A model generated the notes under the pieces. The model was not told the DNA's origin, made no database searches, and was given only the letters and a program-made list of their open reading frames with translations. This document shows positions 1 through 64,000 of a DNA stretch of 64,000 nt, piece after piece (within the stretch, counting starts at the first letter, position 1; each line of letters begins with the position of its first letter). The DNA is from Gammaproteobacteria bacterium (GTDB lineage: Bacteria > Pseudomonadota > Gammaproteobacteria > Burkholderiales > Gallionellaceae), in assembly GCA_018813765.1 (NCBI GenBank), contig JAHJBC010000001.1, positions 248,001 to 312,000 on the forward strand. The letters are read 5' to 3'. The translations under genes and the position numbers were made by a program.

Positions 1-64
1 GCTGGGCCAGCAACATGGCGTTGGAGAGACCGACGTAGCCGGTTCCGGCGATTGCTATTTTCAT
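1..64 (-). CDS. ugd: UDP-glucose 6-dehydrogenase, N-terminal fragment
   Basis: Only the first 21 codons are inside the window and the rest runs off the left edge. The translation begins MKIAIAGTGYVGLSN, the Rossmann glycine motif of short-type UDP-glucose dehydrogenases; as I recall, the E. coli Ugd start is very similar. The enzyme oxidises UDP-glucose to UDP-glucuronate in the cytoplasm, a precursor for acidic capsules. It lies 29 bp downstream of fcl on the same strand, so it is probably the last visible member of the nucleotide-sugar operon. A related GDP-mannose dehydrogenase cannot be fully excluded from so few residues. Confidence 0.75.
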   Translation of the reverse strand, partial: MKIAIAGTGYVGLSNAMLLAQ

Positions 65-93
65 TTCACATTCCTCTCATATCTTCAAATAAA

Positions 94-1056
94 TCAAAGC
101 TTTTTCAACATATCCTGGTATGACCGCGCGATGCCATCGCTCAGTGAAGTCCTGCGTTGCCAACCCAGCGCGTTGATGCGCGAGACATCCATCACCTTGC
201 GCATGGTGCCGTCAGGCTTGCTTGTATCGAATACCAGCTTGCCGGTGAAGCCGACGATCTTGGCGACCATTTCTGCCAGTTCACGTATGGTCAGGTCTTC
301 ACCACAGCCGATGTTGACCAGTGGTGGCTGCTCCTCATTGAACAAGCCCTCCAGACCATCCTCTGACCGTTCCATCAAATGGATGCAGGCATTGGCCATA
401 TCTTCGCTGTAAAGAAATTCGCGCCTCGGCTTGCCCGTGCCCCACACGACAACTTCCTTGTCACCGCGCTGCTTGGCTTCATGGGTCTTGCGCAACAAGG
501 CGGGAAGAACATGCGAGTTATTGAGATCGTAGTTGTCGTTGGGGCCATACAGATTGGTCGGCATGGCTGCCATGTAGCGCGTTCCATACTGGCGGTTATA
601 TGCCCAGCACATCTCGATTCCGGCGATCTTGGCCAAGGCATAGGGGCGATTGGTCGGTTCAAGCGGTCCGGTCAGCAGGCAATCCTCCGTCATCGGTTGC
701 GGCGCTTGCTTGGGATAGATGCAACTCGATCCCAGGAATAGCAGACGGGTGACGCCGTTCTGCCACGCGCTGTGGATGACGTTGGACTGGATCACCAGAT
801 TGTCATGGATGAACTCGGCCGGGTAGGTGTTGTTGGCATGGATTCCGCCCACCTTGGCTGCGGCGAGGATCACGTGGTCCGGTCTCTCTACCGCAAAGAA
901 TTGCTGTACCGCACACTGGTCGCGCAACTCAAGTTCCGCATGCGTGCGGAATACCAGGTTGCGATAGCCTTTCTCGTTCAGACAGCGCACCAGCGCGGAA
1001 CCCACCAGTCCGCGGTGCCCGGCAACATATATCTTCGCGTTCTTGTCCATGGTCAT
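94..1056 (-). CDS. fcl: GDP-L-fucose synthase
   Basis: This 320-residue short-chain dehydrogenase/reductase matches the usual length of GDP-4-keto-6-deoxymannose 3,5-epimerase/4-reductase. An N-terminal NADP-binding motif ([11 protein letters not shown]) is followed by LGSSCIYP and the catalytic Tyr-Lys pair in YALAK. It converts the Gmd product to GDP-L-fucose in the cytoplasm. Its ATG overlaps the gmd stop by four bases (ATGA), which implies translational coupling. A second Met two codons in is an alternative start. With gmd and manC upstream it completes the mannose-1-phosphate to GDP-fucose route. Confidence 0.95.
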
Positions 1057-2147
1057 TCGTTATGGTTGAGTACCGTGTAGCCGTGCTTTTTCACCAGTTC
1101 GTCGCGCTCGGCGCTCTTGAGGTCTTCGCGCACCATTTCACTGACCAATTCATCGAAGCTGATCTTCGGCGTCCAGCCCAGTTTGTTCTTCGCCTTGCTT
1201 GCATCACCCAGCAGAGTTTCGACTTCGGTAGGACGGAAGTAGCGCGGGTCGACGGCTACGATGCACTTGCCGGAGGCGTCGTAGCCTTTCTCGTCCACGC
1301 CCTCACCCTTCCAGGCAATTGCCATGCCGAGTTCCTTCGCCGCCGCATTGACGAAATCGCGCACGCTGTACTGCACGCCGGTGGCGATGACGAAGTCTTC
1401 CGGCTTGTCCTGTTGCAGCATCAGCCATTGCATCTCGACATAGTCCTTGGCGTGCCCCCAGTCGCGCAGCGAATTCATGTTGCCCAGATAGAGGCAGTCC
1501 TGCAGGCCGAGCTTGATGCGCGCCAGCGCGCGCGTGATCTTGCGCGTGACGAAGGTCTCGCCGCGGATCGGGCTCTCGTGGTTGAACAGGATGCCGTTGC
1601 AGGCATACATGCCATAGGCCTCGCGGTAATTGACGGTGATCCAGTAGGCGTAGAGCTTGGCCACCGCATACGGGCTGCGCGGATAGAACGGCGTAGTTTC
1701 CTTTTGCGGGATCTCCTGCACCAGGCCGAACAGTTCGGAGGTGGATGCCTGGTAGAAACGCGTCTTCTTGGTCAGGCCGAGCATGCGAATCCCCTCCAAG
1801 ATACGCAGAGAACCCAAGGCGTCGGAGTTTGCTGTGTATTCCGGCTCCTCGAACGACACTGCGACGTGGCTTTGTGCCGCGAGGTTGTATATCTCGTCCG
1901 GCTGCACTTTCTGGATGATGTTCGTCAGGCTGGACGAATCCGTCATGTCGCCATGATGCAAAAAGAACGGCACCCCTTTTTCATGCACATCGTGGTACAA
2001 GTGGTCGATTCGCGCGGTGTTGAACAGCGAACTGCGGCGCTTGATGCCATGTACCTCGTAACCTTTGTCCAACAACAGCTCGGCCAGATAAGCGCCATCC
2101 TGGCCAGTAATGCCGGTGATCAATGCGACCTTCTTTGGTTTGTTCAT
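1053..2147 (-). CDS. gmd: GDP-mannose 4,6-dehydratase
   Basis: The 364-residue protein has the Gmd hallmarks: N-terminal [15 protein letters not shown], the active-site region STSELFG, YAVAK with the catalytic Tyr and Lys, and the long GDP-sugar-binding C-terminal half ([17 protein letters not shown]). It dehydrates GDP-D-mannose to GDP-4-keto-6-deoxy-D-mannose, the branch point to GDP-fucose, GDP-rhamnose or GDP-perosamine. A clear AAGGA ribosome site precedes the ATG. It lies between manC (23 bp upstream) and fcl (4-bp overlap), so its product most likely goes to fucose. A second, shorter paralogue lies at 21060-22010. Confidence 0.96.
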
Positions 2148-2170
2148 GCTTTTCTTCCTTAATTTAGTGG

Positions 2171-3577
2171 CTACCTGCCGTAGTTATCATCAAATCGCTG
2201 TATATCGTCTTCACCCAGATAATCCCCGACTTGTATTTCGACGATGTGAAGAGGGGTCGTCCCCAAGTTTTCCAGACGATGTTTGGCCCCGATGGGTATG
2301 TATGTACTTTGGTTCATGTGCACGGTGGTTACTTTATCCCCGTTGGTCACGGTCGCAGTTCCTGACACTACAACCCAGTGCTCCGAGCGATGCGAGTGGC
2401 TCTGTAAACTGAGCCGTGCGCCAGGTGCGACCTCTATACGTTTCAGCTTGAAACCTTCTGAGTCTTCCTCCAGCACGGTGTAATTGCCCCAGGGCCGGTT
2501 CACCTTGGTGTGGCAGATATGTTCCGTAGCGCCCTGTTTTTTCAGTTCATCCACCACTTCACGTACGCGCTGGGTCTGATCGTTCTTTGATATCAGCACG
2601 GCATCAGCAGTCTCAATCACACACAAGTCTTCGAGACCGATGGCTGCTACCAGGCGCTTCTCGGCACGGATCAGACTGTTATTGCACCCTACGGCAATTA
2701 CATTCCCCTGTAGAGCATTTCCTTGCTCATCCTTGCCTGAGATTTCATGTACCGCCTGCCAACTGCCTACATCGCTCCAGCCGATGTCGCAAGGAATGAG
2801 CGAGACCCGGTCTGATCTCTCCAGCACGCCGTAATCGATGGAGATGGAGGGCATCGCGGCAAAGTGCTTTTCTACCGCTTGCTGGAAGTCCGATCCCAAC
2901 CGGCACTCTTCCCGTATCAACTGCACAATCCTGAAGACTTCGGGCAGAAACCTTTCGATCTCCTCCAGAATCGCCGAAGCGCGCCACACGAACATCCCTG
3001 AATTCCAGTAAAAATCACCTTCCTTGAGGAATGTCTCCGCCGTCGCCAGATCCGGCTTTTCGGTGAACCGTTCTACCCCCAGAACACCTTGCCCGGAGCT
3101 CGGGCTTGATGCCTTAATGTATCCGAATCCGGTATCCGGGCGGGTAGGCTGGATGCCGAATGTGACCAACTCCCCGCTTTGCGCTGCCTTGATGGCAATA
3201 TCCAGATGCATGCGAAAGCGCACCTCATCCTTGATGATATGGTCAGCCGGCAGCACAACCATGACAGGGTCGCCACCTTGTTCCATCAGATAGGCTGCCG
3301 CCAGTGCGATAGCCGGTGCGGTGTTGCGACCCGCTGGTTCATATAGCGAGAGATACGGCAGCAAGGCATGGTAGGCCTCACCTTTGGCATGCGCTTCCTG
3401 TGTGACGATCAATACATTGCCCGGCGTAATGGTCGGCGCCAGTCTATCAATGGTGGTTTGCAGCAAGGTCGCATTGCCGTCCAGTGCCAAAAACTGCTTC
3501 GGCAACTGTTGGCGCGACAAAGGCCACAACCTGCTGCCGCTGCCGCCTGCAAGAATGACTGCTTTGACCTCATTCAT
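2171..3577 (-). CDS. manC: Mannose-1-phosphate guanylyltransferase / mannose-6-phosphate isomerase
   Basis: The 468-residue type II phosphomannose isomerase/GDP-mannose pyrophosphorylase is of normal length for the bifunctional form. The nucleotidyltransferase signature [12 protein letters not shown] lies near the N-terminus, FTEKPD and [10 protein letters not shown] follow in the catalytic domain, and the C-terminal cupin (roughly residues 340-465) carries the isomerase motif region [11 protein letters not shown] and [10 protein letters not shown]. It makes GDP-mannose for gmd. The start overlaps the end of the upstream MarR-type regulator by four bases, so regulator and enzyme are probably cotranslated. 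Confidence 0.95.
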
Positions 3578-3915
3578 ACTTTCTCCTCCAATCCTTTCTG
3601 TTTGGCCTCGCGTTGTAATTCTTCTATCTCGTTACGCAACTGCTCGTATTCCTGTACTTTGCGTTTCAGGAACTGCACCGTCATACGCGCCCTTGATTCA
3701 ATACCCTGCGGTGTCAGCAAATATGCATAGGCCAGTTTGTTGTTGCTTTTGCGGAAATTGTCGATCTTGAGGCTGCCCTTCTCAACTAGGGCGTTGAGGC
3801 AGTAATTGACTTTACCCAGACTGATGCCCAGCTTCTTCGCCAGATCTCGTTGCGAAAGACCAGGATTCTCCTCCAGAGTCTTGAGCAAGGTGTAATGGGT
3901 TGTTTCGTCTAGCAT
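3574..3915 (-). CDS. MarR-family EPS-associated transcriptional regulator
   Basis: The 113-residue winged-helix protein has the helix-turn-helix segment LSQRDLAKKLGISLGKVNYC and a charged C-terminal helix that may dimerise (about residues 80-113). This matches the short MarR subgroup found beside exopolysaccharide genes. I chose the ATG at 3915 because the family normally begins a few residues before the first helix. An in-frame ATG at 3948 and a TTG at 3966 would add 11 or 17 residues, and none of the three has a strong ribosome site. The gene leads the manC-gmd-fcl-ugd run and overlaps manC, so it probably regulates this operon or the wider capsule region. Confidence 0.8.
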   Translation of the reverse strand: MLDETTHYTLLKTLEENPGLSQRDLAKKLGISLGKVNYCLNALVEKGSLKIDNFRKSNNKLAYAYLLTPQGIESRARMTVQFLKRKVQEYEQLRNEIEELQREAKQKGLEEKV

Positions 3916-4033
3916 GGTAAGTGTGTTCAGAGGTTGAACGCTTGGCATTACAGCAGCTATGGACAAGGTATGTCAAGGCCAAGCCCCATATGGGACGGGC
4001 TCGAGCCCGACCGGGTTCGGTTTTGAATTTCCT

Positions 4034-4190
4034 GTCGGACTGAAGTCCGACCCACCACCCGCGTTGCCCTTGTGGGTCGGGTTTGTGCGTGCGCTGTTGA
4101 GACTTAGCCCCTTACAGCACAACTGCCCCTTGCGTGCGCAGCTCGACAGGATTCGGTTCGAGTTTGCCGTAGGGCTGAAGTCCGACCTAC
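4034..4190. repeat. REP-like palindromic repeats (two copies)
   Basis: The gap between the divergent MarR and GT9 genes (3916-4191) holds a perfect hairpin at 4034-4051 (GTCGGACT-GA-AGTCCGAC). A related, less perfect copy lies at 4169-4190 (GTAGGGCTGAAGTCCGACC). Both are preceded by similar TTCGGTTTTGAATTT / TTCGGTTCGAGTTTG segments. They look like dispersed REP elements. No convincing promoter stands out apart from them, although promoters for both flanking genes must lie near here. Confidence 0.7.
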
Positions 4191-4191
4191 A

Positions 4192-5274
4192 ATGCCGCTC
4201 CCTTCCCAACACCCAGCGCCCGTGAACAAAACCACCCAAACCCATCCGCACATCGCCATCGTCCGATTTTCGGCCCTGGGCGACGTGATCATGGTCGCGG
4301 CGGCGGTGCAGGCATTGCGGCGCAGTTTGCCGCAAGCGCGCATCACCTGGATCACCAGCCCATTCGCTTTTGAACTGTTGAAAGGCATGGAAGGGATCGA
4401 ATTCGTGGTCGTAAGCAAACCGCGCTCCTGGGCCGATTACCGCGCTTTTTACCGCAACTTCGGCAGTCGCCGCTTCGATGTAGTGCTCGCGATGCAGGCC
4501 AACCTGCGCATCAATTTGCTCTACCCGGCATTGCGCGCTCCCGTGAAGATCGGCTTCGACCGCGCGCGCGCGCGCGAAATGCAATGGCTGTTCTGCAACC
4601 GGCGCATCCCTTTCCGCGACGAGCACTTGGTCGACAGCTTCCTGTCCTTCGTCGAAACCCTGACCGGCGAGCCGGCCAGCGCAACATGGAACCTGCCGCT
4701 GGATGAGGCGGACAGGCAATGGGCAAGTGTACGTCTGTCGCGGCTGCCGACTCCGCTGATCGCCCTGCATCCCGTGTCCAGCAAGGCCGAACGCGACTGG
4801 CCACCACAGCGCTATGCGGAACTGATCTCGCTGGCCGTCAAGTTTTTCGATTGCGGTTTCGTGCTCACTGGCGGTGCATCACCGCACGAACGGGCGGTAT
4901 GCGAGCGCCTGGCCCAGGCCGCCCCGCGACATACATTGAACCTCTGCAGGCAGACCACGCCGAAACAGCTCGCCGCCGTACTGGCGCAAGCCGATGCGCT
5001 GGTCGCTCCCGATACGGCTGCCGTCCATATCGCGCGTGCCGTGGACACGCCGGTAATCGGCCTGTATGCGGTCGCCTCACCCAGACTGACCGGCCCGTAC
5101 CAGCGCATGGACTATTGCGTGGATCGTTACCCGGAGGCCGTGCAACAATACCTGGGCAGGGAAGCGACCGACCTGCCATGGAACACGCGCGTACATCATG
5201 CGGACGCGATGAAACTGATCACAGTGGACGATGTCATGCAGCAACTGGTAAAAGCATTGGGAAACCCGGCATGA
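4192..5274 (+). CDS. Glycosyltransferase family 9 (ADP-heptose:LPS heptosyltransferase-like)
   Basis: The 360-residue GT-B protein begins HIAIVRFSALGDVIM, the typical GT9 start. The C-terminal donor-binding region includes LIALHPVSSKAERDWPP and DALVAPDTAAVHIARA. It is expected to transfer a heptose from an ADP-activated donor to the lipid A/Kdo core on the cytoplasmic side of the inner membrane. I cannot tell heptosyltransferase I from II or III. The ATG at 4192 sits next to the REP element without a ribosome site, and a GTG at 4222 is an equally good start. It overlaps waaA by four bases (ATGA), which supports a role in LPS core synthesis. Confidence 0.85.
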   Translation: MPLPSQHPAPVNKTTQTHPHIAIVRFSALGDVIMVAAAVQALRRSLPQARITWITSPFAFELLKGMEGIEFVVVSKPRSWADYRAFYRNFGSRRFDVVLAMQANLRINLLYPALRAPVKIGFDRARAREMQWLFCNRRIPFRDEHLVDSFLSFVETLTGEPASATWNLPLDEADRQWASVRLSRLPTPLIALHPVSSKAERDWPPQRYAELISLAVKFFDCGFVLTGGASPHERAVCERLAQAAPRHTLNLCRQTTPKQLAAVLAQADALVAPDTAAVHIARAVDTPVIGLYAVASPRLTGPYQRMDYCVDRYPEAVQQYLGREATDLPWNTRVHHADAMKLITVDDVMQQLVKALGNPA

Positions 5275-6596
5275 CAAAACTCTTCGATTCGAGGCTGGCC
5301 TACAACGCGCTGCTCTGGCTGGCGCTGCCCTATGTGTGGTTCCACCTGCTGTGGCGCGCGCGCAAGCAGCGCGAATACCTGCAGCACATCGGCGAGCGAT
5401 TCGGGAAATACTCTTTCTCCCAAATGGAAAGGGAGTTCCTGCAGCAGCCGCTCATCTGGCTGCACACCGTCTCGGTGGGCGAGACGCGCGCCACCGCCAC
5501 GCTGATCCGCAAATTGTGCGAGCGCCATCCCGATCACCGCATCCTGCTCACCCATACCACGCCGACCGGACGCGCCGCCAGCGAAGAGTTATATGGCGAT
5601 GACGTCATGCGCGTGTACCTGCCCTACGACTATCCATTCGCAGTACGCCGCTTCCTGCAACATTTCCGTCCGCGCATCGGTGTGCTGATGGAAACCGAGA
5701 TCTGGTTCAACCTGATCCATGAATGCAATGTCGAGCACATCCCGCTGCTGCTGCTCAATGCGCGCCTGTCGAAGCGTTCGGCCCGGCGCTATGCCAGATT
5801 CCCCAGGGTCACCCGCAATGGTCTGCATGAACTGCATCTCGTCTCCGCGCAGACCGAAGACGACGCCATGCGCCTTGCCGATCTGGGCAATCGCGTCGTA
5901 CCGGTGATGGGCAACCTGAAATTCGAGATCGAGCCGCCCGCCGCGATGCTGGAGCTGGGCAAGCAACTGCGTTTCCAGTTTGGGGAGAAGCGACGCGTAT
6001 TTCTTGCTGCCAGCACGCGCGATGGCGAGGAAGCATTGCTGCTGGATGCGCTGGCCCATGCCGATGTCGAAAAGCTGCTCGTCGTCATCGTGCCGCGCCA
6101 TCCGCAGCGCTTCGATGAAGTCGCGGCACTGATCGAAAAACACGGAATGCGCATGCAGCGCCGCAGCGCCGACGAACCGATCTCGCCTCATACTCAAGTG
6201 GTTCTGGGCGACAGCATGGGCGAGATGTTTGCTTATTACGCGGCGACGGATATCGCGTTCATCGGCGGCAGTCTGTTGCCACTGGGCGGGCAGAACCTGA
6301 TCGAAGCCTGCGCGGTGGGCACGCCGGTGCTGGTCGGTCCGCATACCTGGAATTTTGCCCAGGCAGTCGAACATGCCGTCAGCATCGGGGCAGCGATCCA
6401 GGTCAACCATGCGGACGGACTGGTGCACCAACTCAACGTCCTGTTTCACGAAACCGGGCGTTTGCATCTTATGGGGGAAGCCGGTCTGCGCTTTGTGAAG
6501 AATAGTCGCGGCGCAACTGAACGGGCCATGATCCATATCGGGCTGGCCCTCAACTACGCGATCTATAACGAGCTCTCTTCAAGCAAAGTTAAATGA
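5271..6596 (+). CDS. waaA: 3-deoxy-D-manno-octulosonic acid (Kdo) transferase
   Basis: The 441-residue protein is of usual WaaA length. An N-terminal hydrophobic anchor (LLWLALPYVWFHLLWR) is followed by the glycosyltransferase N domain (HTVSVGETRATATLI, LMETEIWFNLI) and a C-terminal GT-B domain ending in the donor motif (FIGGSLLPLGGQNLIEACAVG). It adds Kdo from CMP-Kdo to lipid IVA at the inner membrane. The frame stays open for 552 bp upstream, but the ATG at 5271 overlaps the GT9 stop and gives the family-like N-terminus, so the longer reading is rejected. The gene ends 43 bp from the convergent kpsS, with only a short palindrome (6597-6610) between them. Confidence 0.95.
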   Translation: MTKLFDSRLAYNALLWLALPYVWFHLLWRARKQREYLQHIGERFGKYSFSQMEREFLQQPLIWLHTVSVGETRATATLIRKLCERHPDHRILLTHTTPTGRAASEELYGDDVMRVYLPYDYPFAVRRFLQHFRPRIGVLMETEIWFNLIHECNVEHIPLLLLNARLSKRSARRYARFPRVTRNGLHELHLVSAQTEDDAMRLADLGNRVVPVMGNLKFEIEPPAAMLELGKQLRFQFGEKRRVFLAASTRDGEEALLLDALAHADVEKLLVVIVPRHPQRFDEVAALIEKHGMRMQRRSADEPISPHTQVVLGDSMGEMFAYYAATDIAFIGGSLLPLGGQNLIEACAVGTPVLVGPHTWNFAQAVEHAVSIGAAIQVNHADGLVHQLNVLFHETGRLHLMGEAGLRFVKNSRGATERAMIHIGLALNYAIYNELSSSKVK

Positions 6597-6638
6597 CCTC
6601 CGGCCGGAGGCCCATCACCGAAACATGCACCGAGCCGC

Positions 6639-7928
6639 TCAGGGGTGCCGGGCTTGAACCGCCGCGTCACCCCGTTGCGCAGATGACTGAACTGGCGTTT
6701 CAACCGGTTTGGATTCCCAATTCCAGCGAAGGCCGGTCGCAGATGCCACGACAGGCAGACGTTTATAGAAACTGCCGTTGATCTGCGAATGCACCACCAG
6801 ATAATCGTGGAAATGTTTCAACAGCCGTTCATTCGGTTTGGCATGCTGCGCTTCGCGCCAAAATTTGCTCAACGGCCGGTGGAAAGTCAGGCCTTTCATG
6901 TCGTACAGGGCCGTACCGCAGATCTTGACCGGTGCGCCGTGCATGATGGCCGACAGACCCACCGTGCTGTTGACCACCACCACGCCGCAGGCATGGTCCA
7001 GCAGAGTTGGCAGATGCTGGTCGTGGATGTAAATGCACCTTCCCTGCAATCCCAACGAACTGGCGCGTTGATCAATGAACGATGAGTAGTCGCTGTAACC
7101 GCGATCCATCGGGTGGTGCTTGAAAACCAGTATCCTGCCCCGTGGTGAATGGTGCGCAAATGACGTCATCACCTCGTCGATAAAATCCCTGACCGAGCCG
7201 AAGTCGGAATGTTCATGAATTTGGGCATCGTTGTGAACCTGAAGCGGAACCAGGAAATAACGTCCGGGGAACTTGCTGATCAGCAGTTCCTGTACGCCGC
7301 GTTCCTTGTAAGCGTAATACCCCTTGCGCCATGCAGACCGCACCCAGGGCATGATCTCCAGCCAGTTCAGCGGACGGTGATGGCGGTAATGCGGAAAGAA
7401 CGGTTTCAGCAGACCCGCCGCAAAATAGTACAACGCAGCCCAAAAAGCGCCGTACCAAAAAGTATTCCCCAGAGGCAACGGATTTTCGACCACTGGGGGC
7501 GGATTATTCAGGTAAAAGACCGGGGAGCGGGGCAAGGGCGAATTGCCGTTCACGCCGAACTGCTCCAGCGTGATGTAATGCGGGCGGATATAGCCTTCCT
7601 CGAATACGCCGATCTCCAATCCGCGGCGATGGGCGATCTCATGTGCCGACGAATGGATTGGTCGGCAATCGCCAAACAACATCACGGCATCGACGTGCAA
7701 CCGTTCGAGCAAAGCTTCGAGGTAGACCGGCCAATCATCCGGAAGTCCGCGGAAGTTGAACGCCGTTCCACCCGAGAACAACCAGTCGCCGGCGTTGAAA
7801 TTGACCTTGAACACCTGCGCCCCGGACTGTTCCAGATCCTGCGCCAGCCGGCGGAAAAATGGCCCCACCGGCCCCTGCAGCAGCAGTACCCTTTTCCCCT
7901 TGAATGTGGCAAGACCGTTCCTGACCAT
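6639..7928 (-). CDS. kpsS: Capsule beta-Kdo transferase KpsS-like
   Basis: The 429-residue protein of the capsule synthesis family opens with KGKRVLLLQGPVGPFFRRLA and carries FGDCRPIHSSAHEIA, GVFEEGYIRPHYITLE and, near the C-terminus, VVVNSTVGLSAIMHGAPV, all typical of KpsS/LipB. KpsS proteins add the first beta-Kdo to (lyso)phosphatidylglycerol, starting the poly-Kdo linker that anchors ABC-exported capsules. It is the last gene of the minus-strand run cysC-cysQ-kpsC-pagL-like-kpsS, 19 bp after the deacylase-like gene. Clustering with kpsC and the presence of kpsMTED in the window support the assignment. Confidence 0.9.
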   Translation of the reverse strand: MVRNGLATFKGKRVLLLQGPVGPFFRRLAQDLEQSGAQVFKVNFNAGDWLFSGGTAFNFRGLPDDWPVYLEALLERLHVDAVMLFGDCRPIHSSAHEIAHRRGLEIGVFEEGYIRPHYITLEQFGVNGNSPLPRSPVFYLNNPPPVVENPLPLGNTFWYGAFWAALYYFAAGLLKPFFPHYRHHRPLNWLEIMPWVRSAWRKGYYAYKERGVQELLISKFPGRYFLVPLQVHNDAQIHEHSDFGSVRDFIDEVMTSFAHHSPRGRILVFKHHPMDRGYSDYSSFIDQRASSLGLQGRCIYIHDQHLPTLLDHACGVVVVNSTVGLSAIMHGAPVKICGTALYDMKGLTFHRPLSKFWREAQHAKPNERLLKHFHDYLVVHSQINGSFYKRLPVVASATGLRWNWESKPVETPVQSSAQRGDAAVQARHP

Positions 7929-7947
7929 TGTTTACCTTATTGAACGA

Positions 7948-8595
7948 TCAAAAGCTGTAGCGTATTCCCGCTGCCAGAAAATTCGAACCCACATGCGGCG
8001 GCGCGATCAAGCCGTACACACCGGAACGATGATGAACGCGTGTGACCAGCGACCAATGCGCCAGACCGCTCACACGCCACTCCAGATCAAACAGCAACAA
8101 CAACTGCAAGCGGTAGCGCCTGCCCGGATCATCCTTCGCGCCATCCTCGTAAGTCGGATTACCGAGCGCATAGGAAAAACCGATGCCGCTGCCGAAATTT
8201 ACACCCAATGCACCCAATTCGAGATCGGGCGTTTTCAGCGTATACGCAGCGCCGACCTCGGCATTATCTTGCAAGCCGCGATGTTGCACCAGCACCAGCT
8301 CATATCCCTGTCTGATGGCGGCCAGCGGCGTGCCCTCGAAAACCTGCCAACCCTGCCCCAGCGTGCCGTTCGCCCTGGTCAACCCTACGGCATTGAAATA
8401 GGATTTCTCCCAATCCAGGTTCGCCTTGACGATGCGCCCCGGCAATTCCTGCAGATTGTGGTCGGCTCCCTGTCCCGCATAAACCGCCACGGAATCGTAC
8501 ATCCGCTTCTCGGAGACCGTGTCCGCGCCTGCATCGAATGCCCTCAACCCCAATAGCAACAGCAGCACTACGCTACGCACATAACGATTCCCCAT
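7948..8595 (-). CDS. PagL-like acyloxyacyl hydrolase / lipid A 3-O-deacylase family outer-membrane protein
   Basis: The 215-residue protein starts with a signal peptide (RSVVLLLLLGLRAFDAGA) and continues as alternating beta-barrel strands, ending in an outer-membrane C-terminal signature (AAGIRYSF). RVHHRSGVYG near the C-terminus matches the His-x-Ser active-site region of PagL enzymes. I could not place the third catalytic acid (Glu) with confidence, so activity is uncertain. I chose ATG 8595 because the signal peptide follows directly; ATG 8643 and a start inside kpsC are alternatives. It lies between kpsC and kpsS, which suggests it acts on capsule lipid anchor or lipid A rather than being a random neighbour. 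Confidence 0.75.
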   Translation of the reverse strand: MGNRYVRSVVLLLLLGLRAFDAGADTVSEKRMYDSVAVYAGQGADHNLQELPGRIVKANLDWEKSYFNAVGLTRANGTLGQGWQVFEGTPLAAIRQGYELVLVQHRGLQDNAEVGAAYTLKTPDLELGALGVNFGSGIGFSYALGNPTYEDGAKDDPGRRYRLQLLLLFDLEWRVSGLAHWSLVTRVHHRSGVYGLIAPPHVGSNFLAAGIRYSF

Positions 8596-8654
8596 CTTCG
8601 TTCTCACTTTGGCACTTGGCACACCCACGCTGACATCCTTCATGTTCAACGGCG

Positions 8655-10712
8655 CTAGCGCTTGCGCAATATCCTGCGCACTACAAACCGGTAAATGCCA
8701 CTCCACCATGGTGTTGAAGCCGCGCCTTTTTCTCGCCACTCCAGCAATTCATCAAGAGCCCGTTCAGGCGTCGTGAATTTCCCGCTGCTGCGGCTGATAT
8801 AGGTTGGATACAGGATCAGAACTCCTGCCACCATCTCATCCAGTGTCAAGCGACGGGTACGGCGCGTGAACGGAATGACATCTTCGGTCAACCCCCAGCC
8901 CGCATAGAACGGTTGGCCGTAGCAGACCACTTTTTTACCGCGCAGCAATGCCTCGAACCCCGCCAGCGAAGTCAGCGTATGCACCTCGTCGACCGCCAGC
9001 AGCAATTCTCCCATGCTTGCACTCGTCAGCATCTCGTCGCCCCAGCGTGCTGCGCCATCCTCGCCCTGGCCTTGTCGCCGCAGCCCTGCCACCACATCGG
9101 GATGCGGCTTGTACACGATCCAGGCATCAGGATTCGCCTCACGCACAGCGCGCAACAACTCCAGATTGCGTCGAATGCCCGGTGCCCCATAGGCAAGAGA
9201 GGCATCCGACTCCACCTGTCCCGGCACCAGTATCACGCGACTTCGTCCGGCCGGCCGCTGCCAGACGGTCGTGCCGACGTTGTATTTGGTCAGCCCTTCG
9301 GCCACCAGAAGCGCCTGCAGCATACGGGCACGCCCCTTCAATGCATCATCAAAATGTGCTTGCTGCAGAATCAGTTCCAGGTCGGAAGGACAGGTCGCAT
9401 CGTAATAGATGCCGTTACCATCCATCACCCACGATAGAGGGCGCACCAGATCCGCACCCAGACCGACCGAACGGATGAACCCATCCTCCAGCCTCAATAT
9501 CTTCACACCCGTCTCTGCAACCGGCTTCCTTCCCCACACAGCCAGCGTGGCACCGGAAGGGAGCGCGGCATCCCTGCGCACGAACCTGACATCGCTGCCC
9601 TGGAAGAAACTGCGCACGATCTCGCGCTTGTAGATCGAAAATCCCTTTGCATACACGACCGATGGGAACCTCGCTCGCATACGCTTTTGCAATCCCATCC
9701 ATTCAAGCACGCGCTCAGCCTCGCAGCGCAAGCCGGTCTCGGGGTCGATATAGCGGGGATAGTCCAGCAACGCCGCATGCACCAGCGCTTCCAGTAACAC
9801 CGGCTTGCGTCGCTCCGGCACGGGTAGTTCGTCCTGGGTCAGACCCCAGCCGGCATAAAACGGCATGCCGAATGTGCGCACCGGTTTACCCCATAACAGT
9901 CCTTCGAAGCCGATCTGCGAGGTCACTGTGTAGACCGCTTCGGCATGTTCGAGCAGAGAGACCGGATGCACATCCTCGCCCAACACCTGCACGCGCGGTT
10001 CGCGCGCCAGTTGCGCCAGATCGAAATGCCCTCGTTTGCGCCCGGCCATCACTTCGGGATGAACCTTGAGCAACACGGTGCATTGCGGATGCTCCGCCAA
10101 CGCAGCTGCAAGCATGCACTGAAAACTTGTTTCGTCCGCTAGCCCGTAGCGGATTGACGCATCGCCGCGAGTCTGATCGGCCACCAGCACGTAGCGTGTC
10201 GGCAACTCGTGCTCATAATCGCGCGTGTGGTTGTACTTGGATATCCGCGCGGCCCGCCATGCGGCGACAAGATTTCGGGCTCGGGCAAAATGTGCTTCAG
10301 ATTGGACGGATGAGATCAGGGACTCGAGTTGCGAGGGGGCCGTAGCATCGTAATAGATGCCGGTATCATCAACGACGACGGAAAGCGGCGGCTCCTGCGC
10401 GCCCAAGCCAACTGAGCGAAGGAAACCGTCTTCCAGACGCAGTAAGGGCAGGCGGTTTCGGGCCGCAAACTCCGCCGCAGCCTCGGCGCTCGGTTTACGT
10501 CCCCAAGCGATAACACCGCCACAAACTGCCGCATCCCGAACCTCCCGGCGATACCGCACAGCATGGCCGAGCAGGGAGGGCAATCCGCGCAAATGAGCTA
10601 CTGCCCGCGAAACCGCGATCAGCGGGGCAGCACTCTGTCCAGCAGTGGGTGCGCGTTCCTGCAAGGTCTCAGTCCGCCGACTTACGCAGCCGCAACGACC
10701 AGATCGCTCCAA
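8655..10712 (-). CDS. kpsC: Capsule beta-Kdo transferase KpsC (two-module)
   Basis: About 685 residues contain two related modules. The first has AWGRKPSAEAA, LEDGFLRSVGLG and DDTGIYYDAT (about residues 68-130). The second repeats AVWGRKPVAE, LEDGFIRSVGLG and DGNGIYYDAT (about residues 395-460). Each module ends with the VHTLTSLAGFEALLRGKKV type of motif. KpsC extends the poly-Kdo linker with alternating linkages on lyso-phosphatidylglycerol. The coordinates use a TTG start that overlaps cysQ by 31 bp. A TTG at 10664, just after the cysQ stop, gives a length closer to known KpsC proteins, and neither has a strong ribosome site. Confidence 0.92.
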   Translation of the reverse strand: MERSGRCGCVSRRTETLQERAPTAGQSAAPLIAVSRAVAHLRGLPSLLGHAVRYRREVRDAAVCGGVIAWGRKPSAEAAAEFAARNRLPLLRLEDGFLRSVGLGAQEPPLSVVVDDTGIYYDATAPSQLESLISSVQSEAHFARARNLVAAWRAARISKYNHTRDYEHELPTRYVLVADQTRGDASIRYGLADETSFQCMLAAALAEHPQCTVLLKVHPEVMAGRKRGHFDLAQLAREPRVQVLGEDVHPVSLLEHAEAVYTVTSQIGFEGLLWGKPVRTFGMPFYAGWGLTQDELPVPERRKPVLLEALVHAALLDYPRYIDPETGLRCEAERVLEWMGLQKRMRARFPSVVYAKGFSIYKREIVRSFFQGSDVRFVRRDAALPSGATLAVWGRKPVAETGVKILRLEDGFIRSVGLGADLVRPLSWVMDGNGIYYDATCPSDLELILQQAHFDDALKGRARMLQALLVAEGLTKYNVGTTVWQRPAGRSRVILVPGQVESDASLAYGAPGIRRNLELLRAVREANPDAWIVYKPHPDVVAGLRRQGQGEDGAARWGDEMLTSASMGELLLAVDEVHTLTSLAGFEALLRGKKVVCYGQPFYAGWGLTEDVIPFTRRTRRLTLDEMVAGVLILYPTYISRSSGKFTTPERALDELLEWREKGAASTPWWSGIYRFVVRRILRKR

Positions 10713-11488
10713 TCGACTGCGCTTTTGCCGTGAACCACAAAGAACGGATTGAGCGTGACCGACGGATTAGCGTAGGAGATCGGCTCGCCGCACAGTTGGA
10801 TCACCTTGCCACCGGCCTGTTCCACCACGCACTGCGCGGCGGCGGTATCCCACAGCGAAGTCAGTCCCAGTCTCGGATAGACATCGGCACTGCCTTCCGC
10901 AACCAGGCAGAACTTGAGCGAGCTCCCCATCGAGATCAGCTCATGCGCACCCAGGCGCTGTAGCAGAGCGGGAAGGGAATCTCCCGCGTGGGAACGGCTG
11001 CCAACAACGCGCCATGTCGAACCTTCCGCATGCGTGGACACATGGATGGCGACGCGCTTGCCATCCGCCTCCACCTTGAAAGCACCCACGCCACGCGCCG
11101 CAAGATAGGCGACATCAAGCACCGGCGCATACACCACGCCCAGCACCGGGCAACCATTCTCGATCAGGGCGATATTGACGGTGAATTCGCCGTTGCGCTT
11201 AACGAACTCCTTGGTACCGTCGAGCGGATCGACCAGCCAGTAGCTGCCCATGCCGGTATGGCCCTTGAATTCACCCACCGCCTCTTCCGACAGGATAGGC
11301 AACGACGGTTGCAACTGCGCCAGACGCGCGACGATGAGATGGTGAGCCGCCTCATCCGCCTCTGTCAGAGGTGAACTGTCCGCTTTCTCCTGCACCGCGA
11401 AATCCCTGGCATAAACGACCATGATCGCCGCGCCCGCATCACGCGCGATACACTCGACCTGCTCAAGCAGCTTCATACCGACGTCCAT
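10682..11488 (-). CDS. cysQ: 3'(2'),5'-bisphosphate nucleotidase CysQ
   Basis: The 268-residue inositol-monophosphatase-fold protein shows the metal-binding motifs SEEAV, DPLDGTKEFVKRNGEFTVNI and the C-terminal LWDTAAAQCVVEQAGG. It hydrolyses 3'-phosphoadenosine 5'-phosphate (PAP), the by-product of PAPS-dependent sulfotransferases, to AMP and so relieves product inhibition. The gene begins 3 bp after cysC and runs into kpsC, so the three are very likely one transcript. In this setting its role is probably PAP clearance during polysaccharide sulfation rather than general sulfate assimilation. Confidence 0.95.
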   Translation of the reverse strand: MDVGMKLLEQVECIARDAGAAIMVVYARDFAVQEKADSSPLTEADEAAHHLIVARLAQLQPSLPILSEEAVGEFKGHTGMGSYWLVDPLDGTKEFVKRNGEFTVNIALIENGCPVLGVVYAPVLDVAYLAARGVGAFKVEADGKRVAIHVSTHAEGSTWRVVGSRSHAGDSLPALLQRLGAHELISMGSSLKFCLVAEGSADVYPRLGLTSLWDTAAAQCVVEQAGGKVIQLCGEPISYANPSVTLNPFFVVHGKSAVDWSDLVVAAA

Positions 11489-11491
11489 GCG

Positions 11492-12103
11492 CTACTCCCG
11501 CACGATGCCGCGTTCACGCAGCAGTGCCATCACTTTGGCAACGGAATCTTCTATGCTGAGAGTGCCGGTCTCGATGGCCAGCTCTGGATCGACCGGTGCC
11601 TCATAGGGAGACGAGATGCCGGTGAAGTCCTTGATCTCGCCGGCGCGGGCGCGCTTGTACAAGCCTTTTACATCGCGCTGCTCGCATACATCGAGCGGAC
11701 AGTGGCAATAGATCTCGAGGAAATCGCCATGCGGCACCAGTGAGCGCACGCGCTCGCGGTCGCTGCGGAACGGCGAGATGAAAGCCGTCAGCGCGATCAC
11801 TCCCGCCTCCACGAACAGCTTGGACATCTCGCCCACGCGGCGGATATTCTCGATGCGGTCCTCGGCCGAGAAGCCCAGATCGGCGCACAGCCCGTGGCGC
11901 ACGTTGTCGCCGTCCAGCACAAAGGTATGGCAATGCATCTTGTGCAACTCTTCTTCCACAGCATGCGCCAGCGAAGATTTGCCCGCACCCGACAATCCGG
12001 TGAACCACAGGATCACCCCGCCATGACCGTTCATCTCTTCTCGACGCTTGCGCGTCACCGTGGCGTTATGCCATACTACGTTGCTCGACTTTTTCTGTTC
12101 CAT
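11492..12103 (-). CDS. cysC: Adenylylsulfate (APS) kinase
   Basis: The 203-residue kinase has the P-loop [11 protein letters not shown], the APS-binding region [16 protein letters not shown] and [13 protein letters not shown]. It phosphorylates APS to PAPS in the cytoplasm. A strong GGGGAAG ribosome site precedes the ATG. ATP sulfurylase genes (cysDN or sat) are not in the window, so APS must come from elsewhere. Location directly ahead of cysQ and kpsC, and within reach of five sulfotransferase-like genes, points to PAPS supply for sulfated polysaccharide. Confidence 0.96.
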
Positions 12104-12266
12104 CGTTCTTCCCCTATACGAACTTTACAAATGACTGTAGCGCCCAGGCAGCAGGATGCCGGACTGGAAGACCCGTTGCATCTTCAGCTACGCAGTGTCG
12201 GCATGAAGTGCGGGTTCTATATTGATTATCGGGATCGGACTTCTTTTGCGATTCCGGCCCAATCCG

Positions 12267-13265
12267 TTATTTCAGCAGATCGGCCGATGTACATGAGGCC
12301 GATTCCTCCAATTTTTTGGATTCTACCTCAGCATTGCGCAACAGACCCTGCCGAAATGGCTCATCCAGGGCCAGGCGCAGGATGGCGGCCACCCAATCCT
12401 CCAGCCGTAACGGGACGATCAGCCCCTGCACCTCATGTTCTACAATCCCGGAATATGCATCGCCCGGTGTATAGATACCTACCGCTCCGCTGCGCGTGAT
12501 GTCGAAGAATTTGGTATATGAGCGTGCCTGATTGAACGGCAGATCCAGCAACGGCGCCAGTCCGATATGCCGCCCCGGTGTGGCAATGTAGGACTGATAT
12601 GCAGGCCACTTCATTGGGTGTACCACATTTACGCGCGGCAGGCCGCGATACAAACGGTATACATCCTGCCCGCCGATGAGTTCGAATGCGATGCGCTCGT
12701 CGCTATGCAGCACCTCCTCCATCACCGGGCGCAGCCAGCGGATCTCGGCATCATGCGAGGCCGAGCCGTGGTAGAACACGCGGCGCACATCCGCCGGGTT
12801 CGCCAATGGCGCGGGCAGCACCAGCCGGGGACCCCAAGCCGCATACTTGTGCAGCAGGTACGGCGTAGACACCCACAACCGCGCCTCCATCCTCTGTAGC
12901 CACTCCCGCCGCCGCACCGACAATCGCCACAACTTGTAGCGGTAGCGTAGCGGCATCCCTGCCGAAGCGCCGGCATCGAGCACATCATCGTCCATGAAGA
13001 AGACCAGCGCGCGCAGGGAAGGACGGACCGACTCGACCAGGCGCATCCATGCTGTCGGCACATAGCGGATGAAAACCACCGTCGCCCCGACCAGTTCGGC
13101 CGGAGCGGGCAGTTCGGCGAAGCCGCAACGCATGACATTGCATGCGACACGCGAAACGGCGGGTAACACGAAGAAATCGGTGGAAGGATTGGGTTGCTCC
13201 TCGACCAGATACAGCCTGGCGACCTCGCCTGTCTTTTCCATGTCCGGCATATTCACTCCCGCCAT
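12267..13265 (-). CDS. Putative glycosyltransferase (GT-B fold, GT1/GT4-like)
   Basis: The 332-residue protein lacks a signal peptide. The N-terminal half contains VVFIRYVPTAWMRLV and a pair of acidic positions in FFMDDDVLDAG. The C-terminal half has FYHGSASHDAEIRWLRPVME, IGLAPLLDLPFNQARSYTKFFD and SGAVGIYTPGDAYSG, which resemble the donor side of GT4-type glycosyltransferases. The start has a GGAG site and overlaps the upstream GT2 gene by 13 bp. Donor and linkage are unknown. A 163-bp gap (12104-12266) separates it from cysC and holds nothing recognisable except the cysC ribosome site. Confidence 0.65.
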   Translation of the reverse strand: MAGVNMPDMEKTGEVARLYLVEEQPNPSTDFFVLPAVSRVACNVMRCGFAELPAPAELVGATVVFIRYVPTAWMRLVESVRPSLRALVFFMDDDVLDAGASAGMPLRYRYKLWRLSVRRREWLQRMEARLWVSTPYLLHKYAAWGPRLVLPAPLANPADVRRVFYHGSASHDAEIRWLRPVMEEVLHSDERIAFELIGGQDVYRLYRGLPRVNVVHPMKWPAYQSYIATPGRHIGLAPLLDLPFNQARSYTKFFDITRSGAVGIYTPGDAYSGIVEHEVQGLIVPLRLEDWVAAILRLALDEPFRQGLLRNAEVESKKLEESASCTSADLLK

Positions 13266-15412
13266 GGCTTCTCCACCATCGGCGCATGACTCAGGGAAAA
13301 ATCCGGTCGTTCATGGCTCAGGTTCGGGTTGTAATAGGGATCGTTCTGCAGCACCCGTTTCCAGCGCTTGCGCATATAAGCCACCTCTCGTCTGGCGCGT
13401 CGTTTCTTTTCCGGGGTCAGGTCTTTTCCGCGCGACACGGACTCGTGATGATACAACTCCGCATAAGGTGTCCAAACCACCCGATAGCCAGCCTCACGCA
13501 CACGCAGGCAATAATCAACATCGTTGAATGCCACCTGAAGGTGTTGCTCATCCAAACCACCTAATTCCTGATACAGGCTGCGCCATGTCAACATGCATGC
13601 AGCCGTCACAGCAGAAAGATCCTGCGCCGCCACAGCCCTGTTACAGTAACCCGGATTGGCGCGTTGCTGATATGCATGTGCATGATTGGCAATCCCGCCC
13701 ACACCGATCAAATCGCCGCCATGTTGAATTCGGCCATCCGGGTAATACAACTTTGCGCCTACCACCCCCACTTTGGTCTGAAGCAAATGTCCCAGCATTT
13801 CCTCCAGCCAATCCGGTGTGATGACCTCAGTATCGTTATTTAACAGGCACAACACCTCGCCTTGCGCCCGCCGAGCCGCAAAGTTATTGATTGCTGAAAA
13901 GTTGAATGGCGCATCAAAGTGCAGTACCCGCACTCTCATATCCTCGCCAACGGCCGCCAAATAGCCAAGCGCTTCAGGGTCCTTACTCTGATTGTCAATG
14001 ATAAGAATTTCATAATCCTGATAACGGCTCTTCTGCAATATGCTATCTACACATCGCTTGAGTAATTCAAGGCCATCGCGCGTCGGAACCAGAATGCTGA
14101 TCTTGGGCAATTTTTGTGGGAGGGCATAACGTACCCGGTAGACACCCGGAAAGGTCTCGTTCACAGATGCCTCGATCCCAAGACGAGACAGGTGCGCAGC
14201 AACGACTGCCGCCCCCCCCGCCTCCTCATTCCGAACGCGACGATGAATAAGGATTGCCGGAACATGACAGATACGCTCTGCCGAAAGCCCTTCGCTAACG
14301 CGCAACACAAGGTCGTGGCCATTACCAAAAACATCCGTCTCTCCCAGTCCGCCGGCCCGGATCAATTCGTCCGCCCGGTATACCGCCAAATGTCCAATAT
14401 ATTTTGTCGAGCGTAACAACTCTGGCGACCAGTCCGGCTTGAACTTCGGATCGCGACGCTCACCACCTGCTTCAATACTGTCTTCATCGGTGTAGATCAA
14501 CCCAGCCGCAGGAGAGGAGTTGATCACATTCGCAATCCAGTAAAGCGCATGCTCCGGCAATACATCACCGGCTTGAAGGATGGTGACATACGTATTGCTT
14601 TCCTGAAAAGGAATCCATGAACCAATCTGGCCATGATTCAAGATACAGACCTCGAAATTCCGGTACAACTGATTTTGAATGGAGTCCAGCGTGAGCTCTA
14701 CGCAGACGTTACCCTCTGTTGGTACAGCAACAAGCAATACAAACCGCGGTGAGACGGTAAAACGGTTGATGTGACGGTCAATCAATATTCGGTCTGCTCT
14801 GGAAAGGGTATCTGCATACTGTATCCATTGCGGATAAGTCGGAGCAGATGCATAAGTCCGCAGTTTCCCAGCAGCGGCATAGGCACCGGCCAGATCGAAA
14901 ATTGGGCGAGAAAATCCGAGACCGATCAGTTTCAGTTTCAAGAGTGGCTGACGCCATAGAACCGGCACGATACGCCTCAACATGCGAAATATTCGTTCTT
15001 TGGCCCCAATTGTTCGCATACAAAATGGAGATCGCAATATAGCGGGATACGAACGGGTTGGTGCCCACTGCATACCGACAATACCTCGCGGCAAAAAAAA
15101 CAGCTCAGGGGTAGAACCTTTGCGGGTTACAGGCACATCCACAGCGCACTCATCGCTATAACCGGCACCGACATCATAGAATAGTCTGGTCGTATGGTCT
15201 GCTTCATGGCTGGTAAAACAGGCCTCGATCGATACCCAGCCACAGGGCCAAAGTCCATTGGACGGTTCGATAACGAAGCGTTGGCTCAACTTCACGGGCA
15301 TATCGCTTGCAATTCGAGATCCTGAACTTTCAGGATCGAATGCCTGTCGAATCTGAAGATCGCATACCTGACGAAATACCTGCTGAAAGAATCTACTTGT
15401 CCCTGTTACCAT
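13253..15412 (-). CDS. Glycosyltransferase family 2 protein with two GT2-like modules
   Basis: The 719-residue protein has a divergent GT-A-like module at about residues 220-420 (VLLVAVPTEGNVCVELTLDS, LIYTDEDSIEAGG). A canonical GT2 module starts near residue 435 (PKISILVPTRDGLELLKR), with LLNNDTEVITPDWLEE as the metal/donor site and a C-terminal acceptor segment (LHHESVSRGKDLTPEKK-like). The organisation matches large GT2 proteins that build O-antigen or capsule chains. It leads the minus-strand operon that includes cysC, cysQ and kpsC, and diverges from the giant fusion gene at 15589. Two homopolymer tracts (T/A8 at 15093-15100, G/C8 at 14212-14219) lie inside it and are read in frame here. 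Confidence 0.85.
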   Translation of the reverse strand: MVTGTSRFFQQVFRQVCDLQIRQAFDPESSGSRIASDMPVKLSQRFVIEPSNGLWPCGWVSIEACFTSHEADHTTRLFYDVGAGYSDECAVDVPVTRKGSTPELFFLPRGIVGMQWAPTRSYPAILRSPFCMRTIGAKERIFRMLRRIVPVLWRQPLLKLKLIGLGFSRPIFDLAGAYAAAGKLRTYASAPTYPQWIQYADTLSRADRILIDRHINRFTVSPRFVLLVAVPTEGNVCVELTLDSIQNQLYRNFEVCILNHGQIGSWIPFQESNTYVTILQAGDVLPEHALYWIANVINSSPAAGLIYTDEDSIEAGGERRDPKFKPDWSPELLRSTKYIGHLAVYRADELIRAGGLGETDVFGNGHDLVLRVSEGLSAERICHVPAILIHRRVRNEEAGGAAVVAAHLSRLGIEASVNETFPGVYRVRYALPQKLPKISILVPTRDGLELLKRCVDSILQKSRYQDYEILIIDNQSKDPEALGYLAAVGEDMRVRVLHFDAPFNFSAINNFAARRAQGEVLCLLNNDTEVITPDWLEEMLGHLLQTKVGVVGAKLYYPDGRIQHGGDLIGVGGIANHAHAYQQRANPGYCNRAVAAQDLSAVTAACMLTWRSLYQELGGLDEQHLQVAFNDVDYCLRVREAGYRVVWTPYAELYHHESVSRGKDLTPEKKRRARREVAYMRKRWKRVLQNDPYYNPNLSHERPDFSLSHAPMVEKPWRE

Positions 15413-15588
15413 TAGCCAATGTCCCGATCACAATTTTCCCAACCCGTATGAACGGATTGTCCTACATTTATCGGCCGACCGTTACATGTCCGGTCCATAC
15501 TCCTGCTACATCCTCGCGACCATCCCAAACATTTCCGTATAATGCGCGGGTTTTCAAAAAATATTGATCAGAACAACTGGAGCCGAGT

Positions 15589-18500
15589 TTGTCCACGCCT
15601 AAGATAGGAATATTGGTCGCCGGAATGCACCGTAGTGGCACCTCGGCTGTCGCAAGATTGTTAAATATCCTGGGAGCAGCAGTACCAGGCAATCTAATGC
15701 CCCCCCATGCGGAGATTAACGCCAAAGGCTTCTGGGAATCATTTGATGTCTCTTCCCTGAACGACGCACTACTGGCAGGCCATCGCTCTCGCTGGGATGA
15801 CGTGCTCTCCATCCCTCTCGACGAACCTGGACAGGACAGTTGGCAGGACTTTGAAAGCAAGGCTACTGGACTGCTTGAGCGCGATTTCCTGCATGCGGAC
15901 ATGTTCGTGCTGAAGGACCCGCGCATCTGCCGCCTGCTGCCCTATTGGATACGCCTGTTCGAGCGTCTCTCAATCGAACCGCGCATCGTCATCCCGATCC
16001 GGCATCCACTCGAAGTCACTGCCTCACTAAAGCGTCGCGACAATTTTCCGGAAGAGAAGTCACTCTACTTGTGGCTACACCATTTAGTAGATACCGAGCG
16101 CGCCACCCGGAACGTGCCGCGCACTTTCATCCACTACGAGGATTTACTGGAGAATTGGCAAGATACGTGTGCACGTATCGCCAGCGAGCTGGGAGTAATC
16201 TGGCCTAACTCACCTGATTCGATCAAGGATGAAGCGAACGCCTTCCTGGATTCGCAATTGCGCCACCACCGCCGCGAGATCGATCAGCTGGCAGATACCT
16301 CCGCGATAGCGAAGTGGTCCAAAAAGCTCTATCTGGCATTGCAGCACAGTGATCGCGACATCTCATCTCTCATTGACCGAATCTATGCAGACATCGCCCC
16401 TGCGGAAGCGATGCTGGCGCCGATGCTTCAGGATACATTCAGGCAGCTCAAACAGATCGAGCACTCTTTCGCCGAATCCAAATCTTGGGGCAGCGAACTT
16501 GATACAAACCTTAAAAAAGCGCAGCAAGAATTCAATCGGCTTAGCCTTGAGTTCGACGAAAAGACCTATCACGTCGGGTTGCTGCAAGATGAAACTGCGC
16601 AACTCAAGGCGTCGCTTTCCTCGGCGGCTAATGCACTCGACGCACGCAATTCTGAACTGAAGAACACGCAGCAGGCATTCAAGCAGCTTGCCGACGAGAG
16701 CGATACGAAATCCCTGCATGTCAGCATGCTCTTGGAAGAAGCCGCGCAACTCAAGGCATCGCTTTCCTCGGCGGAAAATGCACTCGACGCACGCAATATT
16801 GAACTGAAGAACACACAGCAGGCATTCAAGCAGCTTGCCGACGAGAGTGACGCGAAATCCCTGCATGTCAGCACGCTCTTGGAAGAAGCCGCGCAACTCA
16901 AGGACTCTCTCGCCGCCACGCAGGAGTTGCTTGTTGTCCGCACTACTGAGCTCCAGGATTCCAAACAAAAACTATCTGCCTCGAACTCCACGAACCAAGC
17001 CGGGCTGTTCCTGCTGCAAGGTGCCACCCGCCGCATAACCGAGGCCGACGCAGCCATACACACGCTAATCGCCGCACAAGGCCAGCACAAACGCCGCGCC
17101 GCGTTCTGGAAAAGGAATAAGGACCTCCGTCTGCTGGAAAACACGCCGCTGTTCGACAGCGCGTTTTACCTTTCCTCTCATCCGGAAGTACTCTCATCGG
17201 GGTTTACGCCGCAAGAACACTACCTGAAGCTCGGAGCCGGCAGAGGTTGGGATCCGCACCTCCTGTTTAGCACAAGCTGGTATCTGGAGAAATACCGAGA
17301 TGTCGCCCAGCGGGGAATGAACCCCCTAGTGCATTTCCTGCGCTGCGGTGCAAAAGAAAAGCGGTCGCCGCACCCGTTGTTCGACATAGAGCTGTATCAA
17401 TCAGCCTATCCGCAGGCTGCCACATCCGGCATGAATGCGCTCGAACATTACCTGCAGATTGGCGGTCCGAATGGCTTCCGTCCCCATTGGTTGTTCGACG
17501 GAAAAGCCTATCTGGAGGCCTACCCGGAAGTCAGGGAAACAGGCAGCAACCCGCTGTTGCACTACCTGCAAATCGGACACCTCAAAAACTACCGCCCTCA
17601 CTGGGCTTTCGATCCAACCTATTATCTGGGTCAAATTCAAAGTGTGGTCGAGCCGGGGGTGCCAGCGCTACTGCATTTTGTCACCAAGGGCGCAAAACTG
17701 CGAATGAACCCGAGTGCGGAATTCGATACCGCCGCATTCTTGCAGCAATATCCATTCCTCGAATCCTGCAATGAGAATCCGCTGGAATATTACGTACAGG
17801 CACAAGACAACCAGGCAGTGTTCAACCCTCCTGCTTTATCCTCTCCCATAACAAGCGTCGAGGTACCTACCACACCAATCCACAACGAAGAGCCCGGAAG
17901 CCCGTTGCCCGCTTTCATGGACTTTCTCTATGACGAATTTGGTGAGGTGTTGCGAACCGAGATCATCTCCCGCATGCAACGCTTTCACTTGCCGTTTACG
18001 AGCGAAAAGATCGCCCCCAAGCCGGCAGAAAACGATATCCCCTTGTGGCTTGAGGAGATCCACTCGCTCTCGAACGCTGCTCCGACAACCGTGCAACCGG
18101 ATGTCTCCATCGTCATCCCGGTGTACAACCAGCTCCCATTCACGCTGGCCTGCATTCATTCCGTGCTGTCATCCAGAACAAATTACAGCTACGAGATCAT
18201 CGTTGCCGATGACCGTTCCACCGACCGGACCACCGACATCTTCTCGCAGGGCGTCGGTCGGATACGCCATGTACTCGGCGAACAGAATCAGGGTTTCATC
18301 CGCAACTGCAACAATGCCGCAAAACATGCCAGGGGCCGTTATCTCGTCCTGCTCAACAACGACACTATCGTACTGCCGGGTTGGCTGGATGAACTGATCG
18401 GCACGCTGGATACCGATCCCGACATCGGGCTGGTCGGCTCCAAACTCCTGTACCCGGATGGTCGACTGCAGGAATCCGGCGGCATCATTTTCGGTGACGG

Positions 18501-20013
18501 TTCTGGCTGGAACTATGGCCGCATGGACGATCCCCGCAAGCCACAATACTGCTACATGCGTGACGCCGACTACGTCTCTGGCGCCTCGATCGCCCTGCGC
18601 ACCGAATTCTGGAACGATGTCGGCGGTTTCGACGAACGATATTCCGTCGCCTACTACGAAGACACCGACATGGCCTTCCGCGTGCGGCAGGCCGGTTTGC
18701 GTGTCGTGGTCCAACCGCTTTCCCAACTCCTGCACTTCGAGGGCATCAGTTCCGGCACCGACACCAGCAGCGGCGCAAAGCAATACCAGTTGACCAATGC
18801 CGTGATATTCAAGGATAAATGGAGCGGCATGTTGGCAGACCATGGCCAATGCGACCCAAAGCGTTTGCCCGCCGATCGCACCACGCGTTACAGCATACTG
18901 GTTGTCGATGCCTGCACCCCGACACCGGATCGCGACGCCGGATCGCTTGAGACATTCCAGCATTTGCGCATTCTCAGGTCATTCGGATTCCACGTCGTCT
19001 TCGCCCCGGAAAATCTTGCTTATTTCGGCCGCTACACGCAAGACCTGCAGCGTATGGGCATAGAGACGCTATACGCCCCATACTGGATGTCATTCGAGGA
19101 GGTGTTGAAGAAACTTGGAAGTTCGTTCGAACTGGTCATGATCTACCGAGCGCCGGTTGCCAACCGCCTGATCGACCTGGTTCGCAACCATGCTCCCCAG
19201 GCAAAAATTATTATTGACACTATTGATCTTCACTTTCTCCGCGAAGAAAGGGAGGCTGCACTACATAACGACCCTGAGAAAGTACAAACAGCCGCAGCAA
19301 CCCGCAGGAAGGAACTCAATATCATCGAGCATGCAGATGCCACTATTATTTTGAGCAGCCACGAAATGGGCATCGTTCAGGATCTGCTCCCAAAGGCAAA
19401 GCTGTATGAGATCCCTATCGTGTGCAAAACCCCTGGGAAAGGGCCGCTCAGCCACTCCCAACGCAAGGATATCGTCTTTATTGGCGGCTTTCGGCATGCC
19501 CCGAATCTGGACGCGGTCAAATGGTTTGTCTCCGACGTATGGCCGCATCTCCTTGCCAAGGGATTCACCGGCAATTTCCACATCGTTGGTGCCGACATGC
19601 CGAATGAGATCACCAGAATGCACGGGGCGGGCATCATTGTGCGGGGTCACGTCCCCGATATCGCCGACGTATTCAACGAGGTTCGCGTTTCCGTCGCACC
19701 GTTAAGATTCGGCGCGGGTCTGAAGGGCAAAGTTATTTCCAGTCTGAGTTTTGGCGTACCAGTTGTTGCGACCTCCGTTGCCGTGGAGGGCGGGGGCTTC
19801 ACTCACGAGGGAAATGTGCTTGTTACCGACGATCCGGAAACATTCGCCGATTCGATCATACGGCTTTATGACGATCCGTTAATGTGGGAGAATCTTTCGC
19901 AGAACGGTGTCGCCCATTGCAACCGCAGCTTTTCGGTATCGGTGGTAACTGCCAAGTTCCGCCACTTGATCAACGATATCGCGCCAGAACTCAAGCTCGA
20001 ACCTGACGAATAA
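15589..20013 (+). CDS. Multidomain protein: sulfotransferase, coiled coil, GT-associated repeats, GT2 and GT4 domains
   Basis: This 1474-residue protein starts at TTG 15589 with a GGAG site six bases upstream; no better ATG fits. Residues about 8-260 form a P-loop sulfotransferase domain, with the PAPS 5'-phosphosulfate loop GMHRSGTSAVARLLNILG and the 3'-phosphate motif VIPIRHPLEVTASLKRRDNF. Residues about 290-480 are coiled coil and include a 49-residue tandem repeat. Residues about 520-735 hold roughly six copies of a 46-residue repeat of the type (L)FDxxxYLxxxPEVxxxGxxPLxHYLxxG seen in large glycosyltransferases. Residues about 838-1090 are GT2 (VSIVIPVYNQLPFTLACIHS, LLNNDTIVLPGWL). Residues about 1150-1460 are GT4-like (DIVFIGGFRHAPNLDAVKWF). 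One polypeptide could therefore extend and sulfate a glycan. Acceptor and donors are unknown. Confidence 0.85.
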   Translation: MSTPKIGILVAGMHRSGTSAVARLLNILGAAVPGNLMPPHAEINAKGFWESFDVSSLNDALLAGHRSRWDDVLSIPLDEPGQDSWQDFESKATGLLERDFLHADMFVLKDPRICRLLPYWIRLFERLSIEPRIVIPIRHPLEVTASLKRRDNFPEEKSLYLWLHHLVDTERATRNVPRTFIHYEDLLENWQDTCARIASELGVIWPNSPDSIKDEANAFLDSQLRHHRREIDQLADTSAIAKWSKKLYLALQHSDRDISSLIDRIYADIAPAEAMLAPMLQDTFRQLKQIEHSFAESKSWGSELDTNLKKAQQEFNRLSLEFDEKTYHVGLLQDETAQLKASLSSAANALDARNSELKNTQQAFKQLADESDTKSLHVSMLLEEAAQLKASLSSAENALDARNIELKNTQQAFKQLADESDAKSLHVSTLLEEAAQLKDSLAATQELLVVRTTELQDSKQKLSASNSTNQAGLFLLQGATRRITEADAAIHTLIAAQGQHKRRAAFWKRNKDLRLLENTPLFDSAFYLSSHPEVLSSGFTPQEHYLKLGAGRGWDPHLLFSTSWYLEKYRDVAQRGMNPLVHFLRCGAKEKRSPHPLFDIELYQSAYPQAATSGMNALEHYLQIGGPNGFRPHWLFDGKAYLEAYPEVRETGSNPLLHYLQIGHLKNYRPHWAFDPTYYLGQIQSVVEPGVPALLHFVTKGAKLRMNPSAEFDTAAFLQQYPFLESCNENPLEYYVQAQDNQAVFNPPALSSPITSVEVPTTPIHNEEPGSPLPAFMDFLYDEFGEVLRTEIISRMQRFHLPFTSEKIAPKPAENDIPLWLEEIHSLSNAAPTTVQPDVSIVIPVYNQLPFTLACIHSVLSSRTNYSYEIIVADDRSTDRTTDIFSQGVGRIRHVLGEQNQGFIRNCNNAAKHARGRYLVLLNNDTIVLPGWLDELIGTLDTDPDIGLVGSKLLYPDGRLQESGGIIFGDGSGWNYGRMDDPRKPQYCYMRDADYVSGASIALRTEFWNDVGGFDERYSVAYYEDTDMAFRVRQAGLRVVVQPLSQLLHFEGISSGTDTSSGAKQYQLTNAVIFKDKWSGMLADHGQCDPKRLPADRTTRYSILVVDACTPTPDRDAGSLETFQHLRILRSFGFHVVFAPENLAYFGRYTQDLQRMGIETLYAPYWMSFEEVLKKLGSSFELVMIYRAPVANRLIDLVRNHAPQAKIIIDTIDLHFLREEREAALHNDPEKVQTAAATRRKELNIIEHADATIILSSHEMGIVQDLLPKAKLYEIPIVCKTPGKGPLSHSQRKDIVFIGGFRHAPNLDAVKWFVSDVWPHLLAKGFTGNFHIVGADMPNEITRMHGAGIIVRGHVPDIADVFNEVRVSVAPLRFGAGLKGKVISSLSFGVPVVATSVAVEGGGFTHEGNVLVTDDPETFADSIIRLYDDPLMWENLSQNGVAHCNRSFSVSVVTAKFRHLINDIAPELKLEPDE
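16597..16905 (+). repeat. 147-bp in-frame tandem repeat in the coiled coil
   Basis: The segment GCGCAACTCAAGG recurs at 16597, 16744 and 16891, a period of 147 bp or 49 codons. The first two units are nearly identical and a third begins before the sequence diverges. Each unit encodes an AQLKASLSSAxNALDARN... heptad-rich stretch, so copy-number change would lengthen or shorten the coiled coil without breaking the frame. Confidence 0.9.
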
Positions 20014-20161
20014 GTGAAGCAGGCTTTTTCAAAGATTTCGAGTACTGATTTGCAGTAAAGCATCGAAGGATAATTAAGTGTCAATCTGGTTGTGCTAATG
20101 CAAGATCCAGCCAGTCGAGACTTTCATTTCGAGCAGCATCAACTACAAGACTACACAGCAG

Positions 20162-20968
20162 ATGAGAAACGTAATAGTTCACTACCATATTTTCAAAAAT
20201 GCTGGATCGACAATAGATCATATACTTCAGAACAATTTCAAAAATTCCTGGATTGCATATGATGGCGAAAAAGCGCACAGCAGAATCTCGCCGCAGGAAC
20301 TGGAAAATTTCATTGTCAGCCATCCTTCGGCACAAGCGGTCTCCAGCCATAATGCGATCATTCCTGTCCCGGTGATTCCGGGTATTGCCATCGCACCCAT
20401 TCTTTTCTTGCGACACCCTTTGGATCGCATACGCTCGATCTATGACTTCGAACGATTTCAGGGACAAAGAACCGGACCGGTCAGCAGAGGCGCCGAGCAC
20501 GCAGCGCGCCTCAATTTCGACGAATATATCCAATGGCGCTTTGACTCTTCCCGCAATGGAGTCACCCATAACCACCATACGACCTGGCTGCTGCACCATC
20601 CACGCTTTCAACGCGTCGAAATATCACAGGCCGATTTTGAGCAGGCATTGCACACGCTCGATTCTTTGCCATTTTTTGGCCTTGTCGAAAGGTTTGACGA
20701 AAGCCTTGGGCTACTTTCTGCCTTCTTGGGCAGTATGGGAATACATATCAACATGGAATATCAAGTTAAAAACAGCAGCAAGCATCAGGTGAAACCGTTG
20801 GAAGAACGCCTGTCCATCCTGCAGGATTCTATCGGCAGCACAACATGGTCTGCACTTGAAGCACGCAACCAATGGGACCTGAAGCTTTATGCCACCGCCC
20901 AGAAGAAGTTTCAGGCCAGGCTTGATGAGGTTAGCAAACCCGCATACCAACATCGAGTTGTTGCGTAA
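20162..20968 (+). CDS. Sulfotransferase family 2 protein
   Basis: The 268-residue protein begins VIVHYHIFKNAGSTIDHIL, the P-loop that binds the PAPS 5'-phosphosulfate in Sulfotransfer_2-type enzymes. It continues with APILFLRHPLDRIRSIYDFE, the 3'-phosphate-binding Arg/Ser motif. No signal peptide or membrane segment is visible, consistent with cytoplasmic action on nucleotide- or lipid-linked glycans. The start ATG at 20162 has only a weak ribosome site. A 148-bp gap upstream (20014-20161) shows nothing recognisable. It sits between the giant sulfotransferase/glycosyltransferase fusion and a GDP-sugar dehydratase. Acceptor unknown. Confidence 0.85.
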   Translation: MRNVIVHYHIFKNAGSTIDHILQNNFKNSWIAYDGEKAHSRISPQELENFIVSHPSAQAVSSHNAIIPVPVIPGIAIAPILFLRHPLDRIRSIYDFERFQGQRTGPVSRGAEHAARLNFDEYIQWRFDSSRNGVTHNHHTTWLLHHPRFQRVEISQADFEQALHTLDSLPFFGLVERFDESLGLLSAFLGSMGIHINMEYQVKNSSKHQVKPLEERLSILQDSIGSTTWSALEARNQWDLKLYATAQKKFQARLDEVSKPAYQHRVVA

Positions 20969-21059
20969 CCAATCGAGGCGAGTATCCGGGTGAGACAAAT
21001 GGTTACGGGCATACCCAGCCCGGGACAAATGATCTTTGTGATTACTTGAGGACAGGCAG

Positions 21060-22010
21060 ATGAAAGCATTGGTTTGTGGAATAAGCGGTCAGGACGGCGC
21101 TTACCTTGCTCAGCTACTGCTCGGCAAGGGTTACGAAGTTTGGGGTACGTCTCGCGATGCCCAGGCAAGTTCCTTCGGAAATCTGATTCAGCTGGGCATA
21201 AAGGATCAAGTACGACTGATCTCCATGGCCCCCAATGATTTTCGAAGCGTGTTGACCGCGCTTAAACGCAGTGAACCAGACGAAATATACTTCCTGTCCG
21301 GACAAAGTTCTGTTGGTCTATCATTTGAACAGCCAGTCGAAACCATCGAGAGCATCACCTTAAGCACCCTCAACATGTTGGAGGCCATCCGCCTGCTTGA
21401 GAAACCTATCCGGTTTTATCACGCCGGATCCAGCGAATGTTTTGGTGATATTGGACAGGTAATGGCCGACGAGGTCATGCCCTTCCGCCCACGCAGCCCA
21501 TATGGCATAGCCAAGGCCTCCGCTCACCTGCTGGTTGCAAATTATCGTGAAGCATATGGACTGTTCGCCTGCAACGGCATTCTGTTCAACCACGAATCCC
21601 CCCTGCGTCCACCGCGTTTCGTGACACGCAAGATCATTTCGGCAGCATGCCGCATTGCAAACGGTGCAAATGAAAAGCTGGAACTCGGGCGGCTGGATAT
21701 CGTGCGCGACTGGGGCTGGGCCCCAGAGTTCGTCGAAGCGATGTGGCTGATGTTGCAGCAAGATCAGGCAGATGACTTCATCATTTCTACAGGCGAAGCT
21801 AACTCACTGGAAGACTTTGTCGGGTGCACATTCGACCGGCTCGGCCTTGATTGGCGCGATCATGTATTATCAAACAGCGCCCTGTTCCGCCCGACCGACC
21901 TGTTCTGGAGCCAGGGACGCTCCGACAAGGCAGAGAAGATACTTGGCTGGCGCGCAGAAACGAAAATGAAGGGTGTTATCCACAAGATGATCGAGAATGA
22001 AAGCGCCTGA
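21060..22010 (+). CDS. GDP-mannose 4,6-dehydratase paralogue (NAD-dependent epimerase/dehydratase)
   Basis: The 316-residue extended SDR resembles Gmd: [20 protein letters not shown] at the N-terminus, SSECFG in place of STSELFG, YGIAK with the catalytic pair, and FNHESPLRPPRFVTRKI. It is about 48 residues shorter than the gmd product at 1053-2147, mostly through loop losses. The catalytic Thr is replaced by Ser, and the Glu is kept. It could make GDP-4-keto-6-deoxymannose or act on another GDP-sugar, as WcbK-type enzymes in Burkholderia capsule clusters are thought to do; the adjacent WcbI gene favours that comparison. A GAGG site lies upstream. Exact substrate cannot be read from sequence. 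Confidence 0.85.
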   Translation: MKALVCGISGQDGAYLAQLLLGKGYEVWGTSRDAQASSFGNLIQLGIKDQVRLISMAPNDFRSVLTALKRSEPDEIYFLSGQSSVGLSFEQPVETIESITLSTLNMLEAIRLLEKPIRFYHAGSSECFGDIGQVMADEVMPFRPRSPYGIAKASAHLLVANYREAYGLFACNGILFNHESPLRPPRFVTRKIISAACRIANGANEKLELGRLDIVRDWGWAPEFVEAMWLMLQQDQADDFIISTGEANSLEDFVGCTFDRLGLDWRDHVLSNSALFRPTDLFWSQGRSDKAEKILGWRAETKMKGVIHKMIENESA

Positions 22011-22061
22011 TTTCAGGCGCTGAATAATTTTGCATTTCAAATTTTTGTTGGAGCAATACTA

Positions 22062-22937
22062 ATGAGCCGAAATATCCTGGTGGTTGGTAACTGTCATATC
22101 GGTGGCATTGCCGCTGCGCTCAAGCAGCTGTTCCCTTCGGATCAGATTTCCGCCATTCCATTCAACCCCAATGTTTTCAAAGGGAACAGCAGCGACTTAG
22201 CCAAGCAGATCGCATCAGCTGATGTCGTTCTGGGGGGGGATTTCGTTCAAGTATTTTCGAAGGAACACAAGGTCGTGCCGCGCAATTTCATCAGTATTCC
22301 CAGACTGTATTTCAGCGCATTTCATCCTGATATCGTCGCAGCAAGAATCAAGTCAACCGGGGCGAACTATCCTTCCCGCTACAACTCTGCAATTTGCGTT
22401 TGGGCATATTCGAACGGACTTGATCCATCTGATGCAGCAAGATTGTTTTCCAAAAACACTTTTGGCAAGCTTGGATACTTCAAACAATGGGACAAAAGTG
22501 TCGCGCAGATGAGGACCGCATTTGAAACCAGCAGGTTAGACTTTGACCGTTTCTTTCTTGCAGTAAAGCGAAACGGTGTTTTTATGCATACTGTCAATCA
22601 CCCTAGAGTATCTTTATTAATATGGATAGCAAAATTGCTTGCAGTTGGTATCGGGCACGACAGAAACGTCTGGAGCAAGGATGTTCTTATCGATGATGCA
22701 TTGGGCAAGGTAGAGATCTGGCCGGTCTATCCGGAAGTGGCATATGAACTTGCGTTACCAGGCTCCTACAACTGGTTTGTGGAACGCGGCAAAGTAATCG
22801 ATGGATTGAGGAGTTATATAGATTATGCCTACGAGAAGTATTCAAAGTCGGGTATTTGCCAGAATGATTTTGCAATTGCTGGTGTCAACCAATTACATTA
22901 TCAAACGGTGCTGTCCGCAGCGCTCAGGGGGGAATGA
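22062..22937 (+). CDS. WcbI-family polysaccharide biosynthesis protein
   Basis: The 291-residue protein starts SRNILVVGNCHIGGIAAALK, the GNCQ/GNCH start of the WcbI family, a group with an SGNH-hydrolase-like fold known from capsule clusters and proposed to act in capsule acyl transfer. Further conserved-looking pieces are FISIPRLYFSAFHPDIV and FMHTVNHPRVSLL. A GGAG site precedes the ATG, and the gene overlaps the following GSCFA gene by four bases, so the two are probably made together. An in-frame run of eight G (22232-22239) encodes the GG of VVLGGDF. Confidence 0.75.
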   Translation: MSRNILVVGNCHIGGIAAALKQLFPSDQISAIPFNPNVFKGNSSDLAKQIASADVVLGGDFVQVFSKEHKVVPRNFISIPRLYFSAFHPDIVAARIKSTGANYPSRYNSAICVWAYSNGLDPSDAARLFSKNTFGKLGYFKQWDKSVAQMRTAFETSRLDFDRFFLAVKRNGVFMHTVNHPRVSLLIWIAKLLAVGIGHDRNVWSKDVLIDDALGKVEIWPVYPEVAYELALPGSYNWFVERGKVIDGLRSYIDYAYEKYSKSGICQNDFAIAGVNQLHYQTVLSAALRGE

Positions 22938-24019
22938 TGGCGCATCCATATATGGCACTGGAGGACTTCTGTTTTTGGCCCAAGGCGATGTCCGCCCCCG
23001 CACCGGGTCACATCGACCCGGTGACAGTTGCGAAGGTCATCTCACCGCAAGACAGTGTCGCAACCATGGGTAGTTGCTTCGCCCAACACCTGGCCAAGCA
23101 CATCAGCAAATCCGGTCTCGACTACTTTGTTGCCGAACAGGCACCGGCTGGCATGACTGAAAAGGAAGCGCAAGAGAAGAACTACGGCGTTTTTTCGGCG
23201 CGCTACGGGAACATCTACACCGTCAGGCAGGCTGTTCAGCTGTTCGACCGCTCCTTTGGGAATTTTCAACCGGTCGAGCGCGCGTGGGAGCGACCGGATG
23301 GAAGATGGGTCGATGCATTTCGGCCGCAAATTGAGCCCGACGGTTTTGAATCTCCCGAAGAAGTCGATCAAGCAGCGGCGGAACATCTTTCTCATGTACG
23401 GGAAGTGTTTACGAAATGCAAATGGCTGGTCCTTACACTTGGACTTACCGAGGGCTGGATTTCGAAGATCGACGGAGCCGTTTACCCGCTTGCGCCCGGC
23501 GTCAAAGGGGGCTCCTACGAACCTGAACGGCACGCATTCATCAATTTCAGCCTGACTGAAGTATGGGAAGACCTTGACGCTTTCATCAGCAAAGTCAGGT
23601 CGGTTAATCCCGAAGTACAGTTCCTGCTGACGGTATCCCCTGTTTCATTGATGGCAACATACGAACGTCGCCATGTCCTTTCGTCTACCGTCTGCAGTAA
23701 ATCGATTTTGCGAGTGGCAGCAGATCAGGCAGAAAGAAAATATCCGTGCGTCATATATTTCCCGTCGTACGAGATCATCACATCGCCGGCAGCTGGTAGC
23801 CGATATTATGAAGACGACCTGCGGCAAGTCACGGAGTTAGGTGTTTCCCATGTCATGAGACTATTTTCAAGGCACTTCATTGAGGAAAGTCGCGAACGGC
23901 TCCCCTTGCCGGAGATAGAACTGGATAGCGGCAGCGCGGATATCGTCTGCGATGAAGAAGTCATTCAGGACGCGATCCGGGATTCCGGCTTGCGCGCCCA
24001 GCCGAAGAACAAAAAGTAG
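22934..24019 (+). CDS. GSCFA-domain protein (SGNH-hydrolase-like)
   Basis: The 361-residue protein contains the name-giving motif in SVATMGSCFAQHLAKHI (about residues 40-56). LTLGLTEGWISKIDGAVYPL and QFLLTVSPVSLMATYERR follow, typical of the GSCFA family, whose fold is related to GDSL/SGNH esterases. Function in the family is poorly known; association with polysaccharide loci suggests glycan acylation or deacylation. No signal peptide is evident. Its start overlaps the WcbI gene (ATGA) and a secreted SGNH protein follows 21 bp later, making a three-gene set of related folds. Confidence 0.75.
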   Translation: MMAHPYMALEDFCFWPKAMSAPAPGHIDPVTVAKVISPQDSVATMGSCFAQHLAKHISKSGLDYFVAEQAPAGMTEKEAQEKNYGVFSARYGNIYTVRQAVQLFDRSFGNFQPVERAWERPDGRWVDAFRPQIEPDGFESPEEVDQAAAEHLSHVREVFTKCKWLVLTLGLTEGWISKIDGAVYPLAPGVKGGSYEPERHAFINFSLTEVWEDLDAFISKVRSVNPEVQFLLTVSPVSLMATYERRHVLSSTVCSKSILRVAADQAERKYPCVIYFPSYEIITSPAAGSRYYEDDLRQVTELGVSHVMRLFSRHFIEESRERLPLPEIELDSGSADIVCDEEVIQDAIRDSGLRAQPKNKK

Positions 24020-24040
24020 CACTACCTCGACCCTAACGGA

Positions 24041-25258
24041 ATGCTCACTGAAGCCGCAATGCGCATCCTCACCGCATTGCGCCCTGTTCAGGGCAATCTT
24101 CTTGGCATATTCCTGCTCACGCTCGCAAGCAGCACCGTAATAGCGGTTGAACCACCTCAGGTTGGAGACGGCCCAACTGGCACTTGCCCGCCTCCCCCTG
24201 TTACACAACAAATCACTGAAGCCCCGAAATTCGACTGGGAGGATAAAAAAGTACTGTGGCTTGGCACCTCCATCCCTCATCAGGGACATGGCGTCGACGG
24301 TTATCCGGAGCTTTTTTGTGAGTTGATGGGATGCAGGGTAACGAACAATGCTTTTTCCGGAAGTCGAATGCGATGGTTCGAAACTGGCAAGGATGAATCG
24401 TGCAAAAAGGGGAAGAACGCACCCAAGGGGCTCACTGCCACCAACCGCGAGTTGCAGGAAAAAATTACTGCCGCAGCCACTGCAGAAGTGTTCAGTAGTT
24501 ATGACGAAGCATGCAACAAGGCAACCAGCCCGATCAGGATGGGCTACGAATACCGCATCAATGCCGTCTGGCCCACCAAGCGTTTCGACGTCGTCGTGCT
24601 GGACCACGGACACAATGATCGTTCCCCAGACAAGGAGAAACGAAACGATTCACTAGGTTCTTTGCACCCTGCAACGATTGCCATCAAAGCCATCAAATTA
24701 GGATTGGTCACGGAAGTAACCTTGTCCGACCAGCACGGCTTGGTGAAAAATGATGACATCACCCTCAGGACGCCCGGCATCCCCCAAATGGATTTCTGGA
24801 CAGGTGAAGTATCAAGCGTAAATGGCACTAACATCACGGTCATGCTGGATTCGAGTAGTTTTGTCGGCACCTATAGTGCGGGCGGCACAGCAGTCAAATA
24901 CGACAAGACAAAAGTCTATGATGCCTACAACCTCATCATAAGCGACATCTACCACATGAATGCGAGATACGGCGGCGGGCCAGTGATGATCGTTTTGATG
25001 ACCCCCCCAACCGAATGGACGCATGGAAAAAACGACGGTTCTATTGCGGCCATCAACGACGCGATATATCGCATAGCGGTAAAATGGGGGTTGCAGCTCT
25101 ACAACATGACCGATGACCTAAAGATAGGGGCGGATAACCTACGAACCCTGCTCCCGGATTCAGTCCATCCTACGACGACTGCAGCCCGGCAAGTTATTGC
25201 TGACCACATTGCAGCTTGGGCCAAGAGCGGCGGTTCAAGAAACAAGACTTGCCCATAG
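24041..25258 (+). CDS. Secreted SGNH/GDSL-type hydrolase-like protein
   Basis: The 405-residue protein has an N-terminal hydrophobic signal (GIFLLTLASSTVIA). SGNH-like blocks follow: LWLGTSIPHQGHG (Ser near residue 73, with GTS in place of GDS), VVVLDHGHNDRSPD (block III) and LLPDSVHPTTTAARQV (Asp-x-x-His, block V). A segment of about 75 residues between blocks III and V is rich in beta-strand residues and looks like an inserted small domain. It probably acts in the periplasm or at the surface as a carbohydrate esterase or acyltransferase. ATG 24059 is an alternative start. The gene ends 20 bp from the convergent sulfotransferase. Confidence 0.7.
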   Translation: MLTEAAMRILTALRPVQGNLLGIFLLTLASSTVIAVEPPQVGDGPTGTCPPPPVTQQITEAPKFDWEDKKVLWLGTSIPHQGHGVDGYPELFCELMGCRVTNNAFSGSRMRWFETGKDESCKKGKNAPKGLTATNRELQEKITAAATAEVFSSYDEACNKATSPIRMGYEYRINAVWPTKRFDVVVLDHGHNDRSPDKEKRNDSLGSLHPATIAIKAIKLGLVTEVTLSDQHGLVKNDDITLRTPGIPQMDFWTGEVSSVNGTNITVMLDSSSFVGTYSAGGTAVKYDKTKVYDAYNLIISDIYHMNARYGGGPVMIVLMTPPTEWTHGKNDGSIAAINDAIYRIAVKWGLQLYNMTDDLKIGADNLRTLLPDSVHPTTTAARQVIADHIAAWAKSGGSRNKTCP

Positions 25259-25278
25259 AGGCTGGGCACCGTTCCCTG

Positions 25279-26118
25279 CTATCTGTCAGTGAACGATGCG
25301 CCGAACCTGTTTTCGACCTCGGACAGTATCTCTTCGTCACTTGCCAAGGGGACACGCATCGTTTCCGGGAACAGCTGTTGCGCAATGCGGTATACCATAA
25401 CATCCTGCCAAGCTGCATGATCGAGCAACTCCAAGAATTCCTGTTGCGATCCAAGTTTGCCAAAGTTGACATTGTTATCGCTCTTGTTTTTCCACACCTC
25501 TTTAGTCTGCGGGATAAAACCTCGAGCATGCAGATCGTCCAGGACTTTCTGATTTGAACAGGCATAGATCGCATCCAGGCGACGCAATCCATTCTCGACT
25601 ATCTCGATAAATTCTTTGCCGGGATTGCTCCGATCCTGCTTTTCTGCGATTGCGACAAACCCTTCGATATCCCCTAACAGAAGCATTGCAGCTTCGTTTA
25701 CGGGTTTTCTATGATTCATGAAATCACTAAAGCCCATATTGGCATACTGCTTCAGCTTGGGATATTTGTGCACAACCTGTGGCGAGTTAGCCCTCTTCTC
25801 CGCGTATGTGAACAATGAAATCACTCTTTTCCGCGGATCTCGCAGCACTGTAAATATGAATTTCCTGTTCAGGCGTATAAGGTCACTGTAGGTGATATGA
25901 CCTGGCACGTAAGGCATGTTGCGCGCAAGCTTAAAGGCCAGAGTACCCTCGACGATTGTGTTCCATGGACTCTTTTGTTCTACCGTACTGTTGCGCGGCG
26001 CGAGCATGGACACATGAAATGGCTGGAGCTCAAGCGCCAAAAAGATACTTTCATTCAGCGATGAACCGGCGCATTTCGGAACATGCAAGAAACCAAGATG
26101 GGGGGGGGTATTGAACAC
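25279..26118 (-). CDS. Sulfotransferase family protein
   Basis: The 279-residue protein shows LGFLHVPKCAGSSLNESIFL, the PAPS P-loop of Sulfotransfer_2-like enzymes, and FIFTVLRDPRKRVISLFTYA, the 3'-phosphate-binding motif. The start used is GTG 26118. Directly after it, codons 4-7 contain a run of nine C on the coding strand (nine G at 26100-26108). Gain or loss of one base there would abolish the protein, so expression could be phase variable. It is the last gene of the minus-strand A+T-rich block. Acceptor unknown. Confidence 0.85.
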   Translation of the reverse strand: MFNTPPHLGFLHVPKCAGSSLNESIFLALELQPFHVSMLAPRNSTVEQKSPWNTIVEGTLAFKLARNMPYVPGHITYSDLIRLNRKFIFTVLRDPRKRVISLFTYAEKRANSPQVVHKYPKLKQYANMGFSDFMNHRKPVNEAAMLLLGDIEGFVAIAEKQDRSNPGKEFIEIVENGLRRLDAIYACSNQKVLDDLHARGFIPQTKEVWKNKSDNNVNFGKLGSQQEFLELLDHAAWQDVMVYRIAQQLFPETMRVPLASDEEILSEVENRFGASFTDR

Positions 26119-26195
26119 GTTTCAATCCCACTCTAACTCTCTGTTCGTATGCTGATTGTCATTAACATCCTCTATCCCAGATTTTCTGGTGCCTG

Positions 26196-26618
26196 CTAAC
26201 TCAAATTGGAAATTTCGACAAGCTCTAGCAATCCGATCGCGGGATGGTAGTGGTAAGTGATCAGCGCATTTTCTAAAGCAGCTGCATGTCGTGGAGGCCC
26301 TAGCTGCAGAAACCCCTTGCTCCGTAATATCTGTCCGCTTGAAACCAAATCATCGGTCGAGTAGCAAGTATGATATGGACTCGGCAGTGCCTGCTTCTTA
26401 AGAAGAGCCTTTAATGGGCCATTTTGGCTCAGTGGCGATACGATCTCGATAAGAGGCCCACTTGGACTGGATAAAAATGCGACACGCACATCCAGCAGAT
26501 TATCATCAACCGCTGTCACCAGCTTGTAGCCAAGGCTGATATAAGTGGAAATAGCCTCTTCATATGAGGCCGTCCCAATTCCAATGTGATGGAATTCAAG
26601 ATTATTTATTAAGGACAC
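26196..26618 (-). CDS. VOC-family (glyoxalase/methylmalonyl-CoA epimerase-like) protein
   Basis: About 140 residues form a vicinal-oxygen-chelate fold: LEFHHIGIGTASYEEAISTY at the N-terminus and LEVVEIS-type end (GLLELVEISNLS). I see candidate metal ligands in HHIGIG, the IEIV and HTCY segments, and the final LELVE. I prefer GTG 26618, preceded by GGGG, over a TTG at 26651 because the family begins just before this beta strand. It overlaps the end of the methyltransferase gene. In its ACP/FkbH neighbourhood a role as an epimerase or isomerase of an ACP-bound acyl group is possible but unproven. Confidence 0.7.
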   Translation of the reverse strand: MSLINNLEFHHIGIGTASYEEAISTYISLGYKLVTAVDDNLLDVRVAFLSSPSGPLIEIVSPLSQNGPLKALLKKQALPSPYHTCYSTDDLVSSGQILRSKGFLQLGPPRHAAALENALITYHYHPAIGLLELVEISNLS

Positions 26619-27541
26619 TTCGCGATTACCCCGCAGGAGATTGAAACACAATTTTTGCGAGCACGTGCTTCGGTATAGCCTGAAGCGGGGGCAAAACGTA
26701 CAGATTCAATTTCAAACCCTGAAGCGCTTACCATATCCACGAGTTCTTCTGGGCTGCGATAAAGAAATATGTGATCAATAGCGGGGCTGTTTACCGGCGC
26801 ATTGATAAATATGCGCCCGCCGCGACTCATTCTCTTTTTTAGTGCTAACAAGGCGGCTTGCGGTTGCTCAAGGTGTTCAAGTACCTCACTGATCACGACG
26901 CTGTCAAACCGTTCCGCGTTGCTCGAATCATCGAATATGTTTTGTTGCGCAAGACGGATGTCGGCCGATGCTCCAAGTGCCACCAACGCGGAGCGTGTGT
27001 GCTTGATGCTTGTTGTACTTATATCCCAGGCAGTTAACTGTCCAGCGATTACGCGCCCCGCAAGGTATAAAAGGAGCCCATGTCCAGGCCCAACCTCCAA
27101 GTGAGATTTAACGTCGGTGCCAGTCCCCAAGAAATCGTTTATGTAGTAGTCCAGCATTTCGAGGTGGTTCGACCAAAGAATTTGGGAAAGCAGCAGGCCG
27201 TCCATATATTTCGACATTAGAGCAGCATCTGAGTAAACCAATCGATCAGTTTCAGCAAAGGAGGCCAGCCTGTAACGCCCTGTTCGCCGAAAAACCATCT
27301 CCTCCTCAAGAACCATGCGGCACATCCATCTGTATCCTTCGACATGCCTTTCTAAATCGTTCCCTGTCAGAGTCAGAATTAACCCCGAGATTTCATCCTG
27401 AAGCAACTTCTTCTCGGCACTGGTCGGTTGTGCTTTGGATAATGTAGAGGCATGCTCAGGCCAGAAACGCAGAACTGCTTCTTGAATTATGCTGTATTGA
27501 CTCATCATAGAATATTTCAGATGCGACTTATTGATAAACAT
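26609..27541 (-). CDS. Class I SAM-dependent methyltransferase
   Basis: The 310-residue protein has motif I as SHLEVGPGHGLLLYLAG, an acidic residue after strand 2 (LTAWDIS) and FDSVVISEVLEHLEQPQAAL as motif IV/post-motif. The N-terminal 130 residues form a helical cap. A Met 11 codons in (27508) is an alternative start. It follows the acyltransferase-like gene by 19 bp and overlaps the VOC gene, forming the set ACP-FkbH-acyltransferase-methyltransferase-VOC. The substrate may be an ACP-bound acid or a sugar hydroxyl. Confidence 0.8.
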   Translation of the reverse strand: MFINKSHLKYSMMSQYSIIQEAVLRFWPEHASTLSKAQPTSAEKKLLQDEISGLILTLTGNDLERHVEGYRWMCRMVLEEEMVFRRTGRYRLASFAETDRLVYSDAALMSKYMDGLLLSQILWSNHLEMLDYYINDFLGTGTDVKSHLEVGPGHGLLLYLAGRVIAGQLTAWDISTTSIKHTRSALVALGASADIRLAQQNIFDDSSNAERFDSVVISEVLEHLEQPQAALLALKKRMSRGGRIFINAPVNSPAIDHIFLYRSPEELVDMVSASGFEIESVRFAPASGYTEARARKNCVSISCGVIAKCP

Positions 27542-27560
27542 CCAGGTGAAAATGCAAAGA

Positions 27561-28769
27561 TTAGCATGTGAGATCGGAATTGTTGCTTAGCAGCGAAACC
27601 CACCGCCTGCCTACCGCAATATTCATTGGGGAGCCGCACAAAATTTCCGTGATCTTGCTTCCATAGAACTCATTTAACCTAGCTTCAAAATTGATATAGC
27701 TTTCGCCTGTTTCGCGGCTTGGTCCAAGCTCTACAACAGGAACAAAACCATCACTTCCTCGAACCATCGTGAACCATGCCGTAGAGCACATCGTTTCGTA
27801 GGCCAGAAAGGCTGCGCCATTTCCGATCTGGACGTGCTTGGAACATACCGTGGCTGTGGTGCTGCTAGTGCCGTGCGGCCCATCGGGTGCAATCAATACT
27901 GTCTTGCCAGCCTGCAACGTTCTAAATGCCCTAAAAAGTGAGTGCCTGTAACTATTCGAGCTGGCAGTCTCGTTGCTTTCTTTTGAAGCAGTAGCTCTGC
28001 TCAACACAAAGCCGTCTGGGAATTCGTATTTGAAAAGCGATCTGGTCAGGCGTATGAATCCTCCGTGATAAGTCAGAAGAAGCAAACCCTTTGAAGGATC
28101 CAACTTGGCGAATTCCTTTTGCGATGCCATCTGTTCCACAAAGTGGGGTATGACTTCTGGAGCAATCTTGAAGTCCTGGGTTATATTGTTTATTCCAAAC
28201 GCGACACGGACACTATGTTCCCATTCTGATTTTGCTGTATTGTGTACTCTGCTTTGCAGGTACAAATATTCCAGAAACGATTGCGGCAAATCGATTCTGT
28301 TTGCGACGATTTCTGCTCCATGTAGTAGGCTGGCCATATCCACCGGTTCCGGCATGCCTCGATATTTCAAATTGAAAAATTGAGTTGCGTCGGAATCACC
28401 CAGTAACTGCAACCATTGATGGGCAGTTATATCTGCAGACCAACGGATTGCATCACATGGCGCTTTGGCAACGAAGTCTGCAAGCTTAGCCACAACCTCT
28501 TCGTATCGCCCATTCTCCCGGCCCATTTTTAGCACGTGGGCAATAGTGCCTAGCTGAGAAAATGTTCGATTGCTTGCCAATAGAAGCAAAGTCAGCAAAA
28601 GGGATTCATGGCCGTGGCTGGAAAAGATACGTTTCAGCTCCCTGAAACCACCGGCTAGTTGATATTCAGTCGAGCAGAGCTCAGAAAAATTTTGGCGAAC
28701 ATTTTCAAATTCCGAATCGCCTAAATTCTTGTCCAGCATTTTGATTAAGGCTCTTGGCCGCCTTTGCAT
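27561..28769 (-). CDS. Putative acyltransferase, LpxL/LPLAT-like
   Basis: About 402 residues. The C-terminal half resembles lysophospholipid/lipid A acyltransferases: GLLLLTYHGGFIRLTRSLF, then GKTVLIAPDGPHGTSS and GNGAAFLAYETMCSTAWFTM. The His of TYHGGF would be the catalytic His, but no acidic residue is found four positions later, so it departs from the usual HX4D/E motif. The N-terminal 200 residues are helical and not recognised. The start at ATG 28769 follows the fkbH stop by 25 bp with a weak GAAAG site; the open frame extends back to 28865 inside fkbH. It may move the ACP-borne acyl group onto a sugar or lipid. Confidence 0.6.
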   Translation of the reverse strand: MQRRPRALIKMLDKNLGDSEFENVRQNFSELCSTEYQLAGGFRELKRIFSSHGHESLLLTLLLLASNRTFSQLGTIAHVLKMGRENGRYEEVVAKLADFVAKAPCDAIRWSADITAHQWLQLLGDSDATQFFNLKYRGMPEPVDMASLLHGAEIVANRIDLPQSFLEYLYLQSRVHNTAKSEWEHSVRVAFGINNITQDFKIAPEVIPHFVEQMASQKEFAKLDPSKGLLLLTYHGGFIRLTRSLFKYEFPDGFVLSRATASKESNETASSNSYRHSLFRAFRTLQAGKTVLIAPDGPHGTSSTTATVCSKHVQIGNGAAFLAYETMCSTAWFTMVRGSDGFVPVVELGPSRETGESYINFEARLNEFYGSKITEILCGSPMNIAVGRRWVSLLSNNSDLTC

Positions 28770-28794
28770 TGGAAACGTCTTTCGTTGATTGCAA

Positions 28795-30711
28795 TCAGAC
28801 AATTGAGCTTGATTGGCTGTCAATGATTCGGATTGGTAATGGCTTATCTGCGAAATCGTCAACAACTAATGACCAGCAGGTGCCAGCTTCTGCTAAAGCT
28901 TCTATTTTGTTGAAGCCGAGGTTGCCATAGTGACTTTCAACCATGCTGTTTTTGCATGTGGGAATATAGAATCCGATTAATTTGGTAATTCCGTTTTTTC
29001 GCGCACTTCGCACAAGATGTGTGAGCATTGCTTCTTCAACTTTTCGCCCGAGTACGCGACAGCTCATAAGCCAAGTATCAATTTCCCAGATTGTCGGGTC
29101 ATCCTGACGCTTGCATATCAATATGCCGACCATCCCAAGATCGCCAAATTTGTCCTTCAAACGTATTTGGAGAGTGAATGTTGTCTCTTCGCTCTCCATG
29201 ATGGCAACTTCAGTCTCGGTGTAGCGCCGGGTAGTCAGATTGAACTGATTGGTCTTGTTGATGAGTTGTGTGATTCTTTGCCGTCCTTGGAGATCAAATG
29301 ATGCAGCTGACATTTCCATCTCAAGAACATCCAGGTAATCTGCCAGGTCAGCCGTCTTAACTAGTTCAGCATTACGCTGCGCATCAGCTGCATAGAATCC
29401 TGCCCTTTTCTGATCTTCATTGGAGTATGTTACAGCTTCAAAATAGCCGGCATTATTCAGGTACCAGACAAACCAACTTGGATCGTTTGGCAATTCTGGT
29501 ACTGCAACCATGGGCAACGATCTGCGCACAAACTCTCGCTCTGCCGGGTTGTCATCCAGCAATACCAAAGAATCTAATCCTATGTTCAGTTGCTGGGCTA
29601 TTACCTTCAGGTTGTATGCCTTGTCGTTCCAGTTTGCCTGAAAGGCCGCAATGTGATCTTCCTTTAGAATCATTTCAGGATGTTCACGAAAGGGGGTGCG
29701 TGCAACCTCGTCATGATTCTTCGAACATACTGCCAAAATGATCCCTCGCCCTCGCAGTTCAAGTGCTGCACTTTGTACTGAGCGAAAAGCCTCTCCTTTT
29801 GGATTGCCTTGTGCAAGCACTATCCCTGTAACGCCCTCATCTCCTATCGCGCCTCCCCAAATAGTGTTGTCGAGATCTAGCACAAGACATTTGCGCGCTT
29901 TCCCTCGTATCGTGCCGAGCAAACGGCCAAGATAGTCGGCATAAATCGGAAAACACTCGGAAGAGAATGGGAATTTATACGAGACCCATTGCGAGGGATC
30001 GAACCATTGGTCTGTACCAATGCCTTCCGCCAAGGCTCGCACATCCAGGATATAACTTCCGGTTTCTCGCGCTAGTGACAGAATTTGCTCGTTCGCAACT
30101 CCCAGCATGGCTCGGATGGTTCCTGCAACTTGGCCTTCGTAATTGCCAAAAAGTGAATAGGGGGGAGTTGGAATCAATTGCAGAATGGTCGGGATACCAC
30201 TCTTTGTAGAAATTGATTTGACTATTAGCCTCAGCTGATCGATAGCCGACTCGACTCGCTCTATCGGATTGGCATCGAGATATGTACGGTCAATTTTCAG
30301 CCAACGATGATCTACAGCGATTAGACATCCATCAAGTTCCCCTGTGTTTATAGTCGAGTTTGGATCCAACGCTTGTTGGATCGCTTGGTCGTAAGGTGTA
30401 GACACGACGTCAAGAGCTACTCCATGGCGCGCTGCAGCAGCTGGTAGATAGTCGGCTATTAGGTCGAATGTCGAATTGGAAAGAACTCCAAGCCGGAAAC
30501 TTGATAATGGGCTGAGTGCTCTTTCTGTGGCGCGTGCCTTACGGATCGCTCGCGAAAGAACTGCATGCTCAATAGATTGAAGCCGATGACTTGCCAGATA
30601 CTGTATGACAGGCCCGGGGGGCTCAGCATTTGTAATTAGCGATTTGCATTGCGCTAGAAAATCGGCTGGGGGCGCAGGTAGCCAAGGCAATGAAGTACGA
30701 GCTGGTGCCAT
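28795..30711 (-). CDS. FkbH-like HAD-IIIC family protein with C-terminal GNAT domain
   Basis: The 638-residue protein has an N-terminal domain (about 1-250) typical of FkbH relatives. A HAD core follows with CLVLDLDNTIWGGAIGDEG (about residue 273) and VLLDDNPAEREFVRRSLPMV. The C-terminal GNAT-like domain (about 500-620) has FGDLGMVGILI and IDTWLMSCRVLGRKVEEAML. Characterised FkbH enzymes dephosphorylate 1,3-bisphosphoglycerate and load the glyceryl unit onto an acyl carrier protein. An ACP gene lies 24 bp upstream, which supports that chemistry here. In surface-polysaccharide loci such proteins are thought to provide acyl groups for sugars. Confidence 0.88.
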   Translation of the reverse strand: MAPARTSLPWLPAPPADFLAQCKSLITNAEPPGPVIQYLASHRLQSIEHAVLSRAIRKARATERALSPLSSFRLGVLSNSTFDLIADYLPAAAARHGVALDVVSTPYDQAIQQALDPNSTINTGELDGCLIAVDHRWLKIDRTYLDANPIERVESAIDQLRLIVKSISTKSGIPTILQLIPTPPYSLFGNYEGQVAGTIRAMLGVANEQILSLARETGSYILDVRALAEGIGTDQWFDPSQWVSYKFPFSSECFPIYADYLGRLLGTIRGKARKCLVLDLDNTIWGGAIGDEGVTGIVLAQGNPKGEAFRSVQSAALELRGRGIILAVCSKNHDEVARTPFREHPEMILKEDHIAAFQANWNDKAYNLKVIAQQLNIGLDSLVLLDDNPAEREFVRRSLPMVAVPELPNDPSWFVWYLNNAGYFEAVTYSNEDQKRAGFYAADAQRNAELVKTADLADYLDVLEMEMSAASFDLQGRQRITQLINKTNQFNLTTRRYTETEVAIMESEETTFTLQIRLKDKFGDLGMVGILICKRQDDPTIWEIDTWLMSCRVLGRKVEEAMLTHLVRSARKNGITKLIGFYIPTCKNSMVESHYGNLGFNKIEALAEAGTCWSLVVDDFADKPLPIRIIDSQSSSIV

Positions 30712-30735
30712 TTTCCGTTAACGGTTTGAGAAGAA

Positions 30736-30978
30736 TTACCGCAATTTTTTCTGGATTAAGTCAATCAATTCCCCTACATTCTTGACATCTGTTGTCTCTT
30801 CAGGTTCAAAACGAATATTGAAAGTTGGCTCAAGAGATATTAGTAGTCTTACATGGTTAAGACTATCCCAGTCGGCCACATCATCCGCCCTGGTTTGCTC
30901 GCATATCTTCAATGAATTATTGTCTAATATTTCTATGAGGGTTCTTTGTATTGTTTCTAATATGGTGGTTCTGCTCAT
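30736..30978 (-). CDS. Acyl carrier protein
   Basis: The 80-residue acidic helical protein has the 4'-phosphopantetheine attachment motif ADWDSLNHV, with the Ser about residue 38. Length and helix pattern are standard for a stand-alone ACP. It heads the minus-strand group, with fkbH next, so it is the likely carrier of the glyceryl unit. A 216-bp gap upstream (30979-31194) separates it from the end of the broken glycanase and is A+T rich; a promoter for this group probably lies there, but no clean -35/-10 pair can be defended. Confidence 0.92.
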   Translation of the reverse strand: MSRTTILETIQRTLIEILDNNSLKICEQTRADDVADWDSLNHVRLLISLEPTFNIRFEPEETTDVKNVGELIDLIQKKLR

Positions 30979-31194
30979 AGTAACCTTTAAAATTTAGAGT
31001 AAGTATTAGCTGAGTTCCCTTCGTGCCTGTATTCTATTTGCAGAGTATCTGATCATGTAGCGGAAGTCTACTTTCAGAATATCGATATCAGGCGAACAGT
31101 TAACATTGTTCGACACCTTCGGCTGCAAGTATTCAACACGACTCAAATCCAGAACTAATTCGCAGCACTTATGCTGATTGATTTCAAATTCTTC

Positions 31195-32750
31195 TTATTC
31201 CGGATTTACAGTGCATGCCGTGCCGCTTGTATGCCTTCCAGCAATCACTGTCGAAGAAAACTCTGACTTGTTTCCGCTCAGGTCATATGCCCTTGCCGTC
31301 AACTGGTGCAGCCCTGCCGCGACATCATTTGGCGAAAAGCTCGCCTGATAGGGCGGCGCATCATCCAGCGCAAACACATTACCATCCAACAGAAACTCCA
31401 CACTCTTTACGGCACCTGCATTATCGCTCGCCACTGCATACACATCCGTCACCTTGTCCAATACGGAACATTCCAGCGGCCAGTTCAACACTACGCGTGG
31501 TGGTTGGGAGTCTTTGGTCATCGTCTGCGTGCTCGCACCGTTCGCAACACGCAGGCGCCCAATCAGATAATCGGTATATCCCGGCTCCAGGCTATGTGCA
31601 GCATGTTTGTTGTCACGTGTGGCATAAGTTTTGTTTGGGTAGTACTCCCATACCCAAACTGCACTATAAGGTACGCCCAATTCGACAATCTTGTTCATCA
31701 TGCGCAGGGTATGAGAACGTTCATCAGCCTTGGTCGGGTTCGGGTCGCCAAATTCGCCGACGAACAGAGGCTTTCCTGCCTTGTCGGCCACGCGTTTCGC
31801 TTCCACCAACAGGTCTACTGCGTCGGTTGATCCAAAACGCCAGTTTTTTTTCCACCGTAAAGGTGAATTGAAATGATGTCAACGCCAGCATGTATTTCTT
31901 CAAGGTTTTTCGCGAACTGTTCACGGGAATCCGGGCGCCAATCAGTCTTCTTGGTCGACCACTCAGGCCGCTTCCTGAGGTGCTCTGCCGACCCGCGCGG
32001 AATCGAAAATCCGGAACTGATCAACCTCGTGGTATCCAGACTACGGACAAGATTGGCGAAGCGCCACGTATAGGTAATCATGTCATTTGCAGTGAAACTA
32101 TCTCCCTCCTCGCAAACCTCCTTGTACTTGTTGCAACGCTTCTCCAGATTCAGGTCAGCATAGTTATTGAGTTCGTTGGTCAATTCGTAAAACAGGATCG
32201 TATTACGCATGCGGTACCGCGATACGAAATCAGTGACGAAGCGCGTCAGCAGTTCCCACGATTTTGACTGAGGATTGCGAAGTATTTCGCCAAGTGGCTC
32301 GCCTGTCATCAACGGGAACTTACCAGTACCCCACATCAGAACCGGCACGATCTGGATGCCGCGCGCATCCAGATCGTCCATCATCTCGTCGACCTGGCGC
32401 CAGAATGTTTCAGGATCGGTGCGCCAAAGATCAAGACTGTCGCGTCCATCGCCTGGCTTTGTGGATGTACGCCCGCTCATCGAAACGCGCACGAATTTAA
32501 TCCCTGCATCTTTGGCGTCATCAAGCGCCTTTTTGGCCATAGCGCGGGTAACGCGGCGATAGGGAACACTGCCATCACCACCGCTAGCGGTGCCGGTGTA
32601 CTGGATGAACAAGTCAAACTTATTGACCCCGATGGAAACAGTCGACTTGGCATCCCCTTCATTTCCACGAGCGTTCGCATTACTGACTGCAAATGAATAT
32701 GTAACAAGCAACAGAAAAACGAGTGGAAAAAATGTGCGGCCGAGCTGCAT
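31195..32750 (-). pseudogene. Secreted glycoside hydrolase (GH5-like cellulase) with C-terminal Ig-like domain, frameshifted
   Basis: Two frames form one protein. The first (32750-31815) has a signal peptide (FFPLVFLLLVTYSFAVSNANA) and a TIM-barrel half with the acid/base motif FYELTNELNN, and ends at a stop soon after HLYGGKK. The second frame (to 31195) resumes with NWRFGSTDAVDLLVEAKRVA and has the nucleophile motif FVGEFGDP and VWVWEYY. A bacterial Ig-like domain follows (DSQPPRVVLNWP to the end). The break lies at eight A on the coding strand (T run 31844-31851); nine would restore the frame. This may be a sequencing or assembly error, a slippage site or true inactivation. The enzyme would cut beta-glycans, perhaps the cell's own polymer. 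Confidence 0.8.
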
Positions 32751-32798
32751 ACTTTAAATTCGGCTATTTGTTAATACTAAACGCATCAGGGCGAAAAT

Positions 32799-33671
32799 TT
32801 ACACTGAGTAGTTGGCCCAGATTCTCTTTATGAACTCTTCAGAAAACCTGTTGGCACAAAAACTGTAAACAGAATCGTAGTACCTCCTTGCTTGCGCTAC
32901 CACTTCCTTATTGGCTTCCTGCTCAAGTTTTGGTGCTGAATTGACTCTCTTACTAAAATCAGCGGGCACATGATCGATGTTTAAAAAGTCACAAAGCCTT
33001 CCAATTTCCGATGTCTCAAATAGCGTCTCATAGAAGCCATAAAAAATATCATTGGGATCGAATACTGATTCCAAATTTGTAATGGTCTTATCGTAGTTCG
33101 TTCTGAGAGCTACATTCTTGTTTGTATAAAAATCAATGCCATGCAAATTGATTGGATTTTGAACACGCCCCCTTGCGTTCCCTTTTGCAATCATCCTTTG
33201 CTGCGACTGAATCCTGTCAATCGGATCTCGCATCAAAAATATGATTTTCAGATGGAAATCAGACAAGAGCGTCTTAATCCTTCCGTAGTGTTCTACGCCG
33301 AGTGCGGCATAAGTAGGAGATATTTCACCCACGGCCTTTATGCCCTCTCGACTAGATGCAAGGCGAGAAAAATAGTGGCTATATCCAGACAAGTCGTGAT
33401 AGATGTTCAATCGATCTAACTCATGCCGAAGATTGGCATTAAGGTGAGGCAAATAATGTTTATCGTTTATGACTCGTGTTAATTCTGCATGCGCCTTCGA
33501 CAAGCTCTGCTTATAAAATAATCCGAACACTTCTGGAATGAACATTGCATCAAAGATGTGCATCTCTTTTGTTGGCGACATCATTACATCTGGATGTGTT
33601 TCCAAATAGCGGAATAGCCATGTTGTGCCTCCTTTTTGGCAACCAACGCCTAAAATAAAAGTGGGTTTCAT
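32799..33671 (-). CDS. Sulfotransferase domain protein
   Basis: The 290-residue protein begins FILGVGCQKGGTTWLFRYLE, the PAPS P-loop of the Sulfotransfer_1 type. IIFLMRDPIDRIQSQQRMIA follows as the 3'-phosphate motif, and the C-terminal basic region ends EEFIKRIWANYSV. A GGAG ribosome site precedes the ATG. No signal or membrane segment is seen. It follows a GNAT-free stretch of 181 bp (33672-33852) with no recognisable element. It is one of five sulfotransferase-like domains in the window and lies in A+T-rich DNA. Confidence 0.88.
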   Translation of the reverse strand: MKPTFILGVGCQKGGTTWLFRYLETHPDVMMSPTKEMHIFDAMFIPEVFGLFYKQSLSKAHAELTRVINDKHYLPHLNANLRHELDRLNIYHDLSGYSHYFSRLASSREGIKAVGEISPTYAALGVEHYGRIKTLLSDFHLKIIFLMRDPIDRIQSQQRMIAKGNARGRVQNPINLHGIDFYTNKNVALRTNYDKTITNLESVFDPNDIFYGFYETLFETSEIGRLCDFLNIDHVPADFSKRVNSAPKLEQEANKEVVAQARRYYDSVYSFCANRFSEEFIKRIWANYSV

Positions 33672-33852
33672 TCTTTACTCCATAAGCAAATTTATTGTAA
33701 TAGAACCACCTCGCTGACAATGCTTGCTTGGGCCTTCAGCGAGAATACATTGTTAAAGTGGCTGTCCTGTTTACCGTTGCCAGTTTGCTAATACAGCGCA
33801 GGCACGCATGGATCAAATCAATTCCAACCAGTTTTATTCTGGCACGTCATGT

Positions 33853-34434
33853 CTATTCCCGTGCACGGTTTACAGTTCGCAAGTATTCAATCTCCAGCTT
33901 AAGCAAGTCTTGCTTCCGGTTCTTAATCCTGCGCACTGGCACACCTGCGTAGACACCCCAGGGCTCTACTCCTTTGTTGACCAATGATAGCGCCCCGATT
34001 GCACTACCTTCACCAATAGTCACACCTGGCAGGACTACTGTTCCTGCGCCAACAATCACGTGTCTGCCGAGTACCACTGGCGCTCGTTCTACATGCTTAA
34101 AGTGTTCAGGAATGGTTGGATTGGTCAACGTCTCGCCCGAATAATCATCCGAGACCGAATATATCGAGACCCTTGAAGACAAGTTGCAGAAATCGTGTAA
34201 TTCAATCCCGCCACCGCCGAACAATGCGGTATAGGCAGCCACATGTATATTGGAGCCTAGCGATATTTTCCCGCTCAGGATACAGAAGTCATCAATGCGG
34301 ACGTTGTCGCCCAATTGAATTTGCTCTGCTGCGTAGATTGAACATTTGCGACTGATGCAGACATTGCTCCCGATTTTGGCAAAGCCTATACCACTCAATT
34401 CGTCGAGAGAATAATGTGCTGCCTGCTTGCTCAT
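33853..34434 (-). CDS. Acyltransferase with hexapeptide (left-handed beta-helix) repeats
   Basis: The 193-residue protein is built of hexapeptide repeats (IGSNVCI, LGDNVRIDDFCIL, LGRHVIVGAGTVVLPGVTIG, EGSAIGALSLV) and ends with the WbbJ/NodL-like GVYAGVPVRRIKNR. Such enzymes transfer acetyl from acetyl-CoA to sugar O- or N-atoms in the cytoplasm. It is 9 bp downstream of the unknown 445-residue gene and in the same orientation as the sugar aminotransferase gene, so N-acetylation of an amino sugar or O-acetylation of the chain are both plausible. Confidence 0.88.
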   Translation of the reverse strand: MSKQAAHYSLDELSGIGFAKIGSNVCISRKCSIYAAEQIQLGDNVRIDDFCILSGKISLGSNIHVAAYTALFGGGGIELHDFCNLSSRVSIYSVSDDYSGETLTNPTIPEHFKHVERAPVVLGRHVIVGAGTVVLPGVTIGEGSAIGALSLVNKGVEPWGVYAGVPVRRIKNRKQDLLKLEIEYLRTVNRARE

Positions 34435-34443
34435 CTCAATCGC

Positions 34444-35781
34444 CTACTCAATATCACCGCTGATCAGGCGGGGCAAAGCAACTTGTTCGGATAATTCAAA
34501 TGGACTGAGTTCACTGGTCGGGATATCAGCATATTGCTTGAACCATCCCTGCTTCGACACCACTTCCGGGGCTGCAACATCCAGCACTCTGCCCAAATCG
34601 AAGAAACGGACAATTGAATCTGTGAGAGCCGGCACAAGAGTTTCTTGCATGCTCAAGCCCAACACAGGCGCAAGCACTGCTGACTGGGTCAGCACCGTGA
34701 CCCGTTTATGCTTTGTCAGTATCTTTTGCATCAAAGCAAGATAGATTGGGAGACTCGCCCTCCAGGTTTCGTGAGCCCAACTTCCTGGAATTATCATTTT
34801 ATAGATTGGAGTATTTATGCCTTTCAGCGTGATATTTCTCAAATGGGGCGGCACAACGAACAGAAGCGCGTCGGCATCGCAGGCAAATTTCTCTATCAAC
34901 TGGCTTGTTTCCCGGTTGTCTATCAGGCTCTTTGCCTCAGAACCGTCTCCCAGGATCAGCGGAGCCAGCTTAGTCACCGATTTGAAGAATGTCAGCGCAC
35001 CCGCCATCGCGGCTCTCGACACCGGAGTCAATGGATTTTTTAATGTAATAGCACAGGGGCTTTCTCCGGCACAAAAACTGATCGACAAACGTTGGGAAAT
35101 TTTCCGACCGGACATGTCCGAATTTTTCGGATCAACGGTTTGTTGCAGCACATGCGCCAATATCCCGTCAAATCCGCTTGCAGAATATCGTAATACATAT
35201 CCTTCTCTCTCTAGCGCGCGATATTCGCCGGCCGCAGAGCGTTGCGCAAATGAAGTCGCATAGACTGAGAGGAAATGCTCCCAATACCCATGGTTTATTT
35301 TTGTAAATACAAAACTCTCGTCACGCGGTGACGAGAGTAGGCTTTTATAGGCAATCTGAAATTGATCCGTCACGGCCGATTTTAATTCGGCATCAGCTAG
35401 CGATGAGTAGTAATTCCCCTCTGGAATGAAACATTCCCGCAACGAGGTATCCAATTTGAATTTGGAATACGTCTGCTCAAACAGGGCCTTTGGATATTTG
35501 CCCTCACCCAGTCCGCGAAAAATTTCGCTGATCGCTTCAGCGCTAGGATCAAAACCATTCGTCAATCCAGCATGCATAGCCCCATAGAAATGATCCGGAT
35601 TTGACGATGCGCGCATTGGTAAGGCCTGAATGAATTTCTTAATTCGCCCTGCGTCGTCAATATATCTCCACATTTCCGGTGACATACCAAAAGTGGCTGC
35701 CATGTTCGGGTATTTTTCTATGGATTTTAGGCCGCTATAGAACAGTTCCGAAAGTAGCTGCATTGTCTTTGCGCTTTCCAT
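34444..35781 (-). CDS. Protein of unknown function (445 residues)
   Basis: I do not recognise the family. The translation has no signal peptide or clear membrane helix. The N-terminal half is helical and polar. The C-terminal half (about 235-400) alternates beta and alpha elements, for example ADALLFVVPPHLRNITLKG, YKMIIPGSWAHETWRA and VTVLTQSAVLAPVLG, which looks like a Rossmann-type nucleotide- or sugar-binding domain. The ATG has an AAGG site. It lies between a sulfotransferase and an acetyltransferase with gaps of about 10 bp, so it most likely belongs to polysaccharide modification or assembly. Confidence 0.6.
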   Translation of the reverse strand: MESAKTMQLLSELFYSGLKSIEKYPNMAATFGMSPEMWRYIDDAGRIKKFIQALPMRASSNPDHFYGAMHAGLTNGFDPSAEAISEIFRGLGEGKYPKALFEQTYSKFKLDTSLRECFIPEGNYYSSLADAELKSAVTDQFQIAYKSLLSSPRDESFVFTKINHGYWEHFLSVYATSFAQRSAAGEYRALEREGYVLRYSASGFDGILAHVLQQTVDPKNSDMSGRKISQRLSISFCAGESPCAITLKNPLTPVSRAAMAGALTFFKSVTKLAPLILGDGSEAKSLIDNRETSQLIEKFACDADALLFVVPPHLRNITLKGINTPIYKMIIPGSWAHETWRASLPIYLALMQKILTKHKRVTVLTQSAVLAPVLGLSMQETLVPALTDSIVRFFDLGRVLDVAAPEVVSKQGWFKQYADIPTSELSPFELSEQVALPRLISGDIE

Positions 35782-35792
35782 GGTGCCTTCGC

Positions 35793-36599
35793 TTAACCCC
35801 TGCGCGCCAACAGGTCATCCTTGGTGAACTCACGGCGCGTTTTATGCGTATGGACGTTCAATTTAATCCCATCCTTCTTGGGCAAAGCAAGCCATTCCGA
35901 AATTTCACCCCAAATTTCCGGGTTGTTGAGTTGCCCAACGAAAAGTGCGTCAGGTGCAAATGAACCAAAAAATGCCTTCACTTCGTTCGTGTGTCTTTCA
36001 TACGCACTTTTGTAGTGACTCGCCTTGTCGAACACGGTCATCGCTTGCGCAGCCGCACCATTGAAACCTTTAATATTCTTTTGGAGCCACAAGAGATCGT
36101 CCTCGCGGCGATAAATTTTTGCATGGATGTCGGTTATACCCAAAGAAAAACCGTTGGAATGGCTGATCATCGATTTGAACCATGCGTCAGAATCGCGCGT
36201 TAACAGGATGAACCTTGAATCTGGAACCTTGTGAAATACGTATTTGAAAAAGTCCGGGCACCACCATGGATCATCCTCAAAGACATCATGGTCACGAAAT
36301 ACTTGATCTTGAAATATGGCATCATAGTTTCCGTTCAACCAATGTTTGGTCCAGTTCTTGGATCTGCTCAGAGGGTGGCCGGCACGCCTGTATCCCCATT
36401 GTTCCAGAAAATCGCCTACAGATGACGTTCCGCTTCGTTGCATCGACAGGCAAAATATCTTTCCCTTGATACCGATGTCTTCCAATTTCAATGCTACTTC
36501 ATTACCCATCAGTTCCTCACTTGTTTTCAATTTCCCAATTTTCGAAAATATTGTCGCCAGTATTCCCACGACACCCACCGCCCTTCGTGTATTCGTCAT
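35793..36599 (-). CDS. Sulfotransferase family protein
   Basis: The 268-residue protein (from ATG 36599) has KIFCLSMQRSGTSSVGDFLE as PAPS P-loop and FILLTRDSDAWFKSMISHS as 3'-phosphate motif. The ATG overlaps the aminotransferase stop by four bases, and an upstream ATG at 36629 would extend it further into that gene. The spacing between the two motifs is shorter than in the neighbouring sulfotransferases, and it resembles the Sulfotransfer_4-like branch. Acceptor unknown. Confidence 0.82.
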   Translation of the reverse strand: MTNTRRAVGVVGILATIFSKIGKLKTSEELMGNEVALKLEDIGIKGKIFCLSMQRSGTSSVGDFLEQWGYRRAGHPLSRSKNWTKHWLNGNYDAIFQDQVFRDHDVFEDDPWWCPDFFKYVFHKVPDSRFILLTRDSDAWFKSMISHSNGFSLGITDIHAKIYRREDDLLWLQKNIKGFNGAAAQAMTVFDKASHYKSAYERHTNEVKAFFGSFAPDALFVGQLNNPEIWGEISEWLALPKKDGIKLNVHTHKTRREFTKDDLLARRG

Positions 36600-37726
36600 T
36601 TCTCTGATACAGCTTTGATAAGTGAACATATTTGCGAAACTTCGTCCGCTTTCAGCTGCCCATAGAAAGGCAGACAGAGTACCTCATCGCTGGACTGCTT
36701 TGCATTGGCCAATGAACCATCGTGAGCTGATGGCAACTGGTGGTAGCAAGGATAGTCGCTGGTGAGTGGGTAGAAGTATTTTCGCGCATGGACGTTGTAT
36801 TTCCTCAGATGGGCATATACCTCATCGCGCGTCGCGCCGAATTCCTTGCCATCGATGCGGATGACCATGTATTGCTGGCTGTTGGTGACCCCTTGCGGCA
36901 TCTGGACGATCTTGATGCCCGGCAGGCCGCCAAGTTCGCGTGTGTATTGGTCGCGGATGGCCTGGCGGCGCACCCATTCGTCCTTCACCATGTCCAACAC
37001 GATCAGGCCGATGACTGCGGAGAGTTCATTCATCTTGCCGTTGATGCCGGGCAAGAGCACTTCGAACTCGTTGCGGATGCCGAAGTTCTTGAGCAGGTCG
37101 ATACGCTGCTTCAGGTTCGGGTCATTGTAGGTAAGCGCGCCACCTTCTGCAGTGTGGAACAGTTTGGTGGGGTGAAAACTGAACATCGAGATGTCGCCAT
37201 AAGTGCCGATACCACGGCCATTGATCTCAGTACCAAAAGCATGTGCCGCGTCATAGATGACACGAAGGCCGTGGCGATCGGCGATCTCCTGGATGCGCTC
37301 GACATGGCAGGGCATGCCATAGACGTGCACGCCGAGAATGGCGGTGGTGCGGTTGGTGATCAGGCTCTCTATCTTGTGCGGGTCTATGGTCAGCGTTTCG
37401 GGGTGGATGTCACAAAACACCGGCGTGATGTTGTTCCATGCCAAAACATGCGTGGTGGCCGGGAAAGTGAAGGGGGTGGTGATCACTTCTCCTTGCAGGC
37501 GCAAGCTCTGCACCGCCACCATAAGCGCGATGGTGCCATTGTTGAACAGGGACAGGTGCGGCGCCTTGAGGAACAGTCGGACCTGCTCTTCAAGCGCTTT
37601 GTGTTGCGCCCCGCCGTTGGATAGCCACTGCGATTCCCACACTTCCTTGAGCTTTTCCGTTACTCGCTCCAGATCGGGCATGATTGGACGCGTCACATAG
37701 ATTGGCTCTGCAAATTTCTCTGTCAT
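36596..37726 (-). CDS. DegT/DnrJ/EryC1/StrS-type sugar aminotransferase
   Basis: The 376-residue PLP enzyme has an AAG-rich ribosome site before ATG 37726. Motifs are NGTIALMVAVQSL, TPFTFPATTHV, YDAAHAFG (Asp that contacts PLP) and SMFSFHPTKLFHTAEGGA, with the Schiff-base Lys. It would transaminate a keto-deoxy nucleotide sugar, for example a dTDP-4-keto-6-deoxyglucose derivative made with RmlA/RmlB encoded nearby. The acetyltransferase at 33853 may act on the product. The open frame extends to 37969, but that extension is not family-like. Confidence 0.9.
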   Translation of the reverse strand: MTEKFAEPIYVTRPIMPDLERVTEKLKEVWESQWLSNGGAQHKALEEQVRLFLKAPHLSLFNNGTIALMVAVQSLRLQGEVITTPFTFPATTHVLAWNNITPVFCDIHPETLTIDPHKIESLITNRTTAILGVHVYGMPCHVERIQEIADRHGLRVIYDAAHAFGTEINGRGIGTYGDISMFSFHPTKLFHTAEGGALTYNDPNLKQRIDLLKNFGIRNEFEVLLPGINGKMNELSAVIGLIVLDMVKDEWVRRQAIRDQYTRELGGLPGIKIVQMPQGVTNSQQYMVIRIDGKEFGATRDEVYAHLRKYNVHARKYFYPLTSDYPCYHQLPSAHDGSLANAKQSSDEVLCLPFYGQLKADEVSQICSLIKAVSEK

Positions 37727-37770
37727 CTTTTGCCTTGTATTCAGTCTGTCGTTCTTGAGTCTGTTGTGCG

Positions 37771-38258
37771 TTACCTTGTTGCTGCTGCCAGCCGATGTTC
37801 CGTTTCTTCCATGAACCGTGTTGCGGCGGTGCACAGCACCGGCACGAAGGCATGGCCGGCGTTGAGCGCACTCGATAGCACAACCGGGTCTTCGATATAT
37901 TCGTGGATCATCTGGTTCCTGAGCTGGCGCATCGCAAACCAGTCGTCGACCGAGGCGATCCACCCCCATTTCTCTGCCCGAGCCATGTTGTCCAGCAATG
38001 GGGCCGGTGTTTCTCCGGCCGCATCAATCAACGCTGGCAAGAATTTGTCCCCCAGTGTGCCTGCAATCTGCCGAAGCGTCCGACAAAGGCCTCGACTTGT
38101 TCTGCCAATGCAGCATCTGCTTCCAGGCGCACGACCATTCCCGTGTTGAACGGCATCGCAAAAAGACGGGTGTCTGTCTGCTTCAGATATTCGCTTTCCT
38201 TGCGGACCACACGCCCCAGAAAGCGCAGTCTTTCAATCTGTTTCTGGTTCAGCGTCAT
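37771..38258 (-). pseudogene. HepT-like toxin, frameshifted
   Basis: Two frames together give one HepT-like protein. The first (38258-38028) runs MTLNQKQIERLRFLGRVVRK to VGRFGRLQ and then leaves the family sequence. The second (38040-37771 and slightly upstream) continues TLGDKFLPALID and contains the RNase motif RNQMIHEY (R-X4-H-x-Y). One base is missing near 38060. HepT proteins are HEPN-type ribonucleases neutralised by MNT nucleotidyltransferases. The start overlaps mntA by four bases. Either the toxin is dead or the base call is wrong. Confidence 0.75.
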
Positions 38259-38554
38259 AGGATCACCCCTTCCTGCATCGCGATCTCATGGATGGGCAAC
38301 TGCTTCAGGTTCGGCGCTTTCAGCACCACATCGATTCGTCTTCCGTACAAGGCGCGGGATATGCGCGCCGAAATGCGCGCCGCCGTCAGGGCCGGGTCTA
38401 CCAGATTGGTTGACGTTTCCACCAGCAGGTCGATATCCCCGCCGCGTTGTGTATCGTCGGCGCGCGATCCGAAAAGCCGCACCGTGGCAGCCGTACCAAG
38501 TTGCCTCGCCACCTCGGCGCGGATGATACCAATCTGTTCTTCGCTTATCCGCAT
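38255..38554 (-). CDS. mntA: MNT-type nucleotidyltransferase (HepT antitoxin)
   Basis: The 99-residue protein has the minimal nucleotidyltransferase motif VRLFGSRADDTQRGGDIDLLV (GSx~10DxD). Characterised MntA proteins inactivate HepT by adding AMP to a Tyr near its catalytic centre. I use ATG 38554, 1 bp past the kpsD stop; an upstream ATG at 38581 lies inside kpsD. Together with the overlapping hepT it forms a complete type VII-like toxin-antitoxin pair, inserted between kpsD and the sugar aminotransferase. The antitoxin looks intact while the toxin is frameshifted. Confidence 0.82.
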   Translation of the reverse strand: MRISEEQIGIIRAEVARQLGTAATVRLFGSRADDTQRGGDIDLLVETSTNLVDPALTAARISARISRALYGRRIDVVLKAPNLKQLPIHEIAMQEGVIL

Positions 38555-38555
38555 A

Positions 38556-40226
38556 TCACAATCTAAACACAATCTTCGCACTCACGGCGATCTGGTAGAT
38601 GATCTGCACCAGCTCGGTCCAAATCTGGCGCGACTTTACGTCTACCCTGGGTAGCACCAGCACCTCGTCACCAGGTCGGATATCGCCATTGCCCTGTTCA
38701 AAACTGCCGTCGCGGTGGGCGATGACGATGCGGTTGTAGTCGGCGTTCTGGGTGTAGCCACCCGCCCGCTCGATGTACTCATCCAGATCAAGTCCCTTGT
38801 CGAAGGCAATAGCATTGGGGAAGAGCACTTCGCCGCTCACCAGCACCAGTCCGTCGCGCGCCGGGATGCGGATGATGTCGCCGTTCTCGAGTAGCAGCGA
38901 ATCTCGGTTATCGGCTTGGGCAATCAATACTTGGCCCCTGGGTTCGATCTTTTTCGCCCGCTCTACCCATTGCAGGATCATGTCGGCTTCGATTTTGCGC
39001 AATTGCGCTTCCGGTGTGGTACCGCTGCGCGCAGTGAGCGCGGTCGATTCCAGGCTCTGCAGGGACGTCAACAGCAGGGCTTTCTGCCGGTCGCGCACGC
39101 TGGTCCGGAAGAGCTGGATGCTTTCGCGGTCGGAACGCTCGGTGTACTGGATGTGCTTGAGCAGGTCGCCGATGAGCGAACCATAAGGCAAGGTGTATTC
39201 CTGCGCGCTCTGATGTTCGCCTTCCACGCGCACGGTGATGGTGCCGGGCTTCTTATCGGCGGTGAACTCGACTTCGTCGCCGTTGCTGATAAAGACCTCA
39301 AGCGCTTTTTCCAGGGGGTAATATTCGACGTTCCTTGTAGTGCCGGTATTGCGCACGATGCGCACATGGGTCGCCTTTGCCAGTGGCTTGGCCAACCCGA
39401 TGAGTCCTCCCAGAGCGAGCTTCTCTTCCTTGAACTCAAACTGTTTTGCGTTCTCAGCGTAACCGCTGACCTTAACCGTGCGATTCCGCGGCGCAACGAA
39501 AATTACGTCGCCATCCGACAGTTGCGTAAGCGGAATGCGACCGAGCAGCAGAAAATCATACAGGTTCAGATTGGCGCGCACCTGATCACCGCGCTTGATC
39601 TGGATGTCCAGATAGCTGCCGCGCTCAAGATCGATGCCCCCTGCGAGATCAAGATAATGCAGCACACTATCCATGCTGGTGCCATTGAAAAGACCCGGCC
39701 GATTCACGTATCCGCCGACGAACACGCGCACCGGCTGGGCCGCCGCGAGGCTGGCATAGCTGAACACGTTTGACTTGAAAACGCGGCGCACTGCGTCCTC
39801 TACGATCTTTTGCAGCTCCTGGTTGCGTACCCCGCGTACGTTCACGGGTCCTAACTGCGGCAAAAACAGATTGCCCTGCGGATCTACGGTCAGAACGCTG
39901 TCGAAGTTGAATCCGCCCCACAGCCGCACCTGAATCTGGTCCCCGCTGGAGATCAGATAGTCCGGGTTGAACTGCATGGCTCCCTGCTGAGTGAAACTGC
40001 CGGTAAAAAGTTTGGCACCGAAGACATTGCTGTTCATGTTGTCCGCGTAATCCACGGCTGATGCCTGTTGCATCTGCGGCTGCGGTGGCTGCACTTGGGC
40101 GGGGGCCGACAGTGTGGTCGAGGGAGCCAGTCCCATGGCACCCTGGAAGCCGAGCGGGTCATTTTGTTCGAATGCCCTTGCCTGTGTGGCTAGCAGCGCC
40201 AATGCGATCAATAGCAAGCGATTCAT
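38556..40226 (-). CDS. kpsD: Polysaccharide export outer-membrane protein, KpsD-like
   Basis: The 556-residue protein has a signal peptide (NRLLLIALALLATQARA). A polysaccharide export domain (YLISSGDQIQVRLWGG, about residue 90) is followed by several SLBB-type segments (VRVFVGGYVNRPG, RTVKVSGYAENAK, GLVLVSGEVLFPNA). The length matches KpsD. It forms the periplasm/outer-membrane channel for ABC-exported capsule. It starts 2 bp after kpsE ends, so kpsMTED are one operon, and the mntA start follows immediately at its 3' end. Confidence 0.9.
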   Translation of the reverse strand: MNRLLLIALALLATQARAFEQNDPLGFQGAMGLAPSTTLSAPAQVQPPQPQMQQASAVDYADNMNSNVFGAKLFTGSFTQQGAMQFNPDYLISSGDQIQVRLWGGFNFDSVLTVDPQGNLFLPQLGPVNVRGVRNQELQKIVEDAVRRVFKSNVFSYASLAAAQPVRVFVGGYVNRPGLFNGTSMDSVLHYLDLAGGIDLERGSYLDIQIKRGDQVRANLNLYDFLLLGRIPLTQLSDGDVIFVAPRNRTVKVSGYAENAKQFEFKEEKLALGGLIGLAKPLAKATHVRIVRNTGTTRNVEYYPLEKALEVFISNGDEVEFTADKKPGTITVRVEGEHQSAQEYTLPYGSLIGDLLKHIQYTERSDRESIQLFRTSVRDRQKALLLTSLQSLESTALTARSGTTPEAQLRKIEADMILQWVERAKKIEPRGQVLIAQADNRDSLLLENGDIIRIPARDGLVLVSGEVLFPNAIAFDKGLDLDEYIERAGGYTQNADYNRIVIAHRDGSFEQGNGDIRPGDEVLVLPRVDVKSRQIWTELVQIIYQIAVSAKIVFRL

Positions 40227-40228
40227 GA

Positions 40229-41374
40229 TTAGTCCTTGTGGTCGCGGATGATGGCCGCAAGCAGATGGATCACTCCGGCCAGCAGGAGGGTGACCAGAAT
40301 GAATACGGTTATGTTGTAGATGCGGCGCGGCTCCATAGGATATTGCGGCAGCGTAGGTTGTTGCAGCACCGATACCTTCTTCAGCGTGCGAGTGGCTTCG
40401 ACGCGGCTCGTTTCCAGCGAGACCAGCGCGGTCTTGTAGACGTCCTGCGCAAACATGGCTTCCATCTCAAGTCGCTGGAACTCCTCCACCGTGGCGTTGA
40501 GTGTCTTGCCCCCCGGCGCGGCTAGCCGCGCCCGCTCTTTCTCGATTTGCTTCTCGATGCCATCGATCTGCATATCCACTTCAACCACGCTCGGAGCTTT
40601 GGAGGCAAGATAGCCAAGCAAGGTATTTCGCCTTGCCTGCAGTTCGGTGCGTTGCATTTCGAGTCTGTCTATCGTTGCTGCCATGCTGGTCGCTGTACTC
40701 TGCGGCGATACCATGCCCTTCTTGTTCTGGTAGGCCAACACTGCGGTTCTGGCCTGTTGTAGCTTGCTGGCCGCTTCGGCGAGCTGTTTCTCCACAAAAC
40801 TCACCTGTTCCTGCGCTAGTCGATGTGCCAGTTCGTTCATGGTGCGCTCGCCCTCTGCCACCATCATGCTGGTGATAGCGTGCGCAGTTTTCGGGTCGTA
40901 GCCCTGTGCCTTGATGACCAGCACGCCGGCATAGTCGTCGAACTCGACACTAACCCTGTTCAGGAAATATTGATGGAACCGCTCCTGATCAATCTTTTTG
41001 AACCACATGGCCGAGATCGGATCTTGACGCCAGGAACTGAAATGCGAACGCAGGTCAAGCTTTTCATCGAGCTTATTGAGCATGTCCAATGACAGCAGAT
41101 AGTCGCGCAACAACAGTTGATCCGTTCTGCTGCCGCCGCCCGCCCCCGATAGTATCGAGCTGAAATCCAGTGATTGCCCGCTGGCCACGTCGGTTCGCTG
41201 CACGATAACGTGGGCTTCGGAAACATAGCGATCCGAAGCGATAACACCCCAGTAGACGATTGCCGCTAGCGAGGCAACGACAACGCCTTGCGTGATACGA
41301 CGACGCACGATCGCTGGCCTCAGCCACTCTCTCGACCATTCATTCAGCTTGGCGGGTAGCTCTGGTCTGTTCAC
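40229..41374 (-). CDS. kpsE: Capsule export inner-membrane polysaccharide co-polymerase KpsE
   Basis: The protein has 381 residues from GTG 41374, which overlaps the kpsT stop (GTGA) and gives almost exactly the length known for KpsE; a GTG eight codons upstream also exists. Membrane helices lie near residues 28-46 and 355-378. Between them is a long periplasmic coiled coil (about 180-290), and the C-terminal PxxP-like segment QQPTLPQYPMEPRR precedes the second helix. This is the Wzz/PCP architecture that links KpsMT to KpsD across the periplasm. Confidence 0.92.
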   Translation of the reverse strand: MNRPELPAKLNEWSREWLRPAIVRRRITQGVVVASLAAIVYWGVIASDRYVSEAHVIVQRTDVASGQSLDFSSILSGAGGGSRTDQLLLRDYLLSLDMLNKLDEKLDLRSHFSSWRQDPISAMWFKKIDQERFHQYFLNRVSVEFDDYAGVLVIKAQGYDPKTAHAITSMMVAEGERTMNELAHRLAQEQVSFVEKQLAEAASKLQQARTAVLAYQNKKGMVSPQSTATSMAATIDRLEMQRTELQARRNTLLGYLASKAPSVVEVDMQIDGIEKQIEKERARLAAPGGKTLNATVEEFQRLEMEAMFAQDVYKTALVSLETSRVEATRTLKKVSVLQQPTLPQYPMEPRRIYNITVFILVTLLLAGVIHLLAAIIRDHKD

Positions 41375-42390
41375 GCGTTTAACTCCGTCTTCTGGCACTG
41401 AATTTCGAGATCATACAGCCCGATTTCTTCTCCCGAGTCGGCTGTCTTTTTCTTTAACACAGGAATCGCCCCCTCAGGAATGCGGTATCCTTGCTCGGCG
41501 ACTTGTTCGGGCGTCAACAATGACATCCCAATGTGACTAGCGGCCTTGATTATTCGTGCACTTTCTTTATTAGACACGACAACAGGGCTGCCATTAAGTC
41601 CTCTTGCCACAATCGTCAACGAACTACTCAATATTCTGATTTTTTCAAGCGACTTCTTCGCCAACTCGTTTTCCGGGCGCACCTCTTGAGAAATTTTATT
41701 TCCTACCGACTTGGGAGGCTGGCTGTTCCTGTTCGCCTTGATGGCATCATCAATGTCATCAAACCATTCGGCATTCCCGTCATGCAACCAAATGCCATGT
41801 TTGCAATGCCGTTTAAGGATTGCTTCACCTTTAACATTTTTCGATGCAATGATGATGCCTGAATGGCTGATCATTTTCTCAATAGCAGCGTCTGCTGCCT
41901 CATCGTTCTTGAATGCGGTCGAGCCAGAGAAATTGAAAGCATCCGAAACATACATGTCGAAATTGAGCTCCACCGAGAGCGCAAAACCCATGCTCAATTT
42001 CATGGCGGGGGTATATGTGTTCATCGGCTTTTCGAATTTTTCCCCTAGCCCGGCCAAACTCTCAATAGCCAATAGACGCTCTTCCAAATCGTCCACGCTA
42101 CCATTGATACGACAGATGAATTTGGCATTTTGTCGGCCAGTGAGCAAGGGCTGAAAGCTGCGGCTGTACTTAGTGGGCATGGCGATGCGTGCATTACGCT
42201 CTATCTTCCCCTTAGTAGGCGTTTCCGTGCCAGTGATAAGTCGAAGCAATGTGGTCTTGCCCGAACCTTTACTTCCAACTACGCCAACGCGCGCCATTGG
42301 CGGAATAGTAAGTGATACATTATTCAACACCCATGGGCCGGGTACATGGTCGGTTACATAGCGTTTGCTTACGTTCACTAGAGTAATCAT
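41371..42390 (-). CDS. kpsT: KpsT-like capsule ABC transporter ATPase with degenerate motifs and C-terminal extension
   Basis: The protein has 339 residues against about 220 for KpsT. Walker A is intact (GSKGSGKTT, residues 39-47) and the Q-loop SFQPLLTGRQN is present. The signature is TYTPAMKLS instead of a TYSSGM type. Walker B reads FDMYVSDAF, with Ala151 where the catalytic Glu should be, and the switch His is replaced (IIASKN, Lys184). Residues about 215-339 form an extra domain of unknown type. It should bind ATP, but hydrolysis by the usual mechanism is doubtful. The start at 42390 follows the kpsM stop. No second kpsT is visible in the window. Confidence 0.85.
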   Translation of the reverse strand: MITLVNVSKRYVTDHVPGPWVLNNVSLTIPPMARVGVVGSKGSGKTTLLRLITGTETPTKGKIERNARIAMPTKYSRSFQPLLTGRQNAKFICRINGSVDDLEERLLAIESLAGLGEKFEKPMNTYTPAMKLSMGFALSVELNFDMYVSDAFNFSGSTAFKNDEAADAAIEKMISHSGIIIASKNVKGEAILKRHCKHGIWLHDGNAEWFDDIDDAIKANRNSQPPKSVGNKISQEVRPENELAKKSLEKIRILSSSLTIVARGLNGSPVVVSNKESARIIKAASHIGMSLLTPEQVAEQGYRIPEGAIPVLKKKTADSGEEIGLYDLEIQCQKTELNA

Positions 42391-42392
42391 CT

Positions 42393-43184
42393 CTACTTTG
42401 CTCGCGCCAAGCGTTCGGCGTAGTTTACATGTAACGCCAGTCCGAAGAAAAAGGTGAGCAGCGCCCACCCATATAAATAGGAGATACTCATTTCTGGCAT
42501 GACATGATAATACGGTGCAAAACCCAGTCGGGTTGCTTCGAGGCCATGAACCAAGGGGTTGAGCAACGCCCATTCACGGTAAGGGTATGGAATAAATGTT
42601 ATCGGAAAAATAACTCCAGATAGGAAGTACAGCGGCCTTAACATAAACCCCAAGAACAAACCTACCGGTGGGGCCAGTTCATTTGCTACCGAACTGATCA
42701 AACCATATCCGGCTCCAAACAACCAGAGTCCGAACATCGCCTCAATGACTGCAAGTGGATCGACTGGGATGACGGCCAATCCATAGAGCCAAGCACCTGC
42801 CAGCAAGACGATGGAAATAACCACCATCAAGAACCCCTCAAGCCCTGTGCTTACCAATACCGGATCGACCGGCCTGATCTGCGGAAAGGCGAACAGCGAT
42901 TTGCCACCTTTCAATCCCATCATGGATTGTGCTGCTGTACGCCGGAACATGAAGAAGGCCAGCATTCCGGCCATAACCCAAATGGCTGTGCTGATACCAC
43001 CGATTGACCGGACACGTAGCACGGTAAACACCCACATCAAAAGTACTATATGAGCGATCGGCTCTGCCAGCAACCAGAACCACGCCACTCGACCTTTAGA
43101 CAGGCTATTTACAGCCGCTCGAAGGAAGAGAGCCTTCCAGGTTGTGTACGTGATCAACGCTGATGATCGCGTCTGCGTTGTCAT
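42393..43184 (-). CDS. kpsM: Capsule ABC transporter permease KpsM
   Basis: The 263-residue ABC-2 type permease has six hydrophobic segments (for example VAWFWLLAEPIAHIVLLMWVF and AIWVMAGMLAFFMFRRTA) and the family C-terminal FPITFIPYPYREWALLNPLVHG. With KpsT it exports the Kdo-lipid-linked capsule. It is the first gene of kpsM-T-E-D. The 269-bp gap to divergent rmlB (43185-43453) is A+T rich and must carry promoters for both directions, but I cannot define them. Confidence 0.92.
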   Translation of the reverse strand: MTTQTRSSALITYTTWKALFLRAAVNSLSKGRVAWFWLLAEPIAHIVLLMWVFTVLRVRSIGGISTAIWVMAGMLAFFMFRRTAAQSMMGLKGGKSLFAFPQIRPVDPVLVSTGLEGFLMVVISIVLLAGAWLYGLAVIPVDPLAVIEAMFGLWLFGAGYGLISSVANELAPPVGLFLGFMLRPLYFLSGVIFPITFIPYPYREWALLNPLVHGLEATRLGFAPYYHVMPEMSISYLYGWALLTFFFGLALHVNYAERLARAK

Positions 43185-43453
43185 TCAGGCGATATCCCGT
43201 GATCAATCATAAGTGCCATTACATCCTTGTAAACCATTTTCTAGGCATCAATCTTACGCGCATGATTCCAATAGCATTCTAGCATGGTGGTTAGCTTGCT
43301 GGCTGTTCACAGCCACATTGATTCATAATTCATGCGAATTTGTACTTTTCATATTATTTTGAATCCGGATATTGCCCTTTAGGACCATTTACGCTTTTAC
43401 ATTCATACGCTATTTTTTACGTGTTCAACTTCAATCAAGTAGAATCCTTTCCC

Positions 43454-44524
43454 ATGAATAAAATCCTAGTCACCGGCGGCGCCGGGTTCATCGGCTCTGC
43501 CGTTGTGCGCCAGTTCATCAACGATACCGACCACAGCGTGGTCAACGTCGACAAGCTCACCTACGCGGGCAACCTGCAATCGCTGGCTTCGGTTTCCGAC
43601 AACCCGCGCTACCGCTTTGAACAGGTGGATATCTGCGATGCGGCCGAAGTAGCGCGTGTATTCCGCGAACACCGGCCCGATGCGATCATGCACCTGGCGG
43701 CCGAGTCGCATGTGGATCGCTCCATCAGCGGGCCGGCAGCTTTCATCCAGACCAACATCGTCGGCACTTACACTTTGCTGGAAGCGGCCCGCACTCACTG
43801 GAACGGACTGGATGCGGCAGGCAAAGCGGCTTTCCGCTTTCACCATATCTCTACTGACGAGGTGTACGGCAGTCTGGGCGAGACCGGCTTTTTCACCGAG
43901 GATATGCCCTACGAGCCCAACTCGCCCTACTCGGCCAGCAAGGCGTCGAGCGACCATCTGGTGCGCGCCTGGCACCACACCTACGGCCTGCCGGTGGTCA
44001 CCACCAACTGCTCCAACAACTACGGGCCGTATCATTTCCCTGAGAAGCTCATCCCGCTGGTGATCCTGAACGCGGTCGCCGGCAAGCCGCTGCCCATCTA
44101 TGGCAAGGGCGACAACATCCGCGACTGGCTCTACGTCGACGACCATGCGCGCGCCCTGCGGCTGGTGCTTGACAAGGGCGTTCCTGGCGAGACCTACAAC
44201 ATCGGCGGCTGGAACGAGAAGACCAACCTGGAAGTGGTGCAGTCCATCTGCGCGACGCTGGACGAACTGCATCCGCAGGGCGCGCCGCACGCCAAGCTCA
44301 TCACCTACGTGGCCGACCGCCCCGGACACGACATGCGCTATGCCATCGACGCCAACAAGATCGCGCGCGAGCTGGGCTGGAAGCCGCAGGAGAACTTCGA
44401 GAGCGGTTTGCGTAAAACTGTCGAGTGGTATCTCGCCAATACAGACTGGGTCAAAGGCGTGACCAGCGGCGAATACCAAAATTGGATGAAAAAACAGTAC
44501 GGAGTGCCGAGTTCTGAGTGCTGA
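43454..44524 (+). CDS. rmlB: dTDP-glucose 4,6-dehydratase
   Basis: The 356-residue SDR protein has [30 protein letters not shown], the catalytic STDEVYG and [12 protein letters not shown]. It converts dTDP-glucose to dTDP-4-keto-6-deoxyglucose. The frame is open upstream to 43340, but ATG 43454 gives the standard N-terminus. The last codons and the stop (PSSEC-stop) are supplied by the start of the adjoining ACTCAGC-type repeat, so the original C-terminus has been replaced or extended by a few residues. Confidence 0.96.
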
Positions 44525-44653
44525 GTGCAAATCTAGTGCTGAGTTCTGAGTGCTGAGTACAAATCCAGTGCTGAGTTCTGAGTGCGGAGTGCTGAGTGTC
44601 CGGCTCGCGCTGCCCCGAACTGTTTTTCTCAGCACTCAGCACTCACGACTTGG
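44501..44653. repeat. ACTCAGC heptamer array R1 (inverted arrangement)
   Basis: From 44501 the plus strand carries GAGTGCTGAGTTCTGAGTGC-type units with a 7-bp period. After about 35 unrelated bases (near 44599-44632) the reverse-complement units CTCAGCACTCAGCACTC appear (to 44653). The two halves could form a long hairpin. R1 lies between rmlB and the four-helix-bundle gene and provides the rmlB stop codon. Confidence 0.9.
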
Positions 44654-44663
44654 GACTGAACTT

Positions 44664-45023
44664 ATGAGTGTTTCTCGATTTGAGGACTTGGTAGCTTGGC
44701 AGAAGGCAAGGATTCTTGCTTCCTCGATCTACAAACTGACTGCGGCTTCTGGATTTTCAAGGGATTTCGGTCTCAAGGATCAGATACAGCGAGCTGCCGT
44801 ATCTGTTGTTTCAAATATTGCAGAGGGCTTTGAGCGCGGTGGTACAGCGGAATTTCACCAGTTTCTGGTGATTGCCAAAGCCTCTTGCGCCGAGTTGCGT
44901 GCCCAGCTTTATGTAGCACTTGATGTCGGCTACATTGACCAAGCAGCATTTGAGGAAACGATTAAGCAAGCCGAGGAAGTCGCCCGTTTGGTCGGTGGAC
45001 TCAGGGCATCCCTAAAACGATAA
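44664..45023 (+). CDS. Four-helix-bundle protein (23S rRNA intervening-sequence protein family)
   Basis: The 119-residue all-helical protein has the family pattern [39 protein letters not shown] and [19 protein letters not shown]. The family was first found in intervening sequences of 23S rRNA genes and is related in fold to the Avd protein of diversity-generating retroelements; its cellular role is unknown. Here it interrupts the rml operon, and repeat arrays R1 and R2 lie directly on each side, suggesting gene and repeats arrived together. Confidence 0.9.
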
Positions 45024-45031
45024 GGCACACC

Positions 45032-45991
45032 ATGACTCAGCACTCAGAACTCAGCACTCAGCACTCGTTACCCAGCACTCAGAACTCGGTACTCAGCACT
45101 CAGCACTCGGTTTCGATGAAGGGAATCATTTTGGCCGGCGGTTCCGGCACCCGCTTGTACCCGATCACGCAGACCATCTCGAAGCAACTGCTGCCGGTTT
45201 ACGACAAGCCGATGATCTACCATCCGCTCACCACGCTGATGCTGGCTGGCATACGCGACATTCTGGTGATCTCCACGCCGCAGGACACGCCGCGCTTTGA
45301 GCAGTTGCTGGGCGACGGTTCGCAGTGGGGGGTGAATTTCTCCTATGCGGTGCAGCCCTCGCCGGACGGTCTGGCGCAGGCTTTCATCATCGGCGAATCC
45401 TTCATCGGCAAGGATTCATGCTCGCTGGTGCTGGGCGACAACATCTTTTACGGCCATGCCTTCGACACGTTGCTGGCGCCCGCCGCCAGCAAGAAGCACG
45501 GCGGCACTGTGTTCGCCTATCATGTACATGACCCCGAGCGTTATGGCGTGGTCGACTTCGACGCGACCGGCCGTGCGCTCAGCATCGAAGAGAAGCCGAA
45601 GCAGCCCAAGTCAAACTACGCGGTCACCGGTCTGTATTTCTATGACAACGATGTGGTGCAGATCGCCAAGTCCATCAAGCCTTCCGCGCGCGGCGAACTG
45701 GAGATCACCACGGTCAACCAGATGTATCTGGAGCGCGGCGACCTCGACGTGCAGGTAATGGGTCGCGGCTATGCCTGGCTGGATACCGGTACGCACGAGT
45801 CGCTGCTGGAAGCTTCCATGTTCATCCAGACGCTGGAGAAGCGGCAGGGTTTGAAGATCGCCTGTCCCGAAGAGATCGCCTACCGCAAGGGCTACATCTC
45901 GGCAGACCAATTGCAGAAGTTGATCGTGCCGCTGGCCAAGAACGGCTACGGGCAATACCTGCAAAGGTTGTTGCAGGAGGATGGCCGCTGA
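45032..45991 (+). CDS. rmlA: Glucose-1-phosphate thymidylyltransferase, with repeat-encoded N-terminal extension
   Basis: The native enzyme starts at Met 45116 ([18 protein letters not shown]) and has 291 residues with the standard nucleotidyltransferase motifs ([15 protein letters not shown]-like [11 protein letters not shown]). It makes dTDP-glucose from glucose-1-phosphate. No ribosome site precedes 45116, which is embedded in repeat R2. An ATG at 45032 has an AAGG site six bases upstream and is in frame, giving a 28-residue Ser/Thr/Gln-rich extension (TQHSELS-type). I therefore list the longer form; translation from 45116 remains possible. Confidence 0.93.
45035..45111. repeat. ACTCAGC heptamer array R2
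   Basis: Eleven near-perfect 7-bp units (ACTCAGC, ACTCAGA, ACTCGTT, ACCCAGC, ACTCGGT variants) fill 77 bp between the ATG that follows the four-helix gene and the native RmlA start. Because 21 bp encode seven residues, the array reads as TQHSxLS repeats with no stops. Confidence 0.95.
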
Positions 45992-46539
45992 TGAACATCC
46001 AGCCCACCTCCATCCCAGACCTGCTGATCATCGAACCCCGTGTGTTCGGCGATGACCGCGGATTCTTCTTCGAAAGTTTCAACCAGCGCCGTTTCACCGA
46101 ATTGACCGGTGTGAGCGATGCCTTCGTGCAGGACAATCATTCCAAATCCGCACGCAACGTGCTGCGTGGCCTGCATTACCAGATCAAACAGCCGCAGGGC
46201 AAACTGGTGCGCGTGGTCGCGGGCGAGGTGTTGGACATCGCTGTTGATGTCCGCAAGAGTTCGCCGACTTTCGGCAAGTGGGTCGGCGTGAACCTTTCCG
46301 CCGAGAACAAGAAGATGCTGTGGATCCCCAAAGGTTTCGCGCACGGTTTCGTGGTGCTGAGCGATTCCGCCGAGTTCCTGTACAAGACCACGGATTACTG
46401 GGCGCCCGAGCACGAGCGCTGCATCATCTGGAACGATCCGGATCTGGCGGTGGACTGGAAACTCGGCGGTGCAACACCGCTGTTGTCCGGCAAGGACCAG
46501 GTCGGCAAACGTTTCAGCGAAGCCGAGACCTTCGCATGA
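45991..46539 (+). CDS. rmlC: dTDP-4-dehydrorhamnose 3,5-epimerase
   Basis: The 182-residue cupin-type epimerase has EPRVFGDDRGFFFESFNQRR, VQDNHSKSARNVLRGLHYQ (catalytic His region) and WIPKGFAHGFVVLSD. It epimerises dTDP-4-keto-6-deoxyglucose at C3 and C5. Its start overlaps the rmlA stop (TGATG) and its end overlaps rmlD (ATGA), so rmlA-C-D are tightly coupled. Confidence 0.96.
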   Translation: MNIQPTSIPDLLIIEPRVFGDDRGFFFESFNQRRFTELTGVSDAFVQDNHSKSARNVLRGLHYQIKQPQGKLVRVVAGEVLDIAVDVRKSSPTFGKWVGVNLSAENKKMLWIPKGFAHGFVVLSDSAEFLYKTTDYWAPEHERCIIWNDPDLAVDWKLGGATPLLSGKDQVGKRFSEAETFA

Positions 46540-47441
46540 CCCGCATCCTGCTCACCGGCAAACACGGACAGGTCGGCTGGGAGTTGCAGCGCGCGCTGGG
46601 CACTTCGGCCGATTTGACCGCACTGGATCAGGATGAGCTTGACCTGGCCGATGCGGAGGCGATCAGGCGTACCGTGCGCGAATTGCGTCCCGAGATCATT
46701 ATCAACCCCGCCGCCTATACCGCGGTGGACAAGGCCGAATCAGATGTTGACCTGGCGATGGCGGTGAACGGCATCGCGCCCGGCGTGCTCGGGGAAGAGG
46801 CGCGAAAGCTGGGGGCGGCAATGGTGCATTACTCCACCGACTATGTGTTCGACGGCAGCAAGCCTTCTGCCTACACCGAGGAGGATGAACCCAATCCGCA
46901 AAGCGTCTATGGCAGTACCAAGCTGTTCGGCGAGCGGGCAGTGCGCGCCAGCGGCTGCAAGCACATCATACTGCGCACCAGTTGGGTATACGGCGTTCAT
47001 GGCGGGAATTTCGTGAAGACCATCCTGCGGCTGGCAAAGGAACGCGACGAACTGCGCATCGTCGCTGACCAGTTCGGCGCCCCGACCTGGGCCAGGGACA
47101 TTGCGAACGCGACCGTGCTGGCATTGACTGCCTGGCAGATGAGCGACTGGGATGCCGAGCTGGGCGGGTTGTACCACCTCACCGGCGGCGGCCGCACCAA
47201 CTGGCATGGATTTGCCGAAGAGATCGTGCAACAGGCCCGCAAATACGATGCCGCGCTCGCAGACAAGGCACTCGTCATCAAACCCATCGCCACGCACGAA
47301 TATCCAGTACCCGCGAAACGCCCCGCCAACTCGGTGATGGCGAACGACAGGATCAGGGATACGTTCGGGATCGTGATGCCGGAGTGGCAGGAGAGCGTCG
47401 CAGAGTGTGTGCGACTGATTAAAACAAGTTCTGAGTGCTGA
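46536..47441 (+). CDS. rmlD: dTDP-4-dehydrorhamnose reductase
   Basis: The 301-residue SDR has RILLTGKHGQVGWELQRAL, NPAAYTAVDKAESD, STDYVFDG and YGSTKLFGE with the catalytic Tyr and Lys. It produces dTDP-L-rhamnose. The start at 46536 overlaps rmlC; longer readings into rmlC are rejected. As in rmlB, the last residues and stop (SSEC-stop) come from an ACTCAGC-type repeat. Confidence 0.96.
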   Translation: MTRILLTGKHGQVGWELQRALGTSADLTALDQDELDLADAEAIRRTVRELRPEIIINPAAYTAVDKAESDVDLAMAVNGIAPGVLGEEARKLGAAMVHYSTDYVFDGSKPSAYTEEDEPNPQSVYGSTKLFGERAVRASGCKHIILRTSWVYGVHGGNFVKTILRLAKERDELRIVADQFGAPTWARDIANATVLALTAWQMSDWDAELGGLYHLTGGGRTNWHGFAEEIVQQARKYDAALADKALVIKPIATHEYPVPAKRPANSVMANDRIRDTFGIVMPEWQESVAECVRLIKTSSEC

Positions 47442-47562
47442 GTTCTGGGTGCTGAGTTCTGGGTGCTGAGTGTTCGCCGCTCCAGAGTGCTTTTACTCAG
47501 TACTCAGCACTCACGACTCAGCACTGGGTTTTACTCAGCACCCAGAACTCAGCACTCAGTAC
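47427..47562. repeat. ACTCAGC heptamer array R3 between convergent genes
   Basis: GAGTGCTGAG/TTCTGGGTGCTGAG units run from the rmlD end, followed by reverse-complement CTCAGTACTCAGCACTC and CTCAGCACCCAGAACTC units up to 47562, 2 bp before the tolC stop. The inverted layout could fold into large hairpins and may act as a transcription barrier or terminator between rmlD and tolC. Confidence 0.9.
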
Positions 47563-47564
47563 TA

Positions 47565-48890
47565 TTATTTAAGTGCCTGATTAACCCGCTTCAAATCCTC
47601 TTCCCCCAGACTCCCCACCGCCGCTTTCAACCGTAGCTGGCTCAGCAGGAAGTTGTATTCCGCCAGGTACAGATCGCGCCTTGTGGAATAAGCCTGTTGC
47701 TGCGCGTTGAGCACGTCGAGGTTGGTGCGCACGCCCACTTCATGGCCGAGCTTGCTCGCTTCGAGCAGGCTTTCGCTGGACTTCAATGCCTGTTGCAGCG
47801 CCTGCACCTGGGCGATGCCGTTCACCACGCCAAGATAGGCCTGACGGGTCTGCAGTTCGACGTTGCGGGTGGCGTTGTCCAGTTCATGGCGGGCGCGTTC
47901 GCGGTTGGCTGCGGCTTCGCGCCATTTGGATTGGGTGGCGCCGCCCTGGAACAGCGGCAGGTTGAGTTGTACGCCGACGCTGGTGGCGCGGGTGTCGGCC
48001 GGGCCGCCGGTGGTGCTGTTGTAGTCGGTGTGGCTCTTGTTGTAGTTGGCGACGAGGTCGACGGTGGGCAGGTGGCCGCCGCGGTTGCGGTCGACTTCCT
48101 TGTCGGCCAGTTCGTCGGCTGCCCTTGCGATGGTGAGCTGGTGGTTGCCGAGGCGGGCATTTTCCACCCATTGCTCAACGCTGGCGGGTTGCGGTGTTTC
48201 AAGCGCCAGGCGCTGGCCCAGCGGGTCGAGCTGGCCGGGGGCGGCGTTGATGAGTTGTTGCAGGCTGCGGCGTGTGACTTCGAGGTTGCTCCAGGCGGCG
48301 ATCTCCTGGGCGACGATGAGGTCGTAGCGGGCCTGGGCTTCGTGAGTGTCGGTGATGGTGGCGGTGCCGACTTCGAAGTTGCGTTTGGCCTGTTCGAGCT
48401 GTTCGGCGATGGCGGTCTTTTGCGCGGCGGCGAGCTGGACGCTGTCCTGGGCGATCAATACGTCGAAGTAGGCCTGGGCGGTGCGCAACACAAGATCTTG
48501 TTCGGCGAGTTTGTACTGGGCTTCGCTCTGCATGACCTGGAGGTCGGATTCGACGTAGAGGGCCCAGTTCTGTTCGCGGAACAGGGGTTGCACGAGGCTG
48601 ACGCCATAGCCGTGGCTGTTGTATTTGGCGTTGCTGTCGGAGGGCGGGGAACCCGCAGTGGTGGTGACGTCGTTGCGTGTGCTGTTGGCGGTGAGGTTAA
48701 CGCTGGGCAGCATGAGGGCGCGGCCCTGGGTGAGCTTCTCCTGTCCGGCATCGCGCGCGGCGCGGGCGCTCGCAAACACGGCGTCCTGGCTCTGGGCGGC
48801 ATGGTAGATGTCGAGCAGGTCGGCGGCGTAAGCCACGGGACTGAGGCCGAGGGCCAGCAACACGCTGAGGGTAATTCTGGATAGCTTCAT
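47565..48890 (-). CDS. tolC: TolC-family outer-membrane efflux protein
   Basis: The 441-residue protein has a signal peptide (RITLSVLLALGLSPVAYA) and two repeats of the outer-membrane factor domain (DLVLRTAQAYFDVLIAQDSV; QTRQAYLGVVNGIAQVQAL). It forms a trimeric channel for type I secretion and efflux. A GGAG site precedes the ATG. No inner-membrane pump genes are adjacent, so it probably serves several systems. A perfect AT-rich inverted repeat 12 bp upstream of the start may be its operator. Confidence 0.93.
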   Translation of the reverse strand: MKLSRITLSVLLALGLSPVAYAADLLDIYHAAQSQDAVFASARAARDAGQEKLTQGRALMLPSVNLTANSTRNDVTTTAGSPPSDSNAKYNSHGYGVSLVQPLFREQNWALYVESDLQVMQSEAQYKLAEQDLVLRTAQAYFDVLIAQDSVQLAAAQKTAIAEQLEQAKRNFEVGTATITDTHEAQARYDLIVAQEIAAWSNLEVTRRSLQQLINAAPGQLDPLGQRLALETPQPASVEQWVENARLGNHQLTIARAADELADKEVDRNRGGHLPTVDLVANYNKSHTDYNSTTGGPADTRATSVGVQLNLPLFQGGATQSKWREAAANRERARHELDNATRNVELQTRQAYLGVVNGIAQVQALQQALKSSESLLEASKLGHEVGVRTNLDVLNAQQQAYSTRRDLYLAEYNFLLSQLRLKAAVGSLGEEDLKRVNQALK

Positions 48891-48902
48891 CGCTTGCTCC
48901 GT

Positions 48903-48922
48903 ATATTAGAATTTTCTAATAT
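48903..48922. promoter_or_regulatory. Inverted repeat upstream of tolC (putative operator)
   Basis: ATATTAGAA-TT-TTCTAATAT is a perfect 9-bp inverted repeat ending 12 bp before the tolC start codon. Size and symmetry fit a dimeric repressor of the TetR or MarR kind that blocks initiation. No such regulator is encoded next to it. Confidence 0.5.
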
Positions 48923-48984
48923 TACATGGTGCGACTACTGTTTACAAGCTGGAGCCAATTTGAGGGCATGTCACCAACCAGCTT

Positions 48985-49079
48985 CCCCCTTTAGAAAAGG
49001 GGGATAAGAGGGGGATTTGAAAATGCGGCATAGCTCATCCTCCCGCAAATCCCCCCTGCCCCCCTTTGATAAAGGGGGG
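48985..49079. repeat. G/C-run hairpins between pcm and tolC
   Basis: Two hairpins of dispersed-repeat type occupy the gap: CCCCCTTT...AAAGGGGG at 48985-49003 and CCCCCCTTT-GAT-AAAGGGGGG at 49059-49079. They lie after the pcm stop and may reduce read-through into tolC. Confidence 0.65.
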
Positions 49080-49089
49080 TTGCAACCAA

Positions 49090-49743
49090 TCAGAAAACGA
49101 ACCGCTCCGGCTGCGGTGCATTCACCAGCGGCGTGACACAGGTCTCGAACAGCACGGTGGTCTCGAACACGCCGGGCGCGACGCAGGTGACCAGCGTGCC
49201 CTGCATCGCCGGTGCGTCGCCAACGACGGCGAACAGCCTGCCGCCGACATTGAGCATCGCGTAAAAGGATTCCGGCGGCAGCGGTACCGAGCCGGTCAGC
49301 ACGATGGCGTCGTATTTCTCGCCGCCCCAGCCTTTGGAGGCGTCGCCGACTTCAAGCGTGATGTTGTCGTAGTGGTGCGCGGCCAGGCTGCGCTCGGCTC
49401 GCGTGCTCAGGTCCTGCACCAGTTCCACGCTGGTGACATGCGCCGCCATGCGCGACAGCAGCGCGGTGAGGTAACCGCTGCCAGTGCCCACTTCCAGCAC
49501 ACGGTCGGTGGTCTTCAGCTTGAGCGCCTGCAGTGCGCGCGCTTCCAGCTTGGGCGACCACATCGATGCGCCGTGACCGAGCGGGATCTCCACATCCATG
49601 AAAGCCAGCGACTGTTTGTCCACCGGCACGAATTGTTCGCGTTTGACCTTCTTGACGAGGTCGAGCACAGTCATATCCAGAACGTCCCAGGGACGTATCT
49701 GTTGTTCCACCATATTGAAGCGAGCGAGTTCCACGTTGTTCAT
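49090..49743 (-). CDS. pcm: Protein-L-isoaspartate O-methyltransferase
   Basis: The 217-residue SAM methyltransferase starts with MVEQQIRPWDVLD and has VLEVGTGSGYLTALLSRMA as motif I, VTSVELVQDLS and YDAIVLTGSVP. It repairs isoaspartyl residues in proteins; the short form with VLEVGTGSG fits Pcm relatives in Proteobacteria that lie next to tolC. A GGGGG ribosome site precedes the ATG. Confidence 0.9.
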   Translation of the reverse strand: MNNVELARFNMVEQQIRPWDVLDMTVLDLVKKVKREQFVPVDKQSLAFMDVEIPLGHGASMWSPKLEARALQALKLKTTDRVLEVGTGSGYLTALLSRMAAHVTSVELVQDLSTRAERSLAAHHYDNITLEVGDASKGWGGEKYDAIVLTGSVPLPPESFYAMLNVGGRLFAVVGDAPAMQGTLVTCVAPGVFETTVLFETCVTPLVNAPQPERFVF

Positions 49744-49853
49744 CCCCCTGTCCCCTTGCTGCGTAAGTGTTATTGGCGAAGGCGCAGTATAACAAGCACT
49801 TTCGGCCCGCTCAAAGCATTAAACCGGGATAATTCATTCCCACCGAACCAGTT

Positions 49854-49876
49854 CCCTCCCCCTTGCAGGGGGAGGG
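49854..49876. repeat. CCCTCCCCC palindromic repeat
   Basis: CCCTCCCCC-TTGCA-GGGGGAGGG is a hairpin of the same class as repeats at 55305-55425. It lies in the 352-bp gap between pcm and thiC, which also holds the thiC riboswitch. Confidence 0.6.
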
Positions 49877-49982
49877 GTAGGGTGGGGGTAGAGACGTGGC
49901 AACACGCCGACTCTACCTCCATCCCAGCCTTTCCCGACCCAAATCGTCAACTTGCCTTCGCCCCGCCTTTCCAGTACCTTGC

Positions 49983-51964
<1,982 letters not shown>

Positions 51965-52000
51965 GTGCTGGCTGGCTTTTCCCTTCTGCGGGGGCAATTT

Positions 52001-52027
52001 CAGTCGGTTACATTTTGTAACCGACTG
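52001..52027. repeat. Perfect inverted repeat downstream of thiC
   Basis: CAGTCGGTTACA-TTT-TGTAACCGACTG is a perfect 12-bp inverted repeat in the short gap between the convergent thiC and dinD. Its core resembles palindromes upstream of dinD and the BRO fragment. It could serve as a terminator stem, though no U-run follows directly, or as a protein site. Confidence 0.6.
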
Positions 52028-52055
52028 ACTGCGTCTTTAGTTTAGTCGCTTCGCT

Positions 52056-52913
52056 TCAAATTTTCGGATGCTTATTTTTCCCCGGCATCTTCTTGCTGCT
52101 TTCCAATTCCTTAATGCTCGCCTCTGGTGTGGGCAATGCTTCAGGCATGGTACCGCCCAGATCGGCGATAGTCTCGCGCACTTTCTTGCCAACTTCGTAG
52201 TGGGTCTTGTTGGCGCTTTGCTTGCCGCTCACCTTGTCGCGACGCAGTTTCTCTTCCGTTTGCGTAGCGCGGAACAGGTTAGCAGCGAGTTCGGTGCTGC
52301 CCATGTGGTCGAGGATTTTCTGACTTTTCTTCAGCCCTTTCGCTGCGTGAATGTCCTTGGCCCCGCGCCCGCCATACAAACCTTTGTAACCGTGATCCTG
52401 AAAGATGGCGTAGTCCAGCGGCGTTTCCACTCCGGCATCCTTGGCCGCAGCGGCAAGGTGTTTGTTGTGCTCGGAGAGCTCATTGCGAATCGCCATGCGC
52501 TTTTCGTCTTCCGATAGCCGGGCGAAGGCTTCGTTGTCGCGCAGCTCCTGCCGCCGGGTCTGCATGGCGAAATAGGTCTGGCCGTTGGCAATGACCGGCT
52601 TGGAGGGGTCGCCGTTCTGGACGATGAGGTAGCAGGCATAGCGCGAGAGGCGGAAATCTTCGATTTCGCGCTTTGCGCTCGAGCCGATGTCAACCATTTT
52701 TACCGTTTGGGAAAAATGGTCACTGATCCCGTGATCGGACTGGCGGCAGGCTTCCATTGCCTTTTCGATCACGCGCTTGAATTTGTCCCAAGTTGTGTAT
52801 TCCAGCAAGGGTTGCAGGTCGCGTGCCAGCCAGTACTCGCTTCCATCTGCTTCGAACTGGCGGATGCTCTCGAAGGTCTGGTGATGCTGGTTTACAACGC
52901 GCTTGTTTGCCAT
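52056..52913 (-). CDS. dinD: DNA-damage-inducible protein D-like (DinD) with BRO-N domain
   Basis: The 285-residue protein has an N-terminal BRO-like domain (GSEYWLARDLQPLLEYTTWD, KFKRVIEKAMEAC). The DinD body follows: RLSRYACYLIVQNGDPSKP, AIFQDHGYKGLYGG and GSTELAANLFRATQTEEKLR. E. coli DinD inhibits RecA filament activity. A GGAG site precedes the ATG. I see no LexA box upstream; instead a perfect 17-bp palindrome lies 50 bp before the start. The gene is part of a small insertion flanked by copies of the thiC 3' end. Confidence 0.9.
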   Translation of the reverse strand: MANKRVVNQHHQTFESIRQFEADGSEYWLARDLQPLLEYTTWDKFKRVIEKAMEACRQSDHGISDHFSQTVKMVDIGSSAKREIEDFRLSRYACYLIVQNGDPSKPVIANGQTYFAMQTRRQELRDNEAFARLSEDEKRMAIRNELSEHNKHLAAAAKDAGVETPLDYAIFQDHGYKGLYGGRGAKDIHAAKGLKKSQKILDHMGSTELAANLFRATQTEEKLRRDKVSGKQSANKTHYEVGKKVRETIADLGGTMPEALPTPEASIKELESSKKMPGKNKHPKI

Positions 52914-53164
52914 GTGTCACTCCTTGTGCCGGCCTTGCCATTGCCAGCGGTCATTTTCAGTCGGTGACAATTTGTCACCAGTTGACTACCTTCCTTGCCC
53001 AGCCGCTCTTTCAGCTTGTTCCAGTATTTTCTGGCGGCCTGATAATCCGGCTGTTGCGTCAACACCTGCACGATATCCACGACCGAGAACCACCACGTCT
53101 CAGTGGCCTCGTCATACACGCGACGGATTTCATGCTCTTCAATAATGGCTGGCTGGGGTTGCAT
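52892..53164 (-). pseudogene. BRO-N family protein, truncated
   Basis: A 90-residue product starts with a typical phage-type BRO-N sequence (EEHEIRRVYDEATETWWFSV, DIVQVLTQQPDYQAARKYWN, KLKERLGKEGSQLVTNCHRL). It loses similarity after about residue 70, running into the dinD ribosome site and start. Related full proteins are much longer, so the 3' part has been lost, perhaps by replacement with dinD. An AAGGAG site precedes the ATG. Confidence 0.7.
52963..52979. promoter_or_regulatory. Palindrome upstream of dinD (putative operator)
   Basis: GGTGACAA-T-TTGTCACC is a perfect 17-bp palindrome whose near edge is 50 bp before the dinD start. A partial copy occupies a similar position before the BRO gene (53209-53227). 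Confidence 0.5.
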
Positions 53165-53208
53165 AGTCCGAACTCCTTGTTCATGGACGCCAAGGGGGCT
53201 AATTCGAC

Positions 53209-53227
53209 TGGCGACAACTTGTCACAG
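53209..53227. promoter_or_regulatory. Palindrome upstream of the BRO gene (putative operator)
   Basis: TGGCGACAACTTGTCACAG has the same GACAA-x-TTGTC core as the palindrome before dinD and lies about 45 bp upstream of the BRO start. The shared core and spacing suggest one regulator for both genes. Confidence 0.4.
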
Positions 53228-53290
53228 GTTGGCAAAATGACAACCGCATCGTAGAGAACGTTCGTTCTGATGTCAATTGCGGCACAAGCC

Positions 53291-53430
53291 CGCTCGATGG
53301 CGATCAGCCAGGACGTGCGCGACTTCGCCGCCGCGCAGGGCATCGCAGAAGCAGAGGCACTGGCGAAAGGGATGGATGTGAAGTCGGTGGAGTTTGTGAA
53401 GCAGGGGGCGGAGGTTTTTCACAAGGCGTG
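53291..53430 (+). repeat. Duplicated thiC 3' end (140 bp)
   Basis: This stretch copies 51825-51964 of thiC with only about half a dozen mismatches (shared GCCAGGACGTGCGCGACTTC and so on), up to the final Lys-Ala codons. It is not translated as a gene. Together with the real thiC end it brackets 1.3 kb carrying dinD and the BRO fragment. The rest of the 295-bp gap holds only the palindrome above. Confidence 0.95.
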
Positions 53431-53459
53431 ATGAGTCTCCGAAGGCTATGCCGCTATCG

Positions 53460-53846
53460 TTACTGCCAGAAGCAAGTTTCAAAATTTGGGGATAGTGAAT
53501 AATCCCATTTATTCACCGCTTGAAAAGTCTTGAGCAATTGCGACAGTTCCCCAAATAGCGGCATGGATTTCTGTTCTTCCTCGGTTGCCGCACGAAGTGC
53601 TACAAACTCGTGTAGCGCATGATCGTCGTCGGTGGGGCCTCCCGATAAAGCCCACAATTCTTTATACACTGGCGGGATGCCGACTTGCTCCGCGACAAAG
53701 TACTCGTCCGATTCCAAACATGCCTTCAGGGCGGCAACGTCTTCATGCGCAGGCTCTCCTGATAAAAGAAGTGAGCCCCACGCTTTGTAGTTCGACCCGT
53801 CGCGGTACATATAGTCGAAAATGCAATAAGCGGTCTCGACGTGCAT
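53460..53846 (-). CDS. Hypothetical protein (128 residues)
   Basis: I do not recognise the family. The acidic soluble protein begins MHVETAYCIFDYMYRDGSNYKAWGS and has Trp/Tyr-rich segments (PPVYKELWALSGG, WDYSLSPNF). I use ATG 53846, which overlaps the HNH gene stop; an earlier start at 53894 would overlap by 49 bp. The tight coupling suggests the pair works together, possibly as a nuclease with a partner or immunity protein, but nothing in the sequence proves that. Confidence 0.55.
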   Translation of the reverse strand: MHVETAYCIFDYMYRDGSNYKAWGSLLLSGEPAHEDVAALKACLESDEYFVAEQVGIPPVYKELWALSGGPTDDDHALHEFVALRAATEEEQKSMPLFGELSQLLKTFQAVNKWDYSLSPNFETCFWQ

Positions 53847-54631
53847 CACAGTGATCTTGTCCTGTTGTCTACGAAGTGCACATTCCGATGCCACTCGATG
53901 AATTCCTTCTGAGGCGTAAAACGCTCAGGCAACTCTATCCGCTTCCCATCTAGCGGAATAAATACTTCCATTACAAACGGCTCCTTGTTCCGCTTCAGTT
54001 CTGCCGAAACAACAACCTTCATATCTTCGGAAAGAGTTATCAGCCCCTTATCAAATGCCCGGTCATGTATGGCCGACAAACAAAGGCCATTGCTCGGATT
54101 TAGTCGATTGGCCTTGTCTTGACTCCATGGCACGATGTGGCTGGCAATCAGCAAACGAGATTCGGATAGTCCAGACATGCAACAGCGCCCGCGGTAGCTA
54201 CTCAACACTGCACGGCGGAAGAAGCTTTGCTTGATGCGTTGTTCGGTTACGACTTTGCGTGTCTCACCTGTGAAGTCCTCTGGAATGAGCTGCTCATCAG
54301 CCTCGTCCATCGACTGTGCATCAGTGTCCAATTTTCGCCTGAGCAATTCGCTCTCTACTGCAAGCGCTTCCCAGTCGGCATGAAATTCATCCCATATCTC
54401 TCGGTCAAGATTTGACGCCCCCTCAAGCCCTTTTCGGCCTGTGCTCGTGATGGCCGGATCAAGGCTGGCGAAGTTGCTCAGCTTCATCGCCACGGCTCCG
54501 GGCGTTCGCCCTATCAAGCCCGCAAGCTTGATGACTTCTGGTGTGCGCATATCTAGTTTGCCGAATGGCAGTTGGCAATATAGATGGAATGCGAGCTTGA
54601 GTTGTTCCTTTGTCCAGCGGTTTGCAGCCAT
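53846..54631 (-). CDS. HNH endonuclease domain protein
   Basis: The 261-residue protein has an N-terminal helical domain (WTKEQLKLAFHLYCQLPFGK, IGRTPGAVAMKLSNFASL) and a C-terminal HNH domain (CMSGLSESRLLIASHIVPWS, LNPSNGLCLSAIHDRAFDKG) with the expected His and Asn residues. Such proteins occur alone or beside restriction/defence genes. A GGAGG ribosome site precedes the ATG. It overlaps the small hypothetical gene downstream. The 214-bp gap upstream (54632-54845) shows nothing recognisable. Confidence 0.85.
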   Translation of the reverse strand: MAANRWTKEQLKLAFHLYCQLPFGKLDMRTPEVIKLAGLIGRTPGAVAMKLSNFASLDPAITSTGRKGLEGASNLDREIWDEFHADWEALAVESELLRRKLDTDAQSMDEADEQLIPEDFTGETRKVVTEQRIKQSFFRRAVLSSYRGRCCMSGLSESRLLIASHIVPWSQDKANRLNPSNGLCLSAIHDRAFDKGLITLSEDMKVVVSAELKRNKEPFVMEVFIPLDGKRIELPERFTPQKEFIEWHRNVHFVDNRTRSL

Positions 54632-54845
54632 AAAAACCTCCAGTGGCTCGATCCGGTGCGCGACCGAAGCTTTGAGTTTTGAAATTCAGCGGGCAGTTTA
54701 GCCTGGTATTCAGCCGTTTACACTACGTCATTTCAAGCGCATTAATTGCTGGGAATGCTTGCGGACAGTCTGTCACCATTTTTTCCCAGCGTCTGATGTT
54801 CAGCGTCAAGGTAAACTGCTAAACACTAAATATTCGCTTGTCCAG

Positions 54846-55103
54846 ATGAACTGCCGCCCTTCCTGCGCCGCCTGCTGCATCGCGCCCTCCATCACTTCTC
54901 CCCTCCCCGGCATGCCGAATGGCAAGCCTGCCGGGGTGCCGTGCGTGCAGCTTGATGATGAATTGCGTTGCAAAGTTTTCGGCCAGCCGCAGCGCCCGGC
55001 CTTTTGTGGCGGGCTGCAGCCTTCTGCCGAGATGTGTGGTGCCACGCGCGAGGAGGCGATGGTTTGGTTATCGCGGCTGGAGCTGGCGACTCAGCCGGTA
55101 TAA
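54846..55103 (+). CDS. YkgJ-family cysteine cluster protein
   Basis: The 85-residue protein starts [20 protein letters not shown] with the CxxxCxxCC motif and has later Cys residues ([23 protein letters not shown]), the pattern of the CxxCxxCC domain family that probably binds zinc or an iron-sulfur cluster. ATG 54846 is the family-like start. It precedes another short Cys-rich gene by 7 bp. Confidence 0.85.
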
Positions 55104-55110
55104 TCGCGCC

Positions 55111-55356
55111 ATGCACGTTTCCGACGATATCTCCGAGATCACTTCTGATTCACCCTGCATCGGCCATTGCACTACGGTGCTGGGCGATGATGTTTGTCGT
55201 AGTTGTTTGCGCACGTTTGATGAGGTGAATCGATGGTTGGAGATGAGTGAGGAGGAGCGGCGGGGGGTTAATCGGCGGATTGCTTTGTTGCACACAAAAA
55301 CCAACCCACCCCAGCCCTCCCTTGTCAGGGAGGGAGCCGAGCCGCTCCTCCCCTGA
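55111..55356 (+). CDS. DUF1289 domain protein
   Basis: The 81-residue protein shows SPCIGHCTTVLGDDVCRSC and CLRTFDEVNRWLEMSEEERR, the DUF1289 pattern of four Cys and a helical tail. The function is unknown. Its last 20 or so residues (NPPQPSLVREG and on) are encoded by a dispersed CCTCCC-type repeat, so the native end has probably been overwritten by the repeat. Confidence 0.85.
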   Translation: MHVSDDISEITSDSPCIGHCTTVLGDDVCRSCLRTFDEVNRWLEMSEEERRGVNRRIALLHTKTNPPQPSLVREGAEPLLP

Positions 55357-55425
55357 AGAGGGGTAGGCAGGCATTCCGCGTAGCGGAAGCTCGCACAAGG
55401 GGAGGTTGGGAGGGGTTTGGGTTTC
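55305..55425. repeat. Dispersed CCTCCC/GGGAGG repeat
   Basis: Inverted CCCTCCCTTG...CAGGGAGGG and CTCCCCTGAAGAGGGG units, followed by CACAAGGGGAGGTTGGGAGG, form a composite intergenic repeat that extends into the DUF1289 coding sequence. Similar pieces lie at 49854-49876. Confidence 0.65.
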
Positions 55426-55448
55426 AACCGAACGGCTTTTTTATTTAA

Positions 55449-55475
55449 CTGGATTCCGGCCTTCGCCGGAATGAT
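55449..55475. repeat. GGATTCCGGCCTTCGCCGGAATGA repeat, copy 1
   Basis: CTGGATTCCGGCCTTCGCCG followed by GAATGA is a short palindromic repeat (CCGGC-CTTC-GCCGG core) just before uppP. An almost identical copy follows uppP at 56420-56447. Confidence 0.8.
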
Positions 55476-55483
55476 GGAACTAC

Positions 55484-56311
55484 ATGGACATTATTCTGCT
55501 GCTTAAAGCCGCCATCATGGGCGTGGTCGAGGGTCTTACCGAGTTCCTGCCGATCTCTTCGACCGGACATTTGATCCTGGCCGGTGATCTGCTGGGTTTT
55601 AACGATGAGCGCGGCAAGGTGTTCGAGATCGTGATTCAGTTTGCGGCGATTCTGGCGGTGTGCTGGGAATATCGCGCGAAGCTGACGATGGTGGCTTCGG
55701 GGCTGGTGCGCAGGGAGGAGGCAGCGGTGCGCTTCACCTTTAACCTGTTCATCGCGTTTTTGCCGCTGGCGATACTTGGGCTGACGTTCGGCAAGGCGAT
55801 CAAGGCGAATCTGTTTTCGCCGGTGCCGGTGGCGCTGGCTTTCATCATCGGCGGTCTGTTTATTCTGTGGGCGGAGAAGCGCAAGCATTCGGAGCACATC
55901 GTGAGTGTGGACGATATGCACTGGAAGGATGCGCTGAAGATGGGTTTTGCGCAGGCGCTGGCGCTGATCCCGGGCACGTCGCGTTCGGGGGCGACGATCA
56001 TCGGCGGTTTGTTCATGGGGCTGTCGCGCAAGGCGGCGGCGGAGTTTTCATTCTTCCTGGCCATCCCGACGTTGGGTGCGGCGACTGTTTATGAAGTGAT
56101 CAAGTATCGCGACCAGTTCCATGCCGATGATCTGGGCATCTTCCTGGTCGGGTCGATCGCTTCGTTCGTCAGTGCTTTCTTGTGCGTGCGCTGGCTGTTG
56201 CGCTATATCAGCCATCACGATTTCACGGTGTTTGCGTGGTATCGGATTGCGTTTGGTTTGATTGTGCTGGCGACGGCTTATGGCGGGATGGTGGATTGGT
56301 CGAAGGGGTAG
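55484..56311 (+). CDS. uppP: Undecaprenyl-diphosphatase UppP (BacA)
   Basis: The 275-residue integral membrane protein has the family motifs [18 protein letters not shown] and [18 protein letters not shown] and about eight hydrophobic segments. It dephosphorylates undecaprenyl diphosphate for recycling in peptidoglycan and O-antigen synthesis and confers bacitracin resistance. No clear ribosome site precedes the ATG, which follows directly on a dispersed repeat. Confidence 0.95.
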
Positions 56312-56419
56312 GGGAAACCCGACCGTCACACCGGCGGAGGCCGGTGTCCAGCGAGAATAGAGCCCCACGAAGTGGACGACACTCAAGGTTTTGTCTGCTT
56401 CGCAGGATTGTTTGTTTGG

Positions 56420-56447
56420 CTGGATTCCGGCCTTCGCCGGAATGACG
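56420..56447. repeat. GGATTCCGGCCTTCGCCGGAATGA repeat, copy 2
   Basis: It is the same element as at 55449-55475, in the same orientation, between uppP and the rhodanese gene; uppP is therefore bracketed by direct copies. Confidence 0.8.
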
Positions 56448-56468
56448 TGCTTGAATTTCAGTGACTAC

Positions 56469-56921
56469 TCAGCTCTGTTCCCAGGGCAACCCTGCAAGTT
56501 TCCAGCCGTTGGTGGTATTGCGCTGATTCTTTGGATTCCTGTCGCCTTCGAAACCTTCCAGCACGTTATAGCAGGCGTTGTATCCCGCCTGCGTCGCCAC
56601 GGCGGCCGCGAAGTGGGAGCGGTGGGCGCTGCGGCAGAGGAATAGCACCAGGGCTTCCTTGTCGACCTGCTGTTCCAGCGCGGCCATGAAGTTGGGGTTG
56701 GGCTTCATGCCGGGGTAGTTGAGCCATTCGATCTCGATGGCGCCGGGCACTTTGCCGACCCAGTCCATCTCGGCGCGCGTGCGCACGTCGACGATCTTTG
56801 CGCCGGGTGCGTTGCACATCAGTTCGTATGCTTCTTTCGGTGTCACTGCGCCCGCGTATGGCAGATTCAGTTCCTTGCCGCGTTGTTGCGCGGTATTTAA
56901 AATTTCTGTGATTTTTCCCAT
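56469..56921 (-). CDS. Rhodanese-like domain protein
   Basis: The 150-residue single-domain rhodanese has KIVDVRTRAEMDWVGKVPGA and the active loop VLFLCRSAHRSHFAAAVA with the catalytic Cys. The family transfers sulfane sulfur or senses redox state. It diverges from the CDF transporter gene (76 bp between starts), so the short gap must carry both promoters. Confidence 0.9.
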   Translation of the reverse strand: MGKITEILNTAQQRGKELNLPYAGAVTPKEAYELMCNAPGAKIVDVRTRAEMDWVGKVPGAIEIEWLNYPGMKPNPNFMAALEQQVDKEALVLFLCRSAHRSHFAAAVATQAGYNACYNVLEGFEGDRNPKNQRNTTNGWKLAGLPWEQS

Positions 56922-56996
56922 TTTCCTGACCTGTGTTTAACCTTGAACGTGCAAGTGCTATGCTGCACCGCACGGCTGCATACTATCCCATCGACA

Positions 56997-58172
56997 ATGA
57001 AAAATCACACGCACGCTCACGCGCACGACAAATCGGCGGCATTCGAGCCCGCGCATCCGGTGCGCTTCGCCGCCGCGCGCAAGAGTACGTGGGTGAGCAT
57101 CATCATCAACCTGCTGCTGACAGTGATGCAGGTGCTGGGCGGTTACTTCGGCAGGTCGCAGTCGCTGATGGCGGACGGTATGCATTCTTTTGCCGATCTG
57201 CTTTCCGATGTGCTGGTGCTGTTCGCCAACCGCCACGGCAACAAGCATGCGGACGCGGATCATCCTTACGGCCATGCGCGTATCGAGACGGCGGCTTCGC
57301 TGATCCTCGGCACCAGTCTGGCCGTGCTCGGCGCAGGCCTGCTCATTTCTGCCGGCATGCGTCTGCAACATCCGGAACAAGTGCAGGCCGTGCATCCCCT
57401 CTCGCTGTGGGTCGCCATCTTCGCGCTCGCGGCCAAGGAGGGCATGTTCCGTTACATGCTGGCGGTGGCGCAGCGCGTGCGTTCGCAGATGCTGGTGGCG
57501 AATGCATGGCATGCGCGCTCGGATGCGGCCTCGTCGCTGGTGGTCATTGTCGGTATCGTCGGCAATCTGTTGGGCTACACCTTTCTCGATCTGGTCGCGG
57601 CCGCCGTGGTGGGTGTGATGATCGCCTGGATGGGAATCCAATTCGCGCGCGATGCGATGATGGAGTTGGTGGATACCGGTCTGGCCCAGGAAGAGGTGCG
57701 CGCCATCCGCAACACCCTGAAAGCCGTGCCCGGCGTGATGGGTCTGCACGAGCTGCGCACGCGCAAGATGGCCGACAATGCGCTGGTGGATGCGCATATC
57801 ATCGTCGATCCGCGCATCAGCGTTTCGGAGGGGCATTACATCGCCGAGGCGGCGCGCGGTGCCGTGCTCAAGAGCCATCATGTGCTGGATGTGATGGTGC
57901 ACATCGATTCGGAGGACGATGCGCACGACAGGCCCAATGCCCGTTTGCCGCAACGCCACCTGCTGCTGGCGCATCTGGACAGCCGCTTGGGCGAGCCACT
58001 GCCGTCTTCCACCCGCGTGGTGCTGCATTATCTGGAAGGCAAGGTGGATGCCGAGTTGCTGATCGACGAAGCATTCGATCTTGCTGTCTTGCGCAACAAG
58101 TGCGCCATGATCGCGGCGGACGACCCGTATTTCCGCAGCATAGCGATATACCAAAGCGGCGCACCAAAATAG
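56997..58172 (+). CDS. Cation diffusion facilitator family transporter
   Basis: The 391-residue protein has a His-rich N-terminus (HTHAHAHDK) and six membrane helices. Metal-site motifs are SLMADGMHSFADLLSD (helix 2) and AWHARSDAASSLVV (helix 5); a C-terminal cytoplasmic domain follows. It would export zinc, iron, cobalt or manganese from the cytoplasm; the metal cannot be told. The frame is open slightly upstream, but ATG 56997 gives the usual start. Confidence 0.92.
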   Translation: MKNHTHAHAHDKSAAFEPAHPVRFAAARKSTWVSIIINLLLTVMQVLGGYFGRSQSLMADGMHSFADLLSDVLVLFANRHGNKHADADHPYGHARIETAASLILGTSLAVLGAGLLISAGMRLQHPEQVQAVHPLSLWVAIFALAAKEGMFRYMLAVAQRVRSQMLVANAWHARSDAASSLVVIVGIVGNLLGYTFLDLVAAAVVGVMIAWMGIQFARDAMMELVDTGLAQEEVRAIRNTLKAVPGVMGLHELRTRKMADNALVDAHIIVDPRISVSEGHYIAEAARGAVLKSHHVLDVMVHIDSEDDAHDRPNARLPQRHLLLAHLDSRLGEPLPSSTRVVLHYLEGKVDAELLIDEAFDLAVLRNKCAMIAADDPYFRSIAIYQSGAPK

Positions 58173-58270
58173 TGCGCGACGCGGCGAATGCGCCCCATTT
58201 ATGGGCGCGTCTGTAATGCCCAGCCCCACGGCAAATATGGCACAATGCGCGTCTTGCAACGATTCAGCGC

Positions 58271-58286
58271 TGGCACGTTTTCTGCT
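58271..58286 (+). promoter_or_regulatory. Sigma-54 promoter of glnA
   Basis: TGGCACGTTTTCTGCT matches the -24/-12 consensus (GG and GC separated by 10 bp; one mismatch in the TTGC box). It lies 77 bp before the glnA start, as expected for nitrogen-regulated glnA expressed through NtrC. A GC-rich hairpin (58190-58208) ahead of it may end CDF transcription. Confidence 0.7.
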
Positions 58287-58362
58287 GTTTTACGCCCCGT
58301 TGCACCAACGGTTTTGTTTCACTTTGTAAAAAGCACTGTCTAATTTTATTGGGAGATTGAGT

Positions 58363-59778
58363 ATGTCCAAGTCCGCCGCTGACGTTCTGAAGCTGGTCAA
58401 AGAGCAAGGTATTAAATTCGTAGATTTCCGTTTCACCGATACACGCGGCAAAGAGCAACACGTCGGCGTGCCGATTTCCGCTTTTAACGAAGACAAGTTC
58501 ACCGAAGGCCATGCCTTCGACGGTTCCTCCATCTCCGGCTGGAAAGGCATCCAGGCTTCCGACATGCTGCTGATGCCGGATCCCGATTCCTGCTATGTTG
58601 ACCCGTTCTACGACGAACCCACCATCGTGTTGTCCTGCGACGTGGTCGAACCGTCCGACGGCAAGGGCTATGACCGCGACCCGCGCTCCATCGCGAAGCG
58701 CGCTGAAGCCTACCTGAAGTCCTCCGGCATCGGCGATACCGCCTACTTCGGTCCGGAACCCGAATTCTTCATTTTCGACTCCGTGCAGTGGCACATCGAC
58801 ATGTCCGGCTGCTCCGTCAAAGTGGGTTCCGAAGAAGGCGCCTGGGCCACCGGCCACACCTTTGAAGGCGGTAACACCGGCCACCGTCCCACCGTCAAGG
58901 GCGGCTACTTCCCCGTTCCCCCGGTTGACAGCTTGAACGACATCCGCGCCGCGATGGTCATCGCGCTGGAAGAGATCGGCATCCCCGTTGAAGTGCACCA
59001 CCACGAAGTGGCGAACGCCGGCCAGTGCGAGATCGGCACCGTGTTCAACACGCTGACCAAACGCGCCGACTGGACCCAAACCCTGAAGTACGTAGTACAG
59101 AACGTCGCCCACCAGTACGGCAAGACAGCCACCTTCATGCCGAAGCCCATCGTTGGCGACAACGGTTCCGGTATGCACGTGCACCAGTCGATCTGGAAGG
59201 ACGGCAAGAACCTGTTCGCAGGCAATGGCTATGCCGGCCTGTCCGAACTGGCGCTGTATTACATCGGCGGTATCATCAAGCACGCCAAGGCGCTGAACGC
59301 CATCACCAATCCCGGCACCAACAGCTACAAGCGTCTGGTTCCGCACTACGAAGCGCCGGTGAAACTGGCTTACTCCGCGAAGAACCGTTCCGCCTCGATC
59401 CGTATCCCGCACGTCGCCAGCGACAAGGCACGCCGTATCGAGACACGTTTCCCGGATCCTTCCGCCAACCCGTACCTGTGCTTCGCCGCGCTGATGATGG
59501 CCGGTCTGGACGGTATCCAGAACAAGATCCACCCCGGAGATCCCGCCGACAAGAACCTGTACGACCTGCCGCCGGAAGAAGATGCAAAGATCCCGACCGT
59601 GTGCGCGTCGCTGGATGAGGCTCTGGATGCGCTGGACAAGGACCGCGAGTTCCTGACCCGCGGCGGTGTGTTCTCCAGCGACTTCATCGATGCCTACATC
59701 GAGCTGAAGATGAACGATGTGAACCGCATCCGCATGACGACCCATCCGGTCGAGTTCGACATGTACTACAGCCTGTAA
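58363..59778 (+). CDS. glnA: Glutamine synthetase type I
   Basis: The 471-residue enzyme has [33 protein letters not shown], the metal/ATP motif [25 protein letters not shown] and the adenylylation site NLYDLPPEE. It makes glutamine from glutamate and ammonia, and activity is probably modulated by GlnE. GGGAG lies 7 bp before ATG 58363. A strong terminator follows, with ntrB-ntrC further downstream. Confidence 0.98.
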
Positions 59779-59800
59779 GCAACATTCAAGGCAACACGGA

Positions 59801-59829
59801 ACGGAGCCCTCGCGGCTCCGTTTCTTTTT
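59801..59829 (+). terminator. Rho-independent terminator of glnA
   Basis: ACGGAGCC-CTCGC-GGCTCCGT forms an eight-pair stem followed by TTCTTTTT. It lies 22 bp after the glnA stop. Confidence 0.92.
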
Positions 59830-59893
59830 GCGGCGGCCTTTTCAGCTTGCGCCCCTTAACCTATACTGCACCCATCGTTTTCCGGGCACGACC

Positions 59894-60367
59894 ATGAAAC
59901 TACGTCACCTGATCATGCTGGGCTGTGCGGCGACTTTCGCCATCGAAGCGCAAGCCGAGATCTACAAGCGCGTGGATGAAGACGGCCATGTCACCTATTC
60001 CAGCACGCCCATCAAGGGCGCCAAGAAGCTTCACCTCGAACCCCTGCCCACCATGGCGCCGCCGCCGAAGGCGCGCAGCACGCCTGGAGACTTTCCCCGC
60101 GTGAATTCCGAAACGCAGGAACGCCGCGACGATACCCGCCGCAAAATACTGGAGGACGAACTCGCCACTGAAACGGAGGCGCTGGAAGAGGCGCGCGCCA
60201 GACTAAAGGAAGGACAGGACACGCCCGAGGTCTCCAAGGGACCGGACGGCCAGACCTATCGTAATGTCGCCAAGTATCAGGAAAAGGTGGCGGCCTTGCA
60301 GGAGGAAGTTGACGCGCACGAGAAGAACGTAGAAGCACTGAAGACCGAGCTAGCCAATCTCAAGTAA
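59894..60367 (+). CDS. DUF4124 domain-containing protein
   Basis: The 157-residue protein has a signal peptide (HLIMLGCAATFAIEAQA) and the DUF4124 segment EIYKRVDEDGHVTYSSTP, followed by a Pro-rich linker and a charged coiled coil (about 85-157). The function is unknown; such proteins are periplasmic and common near glnA/ntrBC in Betaproteobacteria. ATG 59894 is the start that gives the signal peptide. Confidence 0.88.
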   Translation: MKLRHLIMLGCAATFAIEAQAEIYKRVDEDGHVTYSSTPIKGAKKLHLEPLPTMAPPPKARSTPGDFPRVNSETQERRDDTRRKILEDELATETEALEEARARLKEGQDTPEVSKGPDGQTYRNVAKYQEKVAALQEEVDAHEKNVEALKTELANLK

Positions 60368-60405
60368 CGATCTTGCATGGCATGTTTTCTGCTAGATAGA
60401 TCGAC

Positions 60406-61452
60406 ATGCCGACCTCCTCGCTCCCCTCACTGGAACATCTTGCCACCGCGGTCATCCTGCTGGACGATCAGTCGCGTATCTCGTTCCTGAATCCTGCGGC
60501 CGAGCACTTGTTCGGCCTGAGCAGCACCAACCTGATCGGCCATCCGCTGCAATATGCTTTCGCGCATACCGAGCAACTGTTCGCCACCATCCAGTTGGCG
60601 CTGTCCAGCAATGCCAGCCACATCGAGCACGAGATGACGCTCGCCACACATGTTTCGCCGAACAAATTCCACCTGAGCTGCACGGCGACGCCGCTACAGG
60701 TCGGCAGCTATGCATTGCTGCTCGAGTTCCACACCATCGACCGCCCGCTCAAGCTGGCGCGCGAAGAACAGATGCTGGACCAGACGCAGGCCAACCGCCT
60801 GCTGCTGCGCAACCTGGCCCACGAGATCAAGAACCCGCTCGGCGGGATCCGCGGCGCGGCGCAGTTGCTGGAACAGGAACTGGAAAAGCCCGCTCTGCGC
60901 GAATATACCCAAGTGGTCATCCAGGAGGCGGACCGCCTACGCTCCCTGATGGAGAACCTGCTCTCGCCTCAGCATGTGCCCCATTTCAGTGCGCTCAATA
61001 TCCATGAAGTGCTGGAGCGCGTGCGCAGTGTGGTGCTGGCAGAGTTGCCCGAGGGGCTTGCCATTCACCGCGATTACGATTTGAGCCTGCCCGATCTGCA
61101 TGGCGACAAGGAACAACTCATCCAGGTGATACTCAACATCGTGCGCAACGCGGCGCAGGCCATGAAGGGCAAGGGCACGATCACATTGCGTACGCGCATC
61201 ACACGCCAGGTCACGCTGATGAAGAAGCGCCACCGGTTGGCGGTCACGGTGCAGATCATCGACGACGGCCCCGGCATCCCCGGCCACCTGCGCGACAAGA
61301 TCTTCTACCCGCTGGTCTCCGGCCGCGCCGAGGGACACGGCCTCGGCCTCACGCTGGCGCAGGACTTCGTCAGCCAGCATCAGGGCTCCATCGAATTTGA
61401 AAGCGAACCGGGACGCACCTGCTTCACGGTCACGCTGCCGCTCAACGTTTAG
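60406..61452 (+). CDS. glnL: Nitrogen regulation sensor kinase NtrB (GlnL)
   Basis: The 348-residue kinase has an N-terminal PAS domain (FLNPAAEHLFGLSSTNLIGH). The phosphoacceptor H-box NLAHEIKNPLGGIRGAAQLL and the ATPase boxes NIVRNAAQAMKG (N), DDGPGIP (G1) and HGLGLTLAQ (G2) follow. It controls NtrC phosphorylation in response to PII. It is 8 bp from ntrC. Confidence 0.95.
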   Translation: MPTSSLPSLEHLATAVILLDDQSRISFLNPAAEHLFGLSSTNLIGHPLQYAFAHTEQLFATIQLALSSNASHIEHEMTLATHVSPNKFHLSCTATPLQVGSYALLLEFHTIDRPLKLAREEQMLDQTQANRLLLRNLAHEIKNPLGGIRGAAQLLEQELEKPALREYTQVVIQEADRLRSLMENLLSPQHVPHFSALNIHEVLERVRSVVLAELPEGLAIHRDYDLSLPDLHGDKEQLIQVILNIVRNAAQAMKGKGTITLRTRITRQVTLMKKRHRLAVTVQIIDDGPGIPGHLRDKIFYPLVSGRAEGHGLGLTLAQDFVSQHQGSIEFESEPGRTCFTVTLPLNV

Positions 61453-61460
61453 GTGATGAC

Positions 61461-62861
<1,401 letters not shown>

Positions 62862-62892
62862 CGGAGTCGATGGCGGATTGGACAGGGTTCGC

Positions 62893-63291
62893 CTAACTGC
62901 AGCCACATGTCGACACGGTTTGTGCAGTGACAACATCCCCGTCCGTGGGATGGCCGTCGCGTTTCCACCAGTCAAGGCCGCCCATCAGTTCTTTGACGCG
63001 GAAACCAAGTTTCGTCATGTTCAACGCACCCTTGGTCGATGCATTGCAGCCGATACCGTCGCAATAGGTGACGACAAGGGCAGTTCGATCAAGGGATGCC
63101 GTCAATTCGGCATTCATAGTTCGATGCGGGAGGGAAATGGCACCGGAGATGTGCTCTGCAGCATAAGCTTGCGTTGAACGGGTATCGATCACGATGACAT
63201 TCTCCTTGTTCGCAAGCGCCTGTCGCAGGTCCCATGAATCTATTTCATAAGCGAGTTTGTTCGAATAGTGTCGCAGTTGTTCATCGTCCAT
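62893..63291 (-). CDS. Rhodanese-like domain protein
   Basis: The 132-residue single-domain rhodanese has NVIVIDTRSTQAYAAEHISG and an active loop with Cys (VVTYCDGIGCNASTKGA) and a WWKRDGHP segment. The C-terminus ends in CGCS. The GGAG site and ATG 63291 are clear. Function is likely sulfur transfer or signalling. It is 31 bp from the convergent ntrC. Confidence 0.9.
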   Translation of the reverse strand: MDDEQLRHYSNKLAYEIDSWDLRQALANKENVIVIDTRSTQAYAAEHISGAISLPHRTMNAELTASLDRTALVVTYCDGIGCNASTKGALNMTKLGFRVKELMGGLDWWKRDGHPTDGDVVTAQTVSTCGCS

Positions 63292-63330
63292 CTCGGTCTC
63301 CTGTGATCCGGCAATTCAACTTGGCCGGGT

Positions 63331-64000
63331 TCATTTCACCCAAACTCCCTTGATTGTTCGCGCCTTCGCGCTTTCATTCAGCAGCGGCAACCCATACAAC
63401 TCCTCGACCATGCGCAGCAAACCATAATGATCGATGCGCTGCACGTACTGCCCCGGTTTGACCCTCTGGCCCACAAAGATGGTGGCGATGCGATTTTTCT
63501 CTGAGCCATCATCCTCATCGAAGGTGACGATGAGCAGGCTGTTGTGCGTCATCGCCCACTGCGCATAGCTTTCGAGATTTTTCTTCAGCCAGGCATCGCC
63601 CTGCGCGATGCTGCCGTCGTGCATGTCGTTGCGTTGGTCGGGTACGACGAATGAGACCGTAGGCAGTTGCGCGAAGTCAGTTGGGAAGGCGCTGAACGGC
63701 TGGTTATTTGCAGCGAGTTCCTTCCAGTTTGCAACCGGGTTGTGCTTGCGCCGGTAGGCGCCCCAGATGCAGCCATCGTGGCCCGGCTCGAGCATGGATT
63801 CGGAATAACTCGCGAAGCTCAGGCCTTTTGCGATCAACTGACTGGCGAGGTTGTCGCCGGAAAGATCGAGCGGGCAGGTGTTGCTGCGGATGCCGCGTGT
63901 ACTGCCGGAGAACAATGCCAGATAGTTGGGCTGGCTGGGATGGGTGATGCCGTAGGACTGGGTGAACAGTGCGCCGCGTCTGGCGAGTTCGTTGATGTAT
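63331..64000 (-). CDS. Phosphoesterase family protein (acid phosphatase-like), C-terminal part
   Basis: The gene enters from the right edge. About 223 residues are visible: LARRGALFTQSYGITHPSQP and NYLALFSGSTRG near the start, then EPGHDGCIWGAYRRKHNP, TVSFVVPDQRNDMHDGS, LLIVTFDEDDGSEKNRIATI and the C-terminal VEELYGLPLL. These are typical of the pfam phosphoesterase family that includes acid phosphatase AcpA-like and phospholipase C enzymes. The signal peptide expected for such proteins is outside the window. Confidence 0.88.
   Translation of the reverse strand, partial: YINELARRGALFTQSYGITHPSQPNYLALFSGSTRGIRSNTCPLDLSGDNLASQLIAKGLSFASYSESMLEPGHDGCIWGAYRRKHNPVANWKELAANNQPFSAFPTDFAQLPTVSFVVPDQRNDMHDGSIAQGDAWLKKNLESYAQWAMTHNSLLIVTFDEDDGSEKNRIATIFVGQRVKPGQYVQRIDHYGLLRMVEELYGLPLLNESAKARTIKGVWVK

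Follow-up and report, generated by a model that had tools for sequence, protein, structure and literature searches.

The 64,000-nucleotide stretch of Gallionellaceae DNA analysed here (the window) is best read, with a probability of about 0.7, as holding a capsule locus of the ABC-transporter type (group 3-like) for a glycan that bears sulfate esters. From the gene content we infer bound sulfate, its position on oxygen, the capsule chain as acceptor, the sugar identities and working export. The initial annotation had placed a PAPS-making and PAP-removing gene pair, together with several sulfotransferases, within a capsule locus of ABC type; this arrangement holds, and agrees with the sulfated-capsule loci described in the consulted parts of two reports (PMC11766843, PMC11641403). 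The capsule-sulfation reading itself is strengthened by a sole convincing APS kinase, an APS-type CysH and the recurrence of the arrangement in relatives.

Gene content of the locus

The features are listed below, with profile scores against cut-offs where these apply.

94..3577, minus: fcl, gmd and manC, GDP-mannose to GDP-fucose (fcl 493.6, just under the equivalog cut-off of 500)
6639..7928, minus: kpsS, Kdo-linker transferase (Capsule_synth 289.3 vs 20; NCBIfam KpsS model 438.4, under the equivalog cut-off of 600)
8655..10712, minus: kpsC, Kdo-linker transferase of ABC-type capsules (Capsule_synth 291.6 bits vs 20, in four stretches)
10682..11488, minus: cysQ, 3'(2'),5'-bisphosphate nucleotidase, PAP remover (TIGR01331 291.6 vs 228.8)
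11492..12103, minus: cysC, adenylyl-sulfate (APS) kinase, PAPS maker (Pfam APS_kinase 227.7 bits; NCBIfam apsK 271.1 vs 138.7)
12267..13265, minus: unnamed protein adjoining cysC, glycosyltransferase-like by eye only
13253..15412, minus: glycosyltransferase whose C-terminal half holds a family-2 domain (Glycos_transf_2 74.5 bits)
15589..20013, plus: fusion of an N-terminal sulfotransferase domain (Sulfotransfer_3, residues 8-206), a long linker and two glycosyltransferase domains (Glycos_transf_2, 840-965; Glyco_trans_1_4, 1293-1429)
20162..20968, plus: probable sulfotransferase, the weakest of five (Sulfotransfer_2 18.3 vs 22 bits; both motifs kept)
21060..22010, plus: GDP-mannose-4,6-dehydratase-like sugar nucleotide enzyme (GDP_Man_Dehyd 335.6; gmd model 306.7, under 415)
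22062..22937, plus: WcbI-like gene (WcbI 93.7 vs 29.2)
22934..24019, plus: GSCFA-family gene (GSCFA 171.6 vs 25)
25279..26118, minus: sulfotransferase (Sulfotransfer_2 27.7 vs 22)
26609..27541, minus: methyltransferase (profile match)
27561..28865, minus: acyltransferase-like protein (weak match)
28795..30711, minus: FkbH-domain protein (profile match)
30736..30978, minus: carrier-protein-like gene (weak match)
32799..33671, minus: sulfotransferase (Sulfotransfer_3 49.5 vs 27)
33853..37969, minus: hexapeptide acyltransferase, unknown gene (34444-35781), the sulfotransferase at 35793 and a DegT aminotransferase (Pfam)
35793..36629, minus: sulfotransferase (Sulfotransfer_4 63.3 vs 22.8)
38556..43184, minus: kpsD, kpsE, kpsT (41371-42390) and kpsM, capsule exporter (Pfam and NCBIfam; KpsT motif-degenerate)
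43340..47441, plus: rmlB, rmlA, rmlC and rmlD, dTDP-rhamnose synthesis (profile matches)

KpsC, KpsS, KpsM, KpsT, KpsE and KpsD are all present, as in ABC-transporter-dependent (group 2/3) capsule loci. The exporter genes score above the Pfam cut-offs for ABC2_membrane (40.6), ABC_tran (48.8) and Poly_export (52.1); KpsE is without a Pfam match and reaches 298.8 with the BexC/CtrB/KpsE model (cut-off 437.5), and KpsM reaches 125 with its NCBIfam model (cut-off 300). As initially annotated, cysC and cysQ lie 3 bp apart, at the coordinates first given, and run into kpsC. Both are on the minus strand; cysQ shares 31 bp with the longest kpsC frame, and the true kpsC start probably lies within that frame. 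CysQ also scored 266.7 with a second CysQ model (NF008182), under its cut-off of 379. Beyond cysC, the protein at 12267..13265 matched no Pfam family; it has a relative at the same place in four other family genomes (G137, G022, G089 and G023), and the glycosyltransferase at 13253..15412 has a relative in the same four. Scans for promoters and terminators at 15300-15700 found none.

Five sulfotransferase domains had been annotated within 21 kb, and four of them pass the Pfam gathering scores, including the N-terminus of the 15589 fusion (Sulfotransfer_3 29.9 vs 27), which shares 35% identity with a large protein of G089 and 41% with one of G023; the 20162 protein falls short. Both motifs, which we take to be PAPS-type, are readable in all five domains, as had been stated. 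The motifs are also conserved among the 20162 homologues compared (a set without L175), of which four were scanned by Pfam: L174 passes (26.9), L173 and L171 are below the cut-off, and L172 has no match. Relatives of 20162 occur in 6 of the 369 genomes of the class searched, its own included, and it matched no phage record. Its single-sequence structure prediction was unusable (mean pLDDT 33.8), and sequence searches of the PDB with 20162 and 25279 gave no match up to E 5. The 32799 protein matched 3rnl, a sulfotransferase, with E 1.4e-6 across 48 residues and, at E 0.011 and weaker, heparan sulfate 3-O-sulfotransferases.

Three Pfam models, Sulfotransfer_4 being outside that search, located sulfotransferases at seven separate places in the 3.14 Mb genome, or at nine with 20162 and 35793 added. 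In 200,000 random placements of nine points, none put five within 21 kb, and therefore the clustering is not due to chance. Of the remaining four sulfotransferase-like genes, one lies upstream of the window at a distance of 10 kb, two are TPR-type fusions (contigs C1 and C12) and one, on C7, is borderline. The term "dedicated" in the initial annotation is therefore too strong, since with these four genes elsewhere the capsule is not the sole user of the PAPS supply. Five genes also do not establish that the glycan is "heavily O-sulfated".

PAPS supply and its distribution

A profile search of the genome showed CysC to be the sole convincing APS kinase. A second APS_kinase match (C12) had 22 bits over 49 of 152 positions; its frame adjoins an FtsE-like gene, and it was rejected as probably FtsY. 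The window lacks cysDN and sat, as first noted; genome-wide, CysH/CysD-family matches are confined to C6, where CysN adjoins them, and those to ATP sulfurylase are confined to C12. The CysH on C6 scored 261.5 with the APS_reductase model (cut-off 235.3) and 158 with the PAPS_reductase model, under its cut-off of 254.2. It carries the CC...CxxC cysteines, and its best solved relative is the APS reductase 2goy (197.1 bits), whereas the best chain named PAPS reductase is 7lhr (121.7). Two models named for PAPS reduction are also passed, NF002537 (phosphoadenylyl-sulfate reductase; 281.2 vs 154) and TIGR00434 (189.9 vs 165.1). By sequence, this CysH looks like the thioredoxin-dependent APS reductase type. 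Together with the sole convincing APS kinase, this suggests that PAPS is probably made for sulfation and not for cysteine.

In the proposed mechanism, APS would be made elsewhere in the cell by CysDN or a second sulfurylase, Sat, and CysC would phosphorylate it to PAPS. The locus sulfotransferases, one of them glycosyltransferase-fused, would then move sulfate in the cytoplasm onto sugars of a chain probably containing rhamnose and mannose/fucose-type sugars, and CysQ would hydrolyse the PAP released. KpsC and KpsS would build the Kdo linker, and KpsM/T/E/D would serve as the exporter.

Among the 158 family genomes searched, a Sulfotransfer_3 protein occurs in 89 of 99 with a good CysC and in 10 of 59 without (raw counts, kinship ignored). 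Six weak partial CysC matches (G131, G015, G019, G029, G042 and G113) were left out of the first group; with them included, the counts are 91/105 and 8/53. Ten of the 99 CysC genomes, G023 among them, have no Sulfotransfer_3 match, and ten genomes show the reverse. Of the match-free genomes, 33 in the CysC search and 39 in the Sulfotransfer_3 search went unlisted, as did some of the Sulfotransfer_3 match places. Since 53 of the 158 genomes, some of them incomplete, have no CysC match at all, PAPS seems dispensable. An ordinary cysteine role for cysC was set aside on this patchy presence and the CysH type.

In the 30 best family CysC loci, kpsC lies by cysC in 5 and CysQ by CysC in 16, the present locus being counted in both. 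The other four kpsC-cysC loci are those of G137, G022, G089 and G023, and each has a sulfotransferase-like gene, above the Pfam cut-off in three and at 21.2 vs 22 bits in G023; no CysQ relative was found within the 40 kb read in G089 and G023. G096 has kpsSC and kpsMTED, with no CysC or Sulfotransfer_3 among the matches listed. A single clade of kpsC-linked CysCs was considered and rejected: all six distinct ones fell in a single group of 16 rows, but this group also contains other CysCs and its support (93/74) is below the starred level; a single origin is therefore not claimed.

A wider search was read for the best 80 of 561 confirmed CysC relatives, with many loci ending at contig ends. KpsC was found in three of these 80 loci (L007-L009) and CysQ in seven; L007 also has relatives of the FkbH-domain, acyltransferase-like and methyltransferase genes in the same order. 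The description of such capsules as rare outside marine bacteria matches the published work consulted, but relatives of manC, gmd or fcl lie near cysC in 21 of the best 80 of 561 loci, many in non-marine-named taxa, so that sulfated glycans may be commoner than described; Synechocystis also makes one (PMC8205485).

KpsT and competing explanations

Sequence comparison showed that the catalytic Glu, signature and switch His of KpsT are all changed, with Walker A kept; all six family relatives read retain the three. KpsT shares 40-47% identity with five relatives, which share 62-83% with one another (G006, at 33%, was left out), whereas KpsD has no such gap. No second close KpsT was found in the genome, the next long matches being ABC proteins of 27-32% identity, higher only over short stretches. 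In a studied KpsT, the Walker B change E151Q abolished capsule detection (PMC11041684, consulted in part). With three catalytic motifs missing, export is in doubt in this genome, and the apparent degeneration cuts against a capsule that is both made and exported. It is thus a serious, if less probable, possibility that the locus is competent for sulfation and has lost normal capsule export; the sulfated glycan would then not be displayed at the surface, another engine would export it, or the locus would be decaying from the exporter outwards. However, KpsT has an uninterrupted frame of 339 codons and retains its C-terminal extension, as in G137, G022 and G038, and kpsD, kpsE, kpsM, kpsC, kpsS and the sulfotransferase genes are all open frames. 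Degenerate sites do not always deprive an ABC protein of its function. A decidedly unlikely proposal goes further: a KpsT retained by selection would bind and hardly hydrolyse ATP, so that a non-canonical exporter cycle would move the sulfated glycan, or the glycan would stay at the inner membrane, and family-wide the PAPS-capsule module would give rise to a polyanionic coat handling iron(III) at the cell surface.

The sulfotransferases might also act mainly off the capsule chain, on a lipid anchor, lipopolysaccharide, a small molecule or a protein, the last of which may apply to the TPR-type fusions. The families leave the acceptor unfixed, and the genes outside the locus, including the one upstream in a neighbouring sugar locus, are consistent with this; however, kpsSC and kpsMTED flank all five domains, one of which is part of a glycosyltransferase fusion, and in relatives the same kps blocks again enclose sulfotransferase-like genes, which makes another main acceptor unlikely. 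It is very improbable that cysC and cysQ belong to cysteine synthesis or to PAP removal in general, with their position in a capsule locus incidental. Carrier-protein loading yields PAP, and the locus has an FkbH protein and a carrier-protein-like gene; cysC-cysQ pairs also lie away from kps genes in G028 (with manC next), G059 and G036, and the two PAPS-reduction models passed by CysH point the same way. Against this, CysH is closest to APS reductases, a third of the family has no CysC match, and CysC tracks sulfotransferases.

Significance and comparison with known systems

Gallionellaceae are described as mostly freshwater iron oxidizers in the parts consulted of PMC10734462 and PMC12607638. 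If the sulfated-capsule reading is true, genetically encoded capsule sulfation would extend from marine strains to this family, and a polyanionic sulfated coat would bear on iron(III) binding and escape from encrustation; avoidance of encrustation through an exopolymer is speculation only in the section consulted of PMC3770913. As cysteine synthesis seems able to do without the PAPS branch, sulfation could be manipulated cleanly through cysC. Several sulfotransferases in defined glycan contexts, plus an unusual KpsT, are further assets of these loci.

Synechocystis is a freshwater organism. The synechan of strain PCC 6803 is likewise a bacterial sulfated surface polysaccharide, but differs in being a cyanobacterial exopolysaccharide, as described in part of PMC8205485. 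Within the Gallionellaceae, Gallionella ES-2 has one sulfotransferase, Galf_1285, in an exopolymer cluster, and the authors note this as possible substitution; in contrast to the present locus, the sulfotransferase is single, and the polysaccharide section of that paper names no PAPS or kps capsule genes (PMC3770913).

The closest likeness is to two marine loci, compared here from parts of their reports. Cobetia marina KMM 1449 has a group 3-type kps exporter, kpsSC, PAPS genes with cysQ between, sulfotransferases, dTDP-Rha and GDP-Man synthesis and wcb-type genes, and sulfate on rhamnose (Rha2S) is reported (PMC11766843). Its kpsSC runs opposite to the exporter genes, whereas here the two kps blocks share the minus strand, and it has in-locus cysD, fused cysN/cysC, a sulfate permease and wcbPQRT (PMC11766843). 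The present locus has instead only cysC and cysQ, a WcbI-like gene, five sulfotransferase-like domains, the sulfotransferase-glycosyltransferase fusion and the degenerate KpsT. Vibrio sp. KMM 8419, with sulfated rhamnose in its structure, likewise combines ABC-type export with PAPS genes inside the locus and more than one sulfotransferase, several in all; its locus cysC, cysN and cysD are second copies, whereas here cysC is the sole convincing one and cysDN lies elsewhere (PMC11641403). In-locus cysDN, present in both published loci, is thus absent here, but lies outside the stated hallmark of sulfated-capsule clusters, namely PAPS-synthesis and sulfotransferase genes together in a polysaccharide cluster (PMC11641403). 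The present locus has cysC, cysQ, four sulfotransferases above the Pfam cut-off and one below. On the best reading, it would be a sulfated-capsule locus new for the Gallionellaceae, no new kind of system, and built on the same plan as those of Cobetia and Vibrio.

PAPS supply and cysteine synthesis

The window covers C4:248001-312000 of the genome G000 (3.14 Mb, 13 contigs, completeness 99.76%), and all gene frames claimed in the initial annotation were present at their positions. The PAPS pair consists of two neighbouring genes:

11492-12103, minus strand, cysC (apsK 271.1, cut-off 138.7)
10682-11488, minus strand, cysQ (TIGR01331 291.6, cut-off 228.8)

A gap of 3 bp separates cysC from cysQ, and there is a 31-bp overlap between cysQ and the longest kpsC frame. 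The CysQ was below the cut-off of a second CysQ model (266.7 vs 379); the genome has one further gene of the inositol-phosphatase family, on contig C12. The window CysC is the sole convincing APS kinase of G000. A second APS kinase match (22 bits, one third of the model) was rejected as probably FtsY, judging from its FtsE-like neighbour.

The cysteine pathway genes CysH, CysD and CysN are located on contig C6, and a separate Sat on C12. For CysH, the APS_reductase score was above the model's cut-off (261.5 vs 235.3) and the score with the PAPS_reductase equivalog was below its own (158 vs 254.2); as a counter-indication, NF002537 (281.2 vs 154) and TIGR00434 (189.9 vs 165.1), both named for phosphoadenylyl-sulfate reduction, were also passed. 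Its closest solved structure is the APS reductase 2goy (197.1 bits), and the best PDB chain named PAPS reductase is 7lhr (121.7 bits). CysH also contains the CC...CxxC cysteines, which we take to be a mark of the APS-reductase type. Since model, structure match and cysteines all suggest an APS-type CysH, cysteine synthesis should proceed without PAPS, and CysC should serve sulfation.

Sulfotransferase-like genes in the window and the genome

Five sulfotransferase domains had been annotated in the window; four score above the Pfam gathering cut-offs, whereas the gene 20162 does not.

Sulfotransferase domains of the window (genes named by start position; score vs cut-off)
15589, N-terminus, sulfotransferase domain, 29.9 vs 27
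20162, sulfotransferase-like, 18.3 vs 22 (below the Pfam cut-off)
25279, sulfotransferase, 27.7 vs 22
32799, sulfotransferase, 49.5 vs 27
35793, sulfotransferase, 63.3 vs 22.8

Two motifs, presumably the 5'- and 3'-type PAPS-binding motifs, were seen by eye in all five domains. Five further genomes of the class contain relatives of 20162, and both motifs are conserved in the four readable ones (4/4). When Sulfotransfer_2 was run on these four, one passed (L174, 26.9), two were below the cut-off and one gave no match. The single-sequence structure model of 20162 was unusable.

Other frames lie among these genes. The minus-strand region 31195-32750 contains a glycoside-hydrolase-5-like frame followed by a frame with a bacterial Ig-like domain, which together look like a single gene split in two; a run of eight T is found nearby (31844-31851). 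The minus-strand frame 34444-35781 (445 residues), between a sulfotransferase and an acyltransferase gene, matched no convincing Pfam family.

Across the whole genome, Sulfotransfer_1 (E to 0.001) matched at four places, Sulfotransfer_3 (E to 0.1) at four and Sulfotransfer_2 (E to 1) at two; merging left seven. Addition of 20162 and 35793 gives nine sulfotransferase-like places, five of them inside 21 kb. Random placement of nine points never put five within 21 kb (0/200,000 runs); thus the clustering is not due to chance. The places outside the cluster are:

C4:237853, 10 kb upstream of the window (L094:9706-10626), minus strand, sulfotransferase (Sulfotransfer_1 24.0 vs 22)
L096:9452-11572 and L097:8947-10620, on contigs C1 and C12, TPR-type fusions with a C-terminal sulfotransferase domain (TPR repeats by eye)
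Contig C7, borderline sulfotransferase-like gene (profile match)

The neighbouring sugar locus that holds C4:237853 contains genes which, by eye, resemble NeuB and aminotransferases. The family match list often shows strong Sulfotransfer_3 scores in long frames.

The earlier description of the module as dedicated therefore stands in part. A PAPS supply dedicated to sulfation is well supported by the sole convincing APS kinase and the apparently APS-type CysH; dedication to the capsule is not supported, because G000 has four further sulfotransferase-like genes.

Conserved capsule frame in relatives

The window belongs, in all probability, to Gallionellaceae. CysC matches were found in 105 of the 158 family genomes and Sulfotransfer_3 matches in 99, a tally that also takes in TPR-type fusions. 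Sulfotransfer_3 was present in 89/99 genomes with CysC vs 10/59 without it (Fisher p ~7e-21, ignoring shared ancestry and genome incompleteness); this comparison leaves out six weak partial CysC matches, and keeping them gives 91/105 vs 8/53. Of the 30 best family loci, 16 have CysQ next to CysC and five have KpsC next to CysC, the own locus being in both counts.

The closest relative by CysC is G137, of the same genus (89% identity). In G137, G022, G089 and G023, one flank is kpsC-(cysQ)-cysC-12267-13253 (the last two encoding an unnamed protein and a family-2 glycosyltransferase) and the other is kpsD-E-T-M, with a variable region between. Both kps blocks are on a single contig in G022, G089 and G023; those of G137 are on two contigs, close to a contig end in each case, which makes the joining of its locus presumptive. 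No CysQ relative was found in the 40 kb read in G089 and G023.

Sulfotransferase scores in the intervening region
G137, Sulfotransfer_3 66.5
G022, Sulfotransfer_2 78.9 and Sulfotransfer_4 93.2
G089, Sulfotransfer_2 24.1
G023, 21.2 (slightly under the cut-off of 22)

The giant proteins of G089 and G023 have N-termini 35% and 41% identical to the 15589 sulfotransferase domain, and a Pfam scan of these N-termini gave no sulfotransferase match; nor did two more G022 proteins that look like sulfotransferases by eye match Pfam. The exporter of G038 and its CysC are on different contigs, the latter contig also carrying CysQ and a sulfotransferase (48.9 vs 22). The natural contrast to the sulfotransferase-bearing kps loci is G096, which has kpsSC and kpsMTED and is in neither the CysC nor the Sulfotransfer_3 match list; five proteins of its locus were scanned, and no sulfotransferase was found. 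As a counter-case, cysC-cysQ occurs without nearby kps genes in G028 (where manC follows), G059 and G036.

Outside the family, the cysC-cysQ-kpsC order recurs in locus L009, in which no sulfotransferase was seen by eye. A Pfam-confirmed sulfotransferase immediately precedes cysC-cysQ in L010, and two are located 5-7 kb from cysC-cysQ on the opposite strand in L014. Among the best 80 of 561 confirmed CysC relatives, 17 loci have a manC relative and 21 have manC, gmd or fcl (at least 40% identity), including Methylococcales, Zetaproteobacteria and others. This may mean that sulfated exopolysaccharides are more common than has been described.

Proposed capsule sulfation, the KpsT anomaly and known systems

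APS would most likely be converted to PAPS by CysC, and the sulfotransferases would put sulfate on the growing chain as the presumed acceptor. The precursors are probably GDP-mannose/fucose and dTDP-rhamnose (manC, gmd, fcl, rmlBACD), a sugar make-up predicted from these genes. PAP would be cleared by CysQ, the Kdo linker added by KpsC/S, and the chain exported via KpsMTED. Additional decoration with acyl groups is suggested by the FkbH, carrier-like, acyltransferase-like, WcbI-like, GSCFA and hexapeptide genes.

The exporter ATPase bears on the last step:

41371-42390, minus strand, kpsT, capsule exporter ATPase (Walker A kept)

Three elements are altered in this KpsT, namely its signature, the switch histidine and the glutamate that follows Walker B, and all three are intact in the six family relatives read (G137, G022, G023, G089, G038 and G096; G006, another of the eight of 158 genomes with a KpsT relative at E<=1e-30, own included, was left out). 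The window KpsT is 40-47% identical to five relatives (all but G089), vs 62-83% among those five, a quicker divergence than that of the adjacent exporter genes. KpsM is somewhat faster too (53-56% vs 60-80%) and KpsE slightly so (58-65% vs 59-81%); KpsD is not clearly faster (63-73% vs 62-83%). No other close KpsT was found in G000. According to PMC11041684, capsule was no longer detected when a KpsT under study carried the Walker B substitution E151Q. This motif loss counts against a made-and-exported capsule, and the KpsT might be impaired or unusual. With an open frame and a C-terminal extension that G137, G022 and G038 also have, it is not an obvious pseudogene.

For Gallionellaceae, the open-licence literature searched yielded only a single sulfotransferase, which Gallionella ES-2 has in an exopolymer cluster (PMC3770913). 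The main text of a pangenome paper (PMC10734462) does not mention sulfotransferase, capsule or polysaccharide; a marine-Gallionella paper (PMC12607638) does not mention polysaccharide, capsule or cysC; and a Ferriphaselus paper (PMC11044966) mentions sulfotransferase once, in an unrelated use. PAPS and sulfotransferase genes inside a polysaccharide cluster are regarded as a hallmark by the authors of PMC11641403. The loci of Vibrio KMM 8419 (same paper) and Cobetia marina KMM 1449 (PMC11766843), whose capsule is reported to contain sulfated rhamnose, as is likewise the case in the Vibrio, have a plan like that of the present locus, so this kind of locus is already known.
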